64,000 nt of DNA from Mesostigma viride (Eukaryota; Streptophyta; Mesostigmatophyceae; Mesostigmatales; Mesostigmataceae). The position numbers and the translations under genes are program-made. The stretch covers positions 1,038,021 to 1,102,020 of the forward strand of contig RPFO01000648.1 in assembly GCA_009746045.1 (NCBI GenBank). Direction: 5' to 3'. This document shows, one piece after another, positions 1-64,000 of this stretch (its first letter is position 1; each line of letters begins with the position of its first letter). The notes below the pieces were generated by a model that worked only from the letters and a program-made list of their open reading frames with translations, was not told the origin of the DNA and did not search any database.

Positions 1-139
1 CCTGTGAGAGATTTTAGCATATATAATACATGGATGTGCGTCATCATCCATGCTAGCATATCGAGCCCGTGGACACCGGGTACTAACCATCTTCGACATG
101 TACCTTTCGTACACCTGGATGCGTGGTTGTGCCTTGCAG

Positions 140-475
140 AAGCCCCTGCTGGGCAACGTGGCTAGTACAAGGCTATCCTCCGGGCTGACCGTGGCGCGCA
201 AGAAGACGCGTGTGCTGGTACTCGTCCCAGGCATCGCCGCCATCGAAGTGGAGACCGTGCGCGCCGCGTTTTGGGAGGCTGGCACCGGCCCTGGCCGCAA
301 CTTCCTCAACCTGCAAGTGAAGGAGCTCAACAGCACGAGCGCTGCGCATGGCATCCTGGGCCGCGCGTTTGGTCGGGCAGCGGTTGCCCAGATCGAGGGC
401 AATGCGGACAAGTACGCAACTTCTGGCATTTACGCCACGGACTGCGTTTATGATCAGTTTGGCAGGACTGGCTAG
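140..475 (+). CDS. Root-cap-like protein, C-terminal exon (partial gene)
   Basis: This is the last exon of a gene that begins before the window. A TTGCAG acceptor ends at 139, and the frame is open and GC-rich at third positions until TAG at 473-475. The peptide ends in a pattern I associate with the plant Root_cap/LEA-related family: an LNLQVKELN strand, then SAAHGILGRAFG, then GNADKYATSGIYATDC. In that family a conserved GxLGxTy element is followed by a D-K-Y-x-(T/S)-S stretch and a late cysteine. The family's function is poorly known, and extracellular or wall association has been suggested in land plants. An ATG at 50 lies in frame but upstream of the acceptor, so it is more likely intronic. 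Family assignment is moderate; coding status is more secure. Confidence 0.5.
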   Translation, partial: KPLLGNVASTRLSSGLTVARKKTRVLVLVPGIAAIEVETVRAAFWEAGTGPGRNFLNLQVKELNSTSAAHGILGRAFGRAAVAQIEGNADKYATSGIYATDCVYDQFGRTG

Positions 476-570
476 GTTTATGTTCATGGTTGGAAGGTAT
501 TTTCCAGCACTTGGGTTGGGTGTTTGTTTGCATGCTATGTTGTCGTGAGTAGATTTGTGACTGGTCAGTA

Positions 571-1346
571 GCTTGTGTTACGGCCCAGACCTTTGTATGG
601 GCGTAACAATGCCTTCAATAAATAAGTCGAAAGTCATTTGTTATTCGTTTGGGACTTTCGATAGCTCGCTTTTATTAAGTCCGTAGGACGATAGGACTCA
701 ATTCGGGACTTATTTGGGAATTTGTCCTAAGTTGGGGACTTTGTGTGTTTATTTGGTACTTCGTATGTTTCGGACCAGTTATTTTGGGCCTAGCCAGAAG
801 TACTTGGTCAGGACTTTTGTATGGTGCGGGACAGGGCTATGGAACTATGGAACCTCGGCTGCGAGGCCATGGCCGCTGACCAGGAAGGTCGGAGGTGGCG
901 CGGCGAGGGTTGGAAGAATTCCATTGTTCGACTACGTCAAGACTTGTCCTTGTGTGGCAAGTTCCGGGGGAGTTGGTTTTACTAGTCTGATGGGTGTACA
1001 TGGGCTGGGACATAGTACCCCTATGGTCAACCTGATTTTTGCCCTGCGTGGCAAGTAGAGTAACCCTGCGTGGTTAGTAGTATGCTTGTTGTGTGTTTTC
1101 TCCCTTTTGCTGGTCCTTATCTGCATGATGGTAGGGACTACCGTTCCCCGGAGAGGGGGAGGAGTGTTGCGGGCCTGGCCTTTAGAGCAGGCGCAACAAT
1201 GAAATAAAGTTTGGATTTTGGCTTGTTGTCATAGTCCGTAGGACTTTGGGACTCATTTCGGGACTGAATTTGGGAATTGTCCCTTGGTCAGGACTTTTGT
1301 ATGGAATTATGACAGTTGTGTGATTCGGACTAGTTATTTTGGGCCT
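571..1346 (+). repeat. Diverged direct repeat pair (about 571-830 and 1170-1346)
   Basis: Two segments share an ordered set of words: ggc(g/c)(t/c)aacaatg plus an AATAAA-like string, then agtccgtaggac, then ttcgggact, then tttgggaat, then cttggtcaggacttttgtatgg, and ttattttgggcctag. Word order differs partly between the copies. They look like old terminal repeats of a retroelement that has lost its coding part. No RT or recombinase motif lies between them. Confidence 0.5.
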
Positions 1347-1535
1347 AGGTTGATGTATGAGATCTTCTAGGGGCCGGTGCAGCCGCGCCGCGCTGCGTAC
1401 TTTACAGCTGGTTGAGATCTTGTACTCATGCGTGGATTATCTAGGCGAGGGTCGATGTCGACCCGAGGATCTTGTGTGGACTGCATGCTTCGGAATTCTC
1501 TGGAAGGTCGGCGCCACTTGCCAGCTTGGTGGCAG

Positions 1536-1940
1536 ACCTAGGTGAAATTGGTCCGAGGACGAGAGTCTTGTCCTCTTGGTTCGGAATAAAGTGTGTGTAT
1601 TGTCACCTGTCCGAGCCCGGGGCATTATTCCAACTGCATTTGGTAGCTCCATCCTAAATGTAGGTTGTGTAGATTAATGCACACAGTGAGCCGTAGCAGT
1701 GCAAATGCCACAGCTGCTCCGTTAATCCCACTCCGGAGAGTGGTGAGCGGTTAACCCAGATTTCCGTCATAACTTACCCTAACATAGGATCTTTTGCACG
1801 TACGTCCCAGACGGGTTCGTTACAGTAGCGCAGCTAGGTGAAATTGGTCTGAGGACGATGGACTCGCCCTCTTTGGTTTGATGATTAATGAAATGAGTGA
1901 TGACGACTCTCTCAGACCAAGGGGCACTAATCCGGATGTC
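1536..1940 (+). repeat. Second diverged direct repeat pair (1536-1632 and 1827-1930)
   Basis: Both segments begin ctaggtgaaattggtc(c/t)gaggacga, continue with a CCTCTT(G)GTT word, and end in a ggggcat/ggggcac word. They are about 290 bp apart and probably belong to the same relic as the pair just upstream. Confidence 0.45.
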
Positions 1941-2337
1941 ATTTGCCTCATGGCATGCCATGTTATATGGCTAGATTAAATAATCATGCTATAAGGCCTA
2001 GCTGAGGATTAACCGCGGCTCAGTTAGTCAATTTACTGCGATAGTTTGCTTGCTATCGCGGTACGCGGATACGCGGCTATGCTGTCTTGTTAAAGTGCAC
2101 CTTATACTAGATTAGATCTTTCGCACTGTCCGGCTCGGGATGTAACACTTGCTAAAACCAAGTAGAACATTTGTTGAGCTATGATCATGGTAGTCTACGC
2201 TGCCTAATAGTATCAGACACACGGGGCACTCGGCTCGTCATACAACACCGCCAAGTGGTGGTGTTCGCCGTACTTCACCCCCAAGATATACTTAAGCATC
2301 CTAGTAAAGTTGTTCCATTCAATCAAAGGAGGTGTGT

Positions 2338-2469
2338 GAATGAATGAATGAATGAATGAATGAATGAATGAATGAATGAATGAATGAATGAATGAATGAA
2401 TGAATGAATGAATGAATGAATGAATGAATGAATGAATGAATGAATGAATGAATGAATGAATGAATGAAT
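2338..2469 (+). repeat. (TGAA)n microsatellite, about 33 units
   Basis: A pure tetranucleotide run. Translated on the minus strand it gives a spurious SFIH repeat that should not be called a protein. Confidence 0.97.
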
Positions 2470-2872
2470 TAAACTCGTGCTCCCGTTGGGGAGTCACGGA
2501 GCACCGAAGTGCTTTTAATCCCTGTGTGTGCACTACAGGAGAAAGGGCAGAGACCCCCAGTCTCCTTCATGCCAAAGGCATGCCACAGCTGCAATCGGGC
2601 GCGGCTAGCTAAAAGGACAGGCTAACGATCCGGCAAACTGTGGGTGCAATAAGACCCGTGTGAGCATATCATAGCAAGGAGCGTGGGCAAGTAATCTGAA
2701 CATAGCCAGGGCGTAGCATGGCTGTACTAGGACTAGGCTAAGGCTATGGCTGGTTGTGTACCGTGCGTTGGCGGCACGTGACTAGGTGTGTTGGCACAGC
2801 TAGGCAACATTCTAGGCATGGCTGCCTTAGCGGCAGTGACGCCAATGGTTACAAGCTAGGGCTATTGCTATT

Positions 2873-3189
2873 CTAGCCCGCTGGGGGCGTCCACATCTTG
2901 TGGTTGATCATCAGGTCCCCGCCCCTCCAGTACACCTTGGGCTTCTGGGGGTCCTGCTTATATGGCGGAGGTATTCCGGCCACAGGTCGCGTCGCTGCTG
3001 TTGCTGAGCGGGGGTGAGGTCGTCATCCAGCGTCCAGGTGAGGTCGTGCAACCGCTTGCGACGAGAGAGGAACCGCTGCTTATCCTCAGGGGAGGGGAAG
3101 GTGAGTAGGACTGGTGGGGGAGCCGCCTTGTCCCGTGAGTGGGGAAGGCGGTGGCACCCACGCAGTTCTACCTCACCTACCAGGCCCAT
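2873..3189 (-). pseudogene. LINE-type ORF1 (RRM-like) C-terminal fragment, frameshifted
   Basis: The minus strand encodes a peptide with PVLLTFPSPEDKQRFLSRR, then DDLTPAQQQQRRDLWPEYL. This is the arrangement seen at the end of LINE ORF1 nucleic-acid-binding proteins: a strand that reads 'vlvrF.s..dk..il..r', then 'DLTp.q...R..lwp'. After about 2960 the frame shifts, and the next frame continues with PKVYWRGGDLMINHKMW before TAG at 2873-2875. A one-frame break therefore separates two halves of the same domain. Upstream sequence of the ORF is missing and is replaced by a TGAA microsatellite. It is a dead fragment; the family call rests on motif order only. Confidence 0.55.
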
Positions 3190-3197
3190 GAGGGTAA

Positions 3198-3437
3198 GAA
3201 TGAATGAATGAATGAATGAATGAATGAATGAATGAATGAATGAATGAATGAATGAATGAATGAATGAATGAATGAATGAATGAATGAATGAATGAATGAA
3301 TGAATGAATGAATGAATGAATGAATGAATGAATGAATGAATGAATGAATGAATGAATGAATGAATGAATGAATGAATGAATGAATGAATGAATGAATGAA
3401 TGAATGAATGAATGAATGAATGAATGAATGAATGAAT
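3198..3437 (+). repeat. (TGAA)n microsatellite, about 60 units
   Basis: A pure tandem run directly abutting the 5' side of the LINE-like fragment. Confidence 0.97.
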
Positions 3438-4031
3438 CACATCAATCCGACGCCGCGCCGAAGTGTCCGCGGCAAATCCGGGGTGAAATTGACGAAATTC
3501 GGTGCGCGCGGGAGATGTTGAGTGCAAATTTCATTGCGAAGGCTATTAAAAAATTAAATTAAATTATAACATGCCTCCGTGGGGAGGTCATGTAGCACAT
3601 ATTTCATGATGGAGGCTATGGTGGCGTGAAAATTTACTGTGCACGGATTACGAAGCCATTTTGTACCGGATTTCGCTTGTTCGATCGGCATTGACGTAAG
3701 GAAATTTATTCTGCAAAAAAAAGGTCGGTAAACAGTTTTTTTTTGTGTGTGTGCGAGGGCAAACACGCAGCAGTGGCCAGTTTCGCGCGCCGAGCGCAGC
3801 CACCCCTGCGTGTTCAAGGTAATGGCTAGCACAGATTAGACGCTACTGGTGGGAGGGCACACTTTCGAACGATTCCTTATATCATTTCGAAGAAATCCAG
3901 CACAGCGATTCCCTTAATTTTGCGTTTCCATGTTGCACGCAATTTTCCCGTAAAAGTCAGATTTATAGGAGCGCTGACAGGGGCAAAAATGCATGTCGTG
4001 GATTTAATCGCTTTTACCCCTTTTTTTGCAG
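3438..4031. other. No gene recognised; likely intron upstream of the zinc-ribbon exon
   Basis: This stretch is AT-rich and without convincing coding frames. It ends in a strong pyrimidine tract and AG at 4030-4031, as expected for a 3' intron end. Confidence 0.4.
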
Positions 4032-4158
4032 CTTTATGACTTCCCTTGGGCAGAGCAACATCGTCAGCTGCATAACCTGCGGGCGGGGCTCGCTGCCGAC
4101 GTCGCTGGTGTGCCCGGGGTGCGGGAGAACCACCATCTACTGGTTTCTATCGTCGTAA
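4032..4158 (+). CDS. Small zinc-ribbon protein, terminal exon or short ORF
   Basis: A T-rich tract and GCAG acceptor (to 4031) are followed by a GC-rich frame ending at TAA 4156-4158. An in-frame ATG at 4036 would give a 40-residue product by itself. The peptide holds two paired cysteine knuckles, SCITCGRG and LVCPGCGRT, which is the C-x2-C ... C-x2-C spacing of a treble-clef or rubredoxin-like zinc ribbon, and it ends in an aromatic, hydrophobic tail (IYWFLSS). Either it is a free-standing microprotein or, more likely given the acceptor, the last exon of a plus-strand gene whose upstream exons I could not find. Function is unknown; such ribbons bind zinc and mediate nucleic-acid or protein contacts. 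Confidence 0.5.
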
Positions 4159-4507
4159 CCCGCTTTCTTGTCGTAATTAACCGGCGTAGTCTAGTGGTTT
4201 AAGCGTCCGGCGACGGGCGAAACGAACTCTTACCCTGACGCCATGGCCTGAGAAGGCACTCCGAGAAGGACTGGGGCGGGCGGGCTAAATAAAACGCGAC
4301 AGTGCCCGCACCCCGCCGGCTCACCCCGGCGAACAAGACGAAGCGCACTGTTCCCCCCCTGGGCCCATCGCTGCCGTCGCCGGGCGGCACGTTGGGGAGG
4401 CGGCTCCTTCTCCCTTTTTTGGTGCCTGTTGCATCATTTTGAACCCCTGGCCAACGGAGGCATGTTCATGAATGAGTGGATGCATGCATGAATGAATGGA
4501 TGCATGA
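4159..4507. other. Intergenic, no gene recognised
   Basis: 3'-flank of the zinc-ribbon exon. It includes a short stretch (about 4180-4200) that looks like a tRNA A box but has no matching B box or cloverleaf. Confidence 0.4.
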
Positions 4508-5256
4508 TTGATGGGGGAGGGAGGGAGGGAGGCGGGAGGGAGGGGGAGGGAGGGAGGGAGGGAGGGGGGAGGGAGGGAGGGAGGGAGGAGGGAGGGAGGG
4601 AGGGAGGGAGGGAGGGAGGGAGGGAGGGAGGGAGGGAGGGAGGAGGGAGGGAGGGAGGGAGGGAGGGAGGGAGGGAGGGAGGGAGGGAGGGAGGGAGGGA
4701 GGGAGGGAGGGAGGGAGGGAGGGAGGGAGGGAGGGAGGGAGGAGGGAGGGAGGGAGGAGGGAGGGAGGGAGGGAGGGAGGGAGGGAGGGAGGGAGGGAGG
4801 GAGGGAGGGAGGGAGGGAGGGAGGGAGGGAGGGAGGGAGGGAGGGAGGGAGGGAGGGAGGGAGGGAGGGAGGGAGGGAGGGAGGGAGGGAGGGAGGGAGG
4901 GAGGGAGGGAGGGAGGAGGGAGGGAGGGAGGGAGGGAGGGAGGGAGAGGGAGGGAGGGAGGGAGGGAGGGAGGGAGGGAGGGAGGGAGGGAGGGAGGGAG
5001 GGAGGGAGGGAGAGGAGGGAGGGAGGGAGGAGGGAGGGAGGGAGGGAGGGAGGGAGGGAGGGAGGGAGGGAGGGAGGGAGGGAGGGAGGGAGGGAGGGAG
5101 GGAGGGAGGGAGGGAGGGAGGGAGGGAGGGAGGGAGGGAGGGAGGGAGGGAGGGAGGGAGGGAGGGAGGGAGGGAGGGAGGGAGGGAGGGAGGGAGGGAG
5201 GGAGGGAGGGAGGGAGGGAGGGAGGGAGAGGGAGGGAGGGAGGGAGGGAGGGAAGG
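4508..5256 (+). repeat. (GGGA)n block, about 187 units with slips
   Basis: Polypurine GGGA/GGAG tandem run with scattered one-base slips (ggagg, gggga). The long REGG and PPSL frames on its two strands are artefacts. The G-rich strand could form G-quadruplexes or, as homopurine-homopyrimidine DNA, triplex structures. Confidence 0.97.
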
Positions 5257-5266
5257 CATGACTGTG

Positions 5267-5382
<116 letters not shown>

Positions 5383-5385
5383 GTT

Positions 5386-5797
5386 ATGGGTGGGTGGGTG
5401 GGTGGGTGGGTGGTGGGTGGGTGGGTGGGTGGGTGGGTGGGTGGGTGGGTGGGTGGGTGGGTGGGTGGGTGGGTGGGTGGGTGGGTGGGTGGGTGGGTGG
5501 GTGGGTGGGTGGGTGGGTGGGTGGGTGGGTGGGTGGGTGGGTGGGTGGGTGGGTGGGTGGGTGGGTGGGTGGGTGGGTGGGTGGGTGGGTGGGTGGGTGG
5601 GTGGGTGGGTGGGTGGGTGGGTGGGTGGGTGGGTGGGTGGGTGGGTGGGTGGGTGGGTGGGGTGGGTGGGTGGGTGGGTGGGTGGGTGGGTGGGTGGGTG
5701 GGTGGGTGGGTGGGTGGTGGGTGGGTGGGTGGGTGGGTGGGTGGGTGGGTGGGTGGGTGGGTGGGTGGGTGGGTGGGTGGGTGGGTGGGTGGGTGGG
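5386..5797 (+). repeat. (GGGT)n block, about 103 units
   Basis: Tandem GGGT run with three slips, separated by only a few bases from the TGCG run. Confidence 0.97.
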
Positions 5798-5959
5798 GAA
5801 GGTGTGCTTTTTATTATGATGATTAGCTAAGTTACGTGTGTGTTGTTGATGTACATGTTGACGTTGTATCATGGGCGTGTGCCCCTAAGTCTGCCTTCCT
5901 GCAATATCACATAATATATCATCAAGATGTGTTGTTGGGAACCTGACTATATATCCCAA

Positions 5960-6770
5960 ACTGGAATGGTTGACTTGCAACTATGGGATGAAACCCTTGA
6001 AAAACAATTACTAGGAACTGCATTTTTTGTGCAATGTTGCTAGCATCTGTCACCTATTGGTCATGCAAACAGTCTGAATTTCTTGTGGGCAGTTAAAATA
6101 GATGTTTTTATGAGCTGTGCAAAGTTCTAGGCTGTTCAGAGTTCATTGATATAGGCACCCATGTGTTGGAACCCTTGGAAAACCATGATTAACTGCTTTT
6201 TGGGGTATTTATGCTAGCATTTGTCACCAATTTGTCGTCCAACCAGCCTGAAACTTTGTGGGCATGCTGCATGGGATGTGTTTAGAACATGTGCAAAGTT
6301 CCAGCTCCAACTGAGCTCATTTGGTGTCATTATGTATGCATATGTGTGATAAAACCCTTGGAAAACCATGAAAAACTGCTTTTTTTGGGTATTTATGCTA
6401 GCATTTGTCACCAATTTGTCATCCAACCAGCCTGAAACTTTGTGGGCATGCTGCATGGGATGTGTTTAGAACATGTGCAAAGTTCCAGCTCCAACTGAGT
6501 TCATTTGGTGTCATTATGTATGCATATGTGTGATAAAACCCTTAAAAAACCATGAAAAACTGCATTTTTTGGGTATTTATGCTAGCATTTGTCACCAATG
6601 TGTCATCCAACCAGCCTGAAACTTTGTGGGCATGCTGCATGGGATGTGTTTAGAACATGTGCAAAGTTCCAGGCCCAACTGAGTTCATTTGATGTCATTA
6701 TATATGCATACATGCCAGAAAGTGCTGAAAATACGGTATTTTTTGCTAGCAAATGTCACCATGTTACCAC
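5960..6770 (+). repeat. About 185-bp tandem repeat, four to five decaying copies
   Basis: The word tgtc(a/g)tccaaccagcctgaaac recurs at about 6232, 6416 and 6601. In each copy it is followed by tttgtgggcatgctgcatggg, then gtttagaacatgtgcaaagttcca. The flanking copies at both ends are more diverged. No coding potential is seen. Confidence 0.85.
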
Positions 6771-6916
6771 GCTGCTAACTCCCAAAAATTTTTTTGACCA
6801 CATGACATCATAAGATATCTGATAAGGAACCTTGGTGCCAAATTTGAGGTCAAACTGACCATTATTCCATCTCCAAATATTTTCCAGGGGAAGAAAATGG
6901 GTTTTCGGATTGATGT

Positions 6917-7110
6917 GATGAATGAATGAATGGATGAATGAATGAATGAATGAATGAATGGATGAATGAATGAATGAATGAATGAATGAATGAATGAATG
7001 AATGAATGAATGAATGAATGAATGAATGAATGAATGAATGAATGAATGAATGAATGAATGAATGAATGAATGAATGAATGAATGAATGAATGAATGAATT
7101 AATGAATGAA
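6917..7110 (+). repeat. (TGAA)n microsatellite with TGGA interruptions
   Basis: About 48 tetranucleotide units with interruptions at three points. Confidence 0.95.
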
Positions 7111-7114
7111 GATA

Positions 7115-7890
7115 TGTCATGAACATTCCATCCCATGTTCCCCTCCCACTGAGGACTTATGCTCACGTGACGCAGTCACGTGTCTATTAATTAATTAATT
7201 AATGTCATGAACGGGGTGTTTTGTCCTCACCTAGCGTGCCCCAGGCTACGCGCGGCCGGGCCGCCGACGTCCATGGACAAGTTCTGTGATAGGCTAGGCA
7301 TGGGCATGTGCTACCCTAGACGGGACGGGCTCACACTCGGGCAGCCTCCTGGTTGGTCTGTAGTGCGGAGGCAGATGGTTCGCAAGGATAGATGGCATGC
7401 AGTGCTGATCGAAGGAGACCACCCCCACGTCAGTGGGGGCTTCGCGTTTGACCCAGTTTGGCATTCATAGCGATTCAGGCGCCGTGGTGCCCACAACCCT
7501 GTAACTAGGAACTAGATTAATTAATTAATTAATTAATTAATTAATAGACACGTGAGGAACTAGATAGCTAGCATCATCCATTCCATCCCATGTTCCACTC
7601 CCACTGAGGACTTTTGCTCACGTGACGCAGTCACGTGCATTCTGATCAGGTGCATGTACATCAATTAATGTCATGAATGGGGGCGTAGGATGAACTGGCC
7701 CCTATACATGTCTGGCCCATGCATGCATGCATGTCGCATTAATTAATTAATTAATAGACACGTGACTGCGTCACGTGAGCATAAGTCCTCAGTGGGAGGG
7801 GAACATGGGATGGAATGGATGGTATATGCTATCATCTAGGTCCTAGTTACAGGGGTGTGGGCACCGCGGCCCGAATCGCTATGAATGCAT
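7115..7890. repeat. Nested direct and inverted repeats with CACGTGAC palindromes
   Basis: A segment reading cattccatcccatgttcc, cccactgaggact, then cacgtgacgcagtcacgtg occurs at 7122-7188 and 7578-7637, and in inverted orientation at 7757-7826. A second segment (catagcgattc(a/g)gg ... cctgtaactagga) at about 7465-7515 is inverted at about 7838-7888. Together they form an inverted repeat with arms of about 130-170 bp around a ~115-bp loop. Runs of TTAA flank several copies. This resembles a foldback or MITE-like element, but no transposase is present. Confidence 0.75.
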
Positions 7891-9674
7891 GTCGCATGTC
7901 CTGCCTTTTCCAAGCCCGGCATTACGACTTATTAATGTAGAAGACGCCGTGCTCGCAAAATTGATATCGATGTCCACCCTCTAATTGCTTCTGTTTTCCC
8001 GGAGAAACAGTATGCCCTTCATGATCTGATAATCCAATCACGCTGCGCATCGCTTTACTTTGAGCTCTCATGTGCACAATGGTGGCTAATTGGTGGATTT
8101 AAGATTTTATAAACAAAGCCCGTAATTAGGGGTGCAACTGCTGCAGTGCAAGCCGTAGTATAATTGCCAGAGTGCCCTACTCCAGCATGATGAACATCAG
8201 ACACACACCACCATTCCGTTAACATCCACAGGTCAGCCCTGCAGTAGGAACGGAAGCCTTCCAATCTGCTACAACAGATCCGTGGCGGGCGGTTTGCATA
8301 GTCAACAACGTGGCCACCAACCCACGAACCCTCCCAGGCCATGCCAAGGGGCACACACCTGCCCATGGATGCACACAAGAAGTTTTAAGAAACAACAAGG
8401 GCTGCATCCTGGTCTACATCATCTTCTCAAGCAACACCGCGACAGATGGTGGTGGTGATAACAGCCGCCGTCGATGGCGGATCGCAATGCCAGAGACCAC
8501 AAGGGGGAGTGCTCCCGCCAGGGATGGGGACTCCATGCATGGCAAGACAGCAATGCCTTCAGGCTGCCCGTTACCCTCCACGTCTCCGCTCTTCAGTGGA
8601 GTGTACATGTCCGACCAAAAACACGGACATGCACAAACTGCTAACATGGCATGGCGTACAGCGGCAATCCCCAGTACAAATTGCGCAAATCCCATGCCCC
8701 CTTGGCCTCTAGTACCGCTGCTCCCAAGCAGCGCAGTGGTGGCCGAGTCCACCCGATGTCGTCTCCTTGGTCAGCATGCCATGTCGATGCGTCGCTGTCG
8801 AGCCACCTGTCCTGGGGACCATCTGGGTGCCTCTCCCAGGGGGGACCGCATGGTCTGATCATAGTCAGAGCTGCCGGCATTATTTCAGGGACGGCTCAAC
8901 GCCCGTCTTGCTACGCGATCGTTATCCTGGTGCAACTAAACCGACCGGGTAATTGATGCACCGGTCAGACTAAGATGCTCCAAGTGCCCCAGTAGGTTGT
9001 TGGAACCTGATTCGGCACACCAAAAAGGTCCCCCCTCAAGATCAAAGCTATTCCAGGGGTGTATTTGTGGCCCACATATGTGTGGCAACAAACAACCCGT
9101 GTAGGTGTGGCTCAAATAGGTGTGGCAACGAGCAGGGCCAATGGGACAAAACCGCCCAAAATGACATGGCATGCCGTGATCCACCATCTTCCACGCTCGC
9201 CCATGCTTGTCCCTACCCACCCTTGCCCGCCACTGTAGGGCCAAATCCGTTCTTCGTCATGTGGCTCGCTCATCCCCTTGTTGTCCGCTCACCTAAACGG
9301 CCTGACTTCTCGGCCATTTTGTTGCATGATCGTTTCTGGCCCAACCGGCCTTACATCTCCTCGCAAACCTGGTTCGCATCCATCGCTTGTTTCACCTCTC
9401 CATTTCACCACTCCGCGCCTTCCTTGCCCTCCTTTATCACCGCTATCCCTCCACCCCTTCTTGCCCTTCTCATTCCTGTTTGCAGGCTATCAGCCCTTCA
9501 CCCCTTCCTGCGCATCCTATAGGCAGTCCTCCCCTATCCCTCCACCACTCCTTGCCTGTCGATACAAAGGGAGGCACCCATGTTGTCCATGTTGCCCCTT
9601 CATCGCCTCCTTTCCCAACTACAGTTGCTTAGGGTCTACAGTTGCTAATCCTCTCGGTCATCCCCGCTTTCCCT
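7891..9674. other. 3' flank of the transporter gene, no further gene recognised
   Basis: I see no frame with convincing coding bias plus splice sites. On the minus strand a TGTAA string (the usual green-algal poly(A) signal) occurs at 9351-9355, about 320 nt after the transporter stop codon, so the 3' UTR probably ends near there. Confidence 0.4.
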
Positions 9675-12600
9675 TCACCCCTTCTTGTCCATCGCGATGA
9701 AGAGGGACGCGCTGGCAATGAGAAGCGCTCCCAGTGCACCCAGCAGCGACGGCACCTCGTGCAGGAAGGTGACCCCCAGCAGGTACGTGCCGAGCACCTG
9801 CCAATACAGACAACAGGCATTGGAGTTGGTAGCCATGCATACGTGCGGGTTGGTAGCCATGCAGGTGGTAGATGCGGGTTGGTGGCATGCAGGTAGCACG
9901 TGCAGGTTGGTAGGCATGCATGCAGGAAGGTGACACAAGCAGGCACGTGCCCAGGACCTGCCAATGAAGACCATCAAAATGGTTTTGGTGATGAGCCAAG
10001 CAAAGGGGTGAAGTGGGCAGGGTGGCAGGAACGCAGCCTTGATAAGCGTGGGTGGGTTTGCGTCTAGGCGTGCAGCAACAGTGTGCGGTGGCAGGCACGT
10101 GCCCAGGTACTTGCTGATGATGCAGATGGTTTTGGAGGGTGGCAGGCATGAACTGATACGGCGGGAGGGTTGGTAGGCGTGCCACGACGATGATGTGTCG
10201 GGTGGCATGCACAGGACATGTGGCAAAAACGGGATGCTCTTCACAGGCCAGATGATGGGACGTATCGGACGGGCACATTGCAAGGGCATCTAACAAAGAC
10301 GTGTCCTACAGATGTCGCGTCAACCTGTCCGTCAGGAGGTTTACTTAGGATGCCTTCTGGCTGGGAAAGGTCTGGCTGGAAAAGCTCGAGCAAAATACCT
10401 TGACGTATTGGATGGAGGTCGCGCGCCCAGCCTTCTCCAGCTGGAGGCCGCGGGTGAGGAACACCTGGCCCCAGAACAGGGGGCAGGGAATGAACATAGG
10501 GACGGAACATGGGCATATGAAGCAGGTTTGAGGCTGCGTGTGAGGAGCAGCTGCTGGATATAAGGACAGGGAGGACGAATAGGAACAAGCAATAGAGGAT
10601 GAATAGGAACATACCGAGAGAGGATGAATAGGAAGACACGATAGTGATGAACCATAATCATAGGGGCCATGGAGTAGTCCGCGCGTGAAGAGCACCTGGC
10701 GGAATAGGGGCTGCCCAGCATACCGGGGGCTATGAATAGGACCAACGCCAGGAATAAGGAGCACACATATCGGTCATGAAGAAGGATCTTGATTAGGGCT
10801 TATGAACGGGAACCAAGCATGGGTTCATGATTGCGCGCCACCGTTTGCAGCCATGGGAAGGGGCCAAGAATTAGGGCCATGTCTAGGGATAACCGATGAC
10901 CCCATGCAGTAGTCGAGAGCCAAGGGTCGCAAGAAGGTGCTTCACTGCGTCGCAGTAGCCAAGCATTGTCCACAAAACATTTCCAAGCATCGTCCACAAA
11001 ACATTTCCGAGCATTGACCACAAAACGCTTCCAAGCATCGTCTACAAAACCACTCCAAGACTTGTCCACAAAACTTCTCCAAGCCATCATGGCTGGTTGG
11101 AACAACAAGTGACATGGCAGCAGTAGACCTACTCCTATCGAGTGCGCAGAGTCTGATGTGCTACAAAAGACCTGTGGCCTGGCGGATTGCAGGAAGAGGA
11201 GAAGGATGTAGCAGGGGCTTGACAGAAAGAGATAATGATATACTACAATGCGCATGATAACATTTAAAAAACATGACAGCTGTAAGGGACGCCTTAGCCC
11301 AAGCAAACACTGGGTCGCGGGGCCGAGAATAGCAATACCCCAGCGACAACCACGGGGGCTTACCTGCGCGCAGAAGGCCGTGACGCCCACTCCAATGAGG
11401 CCCAAAATGTCCAGCGGCGTTGGCATCACGAAGTGCTGGCAACGGCCGTGTATGTGGGGGGGCAGGCAACACAGAGAACCATGGTGACCGGGCAAATACA
11501 AGAACGGAGGGCAAAGAACCAGGCTAACGACTAAGCCTGAGGTAAACAAGATACGATGCTGAAATTAGATATGATACGTTGATAAAAGTAGATATGATAC
11601 GTTGATGAGGCATTAGGTGGAAAGCAGACCTGGCCAAGTCATAGGATGCAAGCTCCCCTGTTGGCACGCCAAAGTCAGTCGCATCAACCCTATTCAACAG
11701 ACAATCCCTGGTTTACAAACGTAATGTTTGCAACGGAGTGTGGGTGTGTGGGGCACGATTAGGAGAACAGGGAACACGCGAGGTGTCCACACCCCATCGT
11801 GACCTGCGCGGGGTAGCGACATATCATGTTGCCGGAATCATGCTGGCTAAAGGTGGTGGTGGTATCCGTTGCCCGTGCCCCACACAGCTGTTACCCAAGG
11901 CTCACGCGAGGATGGTCATGGCTGCATGGTCACGGGCGGTGGCTGCATCATCATGGGGATGGCTCTTGGCTGGCTGCCGCCACGCCCCCACATTCTAGGC
12001 ACGGTGATTGACAAAACATCCGCAGCAGGCGGCACGCACGCACGCACCCATAAACCTGCCACTGTGCCATCTAATGGCAGGCACGCACAAAACAACAGCC
12101 ACAGGTATCGATGTGCAAAAGACCGGCATCCGGCATGCAGACAGGCATCCAGCACGCACAATTAGACCGGCATCCGGCACGCACCTGCAGCATGAGCATG
12201 CCCACCACTGAGCAGGGCAATGAGAGGAATGCGAACGCGAAAACGATCACCCTGCAGGGATGCGGGCGCAGGGAGGGGACGGCAGGCAGTGGGAGATCGC
12301 GGAGTTTCCACGCAAGCTACACCAGGTCACGCGAGAGGATGGGCAGAGTTACATGTTTGCCCTCGCAAAGCTGTTAAGAAGGAAGGTGATGGGCAGTGGT
12401 GGAAGGCGATGGGCAGTGGTGGAAGGCGATGGGCAGTGGTGGAAGGCGATGGTGGAAGGTGACGGGCAGTGGTGGAAGGTGACGGGCAGTGGTGGAAGGT
12501 GATGGGCAGTGGTGGAAGGTGATGGGCAGCGGTGGAAGGTGATGGGCAGCGGGAAGGCGATGGGCAGTGGTGATGCAACCAGGGTACGAAATATGGTTGG

Positions 12601-15600
12601 AGTGCCTGTGGTGCCTGAGGTATCGGAAGACAGGCGACCCTTTCGGGCAGCACATGCATCAGAAGGACACAGCCTCAAGACAAAGCACGTGCCAGGGGAG
12701 GCAGGAAGCCTTTCGGTGACATCAGCTTCGGCACGAGCAGTTTCGGTGTATTGTTACTAAAGTACTGTGCACACCGGAAGCTACTGTAGGTCTTAGATGT
12801 ACTTCCTTCAGCTAAAACATGAGGTGACGGCAAAAGCTTGGCGTCCGGCAGACGCTGGTGCCGAGCCACCGCACTGTCGAGCGTTGCTACCGCTTTCTCA
12901 GATGTTAACACTTCCACACCATTGCTGTACTGGTGCTGGCCCATCATGCTGTCCACTGTCGCCATGTCAGTTTGTCATGCTAGACACCATTGTAAAACTA
13001 TCAGTATCCACGGTCACTAGGTATTTGCATTCACGTGTAAAACTATCAGTATCCACGGTCACTAGGTATTTGCATTCACGTGTAAAACTATCAGTATCCA
13101 CGGTCACTAGGTATTTGCATTCACGTGTAAAACTATCAGTATCCACGGTCACCAGGTATTTGCATTCACGTGTAAAACTATCAGTATCCACGGTCACTAG
13201 GTATTTGCATTCACGTGTAAAACTATCAGTATCCACGGTCACTAGGTATTTGCATTCACGTGTAAAACTATCAGTATCCACGGTCACTAGGTATTTGCAT
13301 TCACGTGTAAAACTATCAGTATCCACGGTCACTAGGTATTTGCATTCACGTGTAAAACTATCAGTATCCACGGTCACTAGGTATTTGCATTCACGGTGAC
13401 TGCCACTGCTATGTACTCTAGGTTTGGTAAACAGCAGCTCATGCATCGCAACTAGTGCATGGCGGTACTCCTGTGGGCCTCCTGCCCCACCATTCATGCA
13501 TATTTCACGAATAAAAAGCTCGAGACTACGCATATTCATACAGAAGCTGTTACAACACAAAACTGTCATCCCGATGCGGTGTTGCGGTGCCAGCAAAGAG
13601 AGAACTGTCACGTCACGGTGGGTGCGAGTGCACTCCATGCATTCCACTCTGCTGGGTGCGCTTGATGGATGCCTGTATTGACACTCTGCAGGCGCCCACT
13701 GGTGAACACATTAGGCTGTGAGAAGTTTTTTTGGAACGCGGGTGACCAACATCCCATGCTTGCTCATGCAAAGGGTAGCCAATCCCGATGTCCGAGTCAA
13801 TTTGCCACAAGCTGTCGCACCATAACGCGTAGTGGTCACTATAGCAAGCATGGTGGTCACTATAGAAAGCATGGTGATCCCCACTAGCACACGGTAGCGG
13901 TCACCCTAGCGCTCACAGTAGCGGCCACTCACAGCGCGCCCTGCCATGGGCGTGCACGCGCGTCACACTACAACACACTACACGGCCACTCTAGCGGTCA
14001 CGGCAGCAGCATGCCACTCACAGCGCGCCCTGCCATGGGCGTGCACGCGCGTCACACTACAACACACTACACGGCCACTCGAGCGGTCACGGCAGCAGCA
14101 TGCCACTCACAGCGGGCCCTGCCATGGGCGTGCACGCGCGTCACACTACAACACACTACACGGCCACTCTAGCGGTCACGGCAGCAGCATGCCACTCACA
14201 GCGCGCCCTGCCATGGGCGTGCACGCGCGTCACACTACAACACACTACACGGCCACTCGAGCGGTCACGGCAGCAGCATGCCACTCACAGCGGGCCCTGC
14301 CATGGGCGTGCACGCGCGTCACACTACAACACACTACACGGCCACTCTAGCGGTCACGGCAGCAGCATGCCACTCACAGCGGGCCCTGCCATGGGCGTGC
14401 ACGCGCGTCACACTACAACACACTACACGGCCACTCGAGCGGTCACGGCAGCAGCATGCCACTCACAGCGGGCCCTGCCATGGGCGTGCACGCGCGTCAC
14501 ACTACAACACACTACACGGCCACTCGAGCGGTCACGGCAGCAGCATGCCACTCACAGCGGGCCCTGCCATGGGCGTGCACGCGCGTCACACTACAACACA
14601 CTACACGGCCACTCGAGCGGTCACGGCAGCAGCATGCCACTCACAGCGGGCCCTGCCATGGGCGTGCACGCGCGTCACACTACAACACACTACACGGCCA
14701 CTCTAGCGGTCACGGCAGCAGCATGCCACTCACAGCGGGCCCTGCCATGGGCGTGCACGCGCGTCACACTACAACACACTACACGGCCACTCGAGCGGTC
14801 ACGGCAGCAGCATGCCACTCACAGCGGGCCCTGCCATGGGCGTGCACGCGCGTCAAACTACAACACACTACACGGCCACTCGAGCGGTCACGGCAGCAGC
14901 ATGCCACTCACAGCGGGCCCTGCCATGGGCGTGCACGCGCGTCACACTACAACACACTACACGGACCACTCGAGCGGTCACGGCAGCAGCATGCCACTCA
15001 CAGCGGGCCCTGCCATGGGCGTGCACGCGCGTCACACTACAACACACTACACGGCCACTCGAGCGGTCACGGCAGCAGCATGCCACTCACAGCGGGCCCT
15101 GCCATGGGCGTGCACGCGCGTCACACTACAACACACTACACGGCCACTCGAGCGGTCACGGCAGCAGCATGCCACTCACAGCGGGTCCTCTCCATTAGTG
15201 CCCGCTTTGCGCACAATTACATAGGCCAACCCTCCCAGCAGTGCTCCCATGAGAGCCATGAAGATGGCGAACGCGTCGTACGACTCGTTGTTGGTAGATG
15301 CTGCACCCGCGCCGTCTGTGTAGGGTTAGGGAGGGGGCATGCCGCATAAGAGGTTGCTGTAATGGGTGTTTTTATAATGGGTGCAACTGGTTGGTGGTGG
15401 ACACCGCACCCGCGCCATTTGTTGAGGGGCACACACAGACAGTGGGCATGACAAGTCACTTTAATGGATGATTATTATAATGGATACGAATCGTTGTTGG
15501 TGGACCCGACTGCGCGGTGCAGAGAGGGGGGCAGAGTGGACAAAGGGTCACTATAAGGGGGCGCTATTAAAGTGCGTAAGACTTGATTGGCGGGAGCTAC

Positions 15601-18600
15601 AGGGGCACGGGCATGAGCGGGGCAGCACCCGCCAGCTGGCATGATAAGTCACTGTTATCGTCACACGGCACAACAAGTCACAGTCATAGTCCTATAGTCA
15701 CTGTTATGGTCACATGGCACAACAAGTCACAGTCATAGTCCTATAGTCAATGTTATCGTCACATGGCACAACAAGTCACAGTCATAGTCCTATAGTCACT
15801 GTTATGGTCACATGGCACAACAAGTCAAAGTCACAGTCCTAACGGCTAGAACTTCTCTGTTCTGGTTCATGGGCGGACAAATCCTTGGCCATACGCAAGC
15901 GATGGCAGATTGCGCACACTGCTACCGTAGAGGACTTGCTGCCAGCCACATCGTACAACATGGTCTGTGGCCATCCACCACACAGCGCCCTCGCAGGGCC
16001 TGCGCTTGCTGCCACCCACCACAGGTATACGCCTTCCTTTACTACACCCACACAACGTCTGCGCCCACGTACCGCTGGCGCCGGGGCCAAATATCATCGC
16101 TGGCTGCGTGACGAGAAGTACGCCCATGAAGCCGCAAAACGTGCCTGTTGGGCGCAGCGCCATGCGTGCAATACATGAACAGAATGTGTTATTATGATGA
16201 GGCACCAAGGCATGGGGCAACAAAACGTGCCTGTTGGGCGCAGCGTCATGCATGCGATGTATGCGCATGATGTGGTGGGCACAAGAGCATCTGATAGGAA
16301 CAAGAGCATGTGGGGCATCTGCAGTCCATTTCCTAAACACACGCGCAAAAACCACTCCATGTAACCACCCACCCGCCATCTCTCTCGCCCCCCACTTCTC
16401 CTTGAGGAAGACGCTTGCGAGCATTGCCGTGAATATTGGGCTCGTGAAGTTGAGCACCGTCGCGTCCCGCAGAGGCAGCGCTTGGATGCTGGCGCGATGG
16501 CATTAATGGATAAGCGCGACGATATAAGGGCGCAGATATAAGGGAGCAGATATAAGGGCATAGCGCGCAGATATAAGGGAGCAGATATAAGGACATAGCG
16601 CGCAAATATAAGGGAGCAGATATAAGGGCATAGCGCGCAGATATAAGGGAGCAGATATGGGCATATCACGCAGATATAAGGGCGCAGATATAAGGGAGCA
16701 GGTATAAGGGCATATCACGCAGATATAAGGGAGCAGGTATAAGGGCATAGCGCGCAGATGTAAGGGCGCAGATATAAGGGAGCAGATATAAGGGCATAGC
16801 ACGCAGATATAAGGGAGCAGATATAAGGGCATAGCGCGCAGATATAAGGGAGCAGATATAAGGGAGCAGGTATAAGGGCATATCACGCAGATATAAGGGA
16901 GCAGATATAAGGGCATAGCGCGCAGATATAAGGGACCAGATATAAGGGCTTAGCGCGCAGATATAAGGGACCAGATATAAGGGCATATCACGCAGATATA
17001 AGGGAGCAGATATAAGGGCATAGCGCACAGATATAAGGGAGCAGATATAAGGGCATATCACGCAGATGTAAGGGCGCAGATATAAGGGCATAGCGCGCAG
17101 ATGTAAGGGCGTAGATATAAGATAGCAGATATGAGGGACCAGATATAAGGGCATAGCGCGCAGATATAAGGGAGCAGATATAAGGGCATAGCGCGCAGAT
17201 ATAAGGGAGCAGGGAGGTGGGCAAGGGAAGACGTTCAGAGCACGTGCAGGGTTAATGCAGCATCTAGGCACATGACTTGGATGCTGGCGCACAGGACGAT
17301 CCGTTCAGGGAAGGCAACAGAAGAACTGCTGTTGAGGCCACACGCATGGTTCATCCAGCAACGTTTCGTCCGGCAGAGGCAATGCTGGGATGTTGGTGAG
17401 GAACACGTGCCACTGATCGAGAGAGGAAACAGAACAAGCCAAGAAGCACACGACAGAGACCGCTATGCGGATGCAGAGACGAAGTAGAAGCGAGATACCT
17501 GCAGGGGTTGTGCCGGTGAGCGCGGCTGGCCTGCAGGCAAGCACATCGGTTGTGACTAGAACTTTCTCTGGACAGGAAATGTGCGACAAGGTAACAGCCA
17601 GCCCGCTAAATTACCTGTAGAAGAAGCAGATGCCCAGTATTCTACCATTAACTAATTAACCCACAACCCCCTATTCTGCCATAGGCCCAATATATTTTGT
17701 TATGCTACTGGCAACGGTAACACATAGCCCGCCGCTCTCAAGCCGCCTTACTTATAGAGGAAGCAGAGGACTGCTAACTAGCAGTGAGGCAATACTATAG
17801 AAGAGCGCTATGTGTGTACCCACACCTGTAGAATGCGCGGAAGAGTGCTCGGCAGAGACCCACACCATTTCGCCTAGGAGAGTGCTATAAATGCACCCCT
17901 ATCTGTAGAAGAAGCGGGAGAGTGCGAAGAAGCCGATGGAGCTGACGGAGCGTGCCATGGCGAGGGAGCGGTTCTATACATGTACCCCTACCGGTGGACG
18001 ACGCGAGGGCGGGAGCATACCTGTAGAAGAAGCAGGAGAGTGCGAAGAAGCCGATGACGGAGCGCCACATGACAAGGGAGCGGTTCTGTGGCTGGCCCAG
18101 CAAGGGGTAACCGTCGCGCAGGAGGCTGCCGCCGGCCAGCAGGGAGATGACGGAGGAACGGATGGCGACCGTCTCAAAGGACGGGATGTCGTTCACTGTA
18201 TTGCGGCAATATAGTGGACGGACGGGGATGTGGCCACAGAAGATGCATGGGATGTGCATAGTAGTTGCACGGGTGGGCGGTGGTGTGGCAGGACGCAGGC
18301 AGGGGGGAGAGAGGGGAGAGGAGATTGTGGAGGAGCGGGTAAGAAAAGGGACGTCATTCAGTGGCGCACGCAAAACGAATGGGCAGGGGGGTGGGGTGGG
18401 CAAATGCAGGCAGAAGGGAGAGGGCTGAGCGGTGGTGGTGGAGAAGTGGGCAAAGGGGAGGGAAGGGCCTGTAAACAGGTGACGGATGAATGGACCATCG
18501 GGTCTAGTTGATATGGGTGGTTGCTTAATCGTTAATTTGATCATTTATTTATTATTGGTGGGTGAGATATTGATTTGGCAGGTTGGTTGGTTGGTTGGTT

Positions 18601-20067
18601 GGTTGGTTGGTTGGTTGGTTGGTTGGTTGGTTGGTTGGTTGGTTGGTTGGTTGGTTGGTTGGTTGGTTGGTTGGTTGGTTGGTTGGTTGGTTGGTTGGTT
18701 GGTTGGTTGGTTGGTTGGTTGGTTGGTTGGTAGGTAGGTAGGTAGGTAGGTAGGTAGGTAGGTAGGTAGGTAGGTAGGTAGGTAGGTAGGTAGGTAGGTA
18801 GGTAGGTAGGTAGGTAGGTAGGTAGGTAGGTAGGTAGGTAGGTAGGTAGGTAGGTAGGTAGGTAGGTAGGTAGGTAGGTAGGTAGGTAGGTAGGTAGGTA
18901 GGTAGGTAGGTAGGTAGGTAGGTAGGTAGGTAGGTTGGTTGGTTGGTTAGTTGGGTGCGTGGGTGGTTGGGTGGTTAGGTGGGTAGATGCGTGTCTCCAT
19001 TGTTCAGTCTATGATGCCACACGCACATGAGATAAGCAGGACCTACCTGGTGGCCAGACCGACTACAAGAGACGACAGCAGAAAAAAGACATGCTATTGG
19101 CAAGTCTACTTTGCAAATGGGTGCGCCAGCACTAAGGCAACAGAGAAAGCCCCGCTCATAATGTTGAGCAATAGACCGGTTGTACTGATTTAATGGGCAT
19201 GTTTAATGAAGGCGGAAGGAAATAATTTGTGACCTTGGCTGCAATAAAAATAATTATGTGAGGTATGATGACTGCATAGCACTCCCAAACATGAGATCAG
19301 AGCAAGACAACCCCACAGCAGGGAAGCTCAATTAGCAGAGAGATCATCTAGACAGGCATAAGCAAAAATCGACCTGCACGGCTAGCGCAGAGATCTGCCA
19401 GTACGAACCACGTGATCAACCCCTTCGGGCGGTGTCCTCAAATGGCAGGTTGTTGCAGACAATCTAAATCGTGCTGGCACAATGCAGACACATAAATTCA
19501 AATAGAATCTCGGTAAAGGCATGCTGCATGCGGGTACGCCCCTGCCAGGTTTACGGCAAAGCTGTGAGCGCCAGTAGCGCACCGCCTGGAGGACGAGCAC
19601 TAGCGGCTGCAGGCATCCTTGTGGATCGAAGCCACACGCGTTGGGCTATCAAAGGGCAATCGACATGATGCCTGTGTATGCATGGAGATGGAATAAAAAG
19701 ATGCACTAGCCTCCATCGCCGAGGTGAGAGGGGTCGGCGATAAGACATAATGCCGACCGCACTTCAATCAGGAAGGCATTCCGAAACGACCTCACATTGG
19801 AGTCTCACCTGCAAGGATTTTCACGAATAGCCCCATGAAGCTGTATGACAGGGAGGACAACGCCATCAACGTCACGCCAGCATATGGCGAGGCTCCAGTC
19901 CAGTAGCTTCCTAGCACCCTGGCCCCAAATCCGTGTGTCTCCCTCTCCTTTGCTTGCTTTGCCAATCGAGCGCTTTCCCTGCCATGATGGTCGTCACGGC
20001 CAAGCAATGGCTTCGACTCTTTAGGAGAGACGCTTGCGCCCTCCTCTAACTTGTCAGCATCTGCCAT
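9675..20067 (-). CDS. EamA/DMT-superfamily transporter (SLC35G-like), 9 exons, complete
   Basis: Exons in gene order: 20067-19809, 18195-18021, 16488-16373, 16144-16073, 15300-15180, 12251-12185, 11435-11364, 10464-10399, 9797-9675. All introns are GT-AG and every junction phase agrees, giving about 356 residues from ATG at 20067 to TGA at 9675-9677. The N-terminus is hydrophilic; TM1 lies near residues 62-85. Exon 2 carries [12 protein letters not shown] and a [10 protein letters not shown] helix. Exon 3 has [19 protein letters not shown] followed by LKEKW, the hallmark of the first EamA repeat. Exon 4 has [13 protein letters not shown]. Exon 5 starts the second repeat ([15 protein letters not shown]). 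Exons 8-9 carry [20 protein letters not shown] and [18 protein letters not shown], the matching end of repeat two. Ten membrane helices are expected. Known members move nucleotide-sugars or other metabolites; substrate is not predictable here. Confidence 0.88.
9920..10130 (-). repeat. Two decayed copies of the exon 9 acceptor region in intron 8
   Basis: About 48 nt around the genuine exon 9 start (9762-9810) recurs at 9925-9972 with AG acceptor intact, and again more diverged at about 10090-10125. Both copies lie in the intron just upstream of the exon in gene orientation. Confidence 0.75.
10530..10705 (-). repeat. Two decayed copies of the exon 8 acceptor region in intron 7
   Basis: The genuine exon 8 start encodes Q-VFLTRGL. 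At 10533-10560 a copy would read QLLLTRSL, and at 10670-10702 another would read QVLFTRGL. Both lie upstream of exon 8 in gene orientation and keep an AG. Confidence 0.75.
10960..11085 (+). repeat. About 26-bp minisatellite in intron 7
   Basis: The word ccaagcatcgtccacaaaac recurs with changes about five times. Confidence 0.8.
12384..12560 (+). repeat. 20-bp minisatellite in intron 5
   Basis: The unit gatgggcagtggtggaaggc/t recurs about eight to nine times with small length changes. It lies just upstream, in gene orientation, of the exon 6 acceptor. Confidence 0.9.
12991..13395 (+). repeat. 45-bp satellite, 9 near-identical copies, intron 5
   Basis: Nine 45-bp units starting tgtaaaactatcagtatcc. 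Only one substitution is obvious (cac for tag in the fourth unit). The length is divisible by three, so spurious frames run through it on both strands. Confidence 0.95.
13924..15180 (-). repeat. 89-bp satellite, 14 copies, carrying the exon 5 splice donor
   Basis: Period 89 bp (one unit is 90 bp). In gene orientation each unit contains CGCT followed by gtgagtggcatgctgctg. The array ends exactly at the genuine exon 5 donor (exon end 15180), which is the same sequence, so intron 5 begins with 14 further copies of its own 5' splice site. Units vary mainly at CTAGAG/CTCGAG and at GGGCCC/GGCGCG positions. Confidence 0.95.
15649..15842 (+). repeat. 49-bp tandem repeat, four copies, intron 4
   Basis: The unit cactgttatggtcacatggc plus acaacaagtcacagtcatagtcctatagt is repeated with few substitutions. 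A CACTATAAT-like word recurs further upstream. Confidence 0.9.
16200..16260 (-). repeat. Copy of the exon 4 acceptor region in intron 3
   Basis: The genuine intron-exon 4 boundary (about 16131-16165) recurs about 86 bp upstream in gene orientation at 16215-16256, including CAACAG and GCACGTTTTG. After that the copy diverges from the exon. Confidence 0.85.
16510..17215 (+). repeat. GCAGATATAAGGG minisatellite, intron 2
   Basis: A 16-17-bp word (agatataagggagc/cgc) alternates with gcatagcgc, forming units of about 33 bp over 700 bp with local reordering. The three-frame YLLPYIC-type peptides on the minus strand are artefacts. Confidence 0.92.
17270..17405 (-). repeat. Two partial copies of the exon 3 start in intron 2
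   Basis: The genuine acceptor and exon start, gcgccag followed by catccaagcgctgcctctgc, has a short copy at about 17274-17290 (gcgccagcatccaagt). A longer diverged copy at about 17366-17400 reads [11 protein letters not shown] where the exon reads [11 protein letters not shown]. Confidence 0.7.
17600..17980 (-). repeat. Copies of the exon 2 donor region in intron 2
   Basis: The 3' end of exon 2 plus donor (18021-18092) is repeated at 17903-17975 at high identity. In that copy the donor GT has become AT (ctacag then ataggg). Shorter copies at about 17615-17632 and 17824-17840 keep ctacag followed by gt. Confidence 0.85.
18575..18950 (+). repeat. (GGTT)n with nested (GGTA)n, intron 1
   Basis: About 39 GGTT units (18575-18732) pass directly into about 51 GGTA units (18729-18934), then back into a few GGTT units. 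Confidence 0.97.
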
Positions 20068-20939
20068 GACTTGTACACTAACTTGCGGGGACGGGGCCTT
20101 TCGGCAGAAAAGTCTTCGAAAAGAAGTCGTTTTGCTCAATATTAAAGGCTCCCTTGGGAACGGACAAAGATTCTGGCTTTAACAGCTAAAATGGTAGGAC
20201 GTAACATTATTTTTCACCTGCATTTCTGGCTATACTGCACAACCGACATCGCAACTTTCCAGCAATGATTATTCCACCACCGTTCCATGACGTTGCTTAA
20301 TTTTCACTCGAGCTTCGCGCGGGAAGCACGACCTGCCCCTCCCTAGGTGCAAGAGGACGGTGGGTTAGCACACATCCACTGGCAAAGTGCCAAGTGCAAG
20401 CGCACCGTACCCGAGAACATGTGATTCTACATCTCGGACGTCAGGAACAACGGCTACAATGTATGATCCTTAGTGAAAGTTTTCAGATAGCTTCGTACTT
20501 GCCTACTTACCTACTAGAGACTTGAACCTGGGCAGACCTGGGCTCAGCAACGTGGGAGATTTGAACCACGAGGCAAGACTGGTTGCAGTTGTTGCAACTA
20601 CCTAAAAACGATCATGTGGAATTGCGTTCGCTGGCCTACTAGCCATGGTGTGGAGCCTAGCGCAACATTGGCGGTATCAATGGCTGCAAACCAAGGCAGG
20701 TCTTGGAAAAAAATCTCTTTAATCTAACCGAGAAACTCAGGAACTATGGATTAAGAGAAATATCAAGGAGGTTCAGCAGCTTTAGGACGAATGGCCACTT
20801 GAAGTTCGATTCATCCATGCACTGCATCCTAAGTTGAGATTTATGAACTGCAATTCATTTTCAGTTAGGGAGCAGTGATGAAGCTGTTATCTAGATAGCA
20901 GGAATTGAATTTGCCTGCATAACTCCGGTCCGCTGGACG
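20068..20939. promoter_or_regulatory. Divergent promoter interval between the transporter and PLAT genes
   Basis: The transporter starts on the minus strand at 20067 and the best start of the coiled-coil/PLAT gene is the plus-strand ATG at 20940, leaving about 870 bp for two promoters and 5' UTRs. I see no clear TATA box. A minus-strand open stretch of 24 codons precedes the transporter ATG but lacks its own ATG. Confidence 0.5.
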
Positions 20940-23900
20940 ATGAAGCGTAGCAGCTCAGCGCCGAAACGTCCTGCATCTGCCAGATTGGCCCACCGTGACA
21001 AAGTAAGTCATCATATTGGTAGGTCACTATCCGTTGTAAAAGGTATGCCCCTGGTTCCTACTGCTCCTCAGCATGATTATAACGGTTATGTTCAGTGCTT
21101 CAGGGCTAACTGAAGAGGGTCCTGCAATTACCTCAGTTCAAGCTAGCTAGCTCAGTGGGCATTATTGGTCTTGGGATCCTCGAAGTTCGAGGTTTCTTAC
21201 ATTTTCTGGATTTTCCACTGCTTCCCGTGACAACCGCAATCTATACTTCACTCCTTGCTAGCCTCACGGTCCTCTTGGGGGCAAAAATTAGGAGTCAGGG
21301 TGGTATGTGACTGGAGTTCTTTGACTTTTAATGTTTTAGACCCTGCCAACGGGGTACTCGTCCAGTTTAATTTTCGGTCTAGTCCCAGGCGCTAACGCAT
21401 GTAACAAATCCATCCCAAAAAATTCTGCGTGGGTCATGAACGTTCTCACGGGTTGCTCTGCGGCTTCCGGTCTTGTACTTCGCCCGGCAAGCCGCCTGTA
21501 GGTTGGCACATCAACAATAATTCTGGCAACCCGGCCATTGGCTGCGCTATTTGGTCGTGTTATTCCGCCACAGTAATTACCTTGGATCCGCTGTGGTAGT
21601 TAAGGTATACATCGTACTTTGTATTTGACAAGCATGCCCTGAGTATGCCCAGAGTATATTCCTGTCGTCTTGCTGCTGGCGAAGGCGTTAATAGTTCGGA
21701 CATCACTCCGAGTATGGTGCCTGCCGTAGGTAGGAATGCGTCCACTGGCCGTAAGGAACCTTCCTGCTCCGTATGCGAGTAGCAATGCGGCACACCCTAT
21801 GTGGCGGTAGTACACAAGCCGTGTAGCGTGTGCCAGCCACAAGCCGTGTAGCGTGTGCCAGCCACAAGCAGTGTAGCGTGTGCCAGCCAAAGGGCGGCGC
21901 ACGGTGTATGTCGCTGGTGCCCATGCATGTGACGGGGGACGTGGGACTCGCAGTGAGTGTGGGACAGTATTGTGAAGGGGTGCAGTATTGTGATGGGCTG
22001 GGACAGACATGGGTGTGACGTCGGACAGCATACGGCGGGATGGGCAGCCACTCATGGTTTCTTCGGCTTGTGCTTGTGCTTCTCTTCTTCTGCTTCAGCA
22101 GTATAGTCTCTCCTTCACCCCTGTGAGGCCCCCGGGTCTCGGCTTCGTACGGTCTGCCTAATCATTTTTCTACCATCATAGCTTACCGTTGGGCTCGTTG
22201 ATATGCCTTTTTAGCGATCTACTCGTTTGTTTTCCTATGGAATATCCTATCCTATGTCCCTGTCTACTCGTCTACCTGTCTAGCGACCCGCCTGTCTGCC
22301 TATCTACTTACTTTTCTTCGCTACATAAGCGCTCTGCGTATTGCTCCAGGCAGTTTCCTCATCTATCTCACTCCGCGCCGATGTTCCAGGCAGTTTCCTC
22401 ATCTATCTCACTCCGCGCCGATGTTCCAGCCAGTTTCCTCATCTATCTCACTCCGCGCCGATGTTCCAGCCAGTTTCCTCATCTATCTCACTCCGCGCCG
22501 ATGTTCCAGCCAGTTTCCTCATCTATCTCACTCCGCGCCGATGTTCCAGCCAGTTTCCTCATCTATCTCACTCCGCGCCGATGTTCCAGCCAGTTTCCTC
22601 ATCTATCTCACTCCGCGCTGATGTTCCCAATCGTATCCACCCCCCTGCAGGAGTCGCTGGCGGAAGATGTCACCAGCCTCAAGCGAGATCTGCGGGTGAG
22701 GCCTGCGATGTGCCATGAAACACATACTAAACAGAGACCCGCTTTTGTGCTTTGTCACTCTTGCTGAGCGCCCAGGCACCGCGCGCACCCCGCGCTAGCG
22801 CCCAGGCGTCATACTCACCATCGAGGCGCGCATGTGTTCATCGTAGCTATAATGCTAGAACGACTGTCTTTGGAAAGCACAACAAGGTTCGTTGGAGAAG
22901 TAGACATGGAAATTGCTAATAATAGGGTGGCAGGAAACAGCGTCCCTTACCCATCCACGCACAGCAATTTTACCCATCTTTCACTAGTTGAGATGGAATA
23001 GCATGAAAGGTGCTTGTCTTACCCATGCCCATTTCCCTGGTGGTGCAGCCCTTAACATCACTTGTTTGGCCCTTAGCATCAGCCCTTAACATCAAGTGTT
23101 GGTTGCACACCGTGGCTGTCATTCCTGAGCGAGAGCTCCTGCCCATTATAGCGCCACCGGGCAGGCGAAGGAGTGCCCACGTGATGCAGCCCAGCGAGTG
23201 AAGCTGTGCCAGCTGGGGCCACCAGGTTCCCTTGGACCTGGTCTCTGGCTTCCCAGAGGTCCTATTGGCTTTCTGTGGTCCATTTGGGAAGTGGTCAACG
23301 GTTCCTATCTTCAGCCGGTAGTCAATAATGGAACTAGCCGCACTCGAATAGATGGCAGGAGTCAATCAAACATCTCGTGCTCTGATAGATGGCAGGATTT
23401 GTTTGTATTCCCTCCACGCTAGTCATGCTAGTTCCTTTACATCTAGTTCTAGACCTATGAACTTGCACGAGTGAGTAAGTATATTATGGTAGATGATAGA
23501 CAAATACTTCTATCATGATACTACTAGATAAAGGTATGATGGATGATAGATGAACCTTATGATTGTGATGGATGAGCGGATCCACCGGCATCCAGTCCAT
23601 GCTGGCTCCATTACAGGAGGGCGGCGTAGGCCAACGCGGTCTGACCCTTGTAAGATTTAGGAATACTGACAGTGTCAGACTACTTGTACAGACTCCTTGA
23701 TTACTACTGACAGTATCAGACTACCGGTGTCGTCCTCTTGTATCCTCGACCCTCCCCCCAACCTCTTCAGGAGGCGGCGGAGGCCAACGCGGTACTCCAG
23801 GTGCGCAACCGGCAGCAGGAGGAGATGTGGCAGCGCCAGCAGCGGACGATGCGCAAGTCGGGGCGATGGGTCGGGCAAGGGGGCGACGAGGGGGACGGCG

Positions 23901-26900
23901 AGGGGGACGCGCCACAAGGTAGGGGAGATGGGGATGCGCGGCAAGGTAGGCACGAGGGTGGTGCTCCTAGATCCATACTTGCATATATTTTAAGTCGCTG
24001 CGCTAGGTAGGGCGAGGGATCGGGCAAGTGTGTAAGACCCCTTGCATCGCTTTGCCCGTTATCGAGCTCATGAACATGCATGTATGCCATTAGGGTGGCG
24101 TTGTAGATGGTGAGGCGGAAAGGGCGCTGCGACGCGTGGCCACTTCCCGGTGTTACCTCGTGGGGCCCTGTGATAGGGGCTGTAATCTGTGGTATGATAG
24201 GGCCTGTTATCTGTGGTATGGTAGGGCCTGTTATGTGTGGGTCATGCCACCATATAGCAACCATCGCGCTACTGATCGGCCATCGTTTGCTATTGGTCCT
24301 GGTGGGTAGGTCTGGTGGACAGGCATGGTGGACAGGTCCTGGTGAGCAGGTCTGGTACGAGTTAGGCCCTGTCGGGCAACAGGGGGTGCAACAAGGGCGT
24401 GGGTGTTCTGTATATTCCCTTTTAATATCAGCTATGCCCCCTTTTGACAACATTTATCTAATCCAACCCCCTTCCAGGGTCCCAGAAGCATCTGATATGG
24501 TCCCAGAATAATATTTGTCAATACCTGGGCAGCCTTTCTCACCACCTGAGGGAGACCCGGCCAGAAACCCGGCTCAGGCCCAGAGAAACACCCTCCACCC
24601 TGGTTATTTCCAGGGGGTGGGGATATTTAAATAAACTGAACAAAGTTAAGTAAATTAATTCCCCCCCTGCCCCTCCCTGTATGGCCGGCAGAGTGCCACG
24701 TGTCCCCCCCCCTGATTGGCTGGTTTATAGGCCCAATATAACCAGGGTAGAAATAGGCTCCGCCCTGGTAATTCTAACGTAAAAAAGCCCCCATCACCTT
24801 GTTGGTGGCAGGGGCTGTTAGGGTTTGACACCCGGCTGTTAAATGCCTTCAAACTTTGACAGGGTATTTTTCCATTGAAAAAAAAAAAAAGCTACTATTA
24901 AGTATCTTTAGAATATCCAGGATTCTCCCAGTACCACCAGGGGTAGAATAATATCCCCCTAGTCTAAAGCCCGCTGGGTCCCTCCCAAAGATGGCCGTCG
25001 CGTGGGCCCGCGCCGTGGGGAAGCTAATGCGATACTAGTTGACCTCTGGCCATCTGCGCACAAACAATAAAGAGGGCGATGCGGGCAGAGCTCTCAGTTT
25101 CCCACACAATCGGATGCGGCAGTAGCTACTGTGAGATGGCATCCGTGGCTTGGTCACCTTACAACTGATAGAAATGCTTCCTGTAGGTGGCTGTTGATGT
25201 AATATGGCCGGCTGCATAAACTGGCCGTCTACCCTTGCTGAATGGACTCTGCAATCGCTTTTCCTTGCTGCAACAGCGCTGGATGAAGATGTGGCGGAGA
25301 TGCGCCGGCGGCTGCACGCCCACAGGGACGCCAGTGGCAATGATGACGGGGACCCCGGTGTCATGCCACTGCTAGACGAGGAGGAGAAGGGGGAGCTGAA
25401 CGCGTATGTGGCCGAGATGATGCGCCTCAAGGTGAGGGAGGGGAAGGGAGGGGGGGGAGCGGAGCGTGTATGTGGCCGAAATGATGCGCCTCGCGATGAG
25501 GAGGCTAGTAATGTCATTTCTAGGAGGCAGCCGCGCCAATGTCAGGGGAAGGAGGAAGTGAAGGGCGAGGGGAAGAGGAGGAGGAGGAGGAGGAGGAGGA
25601 GGAGGAGGAGGAGGAGGAGGAGGAGGAGGAGGAGGAGGAGGAGGAGGAGGAGGAGGAGGAGGAGGAGGAGGAGGAGGAGGAGGAGGAGGAGGAGGAGGAG
25701 GAGGAGGAGGAGGAGGAGGAGGAGGAGGAGGAGGAGGAGGAGGAGGAGGAGGAGGAAAAATTAATAGGAAACAATGCACTGACTAGATATCTGAAGCATA
25801 CAAGCTTAATTGTGCACTAGGACTAGTAAACTTGTTTGATTGTGTGCTGTCACCCCGGCAGGCGCTCACATCTGGTACTGACTATGTTTGAATCCAAACA
25901 TGTTTCAATGTATGCTCCATGGGATGCAAACTGTTACCCCGGCAGGCGCTCATCGCCCGCATGCGCGACCAGATGGTGGAAGAAGCGGCGGCACAGAAGC
26001 GTCGCCAGGAGAAGCTGGCGCAGAGGGAGCTGCGGCTGAAGCAGGAGGGGGAGGCGCTGCGGCATCACGTGCGTGTCTCGTGGCTCGGCTTATAATACTC
26101 GTTGTCACAATGTTCATACGCGTTGTCACAATGATAATTCTTTTTGTCACAATGATAATACTCGTCAGAACGATAGAACTAGTTGTCAAATTGCCTGCCG
26201 TGCCCCCTCGTCGCACTATTCATGGCCTTGTGGGTGCCCGCGTCGCAGACTGCCCATGAGTTCGCTATCATCCTTGTCCTCTTATTGCTGGCCGTGGACG
26301 TGCGCGCTCACATGCCCACTCCCTCTCTTTGTCATTCCAATCGCTAAACTAACCCCATCTCCCACCGTGCGTACCTGCGTACAGACCGCCTGTCGCAAGT
26401 GCCTGTGCATCTATCTAATATGCGGCCCCCTTTGCTTGGTGTTTGCCCGCATCGCACATCGCGGGCGTGCATGCATGCATCCCAGCCCTTTCCCTTTGTT
26501 GTCTCCCCATCGCAATATCTGAGGCTTTTTGTACGCCCTCATCACTCATCCGTGCCTGCATCGCTCCTTGGCGGTCCCCCGCCGCAGAGCGCGGACGTGC
26601 ACGCGGCCAACGCGCGGCTGTGGCAGTGGAATCGGTGCGCTGACATCATCGCTCTATTTGTTCCCCATGGCCCGTGTCTTGCTACACTTTTATTTATTTA
26701 TCATCGCAGACTGCGGACGTGCGCGCGGCCAACGCACGGCTGCAGCAGTGGAACGAGGCGCTGACAGCATCACTCAACGAGATGACCGAGCAGGCGGCGC
26801 AGCTCAGGGGGGAGGCGCACAGGGGGCAGCAGCGCGCGGCAGAGGCGGAGGTGTTGCGGTCGGAGCTGGTGACGGCGACTGGTAGGCAGCGCATGGTGGG

Positions 26901-29900
26901 GTGAAAATGCTTGGCTCACGCCACCCCAACCTTCATCACCACCTGTTATGGCATGCTTGGCTCTCCCTGCGGCCCTCTGCCTGAGCTCTGCCCTACAAAT
27001 CTCTGGCCGGAATCCTTTTGCCGCTCGGCTCGAAGGTGCTGGACCAAGAGTCATATAGTTCTGCTATATCCTTACACCTATTTAAATCAAGCTCCGTGAC
27101 CGTTGGTTGCAAAATTCATGATACAAAATTCCACGATTGGGGGATACTACCGCATGAAGCGCCAAGCGCGCAGGCAGGTGCGCGGCCGCTTCAGCGGCCT
27201 CCTCTCCGGAGCACAGCGAAGGAGCACGGTACTTCGAAGAAAGGATGGAAGGAGTTTTAGCGGCGACGGGCGATGGGCGACGGGCGACAAGCAACTACCA
27301 CGGGCCAATAGTCAGGGGCCGCTAGCCACGGGCAACCAGCCACGCGCAACTAGCCAGTGACGGGCAATGTCAGCAACAGACGGAGGGAATGACGGGCGAT
27401 GGGCGACGGGCGACCGGCCACGGCTCTATCCACGGGCAACTAGCCATGGGCCACGGCCAACTAGCCACGGAGGGATGGAAGGAATTTTAACAGCCCACTA
27501 GCCACGGGCACCGGGCCACGGGCACAGCCACGGGAATTCAGATAGCAGCTGGACTTGAATAGGAGTCTCCAATAGTAGAGTCTGAAATAATAGGGGGCTT
27601 GGCCCCCACGGGGCCTACTTGTGTAGTATCACTCGCCCTTGACTCTCTGGCCCACCTACCATCTGCCGAGGCCTTGGCTTACGTCCACGTGGCAGGCTGG
27701 TTGCACCACCACGTGGCAGGCTGGTTGCACCAGCTGGGCCACCGCATTTTGTCCATCATGCTTCAACCCATCCTGTTTTTAGCGGCCGTGGCCTAGCTCA
27801 CGCTGGTGACTCTCTACCCCACCCACCAACTCTTCGGCCTACATACCAACCCTAGGCCTTACCCACCACCCCGCAGAGGCCATTGGCTCACCCATCAACC
27901 CTTGCTTGGCCTTACCCACCACCCCGCAGAGGCCATCGGCTCACCCACCCCTCCTGGGCCTTTCCCACCACCCCGCAGTGGCGGTGGCACTGTGATGGCC
28001 CCTAGCACATTTACCCCACCCATTCTCGGCCTGAACCTGCCACCCACAGAGGCCATGTGCTTGGCCATGGTGACTTGGAGGTCACGGAGTGACTTTCTGG
28101 TCCAGTCCATTCGCGTCGTGGCCCATGACGCACGATAGCCCACGCTGTGTTCGGCTCACCCACCCACTCTCTGGCCCTCAACGGTACCCTTCCCCTGCAG
28201 AGGCCATGGCGCTGGAGCGAGCGAAGCGGGATGCGGTGGAGGAACACCTGGCGGCCGCGGCGGCAGGGGTGGAGGAGCGTGATCACCGGCTGCGGGAGGT
28301 GATGGGCCTGGTGGGTGTTACAATAAGAGAGGACAGGGAGGTTGCAGGGGTTGGGGAGCTTGCAGGAGAACGGTTGCAGAAGTTGGGGATGGTGAATAGC
28401 AGGGGATGCCTTTTCGACCACGCTGCCATACCGTGCCAAGTGGTCGCATGACCTGCAACGTGGTACCAATGCCTCATATCACGCCATTGATGCCCTTACC
28501 GTTGCTACTGTGACATCCATGCTAGCGCACGCCACATGAAGCATTCATGACGTCCACAAGGTGCATTGGGAGGAACGTCACCTCTTCAGCTGCATGCACG
28601 ACACTCCATGTGTTATATATGCCACCATTTGCTACATTTTGTCATACCCCAAACTATGAATACTAGATGGAGCATTCGGAGGACCAGTGGCGCTCCAACT
28701 CCACTCGCTACCCCACTCTAATGGGCACTACATGCTAACACCTGCCACTTGCAACGTCGATCATGATCGTCAGATGGAGCACCTGGAGGAGTACCGGCGC
28801 TCGAACTCGGACGGCGACGCGTCGCTGCGCAAGATGGTCGCCGCCGAGAGGGAGCGCGCGCAGGTGGCGGAGGAGAAGGTGAGGAGGACGTTTATATAGA
28901 CTAGCAGGATACTAGTTGGGTGGCCGGTTTTTTGTACAGGGCAGGGGGGTGGGAGTGCGCGCAGGTGGCGGGGGAGAAGGTGAGGAGGACGTTTGTATAG
29001 ACTAGTACGATACTAGTTGGGTGGCCGGTTTTTGGTACAGGGCAGGGGGGGGAAGTGCGCGCAGGTGGCCGAGGAGAAGGTGAGGAGGTTGTGTCTTTAC
29101 TAATCGGGTACACAGTGGCAGCGTAAGAAGTAGTTGGGTACGGGCCTCTGTCCATGTGGCCTGAATATGCACCTGGCGCTGCTGGACCTGGCGTCGACTC
29201 CCTCATGCGTGAGCATGTCTGCACTGATGTTGTTTGTCAGCGGTATCAGAGTACCGGCCCTCTTGTATCACATTTCGACATGCTTTACAACTTTTCTGGT
29301 TGACTGCCCAGCCGTTGGTAGCTAAGGAATTGATGAAATACTCGTGGCAATTAGGCTGGGCAATTCGGTACTTTTCATGTGGCAATCTGTTTAAAATAGG
29401 CCACGTGGCAGAATCTTTGTCGGTACGTTTCCGTATGTGTTATTTGTCCTTGGCCGATGACTCTACAGATACTGTATAAGTCGGCCTAGTGGTTTCTCAC
29501 TGTGATTTTTAGTGAGTAATTGTCCGTACGGTACTTTTGGACAATTTGCAGTGGATCGGCGCTCACTGAGTAGTCTAGAAATCTTGTCCTCGTTGGCCAA
29601 GTGTGTTTGCCTCGTTGGCAAGCATTAGCGAATTCATCTAGGCCTCGTTGGCCACATGCTCAGTGGGTTAAAGTTGTCAATCAATTTATTTTTAATACAA
29701 GCTTCGTCTTTTGGCTGTCATTGACAATTGGGTAAAAGGGTGAGGATCTTCGCTCCTCCCCCCGTTTTTAAACATTGTTCATAGCAGCAACGCTCCGGCT
29801 CAGACAGCCCTCTGGATGCGCCCATCTACCGTCTCAACATGAAGGTCGAACGTCTCATGATACCCAAGGGGGGCACGCACGTTAGCACTACCAAATAATG

Positions 29901-32900
29901 AAGTAGCGATCAATCAAGGAACTAGTGATCAATTATTGTACTATTGATACTACTCTCAATTAATCAGCTCGTCAACTGCTGACTGGATAATTTATCAACC
30001 GATTACTCAACCGTGCCCCAGGTGCCCACCTGGCGCCGCTGGACCTTATTTATTAATTTTTATTTGCTCCTGCCATTCCTGGGCTTCACATCAGCATGGA
30101 TGCTTCCCTCCCCCACCCCCCACCCCCACCCATCCGTGTGCCCCCATGTGCCCAGCTGGCGCGGCTAGAGGAGGACCAACGCGTCGGCATGGAGTCGTTC
30201 CTGGAGCAGCACCGGGCGCTGGAGAAGGCCCACACCGAGCTGGCGCAGAAGTGTTTCGAGCTAGAGAAGCACTACCAGGGGGGAGGGGGCGCGTTCGCCG
30301 GGACCGCCGCGGTGGATGAGTTGAGCGACGAGGTGCCACCCAAGCCGCTGAGGTGCGGGGCCTTTATTGTATGTAGGTCTTTTAGGCGTCTTCTACGTGA
30401 GGTGGCGGATAGTCCCACCTCATGGTTGTGTTTTCTATGTGAGGTGGCGGCTAGGCCCACCTCTATGGTCGTGTTTTCTACGTGAGGTGGGCACGCGTAT
30501 TATTATTATTGTTGTTATCATTATCATTATTATTATTATTGTTATTATTATTGTTGTTATTATTGTTATTATCGCGTACTACGTCGTAACCCCGCCACTT
30601 TCTCGCCACTTGCCACATCTTCCACATAGGGATTCCTGAGTACCCATGGCTTACACCATTTGCTGCACATACACATATCGCTTCAACATGGCCTGGCACA
30701 CCAATCGCTGAAACATACTTCACACGCACCCTGCAGGCAGCGCACGGCCAATGACCCGGCCGCCGTGTCAGTCGGCTTTGCCTGCGGGGACATCGTGGCT
30801 GCCCTAAATTTGGCGCGCGACACCACGGTCCCCGTGGTCCTGCGCGCTCTGGCGGACGGCACGGTGGATGACGCCGAGATGGCGCAGGTGAAGGAGGCGC
30901 TGGCGTCCGCCACCGACCGTGTGATTGCCGCCATGGACACCGCGCAGGGGGCTTGCCTCGAGATCATCACGGAGGCGCGGTCGGACGGGAAGGTGAGTGT
31001 GTGTGGGGGGTTCGGTATGGATCTCATGGTGTCTGTGTGTGTGGGGGGGATGGCGGGGTCCGGCGTGAAGGTAAGATTGGCGAGGTCCACTAGGAAGTAA
31101 GGGTAAAGGGGGGGGCGATCGGCGGGGCGGTAGCGGTGCAGGGGGGGAAGAAGGTCGGACAGGAAGCTGAGTGTGTTGGGCATGATCATGCGGTACGGTG
31201 GGTATATGTTTGGCGCGCTTGTGGAAAAAGGTTGGGTTAAGTGCACGGGGGAAATTTGGGTTGATGGCATGGTCTGTGCGTGTTTGCGCGCATGTGTTTG
31301 TGTGTGTGTGGGGGGGGGTGCGCGCGTCTGTCTGTGTCTGTGTGTGATGGTGGGGTCGGGTGGGAGGTGGGGCGATCCGATGGAAAGGGAATTCCCCTCT
31401 CTTCTCGCTAACTAGCTGAGCTGTTTCCTGCTAACGGCCACTCTGCTTGCCAGGTGTCGGCGGCAGAGCGGCGCTACGTGGAGGCGCAGCTACGCGCGAT
31501 CCGCGACACGCTCGAGTGCGCCTCGGAAGGGTTCAAGGAGGCAGTCGACGAGGCCATGGACAGCGCGATGGGGCGCGACGAGGACGACGAGCAGGAGGGT
31601 GTGCCGGACGCCAGCGAGGACAAGGGCTGGCTGCAGAAGAGAAGGGAGAGCAAGGCGGCCGACGCGATCCTGGACCTGGTGGGGGAGGCACGGGAGAAGG
31701 CGATGAAGAAGATGGGGCAGGTGGGTGGATGTGTGGTGATGAGGATGGGTCAAGTGAGAACAGTGTCTGCAGCGTGGTTGCTGATGAAGAAGATGGGGCA
31801 GGTGGGTGGATGTGTGGTGATGAGGATGGGTCAAGTGAGAGCAGTGTCTGCATCGTGGTCACTGATGAAGAAGATGGGGCAGGTGGGTGGATGTGTGGTG
31901 ATGAGGATGGGTCAAGTGAGAGCAGTGTCTGCAGCGTGGTTGCTGATGAAGAAGATGGGGCAGGTGGGTGGATGTGTGGTGATGAGGATGGGTCAAGTGA
32001 GAGCAGTGTCTGCAGCGTGGTTGCTGATGAAGAAGATGGGGCAGGTGGGTGGATGTGTGGTGATGAGGATGGGTCAAGTGAGAGCAGTGTCTGCAGCGTG
32101 GTTGCTGATGAAGAAGATGGGGCAGGTGGGTGGATGTGTGGTGATGAGGATGGGTCAAGTGAGAGCAGTGTCTGCAGCGTGGTTGCTGATGAAGAAGATG
32201 GGGCAGGTGGGTGGATGTGTGGTGATGAGGATGGGTCAAGTGAGAGCAGTGTCTGCAGCGTGGTTGCTGATGAAGAAGATGGGGCAGGTGGGTGGATGTG
32301 CGGTGATGAGGATGGGTCAAGTGAGAACAGTGTCTGCAGCGTGGTTACTGATGAAGAAGATGGGGCAGGTGGGTGGATGTGTGGTGATGAGGATGGGTCA
32401 AGTGAGAGCAGTGTCTGCAGCGTGGTTACTGATGAAGAAGATGGGGCAGGTGGGTGGATGTGTGGTGATGAGGATGGGTCAAGTGAGAGCAGTGTCTGCA
32501 GCGTGGTTGCTGATGAAGAAGATGGGGCAGGTGGGTGGATGTGTGGTGATGAGGATGGGTCAAGTGAGAGCAGTGTCTGCAGCGTGGTTGCTGATGAAGA
32601 AGATGGGGCAGGTGGGTGGATGTGTGGTGATGAGGATGGGTCAAGTGAGAACAGTGTCTGCAGCGTGGTTACTGGCACCCGTTGGCTGCACGGTGCATGT
32701 GGGGGAGGCCAGGGAGAAGGCGATGAAGAAGATGGGGCAGGTGGGGTGGGGGTGGTGGCGTGCGCAAGAAGATGAGGCACATGAGGGCAGTGTGTGGCAC
32801 GAGGTGTGTTGATGTGCGTGATGGGGCGGGTGTTGCAGTGCGAACGTGCCGATGGTTGGGTGGGTATGCGGTGTTGTGGCCGCAGCAGATGTGGAAGAAG

Positions 32901-33238
32901 ATGACTCAGCTGGGGTTCTGGTTGCTTCCTGTGGCAACCACGATGGCTCAGGGGGGTTGGGTTGTGACACACACAGGTGGACGTGACGGTCAACCTGGAG
33001 CTGCAGAGCCACGCGCAATGCCCCACTCTTTGATGTGATCTGCACTCACATGATCACGCCTTTTCCTTCTATTACTAACCTGCATGCACCCAGGTGGACG
33101 CGGCAGTCAAGCTGGAGCTGCAGAACCACGCGGCGGACCTGCACGGCGTCTTCCGCGTGTTGCTGCGCACGGTCAGCGATATACTCAAGGAGGCGACGGG
33201 CGTGCTGGCTTCCGCAATCACCGCCGCCAAGGAAGACG

Positions 33239-33270
<32 letters not shown>

Positions 33271-36200
33271 GTGTTTGCGTGTGCGTGTGTGTGTGCGTTG
33301 CGTTGTGTGTGTGTGTGGTGTGTGGTGGGGTGGGGGGTGGGGGCTGGGGGGTGGGGGGTGGGGGGTGGGGGGGGGGTGTGGGGTGGGGGTGTGGGGGTGG
33401 GGTGGGGTAGGGGGTGGGGGTAGGGTGGGGTAGGGGGGTGGGGGCGTAGCGGGGGGCAGGGTGGTGGGGGTGTGTCATGAGTGTGAGTGTCTGTGTTTAA
33501 GTTTGATAGGAATGGGTTGGATGGGGAGGGATGAGAAGATGGGGTGTTAGAGGCGAATTGTGGTAGGCATGGCGTCCACGATTGCTGCCGCCAAGGAGGA
33601 CAATTGTGGTAGGCATGGCGTCCACGATTGCTGCCGCCAAGGAGGACAATTGTGGTAGGCATGGCGTCCACGATTGCTGCCGCCAAGGAGGACAATTGTG
33701 GTAGGCATGGCGTCCACGATTGCTGCCGCCAAGGAGGACAATTGTGGTAGGCATGGCATCCACGATTGCTGCCGCCAAGGAGGACATGGGGGGATGGGTG
33801 GTGGATTGAGAGATGGGAATCGGGTGGCGGGTGAGAGGCAGTCCCGCGGTCTCCGTGTGTTGAGATGGTGGTGGCATCGCATGGACTGGTAGTAGGATGG
33901 CGGCGCATGGACCAAGACGTGACATGCCACCACGGCAGGATGGTCGTAGGATGACGGCGTATCATAGGCGCAGTCATGTATCAACGATGTGCCTATGGCA
34001 GTCCCTGTGCTTGTGACGGTCACAAGAATGAGGCAAGGCTGCTAGGGGTGGCATGACAGGCAGTTAGAATATTGCGGCGTCAATATTCCGATCGCTCTTG
34101 CAGGAATAGTGCCGGGTGCCGGAGCCTAGAGTGCGCAGGGCTAATTGCGCGGCCCAGGGGCCGGAGGCGTAATTAGGCTTAATTACGGAGGCCAGGGGGC
34201 CGGCGTAATTAGTCTGCGGAGGCTGGGAATTCGTGAGTGCGCGGGCTGGCAGTGGGCTAAGCGGCGAGCGATCGATCCTCTTCCCGCATGTCAAATTTAT
34301 GTTAAGCAATTAGCCGGGCTATTTGCTTAACACAGGCGGTTCCACTCAACCACTCAGTGTCCACTCAACCACTACGGCTTGGCAAGGCTCCCCCCTATAT
34401 TGAAGGCTCTCTTTTTTGCTGCTGCGGTTATCGGTTACCCTGCCACGCATGAAATGCTGCCATGCGTTGACACCTTGCCTGGGCGCCACACCCCAGAAAA
34501 TGAGCATCCATTTCTGGCCTTGCCTTGCTTTGCATGCATCTGTATGCTAGGGTGAGCACACTATGTGAATGTGCAGGGCCAGCCCACAGCAGCTGTGCCC
34601 CTGCTCTACCCCTTTTGCCAGGGTGGGTGGGTGGGAGGCAAAAGAAACAACCTGCTTCCCTGGAATGGAAGCCCACCTTAAATAGCAACCACCTCTCCAG
34701 CCAACCCCTACCTGGGTGGCTGGGGTACGGGTGCCAGCACAAAAAATATTTTTTCTAAAATTATTTTTTCTTTTGGTGCTATACGGCGTTGCATTCTCCG
34801 CTCAGCAGGTTAGTCATAGATAAAATGAGCATAGCTCACCAAATCCATTTCTGGCCTTGCCTTGCTTTGCATGCATCACCACAAAACATCAAATTTATTA
34901 CAATATGTGTGCTAGCTCTATACGGTGGAATAACACAGACATGTCTACCAGATGGCAACACGGCCATCTGTATGCTAGGGTGAGCACACTATGTGAATGT
35001 GCAGGGCCAGCCCACAGCAGCTGTGCCCCTGCTCTACCCACATCTCCTTACATGGCTAACAGCCGAAAATACGTAGGACATGCAAAAAAGAAAACTTAAA
35101 CTACCTAGCTATGGGGGTACTTTGTCCCAACCCAGGTTCACCCTCGGGTTAGTTAAACCATTTCCCCCCTGACCTCCCACACAAGGGTGAGGTCAGTTGA
35201 TAGCTAAAAGACGAGAGATAAAAACAGGAGGACGTCAAAACTCGACGCCACCGAAGTGGCGCCGGAAAGCCGCTGGGTCAAAACCCAGGGCCTGAGCCCA
35301 GAGGGCGGGTGGGATGTCGCGCCCCAGGAGGCTGCGGTGGAGGCCAATGTAGCGCGTGACCGAGAGGGCCGAAGCCCACCGGCCGCGCAGCTGGATGGCC
35401 TCCGGCGACTCGCCAGCGATGGCGTCGTGCGTCGCCCCCCCATGCCGGAGGCTGTGAAAAGAAAACATCCCTGGGATGCCCATGCGGGCCTGCACAGCCT
35501 CCCACTGCTGCCTAGCCTGGCTGTACGTTAAGCCCGAAAGAGGAGTGCATCCGGGGGCTGGCCAGCCGTCAGACGTCGCAGGAGCCACAAAGAAAGTGGA
35601 TCCCGGACGAGGACGTGCTGGGCCGCCCCCTGCGCAGTTTTGGGGTTGCGCAGCACAAGGGCACCGACCATGGGCCCTGGCTCGAGAAGGGGGTGGCCGG
35701 GATGAGCCACATCCCGAACCCGCAGCCCTAGCGCCTCGCTAATGCGTAAATACTGCTGGAAAGCAATAATAATCAACGCACTCAAATGCACCTGTCGACG
35801 TGAAACTAGCAACAGGGCAGTGAAATAGCAAAGGCGCCAGGGCATAGGCGGAGGGCTGACAGCCGGAACAAGCCGCTGCCAACCTGCTAGCAGGCGGTCC
35901 GCCAGTACCCAATTCCGAACAATGTCGGGGTAGTACAGGTGCAGACAGGCCTTGGCATGCTGGCATAAGGTACGCCCCCGCCCGCCTCTGGCATGGTAGA
36001 CAGCAGAAATCCACTCACAGAAAATGGCTTCCGCGTCAGCTGGGTCGACAGGGCCAGGTGGCGCCCACGCCACGTAGACAGCCGCCGCACGCCGGTACGC
36101 TGGCAAGGTAGACACAGGGTTGACTGTGCCCTCCAAAAGTGCCAAGTCCCGAGGGCGTCGCGCCCCCTCAGGCCCAGGGTTGGGATGCACGTCACCACAC

Positions 36201-39200
36201 CGGGTCAAGTCAGGAATCCAAGCGCCACGCCGACTGGCCTTGTCAGCTGGGTTGTGGTCGGTAGCCACCCAGACCCAGTGGCTCTGCATGTCGCCAGCCA
36301 GTGACAGAGCGCAGTAGCGCCGAACCAGCTGGTTGAGGCGGTAGGAAGACGACCGCCCTCTGACAAACGCCCCCACCACAGCACTGGAGTCTACGAGCCG
36401 GACGACTCGCTTACCTCGACACGCCTTGGTCCGGCACGACCACTCGACCCCCTGTGTCGCAGCAATCGCCTCCTTGACGTTGATGTGGTTAGGCTGCCCC
36501 CGCCACCGGTAGGACAGTGCCGTACGCCAGTGGCCACTATCCAGCAGGCTGTAGTCCCCCTCCTCCATGCGCTCCAGGTCCCAGTCCTCCCCAGACGTTA
36601 AAGCTGTCGTCCGCCACCCCCGCGCTTCGCGCCGGGTCGCCAGCCGGGCACAATCGGCCCCAGGCAGGTCCCTGTAGACCACCCCACCGCCGGAGCCGCT
36701 CGCATCACTTGCGACGACCCGGTCAGAAAGGGGCCGGGCCCTGGCCGCCCTCAAAAAGGGGGCCAGGTCGATCGCCGCCTGAAGCTCCTGGCGGGCCCCC
36801 GCAGGGAGGCGCCAGCGGCGCCCAGGCAGGGAGGCATTCATGGCTGCTAGCAGCCGGTACGTCTCAGACCACACCGAAAGCATGGGGCGGCACAGCAGAT
36901 GCATCCACACCCACTTCCCAAGCACAGAACTAAGTTCGCGGTAGTATGTAAACCCGCGATCTAAGATTCTATGAGTAGCAGCGATAACTGCCACCACACG
37001 CTCAGGAACAGGCACCACGTCACCATCTCTTTGGTGAATGACCCCACCGCCTGCACACCAGTCTGCTCTGCTGTCGCCCGTACCACCTTGTCAGACTTCT
37101 GCACCAGCCCAACAGCGGCGTAGGCAGCCTGAACACGATCTAGCTGCTGATTCACCCCATCCACCGACGCACAGTGGGTGAAATGGAGGTCATCGATCGT
37201 CACAGCATGCATACCTTCCAGATCCTGCCGAGATTCGAAGCACGGCGAGGGCGCCAAGGGCGCAGCAGGGTCCTCCTCCAGCCTCAGCCGGACGGTCTCC
37301 CCCGCCTCGTTGGCCTCCGCCACCAGGATCAGCGCGGACATGTTGATGCTCAGCCCACGACTAGCCTCCAACGGCGGCTTGGGGCCACAGCGGTACAACA
37401 CAGACTGATGCACACACTGGGCCACGGCGACGGCCAGCTTGTTGCCCATTGGCCAGCACAACATCCACGGCCACACCTTCCGACGAGCCCCACTCAGGCC
37501 CACCAGATCCGACCACACCGGCATCCACGCACAGTACCGCCGCATCCAAACTGGCAGGCGGAGTCTGTTGTAGTACGAATCCAAATCTGATACGCCCCCA
37601 AAAACATCCTCCCCAGCGCGCGTGGGCAAATCGCAAATCACGCCAAGGTGTGGTAAAAAAGCGGGCATAGGATCTGGTAGTGGCATGTTGCCACGCCGGT
37701 TGTCCACAATCAGCCGTATACGGCCGTCGGGCTTTCCGACCCCAAAAGTACCGTTCACCATAGGCGGCTCCTCCTCAAAAAATCCACCCAAAATCCCCCT
37801 CTCCACACACACCGTGCAAACCCGCGCGAACTCCTCCATGCTACACCCCCGCGAGATCCGCATCGACTTCTGCAAGATCCGCTCTGCTGGGCTCAGCGTC
37901 CGTACCATCCTACTCTCATCATTCAAAATTGCTCCCCAAGAGGGGGGTAGTAAGTTCAGCACATCCACTTGGCCACCTTCCCCCGGACCAGGCAAGGCCA
38001 AGCGTGCGGCCACTAACGGTTCGTAAGGGGCTCCTTCAGCATATTCACCCCCATCCACTACAGATCCTGCCATTGCCGCTACGGAACCACCGTTCCGGCG
38101 GACAAAGGACCTGCAAGCATCATCGATCCCATCTAGGGCCGCCTGCTGCAGAGGCCCGGGCACACGGGCTGAATCTACAGCAGGCGGGTCTCGCCCCCCC
38201 CCCCCATCCAGTTTAACGCCCTAACCGTCTGACAGGCTAGTGTGCGAGCATTAAAAGCCCGACTCATCCTATCGCGCCTACGGCCTGAGCGTACCTGCTG
38301 CCACCAGTCACGAGGTGGCAGGGGTGCTGGAAGAGGTAGTGGAAGAAGGCACCGCTCCCTCACTTGTTGTTGTTGGACGGGCCGCCCTGCCCCTTCTTGC
38401 CGGGACCCTGCTCCAGCTTGTGCTGCAGCTTCCCCATGCTCATCGCCGCCCGCACCGCCGGAGACGCCAGCATTGCTCCACCCTCCTGGAATGGCAGCAT
38501 TGCCGACGGAGTCCCCTTCCAACCCGTCGACCCCACATCCACCAGCTGGCATGCCGTGATCAGCTTTGCCAGGTACTCGGCTGCTGCCAGCTCCAGAATT
38601 ACTTCGGAGCGTGGCGTGGCCCAGTAGCCAAATTCTGTCACCATCGTGTCCAGAATTCCTGCCATCTGCAGGAGCAGCATCCTCCTCTCCCCGCTGGCTG
38701 AGCTGCCGTGCATCGTCAGCATTAACGATGCACGGATTGACTTCCCCCCCACGCTCTCTGCGTAGTCCAGCATCCCGGCAGCACCGCCTCCAGCATGTTG
38801 CTCACCAGGACCGGCACTGCATGCCCGCTCAGCGCCACCCCCTTCGTGCGCGCCAGCCTGCCAGCAGTCGCCGCTGCGGCTGGGCTTGCAGTTGCTGGAG
38901 TCTTTGCCTGGTCCAGCAGCTTCGACATGGCCGATATCAGGTCGCCAATATCTCCGCCAGTGCGGGCGTTGCCCGGCGGGATGGAAGCCCTCCGCTGGCG
39001 TTGCATAGCCCGTCTCGGTCCCCAGCAGCCGACCTATGTTCGGTCTAGGTCCGCCACATCCTGGTCGATCGCCCCAGGGCGCCATCCTCCTCGCCAGCGC
39101 CCGGTCCACCATGCCCCGCCCCTCCGCTTCCACCTGCCGAAGGGGGAACACCCCCAGCTCCCACCCACCTGCTGACACTGGTGGATCCGGCTCTGCAATA

Positions 39201-42200
39201 GCCTCCCCCAGTTGCGCTGCTAGCACATCGGCCAGGGCCTCCTCCCCATCCCAGTCGCTGACAAACCCCCTTTTCTCCAACACGTCCATGACGTTCTTGG
39301 CACGCCCCGGATTGAGCTTCTGGATCCGCTCTAGCCAATGCCCCTCCCCTAGGATCTTCTGGACCGCAGTTGCGGCCTCCTTTGGGGTGCATCCTTCCCT
39401 GGCTTCTTGCTTGAGCTTTGCTATGAAATTTCGCTCTGGGGCTGTCACTGAGGTCATGGTGGGTTATAATGCTTGATGTGTTATATTGCGTTTTGTTTTT
39501 TGTGATGTGGTCACTTGAGGTTCTCAGGCAAAAGAAACAACCTGCTTCCCTAGAATGGAAGCCCACCTTTATAGCAACCACCTCTCCAGCCAACCCCTAC
39601 CTGGGTGGCTGGGGTACGGGTGCCAGCACAAAAAATATTTTTTCTAAAATTATTTTTTCTTTTGGTGCTATACGGCGTTGCATTCTCCGCTCAGCAGGTT
39701 AGTCATAGATAAAATGAGCATAGCTCACCAATTCCTACCTCGCAAAACAAAACAACTTTGCCATCCCTGAGCTGTGCCCCCAGCCCCCAGGCACATCCCC
39801 CAGGCCCACACCTCACCACTTCCCCTTGCTGCCACTCGAACCCAATGCCTGCTCCCTTGCGCTGCTGCCATGCCACCCCCCCACGCAGCCTCCCCACACA
39901 ACCTTGTCACGCTCACTGAGCCATCGCCACCTGTCCATCCTGTATGCGCTTGGTAACAGGACGTACCATAAATCATTTACTGTACCCAAATAATGATGTC
40001 CTGTGCTTGGTAACCAACATACCCAAGTAACACTCCCAAACTACATACCTAAACAACAGTCCAAGTACTATATACCCAAACAACAGTCCAAGTACTACAT
40101 ACCCAAACAACACATCCAAGTACTATATACCCCCCAGGCGTGTTGCGCACGGCCGAGGGGTACTCACGGGCATGACGCATGAGGCTCGAACATGATGGAG
40201 ACACACATACAATGTCGCCCTAACATGATGGATGCGCACACACCATGATTCCTCCGACCTCCAGGCGTGGTCAGCACCGCCGAGGGGTCAGCCCTTGCAG
40301 GCCGCATGTGGCTTTATCGCAACGCGGTCGGCCACCGGCTGGTGCGCGCGAGAAACGCGACGCTGCGCGTGCTGGCGCGATGCGGGCGTGTGGGCGGCGC
40401 CGATGGTGGGTGTAGGAGGGCAGGTTGCCAGAACTTTGTTTGTTCGTTCGTTGGCCTTTTGGAGGTGACAATGGTGGTGGCGGCCGGGGGCTGTCGTGGG
40501 CGGCACAGACACCGGGGCTGGAGATGTTTGCGTGGCGCCGGTGGTCTCCTCTGTGTTCCTGACGACATGCCAAACTGAAGTCACACAAAGCTCTTATGAT
40601 GCCGTGTCTTGCATATTCTTCGTTGGGTGTCGCAAAGGGCAGGGGGGGGGAGGGGGAATTGAGCTGACAGCATGCATCAACCACAAACAGAGCAAAGACA
40701 TTATGGACATTGTGGAGGAGACGTGGAATGGTGCTGATAGATGGTGCGGAATTGGAGAGGTTGATATGTTCGCGTGCATAAAGAGCAGGTCTGTTGACGT
40801 CCTAGTAACGTTCGATTGATGCATGGGACTACTCACTCACACTTAGTGACTAGCGCACGACTCTACTCACACGCATGTCCACTAGCAAACATGTCCACTA
40901 GCGCACATCTCTGCCACCGCATACTGACGCCGGGCTGCTACCCCAATCGAACAATCCGCTGGGCCCGCGTGCAGACGAAGGCGGCAAGCCGCCCACGTCC
41001 CCCGAGCAGCTACGTCGGCTTGTCGCAGAGATGGACAAGGCGCGCTCGTTGCTGCTCAAGCGCATGGTGGCGGCGGCGGAAGCCATCAAGAAGGCGCTCG
41101 ACCCGATGGTGCCCTGCACCTCCAACAACCTGCTGCCGGTGGTGCGCCAGCTGGCAGGTGGGCGAGGGTGGCGTGAGCTTGGTGTGCGTGGGGGGGGGGG
41201 GGCGGCTGCAAGCATAGAGCTTCTACGGGTCAAACCCTAACGCCAAGGAATGGAAGTTAGAGGCTAGGGTGCCAGGTAGTTACAGCTTCAACATGCGACC
41301 ACCCCTTGCCAGTGGTGAGTGGCGCGATCCCCATCTTCGAACCCCAAGTGACCTGGTGGGCAAGTGTATAGCGCATAGATCTTTATAGTAGAAACACAGT
41401 TAGTTAGAAATTGGGCGAGAGAGGCACGCCCCTAGTCACTATAACATCGTATGTTGGGAGATGCCTGGCTCCACGTGCTCGTGCGCGGGTGTATCTGTGT
41501 GCAAGGCCAGGTGTGATGCCGCACGGGGCCCAATCCACACTGATGTTGCTCTATTGCGGTTGCCTGGATGGTCTCTCTGCTCGATGGTGTTCGCCCCCGG
41601 GGTACCTGCTGACTGACAAGTGATGGCAACAAAGCTCGTAACCGAGCTAATGACTGCCTGTTGCCCATGTTACCCCCATTGCGGCATCCCTCGCCACACC
41701 TCCCAGGCGTGTTCGACAACTGGCACGAGAGCATGGCGGGCATCCAGGTGTCGGTCGCCGATTGGGCAGCCGGACCTGCTGCGCGCCTGCTCACGTCGAT
41801 CCGTACACGCGAGGGCGCGCTGATGGGGACCATCGTCGCCGCGCGAGTGGACGCCGAGGCCCTGCTCCAAGGACTGGCGTCCGGCACCGTCCCTACCGCC
41901 TCAGCTGGCTCGGAACTCGAGTCCCTGGTCCCTGTCATCCGCCACGTGGCCACGGTGACAGCTGGGGGACTGGCGTTCATCCAGGACGCAGTGGGCGACG
42001 TTGTACGGCAGCAGCAGAAGCACCCGAACGACGCGCGGCGCCAGCTGTCGCTGGATGAGTGGCGCGCGGTGCGGGATGGGCTGCGTGTGGCGGGCGAGCA
42101 GCTGTGGACGGCGCTGGAGCAGCTGGGGGGCGGTGTGGGGGCGGCGCTGGAGCGGTGGGTGGAGGTAGCGGAGTAAGGTGTTGCAGACGCGGGGTATGAA

Positions 42201-45200
42201 CGAGGGGAGAGGAGCGGTGGCTGGAGGGAGCAGTGAACAACCCGCGTCTGTAGCACCCCTCTCCCCGCTCCCCGCTCCTCTCCCTTCTCCCTTCATGAAC
42301 AACCCACGTCTGTAGCACCCCTCTCCCCGCTCCCCGCTCCTCCCCCTTCATGAACAACCCACGTCTGTAGCACCCCTCTCCCCGCTCCCCGCTCCTCTCC
42401 CTTCATGAACAACCCACGTCTGTAGCACCCCTCTCCCCGCTCCCCGCTCCTCTCCCTTGATCAACAACCCACGTCTGTAGCACCCCTCTCCCCGCTCCCC
42501 GCTCCTCCCCCTTCATGAACAACCCACGTCTGGAGCACCGCTCCCCGAGAGGGGAGCGGGGAGAGGGGTGTTACAGACGTGGGTTGTTCATGAAGGGAGA
42601 GGAGAGGTGAGGTGAGAGAGGGTTCGGGGAGGGTGGGTGTACGGCTTGAGAGGGGGGGAGCTGTTCTTGTCTTAGGGGAGTGGAGCAAGGAAGAGAAAGG
42701 GGGGCGGAGCGTAACAACGCTCATGTGATACACCAGCAAAAGGAGAGCAGGGGGGGGGGGGCTGGGGAGAGGGGGGGGAAAGACAGAACATATTTGTGTG
42801 TGGTGGCCCGTGGCCATGTTCCTTGTGGCCTGGATGCCATTCATATGATGATGCCGCCAGCAGTGGTTCCTGCAGTGCAGCACACGGTGCAGCATCATGT
42901 AGCGGACATCTGCTAGAGATATCTCGTAAACCGATATCCCTGCCGTAAGTATGTCCCTTAACATTCCTATGCCACCTGGCATTCCATGGAGAGTGATATC
43001 CAGCTCGCACGATTTCTGCACCCCATGTTGGGGCCTTACCTGCCCCCCCGCCTCCCCACCCCACCCCTGGTGCCCCACAGAGTGCCCAGGGACACCCTGG
43101 CGGGCGCGCGCGGCGCCGATGGCAGCCTCGCCGAGGCCCTGAAGATGGCGGCCAGGGAGCTGCGTGCGATCCTGAACACCGTCACGTCCAACGTGGAGGT
43201 GCTCATCAAGCAGGCCGCCGAGATCAGCGGCGCTGGCATCCTACGAAAGGGGTTTGGCAGCCTGTTGGGCAGCGCCCCCAAGCTGGCCCCGCTCACGCTG
43301 TTTGGCGCCGATGTGGTCGCCCCGCCGCCCCCCGTGTACCCGCTCACGGCGCGCTGGACGGGCACAGAGGTGGTGACGGCCGACGGCAGCGTGCTGGATG
43401 CCAGCAAGGCGACCGCGACGTCCAAGCTGGGCGGTGACGGGTCCGGTGGGTTCAGACTTTACAGCGGTGCAAGTCGGCCACTTTAAGAGCGTCTGCGTTC
43501 CAGTTCGATCAGTTAAGGGGGGTCAAGAGGCAGATGGACCACTCCGGGTCTCCAGTCGATGTCTGCATACTACTGTCCTGTAATGAGCGAGAATTATATA
43601 CAGTAGTCCTATGTTATTGGGCCAGCACTACACTTTTGTAGTAGTACACGCTGAGCGGCAGCAGGCTTGGAGTGGAAATGGACTCTGATTCTCATGGCTC
43701 AGCTTTTCCTAGCAGCCTTCTTTTTAGTCGGAAGCCTGCAGGCGGTGCATGTAGCATATCTGTGCATGTCGCGTATCGGCCATCGCAGCCCTTCTGGCCC
43801 TGCCCCTTGCCCGGCAGGGATCTCTAGTATACCTTACCTGGTGTGATGAAAGGGATGGGGCGATGCACTTTCTTCTCAGTCGCTGTGGTTTGGACGTCGC
43901 AAACGCATGCCCTTTATATTGCCTCTTCGCATGGATGATGTGTATAGTAGCCTAGCTACGGACCCCTTGTTCACGCTAAGATGCGTGCCCAGTCCCTTAC
44001 CCTAAGATGCGTGCCCAGTCCCTTACCCTAAGATACGTGCCCAGTCCCTTACCCTACGATACGTGCCCAGTCCCTTTCCATGGATCGCACCACATGCCTG
44101 TTCTCAGAATATTTGCTGGCGTACACTTTGCTACATATTGGCCCCTTGCTCACGCTTTTGGTCCTGTGAAATATGCTGCTGTACCCTGTCCTTAGCGGTC
44201 CCGAACACCTCGACATGCACATTCCCTCATGCCTGGTCATGTGTTTTTCATCAGTGTCGTGCCGCTCATGCCTGGTCATGTGTTTTTCATCAGTGTCGTG
44301 CCGCTCATGCCTGGTCATGTGTTTTTCATCAGTGTCGTGCCGCTCATGCCTGGTCATGTGTTTTTCATCAGTGTCGTGCCGCTCATGCCTGGTCATGTGT
44401 TTTTCATCAGTGTCGTGCCGCTCATGCCTGGTCATGTGTTTTTCATCAGTGTCGTGCCGCTCATGCCTGGTCATGTGTTTTTCATCATTGTCGTGCCGCT
44501 CATGCCTGGTCATGTGTTTTTCATCAGTGTCGTGCCGCTCATGCCTGGTCATGTGTTTTTCATCAGTGTCGTGCCGCTCATGCCTGGTCATGTGTTTTTC
44601 ATCAGTGTCGTGCCCCTCATGCCTGGTCATGTGTTTTTCATCAGTGTCGTGTCCCTCATGCCTGGTCATGTGTTTTTCATCAGTGTCGTGCCCCTCATGC
44701 CTGGTCATGTGTTTTTCATCAGTGTCGTGTCCCTCATGCCTGGTCATGTGTTTTTCATCAGTGTCGTGCCCCTCATGCCTGGTCATGTGTTTTTCATCAG
44801 TGTCGTGTCCCTCATGCCTGGTCATGTGTTTTTCATCAGTGTCGTGCCGCTCATGCCTGGTCATGTGTTTTTCATCAGTGTCGTGCCGCTCATGCCTGGT
44901 CATGTGTTTTTCATCAGTGTCGTGCCCTCATGCCTGGTCATGTGTTTTTCATCAGTGTCGTGTCCCTCATGCCTGGTCATGTGTTTTTCATCAGTGTCGT
45001 GTCCCTCATGCCTGGTCATGTGTTTTTCATCAGTGTCGTGTCCCTCATGCCTGGTCATGTGTTTTTCATCAGTGTCGTGTCCCTCATGCCTGGTCAAGTG
45101 TTTTTCATTATTATCTGATCCCTCATGCCTGGTCATGTGTTTTTTATTATTATCTGATCCCTCATGCCTGGTCATGTGTTTTTTATTATTATCTGATCCC

Positions 45201-48200
45201 TCATGCCTGGTCATGTGTTTTTTATTATTATCTGATCCCTCATGCCTGGTCAAGTGTTTTTTATTATTATCTGATCCCTCATGTCTGGTCATGTGTTTTT
45301 TATTATTATCTGATCCCTCATGCCTGGTCATGTGTTTTTATTATTATCTGATCCCTCATGCCTGGTCATGTGTTTTTTATTATTATCTGATCCCTCATGC
45401 CTGGTCAAGTGTTTTTTATTATTATCTGATCCCTCATGCCTGGTCAAGTGTTTTTTATTATTATCTGATCCCTCATGCCTGGTCATGTGTTTTTTATTAT
45501 TATCTGATCCCTCATGCCTGGTCATGTGTTTTTTATTATTATCTGATCCCTCATGCCTGGTCAAGTGTTTTTTATTATTATCTGATCCCTCATGCCTGGT
45601 CAAGTGTTTTTTATTATTATCTGATCCCTCATGCCTGGTCATGTGTTTTTATTATTATCTGATCCCTCATGCCTGGTCAAGTGTTTTTTATTATTATCTG
45701 ATCCCTCATGCCTGGTCATGTGTTTTTTATTATTATCTGATCCCTCATGCCTGGTCAAGTGTTTTTTATTATTATCTGATCCCTCATGCCTGGTCAAGTG
45801 TTTTTTATTATTATCTGATCCCTCATGCCTGGTCAAGTGTTTTTTATTATTATCTGATCCCTCATGCCTGGTCATGTGTTTTTTATTATTATCTGATCCC
45901 TCATGCCTGGTCATGTGTTTTTTATTATTATCTGATCCCTCATGCCTGGTCAAGTGTTTTTTATTATTATCTGATCCCTCATGCCTGGTCATGTGTTTTT
46001 TATTATTATCTGATCCCTCATGCCTGGTCAAGTGTTTTTTATTATTATCTGATCCCTCATGCCTGGTCAAGTGTTTTTTATTATTATCTGATCCCTCATG
46101 CCTGGTCATGTGTTTTTTATTATTATCTGATCCCTCATGCCTGGTCAAGTGTTTTTTATTATTATCTGATCCCTCATGCCTGGTCATGTGTTTTTTATTA
46201 TTATCTGATCCCTCATGCCTGGTCAAGTGTTTTTTATTATTATCTGATCCCTCATGCCTGGTCAAGTGTTTTTTATTATTATCTGATCCCTCATGCCTGG
46301 TCAAGTGTTTTTTATTATTATCTGATCCCTCATGCCTGGTCATGTGTTTTTTATTATTATCTGATCCCTCATGCCTGGTCATGTGTTTTTTATTATTATC
46401 TGATCCCTCATGCCTGGTCAAGTGTTTTTTATTATTATCTGATCCCTCATGCCTGGTCAAGTGTTTTTTATTATTATCTGATCCCTCATGCCTGGTCAAG
46501 TGTTTTTTATTATTATCTGATCCCTCATGCCTGGTCAAGTGTTTTTTATTATTATCTGATCCCTCATGCCTGGTCATGTGTTTTTTATTATTATCTGATC
46601 CCTCATGCCTGGTCATGTGTTTTTTATTATTATCTGATCCCTCATGCCTGGTCATGTGTTTTTATTATTATCTGATCCCTCATGCCTGGTCAAGTGTTTT
46701 TTATTATTATCTGATCCCTCATGCCTGGTCATGTGTTTTTTATTATTATCTGATCCCTCATGCCTGGTCAAGTGTTTTTTATTATTATCTGATCCCTCAT
46801 GCCTGGTCATGTGTTTTTTATTATTATCTGATCCCTCATGCCTGGTCATGTGTTTTTATTATTATCTGATCCCTCATGCCTGGTCAAGTGTTTTTTATTA
46901 TTATCTGATCCCTCATGCCTGGTCATGTGTTTTTTATTATTATCTGATCCCTCATGCCTGGTCAAGTGTTTTTTATTATTATCTGATCCCTCATGCCTGG
47001 TCAAGTGTTTTTTATTATTATCTGATCCCTCATGCCTGGTCATGTGTTTTTTATTATTATCTGATCCCTCATGCCTGGTCAAGTGTTTTTTATTATTATC
47101 TGATCCCTCATGCCTGGTCATGTGTTTTTTATTATTATCTGATCCCTCATGCCTGGTCAAGTGTTTTTTATTATTATCTGATCCCTCATGCCTGGTCAAG
47201 TGTTTTTTATTATTATCTGATCCCTCATGCCTGGTCATGTGTTTTTTATTATTATCTGATCCCTCATGCCTGGTCAAGTGTTTTTATTATTATCTGATCC
47301 CTCATGCCTGGTCAAGTGTTTTTTATTATTATCTGATCCCTCATGCCTGGTCAAGTGTTTTTTATTATTATCTGATCCCTCATGCCTGGTCAAGTGTTTT
47401 TTATTATTATCTGATCCCTCATGCCTGGTCATGTGTTTTTTATTATTATCTGATCCCTCATGCCTGGTCAAGTGTTTTTTATTATTATCTGATCCCTCAT
47501 GCCTGGTCAAGTGTTTTTTATTATTATCTGATCCCTCATGCCTGGTCAAGTGTTTTTTATTATTATCTGATCCCTCATGCCTGGTCAAGTGTTTTTTATT
47601 ATTATCTGATCCCTCATGCCTGGTCAAGTGTTTTTTATTATTATCTGATCCCTCATGCCTGGTCAAGTGTTTTTTATTATTATCTGATCCCTCATGCCTG
47701 GTCATGTGTTTTTTATTATTATCTGATCCCTCATGCCTGGTCATGTGTTTTTTATTATTATCTGATCCCTCATGCCTGGTCAAGTGTTTTTTATTATTAT
47801 CTGATCCCTCATGCCTGGTCAAGTGTTTTTTATTATTATCTGATCCCTCATGCCTGGTCAAGTGTTTTTTATTATTATCTGATCCCTCATGCCTGGTCAT
47901 GTGTTTTTTATTATTATCTGATCCCTCATGCCTGGTCAAGTGTTTTTTATTATTATCTGATCCCTCATGCCTGGTCAAGTGTTTTTTATTATTATCTGAT
48001 CCCTCATGCCTGGTCATGTGTTTTTTATTATTATCTGATCCCTCATGCCTGGTCATGTGTTTTTTATTATTATCTGATCCCTCATGCCTGGTCAAGTGTT
48101 TTTTATTATTATCTGATCCCTCATGCCTGGTCATGTGTTTTTTATTATTATCTGATCCCTCATGCCTGGTCAAGTGTTTTTTATTATTATCTGATCCCTC

Positions 48201-51200
48201 ATGCCTGGTCATGTGTTTTTTATTATTATCTGATCCCTCATGCCTGGTCAAGTGTTTTTTATTATTATCTGATCCCTCATGCCTGGTCAAGTGTTTTTTA
48301 TTATTATCTGATCCCTCATGCCTGGTCATGTGTTTTTTATTATTATCTGATCCCTCATGCCTGGTCAAGTGTTTTTTATTATTATCTGATCCCTCATGCC
48401 TGGTCAAGTGTTTTTTATTATTATCTGATCCCTCATGCCTGGTCAAGTGTTTTTTATTATTATCTGATCCCTCATGCCTGGTCAAGTGTTTTTTATTATT
48501 ATCTGATCCCTCATGCCTGGTCAAGTGTTTTTTATTATTATCTGATCCCTCATGCCTGGTCAAGTGTTTTTTATTATTATCTGATCCCTCATGCCTGGTC
48601 AAGTGTTTTTTATTATTATCTGATCCCTCATGCCTGGTCATGTGTTTTTTATTATTATCTGATCCCTCATGCCTGGTCAAGTGTTTTTTATTATTATCTG
48701 ATCCCTCATGCCTGGTCAAGTGTTTTTTATTATTATCTGATCCCTCATGCCTGGTCAAGTGTTTTTTATTATTATCTGATCCCTCATGCCTGGTCAAGTG
48801 TTTTTTATTATTATCTGATCCCTCATGCCTGGTCAAGTGTTTTTTATTATTATCTGATCCCTCATGCCTGGTCAAGTGTTTTTTATTATTATCTGATCCC
48901 TCATGCCTGGTCATGTGTTTTTTATTATTATCTGATCCCTCATGCCTGGTCAAGTGTTTTTTATTATTATCTGATCCCTCATGCCTGGTCAAGTGTTTTT
49001 TATTATTATCTGATCCCTCATGCCTGGTCAAGTGTTTTTTATTATTATCTGATCCCTCATGCCTGGTCAAGTGTTTTTTATTATTATCTGATCCCTCATG
49101 CCTGGTCATGTGTTTTTTATTATTATCTGATCCCTCATGCCTGGTCAAGTGTTTTTTATTATTATCTGATCCCTCATGCCTGGTCAAGTGTTTTTTATTA
49201 TTATCTGATCCCTCATGCCTGGTCAAGTGTTTTTTATTATTATCTGATCCCTCATGCCTGGTCAAGTGTTTTTTATTATTATCTGATCCCTCATGCCTGG
49301 TCAAGTGTTTTTTATTATTATCTGATCCCTCATGCCTGGTCAAGTGTTTTTTATTATTATCTGATCCCTCATGCCTGGTCAAGTGTTTTTTATTATTATC
49401 TGATCCCTCATGCCTGGTCAAGTGTTTTTTATTATTATCTGATCCCTCATGCCTGGTCAAGTGTTTTTTATTATTATCTGATCCCTCATGCCTGGTCAAG
49501 TGTTTTTTATTATTATCTGATCCCTCATGCCTGGTCAAGTGTTTTTTATTATTATCTGATCCCTCATGCCTGGTCAAGTGTTTTTTATTATTATCTGATC
49601 CCTCATGCCTGGTCAAGTGTTTTTTATTATTATCTGATCCCTCATGCCTGGTCAAGTGTTTTTTATTATTATCTGATCCCTCATGCCTGGTCAAGTGTTT
49701 TTTATTATTATCTGATCCCTCATGCCTGGTCAAGTGTTTTTTATTATTATCTGATCCCTCATGCCTGGTCAAGTGTTTTTTATTATTATCTGATCCCTCA
49801 TGCCTGGTCAAGTGTTTTTTATTATTATCTGATCCCTCATGCCTGGTCAAGTGTTTTTTATTATTATCTGATCCCTCATGCCTGGTCAAGTGTTTTTTAT
49901 TATTATCTGATCCCTCATGCCTGGTCAAGTGTTTTTTATTATTATCTGATCCCTCATGCCTGGTCAAGTGTTTTTTATTATTATCTGATCCCTCATGCCT
50001 GGTCAAGTGTTTTTTATTATTATCTGATCCCTCATGCCTGGTCAAGTGTTTTTTATTATTATCTGATCCCTCATGCCTGGTCAAGTGTTTTTTATTATTA
50101 TCTGATCCCTCATGCCTGGTCAAGTGTTTTTTATTATTATCTGATCCCTCATGCCTGGTCAAGTGTTTTTTATTATTATCTGATCCCTCATGCCTGGTCA
50201 AGTGTTTTTTATTATTATCTGATCCCTCATGCCTGGTCATGTGTTTTTTATTATTATCTGATCCCTCATGCCTGGTCAAGTGTTTTTTATTATTATCTGA
50301 TCCCTCATGCCTGGTCAAGTGTTTTTTATTATTATCTGATCCCTCATGCCTGGTCAAGTGTTTTTTATTATTATCTGATCCCTCATGCCTGGTCAAGTGT
50401 TTTTTATTATTATCTGATCCCTCATGCCTGGTCATGTGTTTTTTATTATTATCTGATCCCTCATGCCTGGTCAAGTGTTTTTTATTATTATCTGATCCCT
50501 CATGCCTGGTCAAGTGTTTTTTATTATTATCTGATCCCTCATGCCTGGTCAAGTGTTTTTTATTATTATCTGATCCCTCATGCCTGGTCAAGTGTTTTTT
50601 ATTATTATCTGATCCCTCATGCCTGGTCAAGTGTTTTTTATTATTATCTGATCCCTCATGCCTGGTCAAGTGTTTTTTATTATTATCTGATCCCTCATGC
50701 CTGGTCAAGTGTTTTTTATTATTATCTGATCCCTCATGCCTGGTCAAGTGTTTTTTATTATTATCTGATCCCTCATGCCTGGTCAAGTGTTTTTTATTAT
50801 TATCTGATCCCTCATGCCTGGTCAAGTGTTTTTTATTATTATCTGATCCCTCATGCCTGGTCAAGTGTTTTTTATTATTATCTGATCCCTCATGCCTGGT
50901 CAAGTGTTTTTTATTATTATCTGATCCCTCATGCCTGGTCAAGTGTTTTTTATTATTATCTGATCCCTCATGCCTGGTCAAGTGTTTTTTATTATTATCT
51001 GATCCCTCATGCCTGGTCATGTGTTTTTTATTATTATCTGATCCCTCATGCCTGGTCAAGTGTTTTTTATTATTATCTGATCCCTCATGCCTGGTCAAGT
51101 GTTTTTTATTATTATCTGATCCCTCATGCCTGGTCAAGTGTTTTTTATTATTATCTGATCCCTCATGCCTGGTCAAGTGTTTTTTATTATTATCTGATCC

Positions 51201-54200
51201 CTCATGCCTGGTCAAGTGTTTTTTATTATTATCTGATCCCTCATGCCTGGTCAAGTGTTTTTTATTATTATCTGATCCCTCATGCCTGGTCAAGTGTTTT
51301 TTATTATTATCTGATCCCTCATGCCTGGTCAAGTGTTTTTTATTATTATCTGATCCCTCATGCCTGGTCAAGTGTTTTTTATTATTATCTGATCCCTCAT
51401 GCCTGGTCAAGTGTTTTTTATTATTATCTGATCCCTCATGCCTGGTCAAGTGTTTTTTATTATTATCTGATCCCTCATGCCTGGTCAAGTGTTTTTTATT
51501 ATTATCTGATCCCTCATGCCTGGTCAAGTGTTTTTTATTATTATCTGATCCCTCATGCCTGGTCAAGTGTTTTTTATTATTATCTGATCCCTCATGCCTG
51601 GTCAAGTGTTTTTTATTATTATCTGATCCCTCATGCCTGGTCAAGTGTTTTTTATTATTATCTGATCCCTCATGCCTGGTCAAGTGTTTTTTATTATTAT
51701 CTGATCCCTCATGCCTGGTCAAGTGTTTTTTATTATTATCTGATCCCTCATGCCTGGTCAAGTGTTTTTTATTATTATCTGATCCCTCATGCCTGGTCAA
51801 GTGTTTTTTATTATTATCTGATCCCTCATGCCTGGTCAAGTGTTTTTTATTATTATCTGATCCCTCATGCCTGGTCAAGTGTTTTTTATTATTATCTGAT
51901 CCCTCATGCCTGGTCAAGTGTTTTTTATTATTATCTGATCCCTCATGCCTGGTCAAGTGTTTTTTATTATTATCTGATCCCTCATGCCTGGTCAAGTGTT
52001 TTTTATTATTATCTGATCCCTCATGCCTGGTCAAGTGTTTTTTATTATTATCTGATCCCTCATGCCTGGTCAAGTGTTTTTTATTATTATCTGATCCCTC
52101 ATGCCTGGTCAAGTGTTTTTTATTATTATCTGATCCCTCATGCCTGGTCAAGTGTTTTTTATTATTATCTGATCCCTCATGCCTGGTCAAGTGTTTTTTA
52201 TTATTATCTGATCCCTCATGCCTGGTCAAGTGTTTTTTATTATTATCTGATCCCTCATGCCTGGTCAAGTGTTTTTTATTATTATCTGATCCCTCATGCC
52301 TGGTCAAGTGTTTTTTATTATTATCTGATCCCTCATGCCTGGTCAAGTGTTTTTTATTATTATCTGATCCCTCATGCCTGGTCAAGTGTTTTTTATTATT
52401 ATCTGATCCCTCATGCCTGGTCAAGTGTTTTTTATTATTATCTGATCCCTCATGCCTGGTCAAGTGTTTTTTATTATTATCTGATCCCTCATGCCTGGTC
52501 AAGTGTTTTTTATTATTATCTGATCCCTCATGCCTGGTCAAGTGTTTTTTATTATTATCTGATCCCTCATGCCTGGTCAAGTGTTTTTTATTATTATCTG
52601 ATCCCTCATGCCTGGTCAAGTGTTTTTTATTATTATCTGATCCCTCATGCCTGGTCAAGTGTTTTTTATTATTATCTGATCCCTCATGCCTGGTCAAGTG
52701 TTTTTTATTATTATCTGATCCCTCATGCCTGGTCAAGTGTTTTTTATTATTATCTGATCCCTCATGCCTGGTCAAGTGTTTTTTATTATTATCTGATCCC
52801 TCATGCCTGGTCAAGTGTTTTTTATTATTATCTGATCCCTCATGCCTGGTCAAGTGTTTTTTATTATTATCTGATCCCTCATGCCTGGTCAAGTGTTTTT
52901 TATTATTATCTGATCCCTCATGCCTGGTCAAGTGTTTTTTATTATTATCTGATCCCTCATGCCTGGTCAAGTGTTTTTTATTATTATCTGATCCCTCATG
53001 CCTGGTCAAGTGTTTTTTATTATTATCTGATCCCTCATGCCTGGTCAAGTGTTTTTTATTATTATCTGATCCCTCATGCCTGGTCAAGTGTTTTTTATTA
53101 TTATCTGATCCCTCATGCCTGGTCAAGTGTTTTTTATTATTATCTGATCCCTCATGCCTGGTCAAGTGTTTTTTATTATTATCTGATCCCTCATGCCTGG
53201 TCAAGTGTTTTTTATTATTATCTGATCCCTCATGCCTGGTCAAGTGTTTTTTATTATTATCTGATCCCTCATGCCTGGTCAAGTGTTTTTTATTATTATC
53301 TGATCCCTCATGCCTGGTCAAGTGTTTTTTATTATTATCTGATCCCTCATGCCTGGTCAAGTGTTTTTTATTATTATCTGATCCCTCATGCCTGGTCATG
53401 TGTTTTTTATTATTATCTGATCCCTCATGCCTGGTCAAGTGTTTTTTATTATTATCTGATCCCTCATGCCTGGTCAAGTGTTTTTTATTATTATCTGATC
53501 CCTCATGCCTGGTCAAGTGTTTTTTATTATTATCTGATCCCTCATGCCTGGTCAAGTGTTTTTTATTATTATCTGATCCCTCATGCCTGGTCAAGTGTTT
53601 TTTATTATTATCTGATCCCTCATGCCTGGTCAAGTGTTTTTTATTATTATCTGATCCCTCATGCCTGGTCAAGTGTTTTTTATTATTATCTGATCCCTCA
53701 TGCCTGGTCAAGTGTTTTTTATTATTATCTGATCCCTCATGCCTGGTCAAGTGTTTTTTATTATTATCTGATCCCTCATGCCTGGTCAAGTGTTTTTTAT
53801 TATTATCTGATCCCTCATGCCTGGTCATGTGTTTTTTATTATTATCTGATCCCTCATGCCTGGTCAAGTGTTTTTTATTATTATCTGATCCCTCATGCCT
53901 GGTCAAGTGTTTTTTATTATTATCTGATCCCTCATGCCTGGTCAAGTGTTTTTTATTATTATCTGATCCCTCATGCCTGGTCAAGTGTTTTTTATTATTA
54001 TCTGATCCCTCATGCCTGGTCAAGTGTTTTTTATTATTATCTGATCCCTCATGCCTGGTCAAGTGTTTTTTATTATTATCTGATCCCTCATGCCTGGTCA
54101 AGTGTTTTTTATTATTATCTGATCCCTCATGCCTGGTCAAGTGTTTTTTATTATTATCTGATCCCTCATGCCTGGTCAAGTGTTTTTTATTATTATCTGA

Positions 54201-57200
54201 TCCCTCATGCCTGGTCATGTGTTTTTTATTATTATCTGATCCCTCATGCCTGGTCAAGTGTTTTTTATTATTATCTGATCCCTCATGCCTGGTCATGTGT
54301 TTTTTATTATTATCTGATCCCTCATGCCTGGTCAAGTGTTTTTTATTATTATCTGATCCCTCATGCCTGGTCAAGTGTTTTTTATTATTATCTGATCCCT
54401 CATGCCTGGTCAAGTGTTTTTTATTATTATCTGATCCCTCATGCCTGGTCATGTGTTTTTTATTATTATCTGATCCCTCATGCCTGGTCATGTGTTTTTA
54501 TTATTATCTGATCCCTCATGCCTGGTCATGTGTTTTTTATTATTATCTGATCCCTCATGCCTGGTCAAGTGTTTTTTATTATTATCTGATCCCTCATGCC
54601 TGGTCAAGTGTTTTTTATTATTATCTGATCCCTCATGCCTGGTCATGTGTTTTTTATTATTATCTGATCCCTCATGCCTGGTCAAGTGTTTTTTATTATT
54701 ATCTGATCCCTCATGCCTGGTCATGTGTTTTTATTATTATCTGATCCCTCATGCCTGGTCAAGTGTTTTTTATTATTATCTGATCCCTCATGCCTGGTCA
54801 TGTGTTTTTTATTATTATCTGATCCCTCATGCCTGGTCATGTGTTTTTTATTATTATCTGATCCCTCATGCCTGGTCATGTGTTTTTTATTATTATCTGA
54901 TCCCTCATGCCTGGTCAAGTGTTTTTTATTATTATCTGATCCCTCATGCCTGGTCAAGTGTTTTTTATTATTATCTGATCCCTCATGCCTGGTCAAGTGT
55001 TTTTTATTATTATCTGATCCCTCATGCCTGGTCAAGTGTTTTTTATTATTATCTGATCCCTCATGCCTGGTCATGTGTTTTTTATTATTATCTGATCCCT
55101 CATGCCTGGTCATGTGTTTTTTATTATTATCTGATCCCTCATGCCTGGTCAAGTGTTTTTTATTATTATCTGATCCCTCATGCCTGGTCAAGTGTTTTTT
55201 ATTATTATCTGATCCCTCATGCCTGGTCAAGTGTTTTTTATTATTATCTGATCCCTCATGCCTGGTCAAGTGTTTTTTATTATTATCTGATCCCTCATGC
55301 CTGGTCAAGTGTTTTTTATTATTATCTGATCCCTCATGCCTGGTCAAGTGTTTTTTATTATTATCTGATCCCTCATGCCTGGTCAAGTGTTTTTTATTAT
55401 TATCTGATCCCTCATGCCTGGTCAAGTGTTTTTTATTATTATCTGATCCCTCATGCCTGGTCAAGTGTTTTTTATTATTATCTGATCCCTCATGCCTGGT
55501 CATGTGTTTTTTATTATTATCTGATCCCTCATGCCTGGTCAAGTGTTTTTTATTATTATCTGATCCCTCATGCCTGGTCATGTGTTTTTTATTATTATCT
55601 GATCCCTCATGCCTGGTCATGTGTTTTTTATTATTATCTGATCCCTCATGCCTGGTCATGTGTTTTTTATTATTATCTGATCCCTCATGCCTGGTCATGT
55701 GTTTTTTATTATTATCTGATCCCTCATGCCTGGTCAAGTGTTTTTTATTATTATCTGATCCCTCATGCCTGGTCATGTGTTTTTTATTATTATCTGATCC
55801 CTCATGCCTGGTCAAGTGTTTTTTATTATTATCTGATCCCTCATGCCTGGTCAAGTGTTTTTTATTATTATCTGATCCCTCATGCCTGGTCAAGTGTTTT
55901 TTATTATTATCTGATCCCTCATGCCTGGTCAAGTGTTTTTTATTATTATCTGATCCCTCATGCCTGGTCAAGTGTTTTTTATTATTATCTGATCCCTCAT
56001 GCCTGGTCAAGTGTTTTTTATTATTATCTGATCCCTCATGCCTGGTCATGTGTTTTTTATTATTATCTGATCCCTCATGCCTGGTCAAGTGTTTTTTATT
56101 ATTATCTGATCCCTCATGCCTGGTCAAGTGTTTTTTATTATTATCTGATCCCTCATGCCTGGTCAAGTGTTTTTTATTATTATCTGATCCCTCATGCCTG
56201 GTCATGTGTTTTTTATTATTATCTGATCCCTCATGCCTGGTCAAGTGTTTTTTATTATTATCTGATCCCTCATGCCTGGTCAAGTGTTTTTCATTATTAT
56301 CTGATCCCTCATGCCTGGTCAAGTGTTTTTCATTATTATCTGATCCCTCATGCCTGGTCAAGTGTTTTTTATTATTATCTGATCCCTCATGCCTGGTCAA
56401 GTGTTTTTTATTATTATCTGATCCCTCATGCCTGGTCATGTGTTTTTTATTATTATCTGATCCCTCATGCCTGGTCAAGTGTTTTTTATTATTATCTGAT
56501 CCCTCATGCCTGGTCAAGTGTTTTTTATTATTATCTGATCCCTCATGCCTGGTCATGTGTTTTTTATTATTATCTGATCCCTCATGCCTGGTCAAGTGTT
56601 TTTTATTATTATCTGATCCCTCATGCCTGGTCAAGTGTTTTTTATTATTATCTGATCCCTCATGTCTGGTCAAGTGTTTTTTATTATTATCTGATCCCTC
56701 ATGCCTGGTCAAGTGTTTTTTATTATTATCTGATCCCTCATGCCTGGTCATGTGTTTTTTATTATTATCTGATCCCTCATGCCTGGTCAAGTGTTTTTCA
56801 TTATTATCTGATCCCTCATGCCTGGTCAAGTGTTTTTTATTATTATCTGATCCCTCATGCCTGGTCAAGTGTTTTTCATTATTATCTGATCCCTCATGTC
56901 TGGTCCCTCATGCCTGGTCGCTCATGTCTGTTCGGACGTGTCTGTTCGGTCATGTCTGGTGAAACATGCCTGGTGGGACATGCCATGGGCCCCTCCCCCC
57001 CCACCACACAGCCCAAGTTGAGTACGTCATCTCTGTCAAGACTGGCAGCAAGCGGGGCGCCGGCACCAACGCGCGGGTAAGCATGCGCCCCTTGTGTGGC
57101 AAGTCTTAGTATATAGCTGTGCCAGTGCCAACGGGAGGGTAAGGCCCAGTGTCAGTGTTATCATTCATGATCGCCAGGGTATGGCCTGCCCCCTTGGCGA

Positions 57201-57525
57201 AGGTGTTTGGCTGACGTATAGATGCCTTGGTAAGGATGTTTGGCTACAGATCTTCATGGCCACACTGACAGCATTCCCTTGATGATGTGGTGGTTGCTTT
57301 GTTGTGGCGCCACCAGGGCCTACGTGGAGCTGTCGGGCTATAATGAACCTGTGCAGCATCCCTTTGTTGTGGTTGTTGTTGCCAGGCCTACGTGGAGCTA
57401 TTCGGCTACAACAACACGAGCACCGGGCGGCTGTGGGTGGTGTCGGCGCGGGGCCAGTTTGAGCGCAACGACTTGGACGAGTTCTCGATGACCGCGACGA
57501 ATGTGGGCGCGATCAAGGTGCTGAG
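20940..57525 (+). CDS. Large coiled-coil protein with PLAT/LH2 domain (at least 18 exons, 3' incomplete)
   Basis: Exons: 20940-21002, 22651-22695, 23771-23918, 25277-25431, 25946-26068, 26710-26881, 28201-28310, 28774-28878, 30156-30352, 30737-30992, 31454-31720, 33094-33238, 40265-40405, 40975-41157, 41707-42154, 43081-43445, 57012-57076, 57386-57525. All are GT-AG with compatible phases, giving 1042 codons plus two bases. The product starts MKRSSSAPKRPASARL, then runs through charged heptad-rich segments (for example QEEMWQRQQRTMRK, RRQEKLAQRELRLKQEGEAL, LEEYRRSNSD) typical of coiled coils. Exons 10-16 are mostly helical and acidic or alanine-rich. Exons 17-18 read YVISVKTGSKRGAGTNAR then AYVELFGYNNTS, the opening strands of a PLAT/LH2 domain, which usually binds lipid or protein partners at membranes. 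The domain's second half must lie past the window. Exon 1 and the 42154/43081 junction are the least certain. Confidence 0.75.
21814..21893 (+). repeat. 25-bp repeat, three copies, intron 1
   Basis: cacaagccgtgtagcgtgtg plus ccagc three times in a row. Confidence 0.85.
22341..22625 (+). repeat. 40-bp minisatellite, seven copies, intron 1
   Basis: The unit begins atgttccagccagtttcctc and runs to ctccgcgccg. The array ends about 25 bp before the exon 2 acceptor. Confidence 0.95.
23605..23955 (+). repeat. Copies of exon 3 boundaries in the flanking introns
   Basis: The exon 3 start, cag followed by gaggcggcggaggccaacgc (23768-23790), has an intronic copy at about 23614-23640 (cag then gagggcggcgtaggccaacgc). 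The exon 3 end with its gtaggg donor recurs at about 23924-23950 as gcggcaag then gtaggc. Confidence 0.8.
24519..25030. other. Intron 3 segment with poly(A) tract, no gene
   Basis: AT- and C-run-rich DNA containing a 13-A run at about 24878-24890. It could be a short inserted retroelement, but no target-site duplication is evident to me. Confidence 0.3.
25456..25500 (+). repeat. Copy of the exon 4 end in intron 4
   Basis: The exon 4 end and donor (about 25396-25440, cgtatgtggccgagatgatg then cgcctcaag and gtgagg) recurs about 65 bp downstream as cgtgtatgtggccgaaatga then tgcgcctcgcgatgagg. The GT has become AT. Confidence 0.85.
25568..25756 (+). repeat. (GGA)n trinucleotide run, about 62 units, intron 4
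   Basis: A pure GGA/GAG run. It is open as poly-E in frame with a possible TAG acceptor at 25523, but no GT donor follows and exon 4 joins exon 5 in phase without it, so I treat it as intronic. Confidence 0.85.
27260..27540 (+). repeat. GGGCGAC / CCACGGGC low-order repeat, intron 6
   Basis: Short words (cgacgggcgatgggc, agccacgggcaac, actagccac) recur irregularly over 280 bp. Confidence 0.75.
27860..28065 (+). repeat. Four decayed copies of the exon 7 start in intron 6
   Basis: The genuine acceptor and exon 7 start read ccctgcag then aggccatggcgctgg. Upstream copies read cccgcag then aggccattggctc (about 27876), cccgcag then aggccatcggctc (about 27927), ccccgcag then tggcggtgg (about 27973) and cccacag then aggccatgtgc (about 28043). 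All keep CAG. Confidence 0.8.
28655..29095 (+). repeat. Copies of both exon 8 edges
   Basis: The exon 8 start (atggagcacctggagg then cggcgctcgaactc) has an upstream copy at about 28664-28702. The exon 8 end (gcgcgcaggtggcggaggag then aag and gtgagg) has downstream copies at about 28957-28987 and 29057-29087, both with intact GTGAGG. Flanking intron sequence (ggacgtttatatagactag) is also copied once. Confidence 0.88.
30490..30575 (+). repeat. (ATT/GTT)n run, intron 9
   Basis: AT-rich trinucleotide run. Just upstream (30398-30490) a ~50-bp word (tacgtgaggtggcgg ... cccacct) is repeated. Confidence 0.85.
31040..31180 (+). repeat. Two copies of the exon 10 donor region in intron 10
   Basis: The exon 10 end (ggtcggacgggaag then gtgagtgtgtgtgg) is echoed at about 31053-31076 (ggtccggcgtgaag then gtaag) and at about 31146-31175 (ggtcggacaggaag then ctgagtgtgttgg, with GT changed to CT). 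Confidence 0.75.
31702..32673 (+). repeat. 81-bp satellite, 12 units, carrying the exon 11 donor
   Basis: Units start at 31702, 31783, 31864 and so on to 32593. Each contains the exon 11 tail gatgaagaagatggggcag followed by gtgggtgg. The first unit is the genuine exon end. A thirteenth, longer copy of the exon tail (about 44 nt, including ggagaaggcgatgaagaag) with donor lies at 32700-32742. Because 81 is divisible by three and no stop interrupts, the exon 11 frame stays open through all copies. Confidence 0.95.
32970..33022 (+). repeat. Copy of the exon 12 start in intron 11
   Basis: cacag then gtggacgtgacggtcaacc and tggagctgcagagccacgcg mirrors the genuine exon 12 start at 33094 (gtggacgcggcagtcaagc, tggagctgcagaaccacgcg). 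Confidence 0.88.
33239..33475 (+). repeat. (GT)n then G-rich tract immediately after the exon 12 donor
   Basis: The intron begins as a GT run, so the donor is one of many GTs, and then becomes GGGGTGGGG-type sequence with many G tracts. It is a candidate for G-quadruplex formation. Confidence 0.85.
33569..33792 (+). repeat. 46-bp repeat, five copies, derived from the exon 12 end
   Basis: The unit holds ggcgtccacgattgctgccg and ccaaggaggaca, matching the exon 12 tail gcttccgcaatcaccgccgc and caaggaagac. The GT after the exon word is absent in these copies. Confidence 0.88.
35235..37040 (-). pseudogene. Element 1 RNase H plus tyrosine recombinase, one internal frameshift
   Basis: RNase H motifs appear in order: VVASDASGSGGGVVY, HINVKEAIAATQ, RLVDSSAVVGAF and DHNPADKAS. 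Then comes a linker with GDVHPNPGP (36167-36196) and the recombinase: QQYLRISEALGL (first catalytic Arg), a frame break near 35565, then FHSLRHGGATHD (His-x-x-Arg) and GRWASALSVTRYIGL (nucleophile Tyr). The break follows DALLFRA and precedes LTYSQARQQW, consistent with one missing T. All catalytic residues are still present, so the element is young or the breaks are assembly artefacts. Confidence 0.8.
36961..38163 (-). pseudogene. Element 1 reverse transcriptase
   Basis: The frame carries RT landmarks in order: KPDGRIRLIVDNRRGN (motif 1/2 region), GGVSDLDSYYNRLRLP (motif A aspartate), and MHAVTIDDLHFTH (motif C, with IDD in place of YxDD). Near 37040 the frame breaks. The element 2 homologue continues GVVHRRDGVLEP, and here the continuation VIHQRDGDVVPVPER lies one frame over, consistent with loss of one base in a short G run. 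The start is not fixed; no ATG opens this frame near 38163, so it may be translated from an upstream start or by frameshift. Confidence 0.75.
38360..39457 (-). pseudogene. Element 1 Gag-like ORF with compensating frameshifts
   Basis: An ATG at 39457 opens a frame beginning MTSVTAPERNFIAKLKQEA, followed by a helical region (AATAVQKILGEGHWLERIQ). From about 39010 to 38760 this frame turns into low-quality sequence, while another frame reads well (GDIGDLISAMSKLLDQAKTP). The first frame resumes at MLDYAESVGGKS and ends GKKGQGGPSNNNK. A one-base shift and its reversal therefore disrupt the middle. The C-terminal part (AAEYLAKLITACQL, AAMSMGKLQHKLEQ) resembles the end of the element 2 Gag. No CCHC knuckle is seen. 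The Gag role is inferred from position upstream of RT. Confidence 0.6.
40128..40165 (+). repeat. Copy of the exon 13 start in intron 12
   Basis: cccag then gcgtgttgcgcacggccgag gggt echoes the genuine tccag then gcgtggtcagcaccgccgag gggt at 40262-40289. Confidence 0.8.
42180..42605. repeat. About 58-bp direct repeats followed by an inverted copy, intron 15
   Basis: The unit containing gaacaacccacgtctgtagc and acccctctccccgctccccg is repeated about six times. The last copy (about 42478-42543) is followed at 42545-42605 by its reverse complement, making a hairpin with a ~5-base loop. The first part (42180-42240) is a diverged inverted copy too. Confidence 0.88.
43975..44075 (+). repeat. 26-bp repeat, four copies, intron 16
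   Basis: ccctaagat(g/a)cgtgcccagt plus ccctta in tandem. It is not a telomere repeat despite the ccctaa word. Confidence 0.88.
44223..56905 (+). repeat. 39-bp megasatellite, about 325 copies, intron 16
   Basis: Two families follow one another. From 44223 to about 45105, about 22 units carry tcatcagtgtcgtg. From there to 56905 the units carry ttattattatctgat. All share ctcatgcctggtca(t/a)gtg. The t/a (ATG/AAG) site varies near both ends and is almost uniformly AAG in the centre; about 61 units between 51018 and 53397 have no ATG. Several 38-bp units, with one T fewer, occur near 45338, 45648, 46662, 46856, 47284, 54498 and 54731. Since 39 is divisible by three, giant spurious reading frames run along both strands. 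The array ends in degenerate units with cctggt/tctggt words. Confidence 0.97.
57077..57385 (+). repeat. Intron 17 with copies of the exon 17 end and exon 18 start
   Basis: The exon 17 end (gcaccaacgcgcgg then gtaag) is echoed at 57127-57146 (gtgccaacgggagg then gtaag). The exon 18 start (ccag then gcctacgtggagctattcgg) is echoed at about 57312-57338 (ccag then ggcctacgtggagctgtcgg). Confidence 0.88.
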
Positions 57526-58990
57526 GTGAGCAGGGGAAAATTGGATGGGAATTTTTAGTTACTAGGGTGGGGGAAGATATGCCAATGTGGGGGCGATCAA
57601 GGTGCACAGGTCAGCGGGGGAAGTGTGTATGGATATGTGGATTTGGGGGTTGATTATAGGGTCAAAGGGTGGGGGGAGATATGCCAGTGTAGGGGCGATC
57701 AAAAAGCAGGTCTGGTGCGTTAAAGAATGTGGAATGGATTTGTATATGCGTGGCATTGAAGTACAGGCTGGTTAGGCTATAGTGACCCCTGCAGTGTCAG
57801 CATAACTTTCTCACGAGATTTGACCGAATCTCGAGATTCTGAAAGCACATTTGCCTTGCAGTTTTTCGTGAGGAAACTTACTGCGAAAAGACCGGTCGAA
57901 AACGGTTACGTTTACTAGGTTTGGCAGCAGTTTTATGAGAACAATCGGTTTTCTCTGAATATAGTTTAATTAACGCATGCGGGAAAGATAGGGCCGCTAT
58001 GCCTTGGCCTGCATGTGGAAGGGTGTCTGCGACATGGGCTGACTACTTCGATCTGTACAAAGGGTTTCATGTTCGCCTGAATTTTCCTTGGATGACCCGG
58101 TTGTTTATAAGGGTCAGTGGCTATTAATTAGTGGTCCGAGAAAATTAATTGTAGGTTTTATACGACTTGCTTGCAAAGATTCATGTTTGGTTGCACCAGC
58201 TGAGGTTAGGTGGGGACCTGTAGGGTCGGCTGGTTGCTTAACGAATCTTTGGCTGATGTGGGTTCTTTAGTGAGTCGTGATTAATTATTGTATAGTGGAT
58301 TCGGACCGGCCCAAGGGGTCGATGGGCGAGTTTTATGTTTGTCAGTCTTGGGAACCTTGTACAACTACCTGTACGGTTAACGCACTAGCCTGGGGGTGCG
58401 TGGCCACGTTGTTTGTAGTGGCGTTTTCAGCACTGTTCAGGCCGGTGTGTGACGCATGCCGGTGTTACTTAATTTAGGATGATGTCAGCATGTGTGTCGG
58501 CGGACCATGCCTTAAGCAAGCTAGGCAGGCAGTGATCCGCAATTGTTTCTTTCACAATGGCGGCAATGGCTGCCTGTGCAAAATTGCACATTCTAGCGCG
58601 GGTTGCATCTGTCTTGTAGCCGAGGCAGATGGTGGCACAACCGCTAAGTTGTTCGACCAAGCATAGTAGAGTTGGTCGTGCAACGGAAAGAAAATTTAAA
58701 TTTACCCCCATGTCGTTTTCCCCGGCTGTGGGTCTTTTTGACATGGGCGAAGGATGGGGCGCTACTTCGGCGGTTTGACCAGCTTCGACGGAGCTGTTCA
58801 TAAGTTTCTAAAACAGCTCTAGTGTCACATCGCAGGCTTGCCACCTTGCGATGGTGCGTGGGACGTGACCTGTACTCCAAAGGTCCTGAACCAGGTTCCT
58901 GTCAGCGACGGCCTGTTTTTTTCATATATATTTTTTTTGTGGCGGCAGGTCCGTTGTCCAGCTGCTCCTGCCGAGGAGGGGTAGTTGGGG
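57526..58990. other. Intron 18 before element 2: exon 18 end copies, otherwise nothing recognised
   Basis: The exon 18 end (aatgtgggcgcgatcaaggt) recurs at about 57578-57605 (aatgtgggggcgatcaaggt) and at about 57685-57706 (agtgtaggggcgatcaaaaa). I found no continuation of the PLAT domain here. The word cggttttctctgaatatagttt at about 57947 resembles cggggttctctgaacatagt at 63338 inside element 2. Confidence 0.5.
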
Positions 58991-60011
58991 ACAATAGGAG
59001 CCGTGCGAGGGTTGCACTCCGAATCTAGAAATTATTCCCTATTGCGAGACTCGAGTTGGGGAGGGCGTCTTAGGGAGGCGAGGCTGCGCCAGACCTTTGT
59101 CGTTCCTTTTCGTCTCAGCACCTGCTGCGCGGCTCAGTCTGAGGCGGTCCTCGGGACCGACTGGGTAACTACTGTCAGCCGGTGGTCTGCGGCCCAGCTG
59201 GAGTCCGTTGTTGGACTGCTGGTCGACCACGTGGACGGGCCTGAAATTCTGGCAGCAGCGGACCCAAACGAAGCGCTGTTGGCAGCCCTCCAAAGCGCCC
59301 GGGACTTGGCGGACTCGGACGAAGAGGAGATGCAGCCACCACGCCGGCCCACGAAAGGGGCGAAAAAGGGGACGAAAAAAGTCGGAAGCCCAGCCCCGAG
59401 CAAGGGAAAGGCCGCGGGGGATGTGAGGGAGCAGCTCTTGGAGCTGGCGGCCATTGTTGGCAAGCAGGGGCAGGCGGGCAAAGTAGAGGAGGAGGAGGAG
59501 GAGTCCGAGGAAGAGGATTTCCTGACGAAATTGAAGGATGCGCTGGCCGGGGCAGATGGGGCTTCCAGGAAGCCGAAAAAACCAAAGGGGTGACGCTGCC
59601 CACTCGAGCACAAGTGGTGAATTGGAGGGTGCAAGAGAGAGTGCTCCCCGAGGTGCTCGAGGATGCCAACGACAATGGAGGGGGGATAAAGAGTTGGATC
59701 ATGGCTACTCGCCAAGGGGGTGGAGGAACCAGGAAAGCAGGAAGGTGGTCATGAACATCGCCCTGGCCATGGACACACTCTTCAAGGAGTTGGGGCCGGC
59801 AGCCGGGGAGTTGGCTGGGGTAGAGTATCTCATGAGGGTGGTGGCAGCAATGCTCCTAGTGGAGAGCCAGGGGTCAGGAGGGTGGAAGGTGGCTGGCCAC
59901 CTCCTTGCTCTCAAGGAAGATGCCTCCTTGGTGAGCAACCCGGCCATGAAGATGGCCCTGCAAAGCGCCACGATGATGGAGAAGCTGGGCAAGGCCCAGC
60001 AAACCAAGTAA
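58985..60011 (+). pseudogene. Element 2 Gag-like region, spread over frames
   Basis: One frame runs to TGA at 59593 and includes SVVGLLVDHVDGPEILAAAD, a basic KKGTKKVGSPAPSKGKA stretch and an acidic EEEEEESEEED run. The next plausible segment (RAQVVNWRVQERVLPEVLED) lies in another frame. A third, from about 59740 to 60011 (VMNIALAMDTLFKELGPAAG ... MEKLGKAQQTK), is homologous to the C-terminus of the element 1 Gag. At least two frame changes are therefore present. The first is at aaaggggtgacg, where stepping back one base would continue the frame, so programmed -1 shifting cannot be excluded. The start codon is uncertain because the frame overlaps repeat A1. Confidence 0.5.
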
Positions 60012-60044
60012 ACACCGAAAGGGTAAACCGCTCCCCCTTCCCAC

Positions 60045-60322
60045 TGCCTCTTCCTACAATGCCTCTAAGCACTACGTGGGGGAGAGTGAGGTCAGCACGC
60101 AGACGCCAGCGTGCAACTCGCCGCCGCCGGACCTTCACTCTACAACACAAGGTGATTACGTGGTTGAATTGGCTATGGCACGGGGGGGCAGACCCTCCGC
60201 CTAAATCTGGAGGCGCGTGCTCCAGAGGAACGGCGGAGGCCCTGAAAAGGGTCAAGAAGCACTGCGAGTGGTACAGTCGCCGCGTAGGCGTTGCGACAGG
60301 CCCCGCAAAGGAAGTGATCTAA
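60045..60322 (+). other. Short arginine-rich open segment between Gag and RT of element 2
   Basis: An ATG at about 60059 opens a frame with RSARRRQRATRRRRTFTLQH followed by VITWLNWLWHGG and VKKHCEWYSRRVG. It ends just before the RT frame. It could be the RT N-terminus in a shifted frame or a small nucleic-acid-binding peptide. No homologue was recognised in element 1. Confidence 0.35.
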
Positions 60323-60329
60323 TCTATGG

Positions 60330-61130
60330 GAAAAAAATAAGTATGAACAACTTGTGGCGGAGCGGGTGAGTCTGCCGAAGCGCGAGGTGGCAGGAAAGGC
60401 GAAGCTGCTGGATTTGCTGGCGCTACGACCTAGTTGGCGAGAGGTGTACGCCAGCGAGGCCAACTGCATCAAGCCGGAGGTGGCTGCCAGTGCGAGGTAT
60501 TGGAATGTACCTGCCCCCAGCCGAGGGTGCACCATGGCGGAGTGGGGCAAGTTGATGGGGAGGGCAGCGGACGTGGGGATGGTGGAGTTCCGAGAGACGC
60601 GGCCAAAGTGGGTAGACGGATGTTTTGGGGTGGCCAAAGGAGTGGGGGAGTTAAGGCTCATTGTGAATAAGAAGTTGGGGAACGCACTGTGGGTGGACCC
60701 CCCTAAGACGGTGTTACCCCACCTGGGCATATACTCGGAGGTCTATATCAAGGGTCGGTGCTACACGGCCAAGAGCGATCTGGTCTCGTATTACTATACC
60801 ATCCAAGTGCCGGAGTGGTGGTGGGATTATCAAGGGCTACCTGATGTGTGGTCCACCGATGTCGGGCTGCCGGGGCGGCGGAGGAGGGTGTGGCCAGTGC
60901 TGAAAGTGCTGGCCATGGGGCACTCCCACGCTGTAGCGCTAGGGGAAGCCATCCATGAGATGGTCCTCTATGCCACGGGCGCTTTGGATCCTAGACGGCA
61001 GGTGAACCGCCTCACAAGTGTAGGGGAGCTGACCGTGCTTCGGAATGCATGGGGTAACCCAACCGCCCTAGCCATCGAGTACAAGGAGGAGAGCACGAGG
61101 GAGATGCAAATCGACCTTGAGGACCCCCCC
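60330..61130 (+). pseudogene. Element 2 reverse transcriptase, N-terminal part
   Basis: The frame reads KWVDGCFGVAKGVGELRLIV then NKKLGN (RT motif 1/2 region), CYTAKSDLVSYYYTIQVP (motif A Asp) and VLAMGHSHAVALGEAIHEMV. It runs into a tract of ten C residues at 61124-61133, after which the catalytic motif C (VSITIDDLVVSN) is found in a different frame. A single C gain or loss would restore continuity. Confidence 0.78.
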
Positions 61131-62515
61131 CCCTATGGTATCCATCACTATTGATGACCTGGTGGTCAGCAATGGGCGCACGTGCGAGGCGGTGAATCGC
61201 TTAATCGCGAGTGCTATTGAAGACGGGTACGCGCCTAACAACCTTGTGCCCTCCAAGGACAAGACGATCATGGCTAGCCCGGAGGGGGAGGACGAGCTAG
61301 AAGCTCTGGGTGTTGTTCACCGGCGGGATGGGGTGTTGGAGCCGACAGCTAAGCAGCTCACCCTTGTGGTTGCGCACACTCGTGTACTCCTCGAGAGGGG
61401 ACGCGCTACCGCTGAGGCGCTGGCGGCCGTCGTGGGCCGGTGGGTGTGGCTGCAGATGCTCAGCCGCACTTGCTTGTCCATATGGCAGCAGAGTTTTAAG
61501 TTCATCAACCTCAAGGGGTGGGGCCAGCGAACGCGACCTTTGTGGCAAGGTGTGCGCGATGAGCTCGAGTGTGCCATGGCGTTGGCCCCCATGCTCCGTG
61601 TGGACCGGGGGGCTGCCCTGGCTCCGGTGGTGGTGGCCTCGGATGCGTCTAGTTTTGGGCAGGGGGTTGTCTACGCTGAGATGGCCCCAGCTGAGGTGAC
61701 GGAATTAGCTCGGGCCCGGGAGGTGCGGGGTTACCCAACCCTCCTCACCCCAGGTGAGGCCATGTATGCCGGGCCTAGACCCTTGACCAAGGCCGCGGAA
61801 AAAGCCATCATCCACGGGCGATGGCGCGTCGGGATCAAGAGTCGCTGGCGCGATTCGACCATGCACATCAACGAGAAGGAAGTGCGGGCCGCTGTGAAGG
61901 GGGTGGAGCGCTCGGCCCGGAACCTCGGAACATGGGGTAAGCGGGTGGTGAGGTTAGTGGACTCCACTGCCGCTTTGGGCTGCTTGGCTAAAGGGCGTTC
62001 CTCTTCTTACCGGTTAAACAAGCAATGCCGCCGGTTGTGCGCTCTTACGTTGGTCACCGGCAGCCGCTCACAATGGGTCTGGACGCCAAGTGAGCTTCAG
62101 CCTGCGGATGGGCCTTCGCGGGGGCTTTCCATGGCTGCCTCGGTGGCCGGGTGGGTCCGCGATTTGACTCGCGAGGGTGTTCATCCCAATCCCGGGCCTC
62201 GGCTTGGCGCTAGCTACTTGACCCTTCTTGAGGGCAAGGTGAAGCCGGCTACTTTGATGGTTTACCATCGGGGTCTTAGGTCCTTTTTCGCATGGTGGGC
62301 GAGCCGGCGGGGTCGGGTTGGCAGCTTGTTGCGCGGCTTGACGATAGAGGAATACTATTGCGAGTATGTCGCTTGGGCGCACTCACGGTGTTACAGCCGC
62401 CAGTTGTGTGTCAATGCGCTTATGGGCCTGAATTTGTACTTCCCCGGGAGGTGCGGGATTGGGCCTTGGCACGAAGTGTTTTGGCTGGCTGGCGCACGTT
62501 GGCACCCCCTCGTGC
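61131..62515 (+). pseudogene. Element 2 RT motif C, RNase H and start of recombinase
   Basis: After ITIDD come the thumb region, then RNase H signatures VVASDASSFGQGVVYAEM, HINEKEVRAAVKG, RLVDSTAALGCLAKG and ELQPADGPSRG, aligning one-to-one with element 1. A VHPNPGP motif at 62179-62199 separates RNase H from the recombinase N-terminal domain (LEGKVKPATLMVYHRGLRSF). The frame is lost at a second run of ten C residues at about 62515. Confidence 0.78.
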
Positions 62516-63126
62516 CCCCCCCCCATTCCATGGGAGGCTGCGTTTGCGCTTGCTTGTACTATGGTGCTCCAGCGGCAGCCTCGTGCGGCTATGATGGTCA
62601 TCGTTATTTTCCAACAATACCTGCGGGTATCGGAGGCGCTCAACCTGTTGGTCGGCCATGTGCGCTTGCAGCCTGATGTTCGGTTGCGGGGTTCGCAGCG
62701 GGGCGCCTTGTTGTTGATGTCAGCTAAGACGGCTAAGGGGGAGGTGCAGTCTGTGGTGATCGAGGATGTCATGACTGAGACCCTCTTGCGGGCTTGTATG
62801 CGTGGCAAGGCGGCCTGGGAGCGGGTGTTCCCTTACGATTATGCCCAGTTCAGCCGGGTTTGGCATCAGGCCACGCAAGCTTTGGGGGTCGACACGGTGT
62901 TTACCATTCACGGGCTGCGGCATGGGGGGCTACCTATGATTTTTTGCGGCAGCGCAGCATGGCTGATATTCAGCATCGGGGTCGCTGGCGCAGCAGCAAA
63001 ACTGTCGCCCACTATGTGGGATTGCACCGGAGCTTGGCCCTCACCCTTCCTGACGCCCTGGTTCGGGCTATCGCCGCCTGCCCCCCGCGCATTTGGCGGA
63101 GCGTCTTTTCTCTGCCTTCCTCTTAA
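62516..63126 (+). pseudogene. Element 2 tyrosine recombinase C-terminal domain, frameshifted
   Basis: QQYLRVSEALNLLVGHV holds the first catalytic Arg, and TIHGLRHGG holds His-x-x-Arg. Directly after it, a run of six G residues (about 62924) breaks the frame. One extra G restores ATYDFLRQRSMADIQHRGRW and KTVAHYVGLHRS with the nucleophile Tyr, ending at TAA 63124-63126. All catalytic residues survive. Confidence 0.78.
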
Positions 63127-64000
63127 GTTCCCTTCATTCTTGTCTTATGCGTCCACCGGTTTTTGTTTTGCCCCTGGCTTGGGTCGCCAGGGAGGGATGT
63201 AAGGGTAAGGCTAGCCTTTTTGGACATAAAGTGTTCCCATGGGTAAGGATGGCCAGTTGAGGGCCACTTCCCGATGTGCTCTACTTATTGTTTTAATAAA
63301 GAGTCTGGTTACCCTGGAGTTCCACGGTTAATAGAATCGGGGTTCTCTGAACATAGTTTCTTTATAGTGATACGGAAGGGGAGCCGCTGATGCTAGGTGA
63401 AATAGAGCTGGGTGATGTGATCGTAATAAGGTTGATTAGGCTTCTAGTGTACCAGTATTACGGATGATATGGCCTAATTGTTGCGGCCCATACCTTGACG
63501 GTGTGCTGAGTACCTTGACGACGGATTTTTGCGACTAGGTTCTCCTAACAGATCTGTGATTGCGGACGGGTTTGCAACAAGCAATATCTGAAGTAAAATT
63601 TGACGGCTAAAATTGTTTAGAGGCCGTTGCCAGAATCTGGCCGTTGATAGAGAGCCGTTGGCCTTGAAACACGATAAAAGCTTGCTCACCTAGCTCATGG
63701 CGGTCTCTTTTGTTTTCCCACCCGCCCTCCCTGTGTGTTGCCTGTTTGGGGGTAAGGCTAGCCTTTTTGGACATAAAGTGTTCCCATGGGTAAGGATGGC
63801 CAGTTGAGGGCCACTTCCCGATGTGCTCTACTTATTGTTTTAATAAAGAGTCTGGTTACCTTGGAGTTCCACGGTTAATAGAATAGGAGCCGTGCGAGGG
63901 TTGCACTCCGAATCTAGAAATTATTCCCTATTGCGAGACTCGAGTTGGGGAGGGCGTCTTAGGGAGGCGAGGCTACGCCAGACCTTTGTCGTTCCTTTTC

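Follow-up and report, generated by a model that had tools for sequence, protein, structure and literature searches.

The window, a 64,000-nucleotide stretch of a Mesostigma viride contig, holds two unrelated genes whose exon models we rebuilt from the sequence (9 + 17, 26 exons in total); all counts below refer to a single Mesostigma viride assembly. Gene 1 (9675..20067, minus strand) encodes an EamA/DMT transporter. Its nine exons lie at 20067-19809, 18195-18021, 16488-16373, 16144-16073 and 15315-15180 (exons 1-5) and at 12251-12185, 11435-11364, 10464-10399 and 9797-9675 (exons 6-9). The model is identical over 361/361 residues (100%) to the M. viride protein jgi/Mesvir1/23732. The splice junctions implied by the published protein are the outer ones and not the intronic copies described below. 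Gene 2 (22651..57525, plus strand) encodes a coiled-coil/PLAT protein, with 17 exons found (E3-E19), the outermost being E3 (22651-22695) and E19 (57386-57525), and a possible first exon with an ATG start at 20940. It gives 1014 codons without a stop when the end of exon 17 is taken as 43445, and the PLAT domain was detected at E=9.1e-07; the protein search returned no database homologue at E<=1e-10. Simple repeats are abundant in the window.

Copies of exon edges were sought with probes of 30 nt of pure exon, which excludes the splice consensus, and significance was assessed with 100 dinucleotide shuffles. The search was confined to the intron adjoining each probed edge (up to 2.5 kb), although at either end of the gene-2 exon series the flank (2 of the 50 in all) has no second known exon as a boundary. 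At p<=0.01, a copy was found for 15 of 50 edges (acceptors 9/25, donors 6/25), compared with 0/38 mid-exon probes and 0/50 edges searched against the reverse-complemented intron. At p<=0.05 the counts were 11/25 acceptors and 9/25 donors versus 1/38 and 5/50 in the respective controls. The edge-versus-centre comparison proposed by the first-pass annotation, here run on the window, therefore upholds its central claim that introns carry copies of exon-intron junctions. Its statement that most exons are affected holds at the looser threshold (15/26 exons at p<=0.05) and falls short at the stricter one (12/26 at p<=0.01). The copies are in direct orientation and lie nearly always on the intron side of the exon edge. 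Among probes outside the listed arrays, acceptor-edge copies were found upstream for 28.9% and downstream for 0/38, and donor-edge copies downstream for 22.6% and upstream for 6.5% (2/31). When the probe began 30 nt inside the exon, hits dropped from 10/25 to 1/24 for acceptors and from 6/25 to 2/24 for donors.

In gene 1, all six exons named by the first-pass annotation were supported, exons 2, 3, 5, 8 and 9 at p<=0.01 and exon 4 at p=0.04, its junction aligning at 44/53 positions. On the minus strand, the exon-2 donor has four decayed copies (17612..17968; offsets ~112, 195, 270 and 406), the nearest of which keeps 35/36 exon bases and has a changed GT. The exon-3 acceptor is matched by two decayed copies at 17276..17396 (offsets 795 and 904), the first with only 8 exon bases. 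The exon-4 acceptor copy (16211..16263; offset 86) has its AG intact, and its intron part aligns too (p=0.002). Exon 5 is flanked on both sides: two decayed acceptor copies lie at 15381..15528 (offsets 103 and 203; TRF period 103), and a young array of 89 bp x 14.2 (13924..15189; 98% match) overlaps the donor with one end. The exon-8 acceptor has two decayed copies (10530..10710; offsets 83 and 228), and the decayed exon-9 acceptor copies (9842..10150) stand at offsets 81 (weak), 159 and 313, approximately one, two and four periods.

For gene 2, the first-pass list of exons, whose numbering is not surely matched to ours, stood in part. Nine exons were supported at p<=0.05 (E4, E5, E7, E9, E11, E13, E14, E16 and E19; seven of them at p<=0.01), E6, E8 and E10 gave weak junction matches only, and E3, E12, E15, E17 and E18 were unsupported in the exon-only probe test. 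The plus-strand copies comprise those of the E4 acceptor (23614..23640; 25/27), the E5 donor (25453..25504; offset 64, 45/53) and the E7 acceptor (26583..26648; offset 122, 56/66). E9 combines a decayed acceptor copy (28621..28701; offset 113) with a young array of 101 bp x 2.4 (28850..29088; 92%) that overlaps its donor. At E13, an acceptor copy with intact AG lies at 32970..33015 (offset 117, 40/46), and an array of 46 bp x 5 (33556..33786; 99%) has units that hold diverged donor-edge copies, the GT being lost in 5/5 scored. Further copies were found of the E14 acceptor (40131..40186; offset 127, p=0.02), the E16 donor edge (42213..42231; offset 62, 17/19, GT lost), the E19 acceptor (57269..57355; offset ~68-85, gap-dependent) and the E19 donor (57584..57632; offset 84, 40/49, GT intact).

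Several junctions show offsets that are near-multiples of one another (81/159/313, 103/203 and 101/201); junction alignments at offset 0 simply show a junction overlapping itself. The offsets of the nearest copies are mostly 44-160, gene-1 exon 3 at 795-904 being the exception. The intronic part of the unit aligned over the whole period in 11/23 nearest copies (p<=0.05), and in 7/19 when the splice-site bases were removed. In the other 12/23 it gave no significant alignment, so that a full unit is not provable there; faster decay or indels could account for this. Many junction copies have diverged by 5-30%, and the range extends from arrays at 98% to copies near the detection limit.

The same pattern was found outside the window in six kinesin genes chosen via Pfam matches. 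At p<=0.01, copies were detected for 10/48 kinesin edges, compared with 0/46 exon middles (2/46 at p<=0.05) and 0/48 edges against inverted introns. The signal came from four of the six genes, the other two having no edge copies, and acceptors contributed only 1/24 at p<=0.01 (5/24 at p<=0.05). Moving the probe from the junction to 30 nt inside the exon reduced hits from 2/24 to 1/24 for acceptors and from 9/24 to 0/24 for donors. Near-multiple offsets recurred (88/171/254 in L036, 70/140 in L034), and TRF identified arrays spanning junctions in both genes (83 bp and 70 bp, respectively).

A further set of exons was predicted ab initio in 22 stretches elsewhere on the contig, leaving out L031 and L032; stretch L020 is N throughout and L010 is N for half its length. 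Taken together, these exons, whose prediction quality is unproven, gave no edge-middle contrast (8/93 edges versus 5/75 middles; 2/93 edges against the inverted flank at p<=0.01). A 'trusted' subset, picked from the translations ahead of the test, gave 4/41 edges versus 0/31 middles (Fisher p=0.098). Pfam domains bore out half of the six trusted clusters (RRF, Brix and acyltransferase), and nothing was matched in the other three. One of the latter, L025, resembles a frame in L010 (46/53 residues) and, judged by this likeness, is probably a repeated element. Pooling the window, the kinesins and the 41 trusted edges gave 29/139 edges versus 0/115 middles (Fisher p=5.8e-09), or 29/135 versus 0/111 without L025. 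With every ab initio edge included, good and doubtful, the pooled counts were 33/191 versus 5/159 (p=9.5e-06).

Direct copies on the intron side, near-multiple offsets, young arrays beside old copies and recurrence in other genes all agree with the first-pass proposal of repeated local tandem duplication followed by varied decay. We consider it very probable that local tandem duplication is pervasive in M. viride introns, and that its products are purged from exon interiors and decay in introns.

A reading of the first-pass proposal in which junctions are a special target is not borne out by the intron background. Local direct copies were found for 29.5% of intron 30-mers in the window versus 30% of exon edges, and for 18.7% versus 21% in the kinesins, in tests whose flank lengths and shuffle numbers were somewhat unlike. 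Introns gave 41% direct versus 4% inverted copies. The frequency of junction copies in the two unrelated window genes, and again in four of the six kinesins, is what would be expected if duplication were favoured at exon-intron borders by some mechanism linked with transcription or splicing (R-loops, paused polymerase or reverse splicing). Since introns at large are copied at the exon-edge rate, we reject such a hotspot as very unlikely. TRF with relaxed settings, which assigned 36% of the intron bases examined and 16% of exon bases to tandem repeats, also argues against it. Only 9/50 window junctions lay inside arrays, some of the nine in arrays of short, poorly matched units, versus 34% of random intron points; for the kinesins the values were 4/48 versus 19%. 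Exon midpoints were covered in 2/26 cases in the window and 1/24 in the kinesins. As arrays hold a smaller share of junctions than of random intron points, these data do not establish a strictly uniform process.

The copies might instead be footprints of intron gain, arising where exon segments with AGGT were duplicated in tandem, or from introner-like elements. There are precedents: the excerpted text of PMC4974935 describes a boundary-crossing tandem duplication by which an RdRp gene of potato acquired an intron, and that of PMC3087553 proposes the amphioxus 'mirages' as an intron source. However, AGGT-type gain predicts sequence of the other-side exon at each intron end, and the wrong-side counts were those given above, 0/38 acceptors and 2/31 donors. 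The multi-copy arrays begin at existing junctions, and a new intron bounded by duplicated copies was not seen in the window, where copies occupy existing introns, on the side facing the exon edge that they match. We regard this origin as very unlikely for the copies described here.

Selection could also maintain the copies because they tune expression, acting as decoys or alternative splice sites, and AG or GT is indeed intact in 17 of the 31 copies scored, a set that excludes the 14-unit array at the gene-1 exon-5 donor because it holds too little exon. Junctions with intact copies include gene-1 exons 2, 4, 5 and 9, gene-2 E7, E9, E13 and E19, and some in kinesins L034 and L036. Yet the dinucleotide is lost in 14/31. 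As a gauge of any purging of decoy dinucleotides, the 17 intact ones stand beside 24.5 expected from identity (6.5 + 18.0), a comparison weakened by one array's supplying five of the copies and by indels that misplace some dinucleotides. A wider copy list, leaving out the self-matching donor rows of gene 2 E4, E5, E16 and E18, gave retention in 15/20 acceptor and 8/14 donor copies. Offsets showed no preference for keeping frame (multiples of three in only 8/31), and the copies have decayed to many degrees. Selective maintenance thus has very little to recommend it, although the intronic copies may, judging from their sequence, possibly form a reservoir of decoy splice sites. Similarity by chance in GC-rich, repeat-rich DNA, or a faulty assembly or exon model, could be suspected in a window rich in simple repeats, with gene 2 lacking database confirmation and exon predictions of unproven quality showing no edge-middle contrast, but we reject chance or composition on the strength of the dinucleotide shuffles, inverted introns and mid-exon probes, and the exact match of gene 1 to its published protein, a divergence of 5-30% in many copies, unlike the product of an assembly duplication, and the recurrence in Pfam-found kinesin exons leave almost no probability for error.

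We therefore return to pervasive local tandem duplication, for which the following course of events is proposed. Introns would undergo frequent local tandem duplication, probably by slippage or unequal exchange, with units of ~20 to ~130 bases present in two to more than 10 copies. A unit lying across a splice junction would carry up to ~50 nt of exon edge together with the splice site. If splicing stays with the copy next to the intact exon, no change would reach the mRNA and the allele, presumably neutral, could spread. Units wholly internal to an exon would be purged by selection. The intronic copies would then decay, and each event would have lengthened the intron by the size of the duplicated unit. 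Junction copies would remain recognisable for longer than purely intronic repeats because their exon source is held constant.

The 36% of examined intron bases in tandem repeats leads us to infer intron lengthening, and the arrangement suggests a route by which introns lengthen with their end signals kept. A broader reading, to which we give about an even chance, is that introns grow throughout the genome, as a standing process, by tandem duplication through junctions. The M. viride genome paper counts 24,431 genes, with 4.81 exons per gene. About one edge in four to six would then have a recognisable copy (15/50 and 10/48; 33/191 with all ab initio exons), and thousands of near-authentic decoys of graded age would have to be rejected by the spliceosome while it keeps the true site. 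If so, this unicellular relative of land plants would offer duplicated splice sites in a natural gradation between identity and decay. They would serve as a testbed for splice-site choice, both for the use of the outer copy and for the amount of exon tolerated in a decoy, the exon portion here being rarely above ~50 nt; the drop in hits 30 nt inside the exon suggests that longer exon portions may make decoys harmful. Any claim of a junction-specific process is tempered by the finding that duplication is no commoner at junctions than elsewhere in the intron.

The first-pass annotation knew of no description of such copies on this scale, but boundary-spanning minisatellites are known from amphioxus. 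As excerpts of two papers (PMC3087553; PMC3902484) have it, mirages are minisatellite-like tandem duplications spanning exon-intron boundaries, at acceptors and donors, in a handful of genes (Adh3, globin, troponin C and PGBD5); the founding paper, cited in PMC3902484, dates from 2002. The same excerpts give units of 10-160 bp and AG/GT retained in many copies, with normal splicing despite the duplicated AG/GT, and length polymorphism or somatic instability, among the defining features. M. viride shares the boundary-spanning units (89 bp x 14 and 101 bp x 2.4 in the window; L034 and L036 among the kinesins), the involvement of both boundary kinds (9/25 acceptors, 6/25 donors) and a similar scale, with offsets mostly of 44-160. 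Tandem duplication across an intron-exon boundary also links M. viride to the potato RdRp gene and to human internal tandem repeats at exon-intron boundaries, which cause alternative splicing (PMC4974935; PMC2812944). In those cases a new intron or splice form results, whereas in M. viride the copies are contained in an established intron, and the record of the gene-1 protein shows no change. Intronic minisatellites of the ordinary sort have the same arrays and units, and intronic local copies are as frequent as exon-edge copies; the junction cases differ only in having units that overlap an exon edge and thereby copy a splice site. Among the titles and abstracts of the matches listed, none reports junction copies in Mesostigma. 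As far as the literature searched shows, our results extend mirages beyond cephalochordates. Compared with what the amphioxus excerpts describe, what is new is the host, a streptophyte alga, and the frequency: with 12/26 exons affected in two genes and copies at 10/48 kinesin edges, the phenomenon looks common here.

Mesostigma viride is a unicellular streptophyte alga, and the window (G000:C1879:1038021-1102020) lies within a 440 Mb assembly. Rebuilt from raw sequence, gene 1, the EamA/DMT transporter gene (9675..20067, minus strand), has 9 exons and encodes a 361 aa protein with EamA domains. From end to end, this protein equals jgi/Mesvir1/23732, a Mesostigma viride record, which identifies the organism and confirms the gene 1 exon borders. 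Gene 2, the coiled-coil/PLAT gene (22651..57525, plus strand), has 17 exons, with 1014 stop-free codons when exon 17 ends at 43445, and a PLAT domain (E=9.1e-07); a protein database search to confirm this model gave nothing at E<=1e-10.

The first-pass annotation had claimed decayed intronic copies of the junctions beside most exons of both genes and had proposed comparing exon edges with centres. The first and last 30 nt of each exon, intron bases excluded, were used as probes against up to 2.5 kb of the adjacent intron, with 100 dinucleotide shuffles as control. At p<=0.01, matches were found for 9/25 acceptor and 6/25 donor edges, that is 15/50 edges compared to 0/38 mid-exon probes. The copies were therefore borne out, but their extent was 12/26 exons with at least one matched junction at p<=0.01 and 15/26 at p<=0.05. 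Edges probed against the reverse-complemented introns gave 0/50 at p<=0.01 and 5/50 at p<=0.05. With sliding probes and arrays excluded, acceptor-edge copies were seen upstream in 28.9% and downstream in 0/38, and donor-edge copies downstream in 22.6% and upstream in 6.5% of 31. The signal fell off within ~30 nt of the junction, so that copies seldom carry more than ~50 nt of exon.

Distances from source to nearest copy were mostly 44-160 nt, and offsets were often near-multiples: 81 (weak), 159 and 313 for gene 1 E9, 103 and 203 for the gene 1 E5 acceptor, and 101 and 201 for the gene 2 E9 donor. Young arrays overlap the exon ends at the donors of gene 1 E5 (89 bp x 14.2, 98%) and gene 2 E9 (101 bp x 2.4, 92%). 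Two units of this 101-bp array, at 28940-28979 and 29041-29079, resemble micro-exons: a simple exon scorer selected them at 16.0 and 16.7, above the 12.5 of the lowest-scoring true exon that it located exactly. The intronic part of the presumed unit aligned over the full period in 11/23 nearest copies (p<=0.05), and in 7/19 once splice-site bases were removed, fractions biased by the hand-picking of the 25 cases (two too short) mainly from junction alignments. The remaining nearest copies are compatible with faster decay of two neutral copies, the full unit being unproven there.

Kinesin exons were located genome-wide by Pfam PF00225 (129 matches, ~40 gene clusters), and six clusters (L033-L038) were picked for multiple exons in a short span. 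Exons were modelled for 24/25 anchors, set by frame and splice-site score. Copies were found for 9/24 donor edges at p<=0.01, and for 1/24 acceptor edges at p<=0.01 or 5/24 at p<=0.05; exon middles gave 0/46 and 2/46 at these thresholds, and edges probed against inverted introns 0/48 at p<=0.01. The ten edges were spread over 4/6 genes, with none in L033 or L038. The excess of donors over acceptors is opposite to the window (6/25 vs 9/25), and is perhaps a small-sample effect. Certain kinesin copies were close to or fully identical to their source, such as the exon 2 donor copies at offsets 88, 171 and 254 (period 83) in L036 and at 70 and 140 in L034; young arrays overlap an exon donor in L036 (1-7101; 83 bp x 3.6, 95%) and in L034 (1-4901; 70 bp x 2.4, 97%).

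Ab initio exons from 22 stretches of the window's contig showed no contrast (edges 8/93 vs middles 5/75); the trusted subset, marked reliable from translations before testing, gave 4/41 vs 0/31. Pooling window, kinesin and trusted exons yielded 29/139 edges vs 0/115 middles (Fisher p=5.8e-09), or 29/135 vs 0/111 without L025, a doubtful ab initio cluster. With all ab initio exons included, the pool was 33/191 vs 5/159 (p=9.5e-06).

Direct same-intron copies were found in one-sided tests for 29.5% of window intron 30-mers (inverted 2.2%) and for 18.7% of kinesin intron 30-mers (inverted 3.8%), compared to exon-edge rates of 30% and 21%, respectively. At z>=3, local copies were direct for 41% and inverted for 4% of 1100 window intron 40-mers. 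Under relaxed TRF, 9/50 window junctions lay in arrays, some of which (units 17-32 bp, 63-75% match) may be chance, compared to 34% of random intron points; for kinesins, the values were 4/48 and 19%. Tandem repeats covered 36% of examined intron bases in the window, leaving out the mobile element and a 39-bp satellite, and 16% of exon bases. Given the equal 30-mer rates and the TRF counts, duplication is no commoner at exon edges than in intron sequence. Junctions are thus not special duplication targets, and exon interiors are scarcely duplicated. The simplest account is tandem duplication acting locally along the entire intron, a mutational mechanism that we infer from repeat geometry, with selection guarding coding sequence. 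Old copies of junctions should remain recognisable for longer, their source exon being conserved.

In 31 copies scoring at least 15 (21 window, 10 kinesin), the splice dinucleotide was kept in 17 and the offset was a multiple of three in eight; neither points to alternative splice-site use. The dinucleotide deficit (17 vs 24.5 expected) allows no interpretation, as copies within an array are non-independent and indels misplace some dinucleotides.

Other repeats also occupy the window. The 39-bp satellite (44223-56905, plus strand; 325 copies, 98% match) fills most of one PLAT-gene intron and looks private to this locus, since a 21-base piece has 235 exact matches genome-wide and 235 in the window. 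Arrays of GGGA and GTGG tetranucleotides (188 and 133 copies) span ~1.3 kb at 4515-5797. Two mobile elements, at 34636-39735 (minus strand) and 58993-64000 (plus strand), carry tyrosine-recombinase-like frames whose Pfam Phage_integrase matches (E=0.00019 and 0.0023) do not reach the curated cut-off. Direct repeats lie at the ends of the elements or close by (211 bp, 98%; 135 and 119 bp, 99%). The two resemble DIRS/PAT elements; one sits within a gene 2 intron.

In the available text of the Mesostigma genome paper, which gives 1,142 bp as the mean intron length and counts 30.1% of intron space as repetitive, junction copies are not mentioned (PMC6947507), and a literature search on Mesostigma and minisatellites matched one paper, on SSR markers. 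In potato, an intron is described as having arisen by boundary-spanning duplication (PMC4974935). Human genes in segmental duplications are reported to be altered by internal tandem repeats at exon-intron boundaries (PMC2812944). The amphioxus minisatellites termed mirages are structures of the kind seen here, their tandem repeats running across exon-intron boundaries. As far as the accessible text of these reports goes, mirages have units of 10-160 bp at acceptors and donors, often retain AG/GT, are unstable in length and show no observed interference with splicing; one globin intron has degenerate repeats (PMC3087553, PMC3902484). With mirages already known, what is new here, as far as the literature searched shows, is the host and, on a small sample (six kinesin genes and the window), the high frequency and the wide range of decay.
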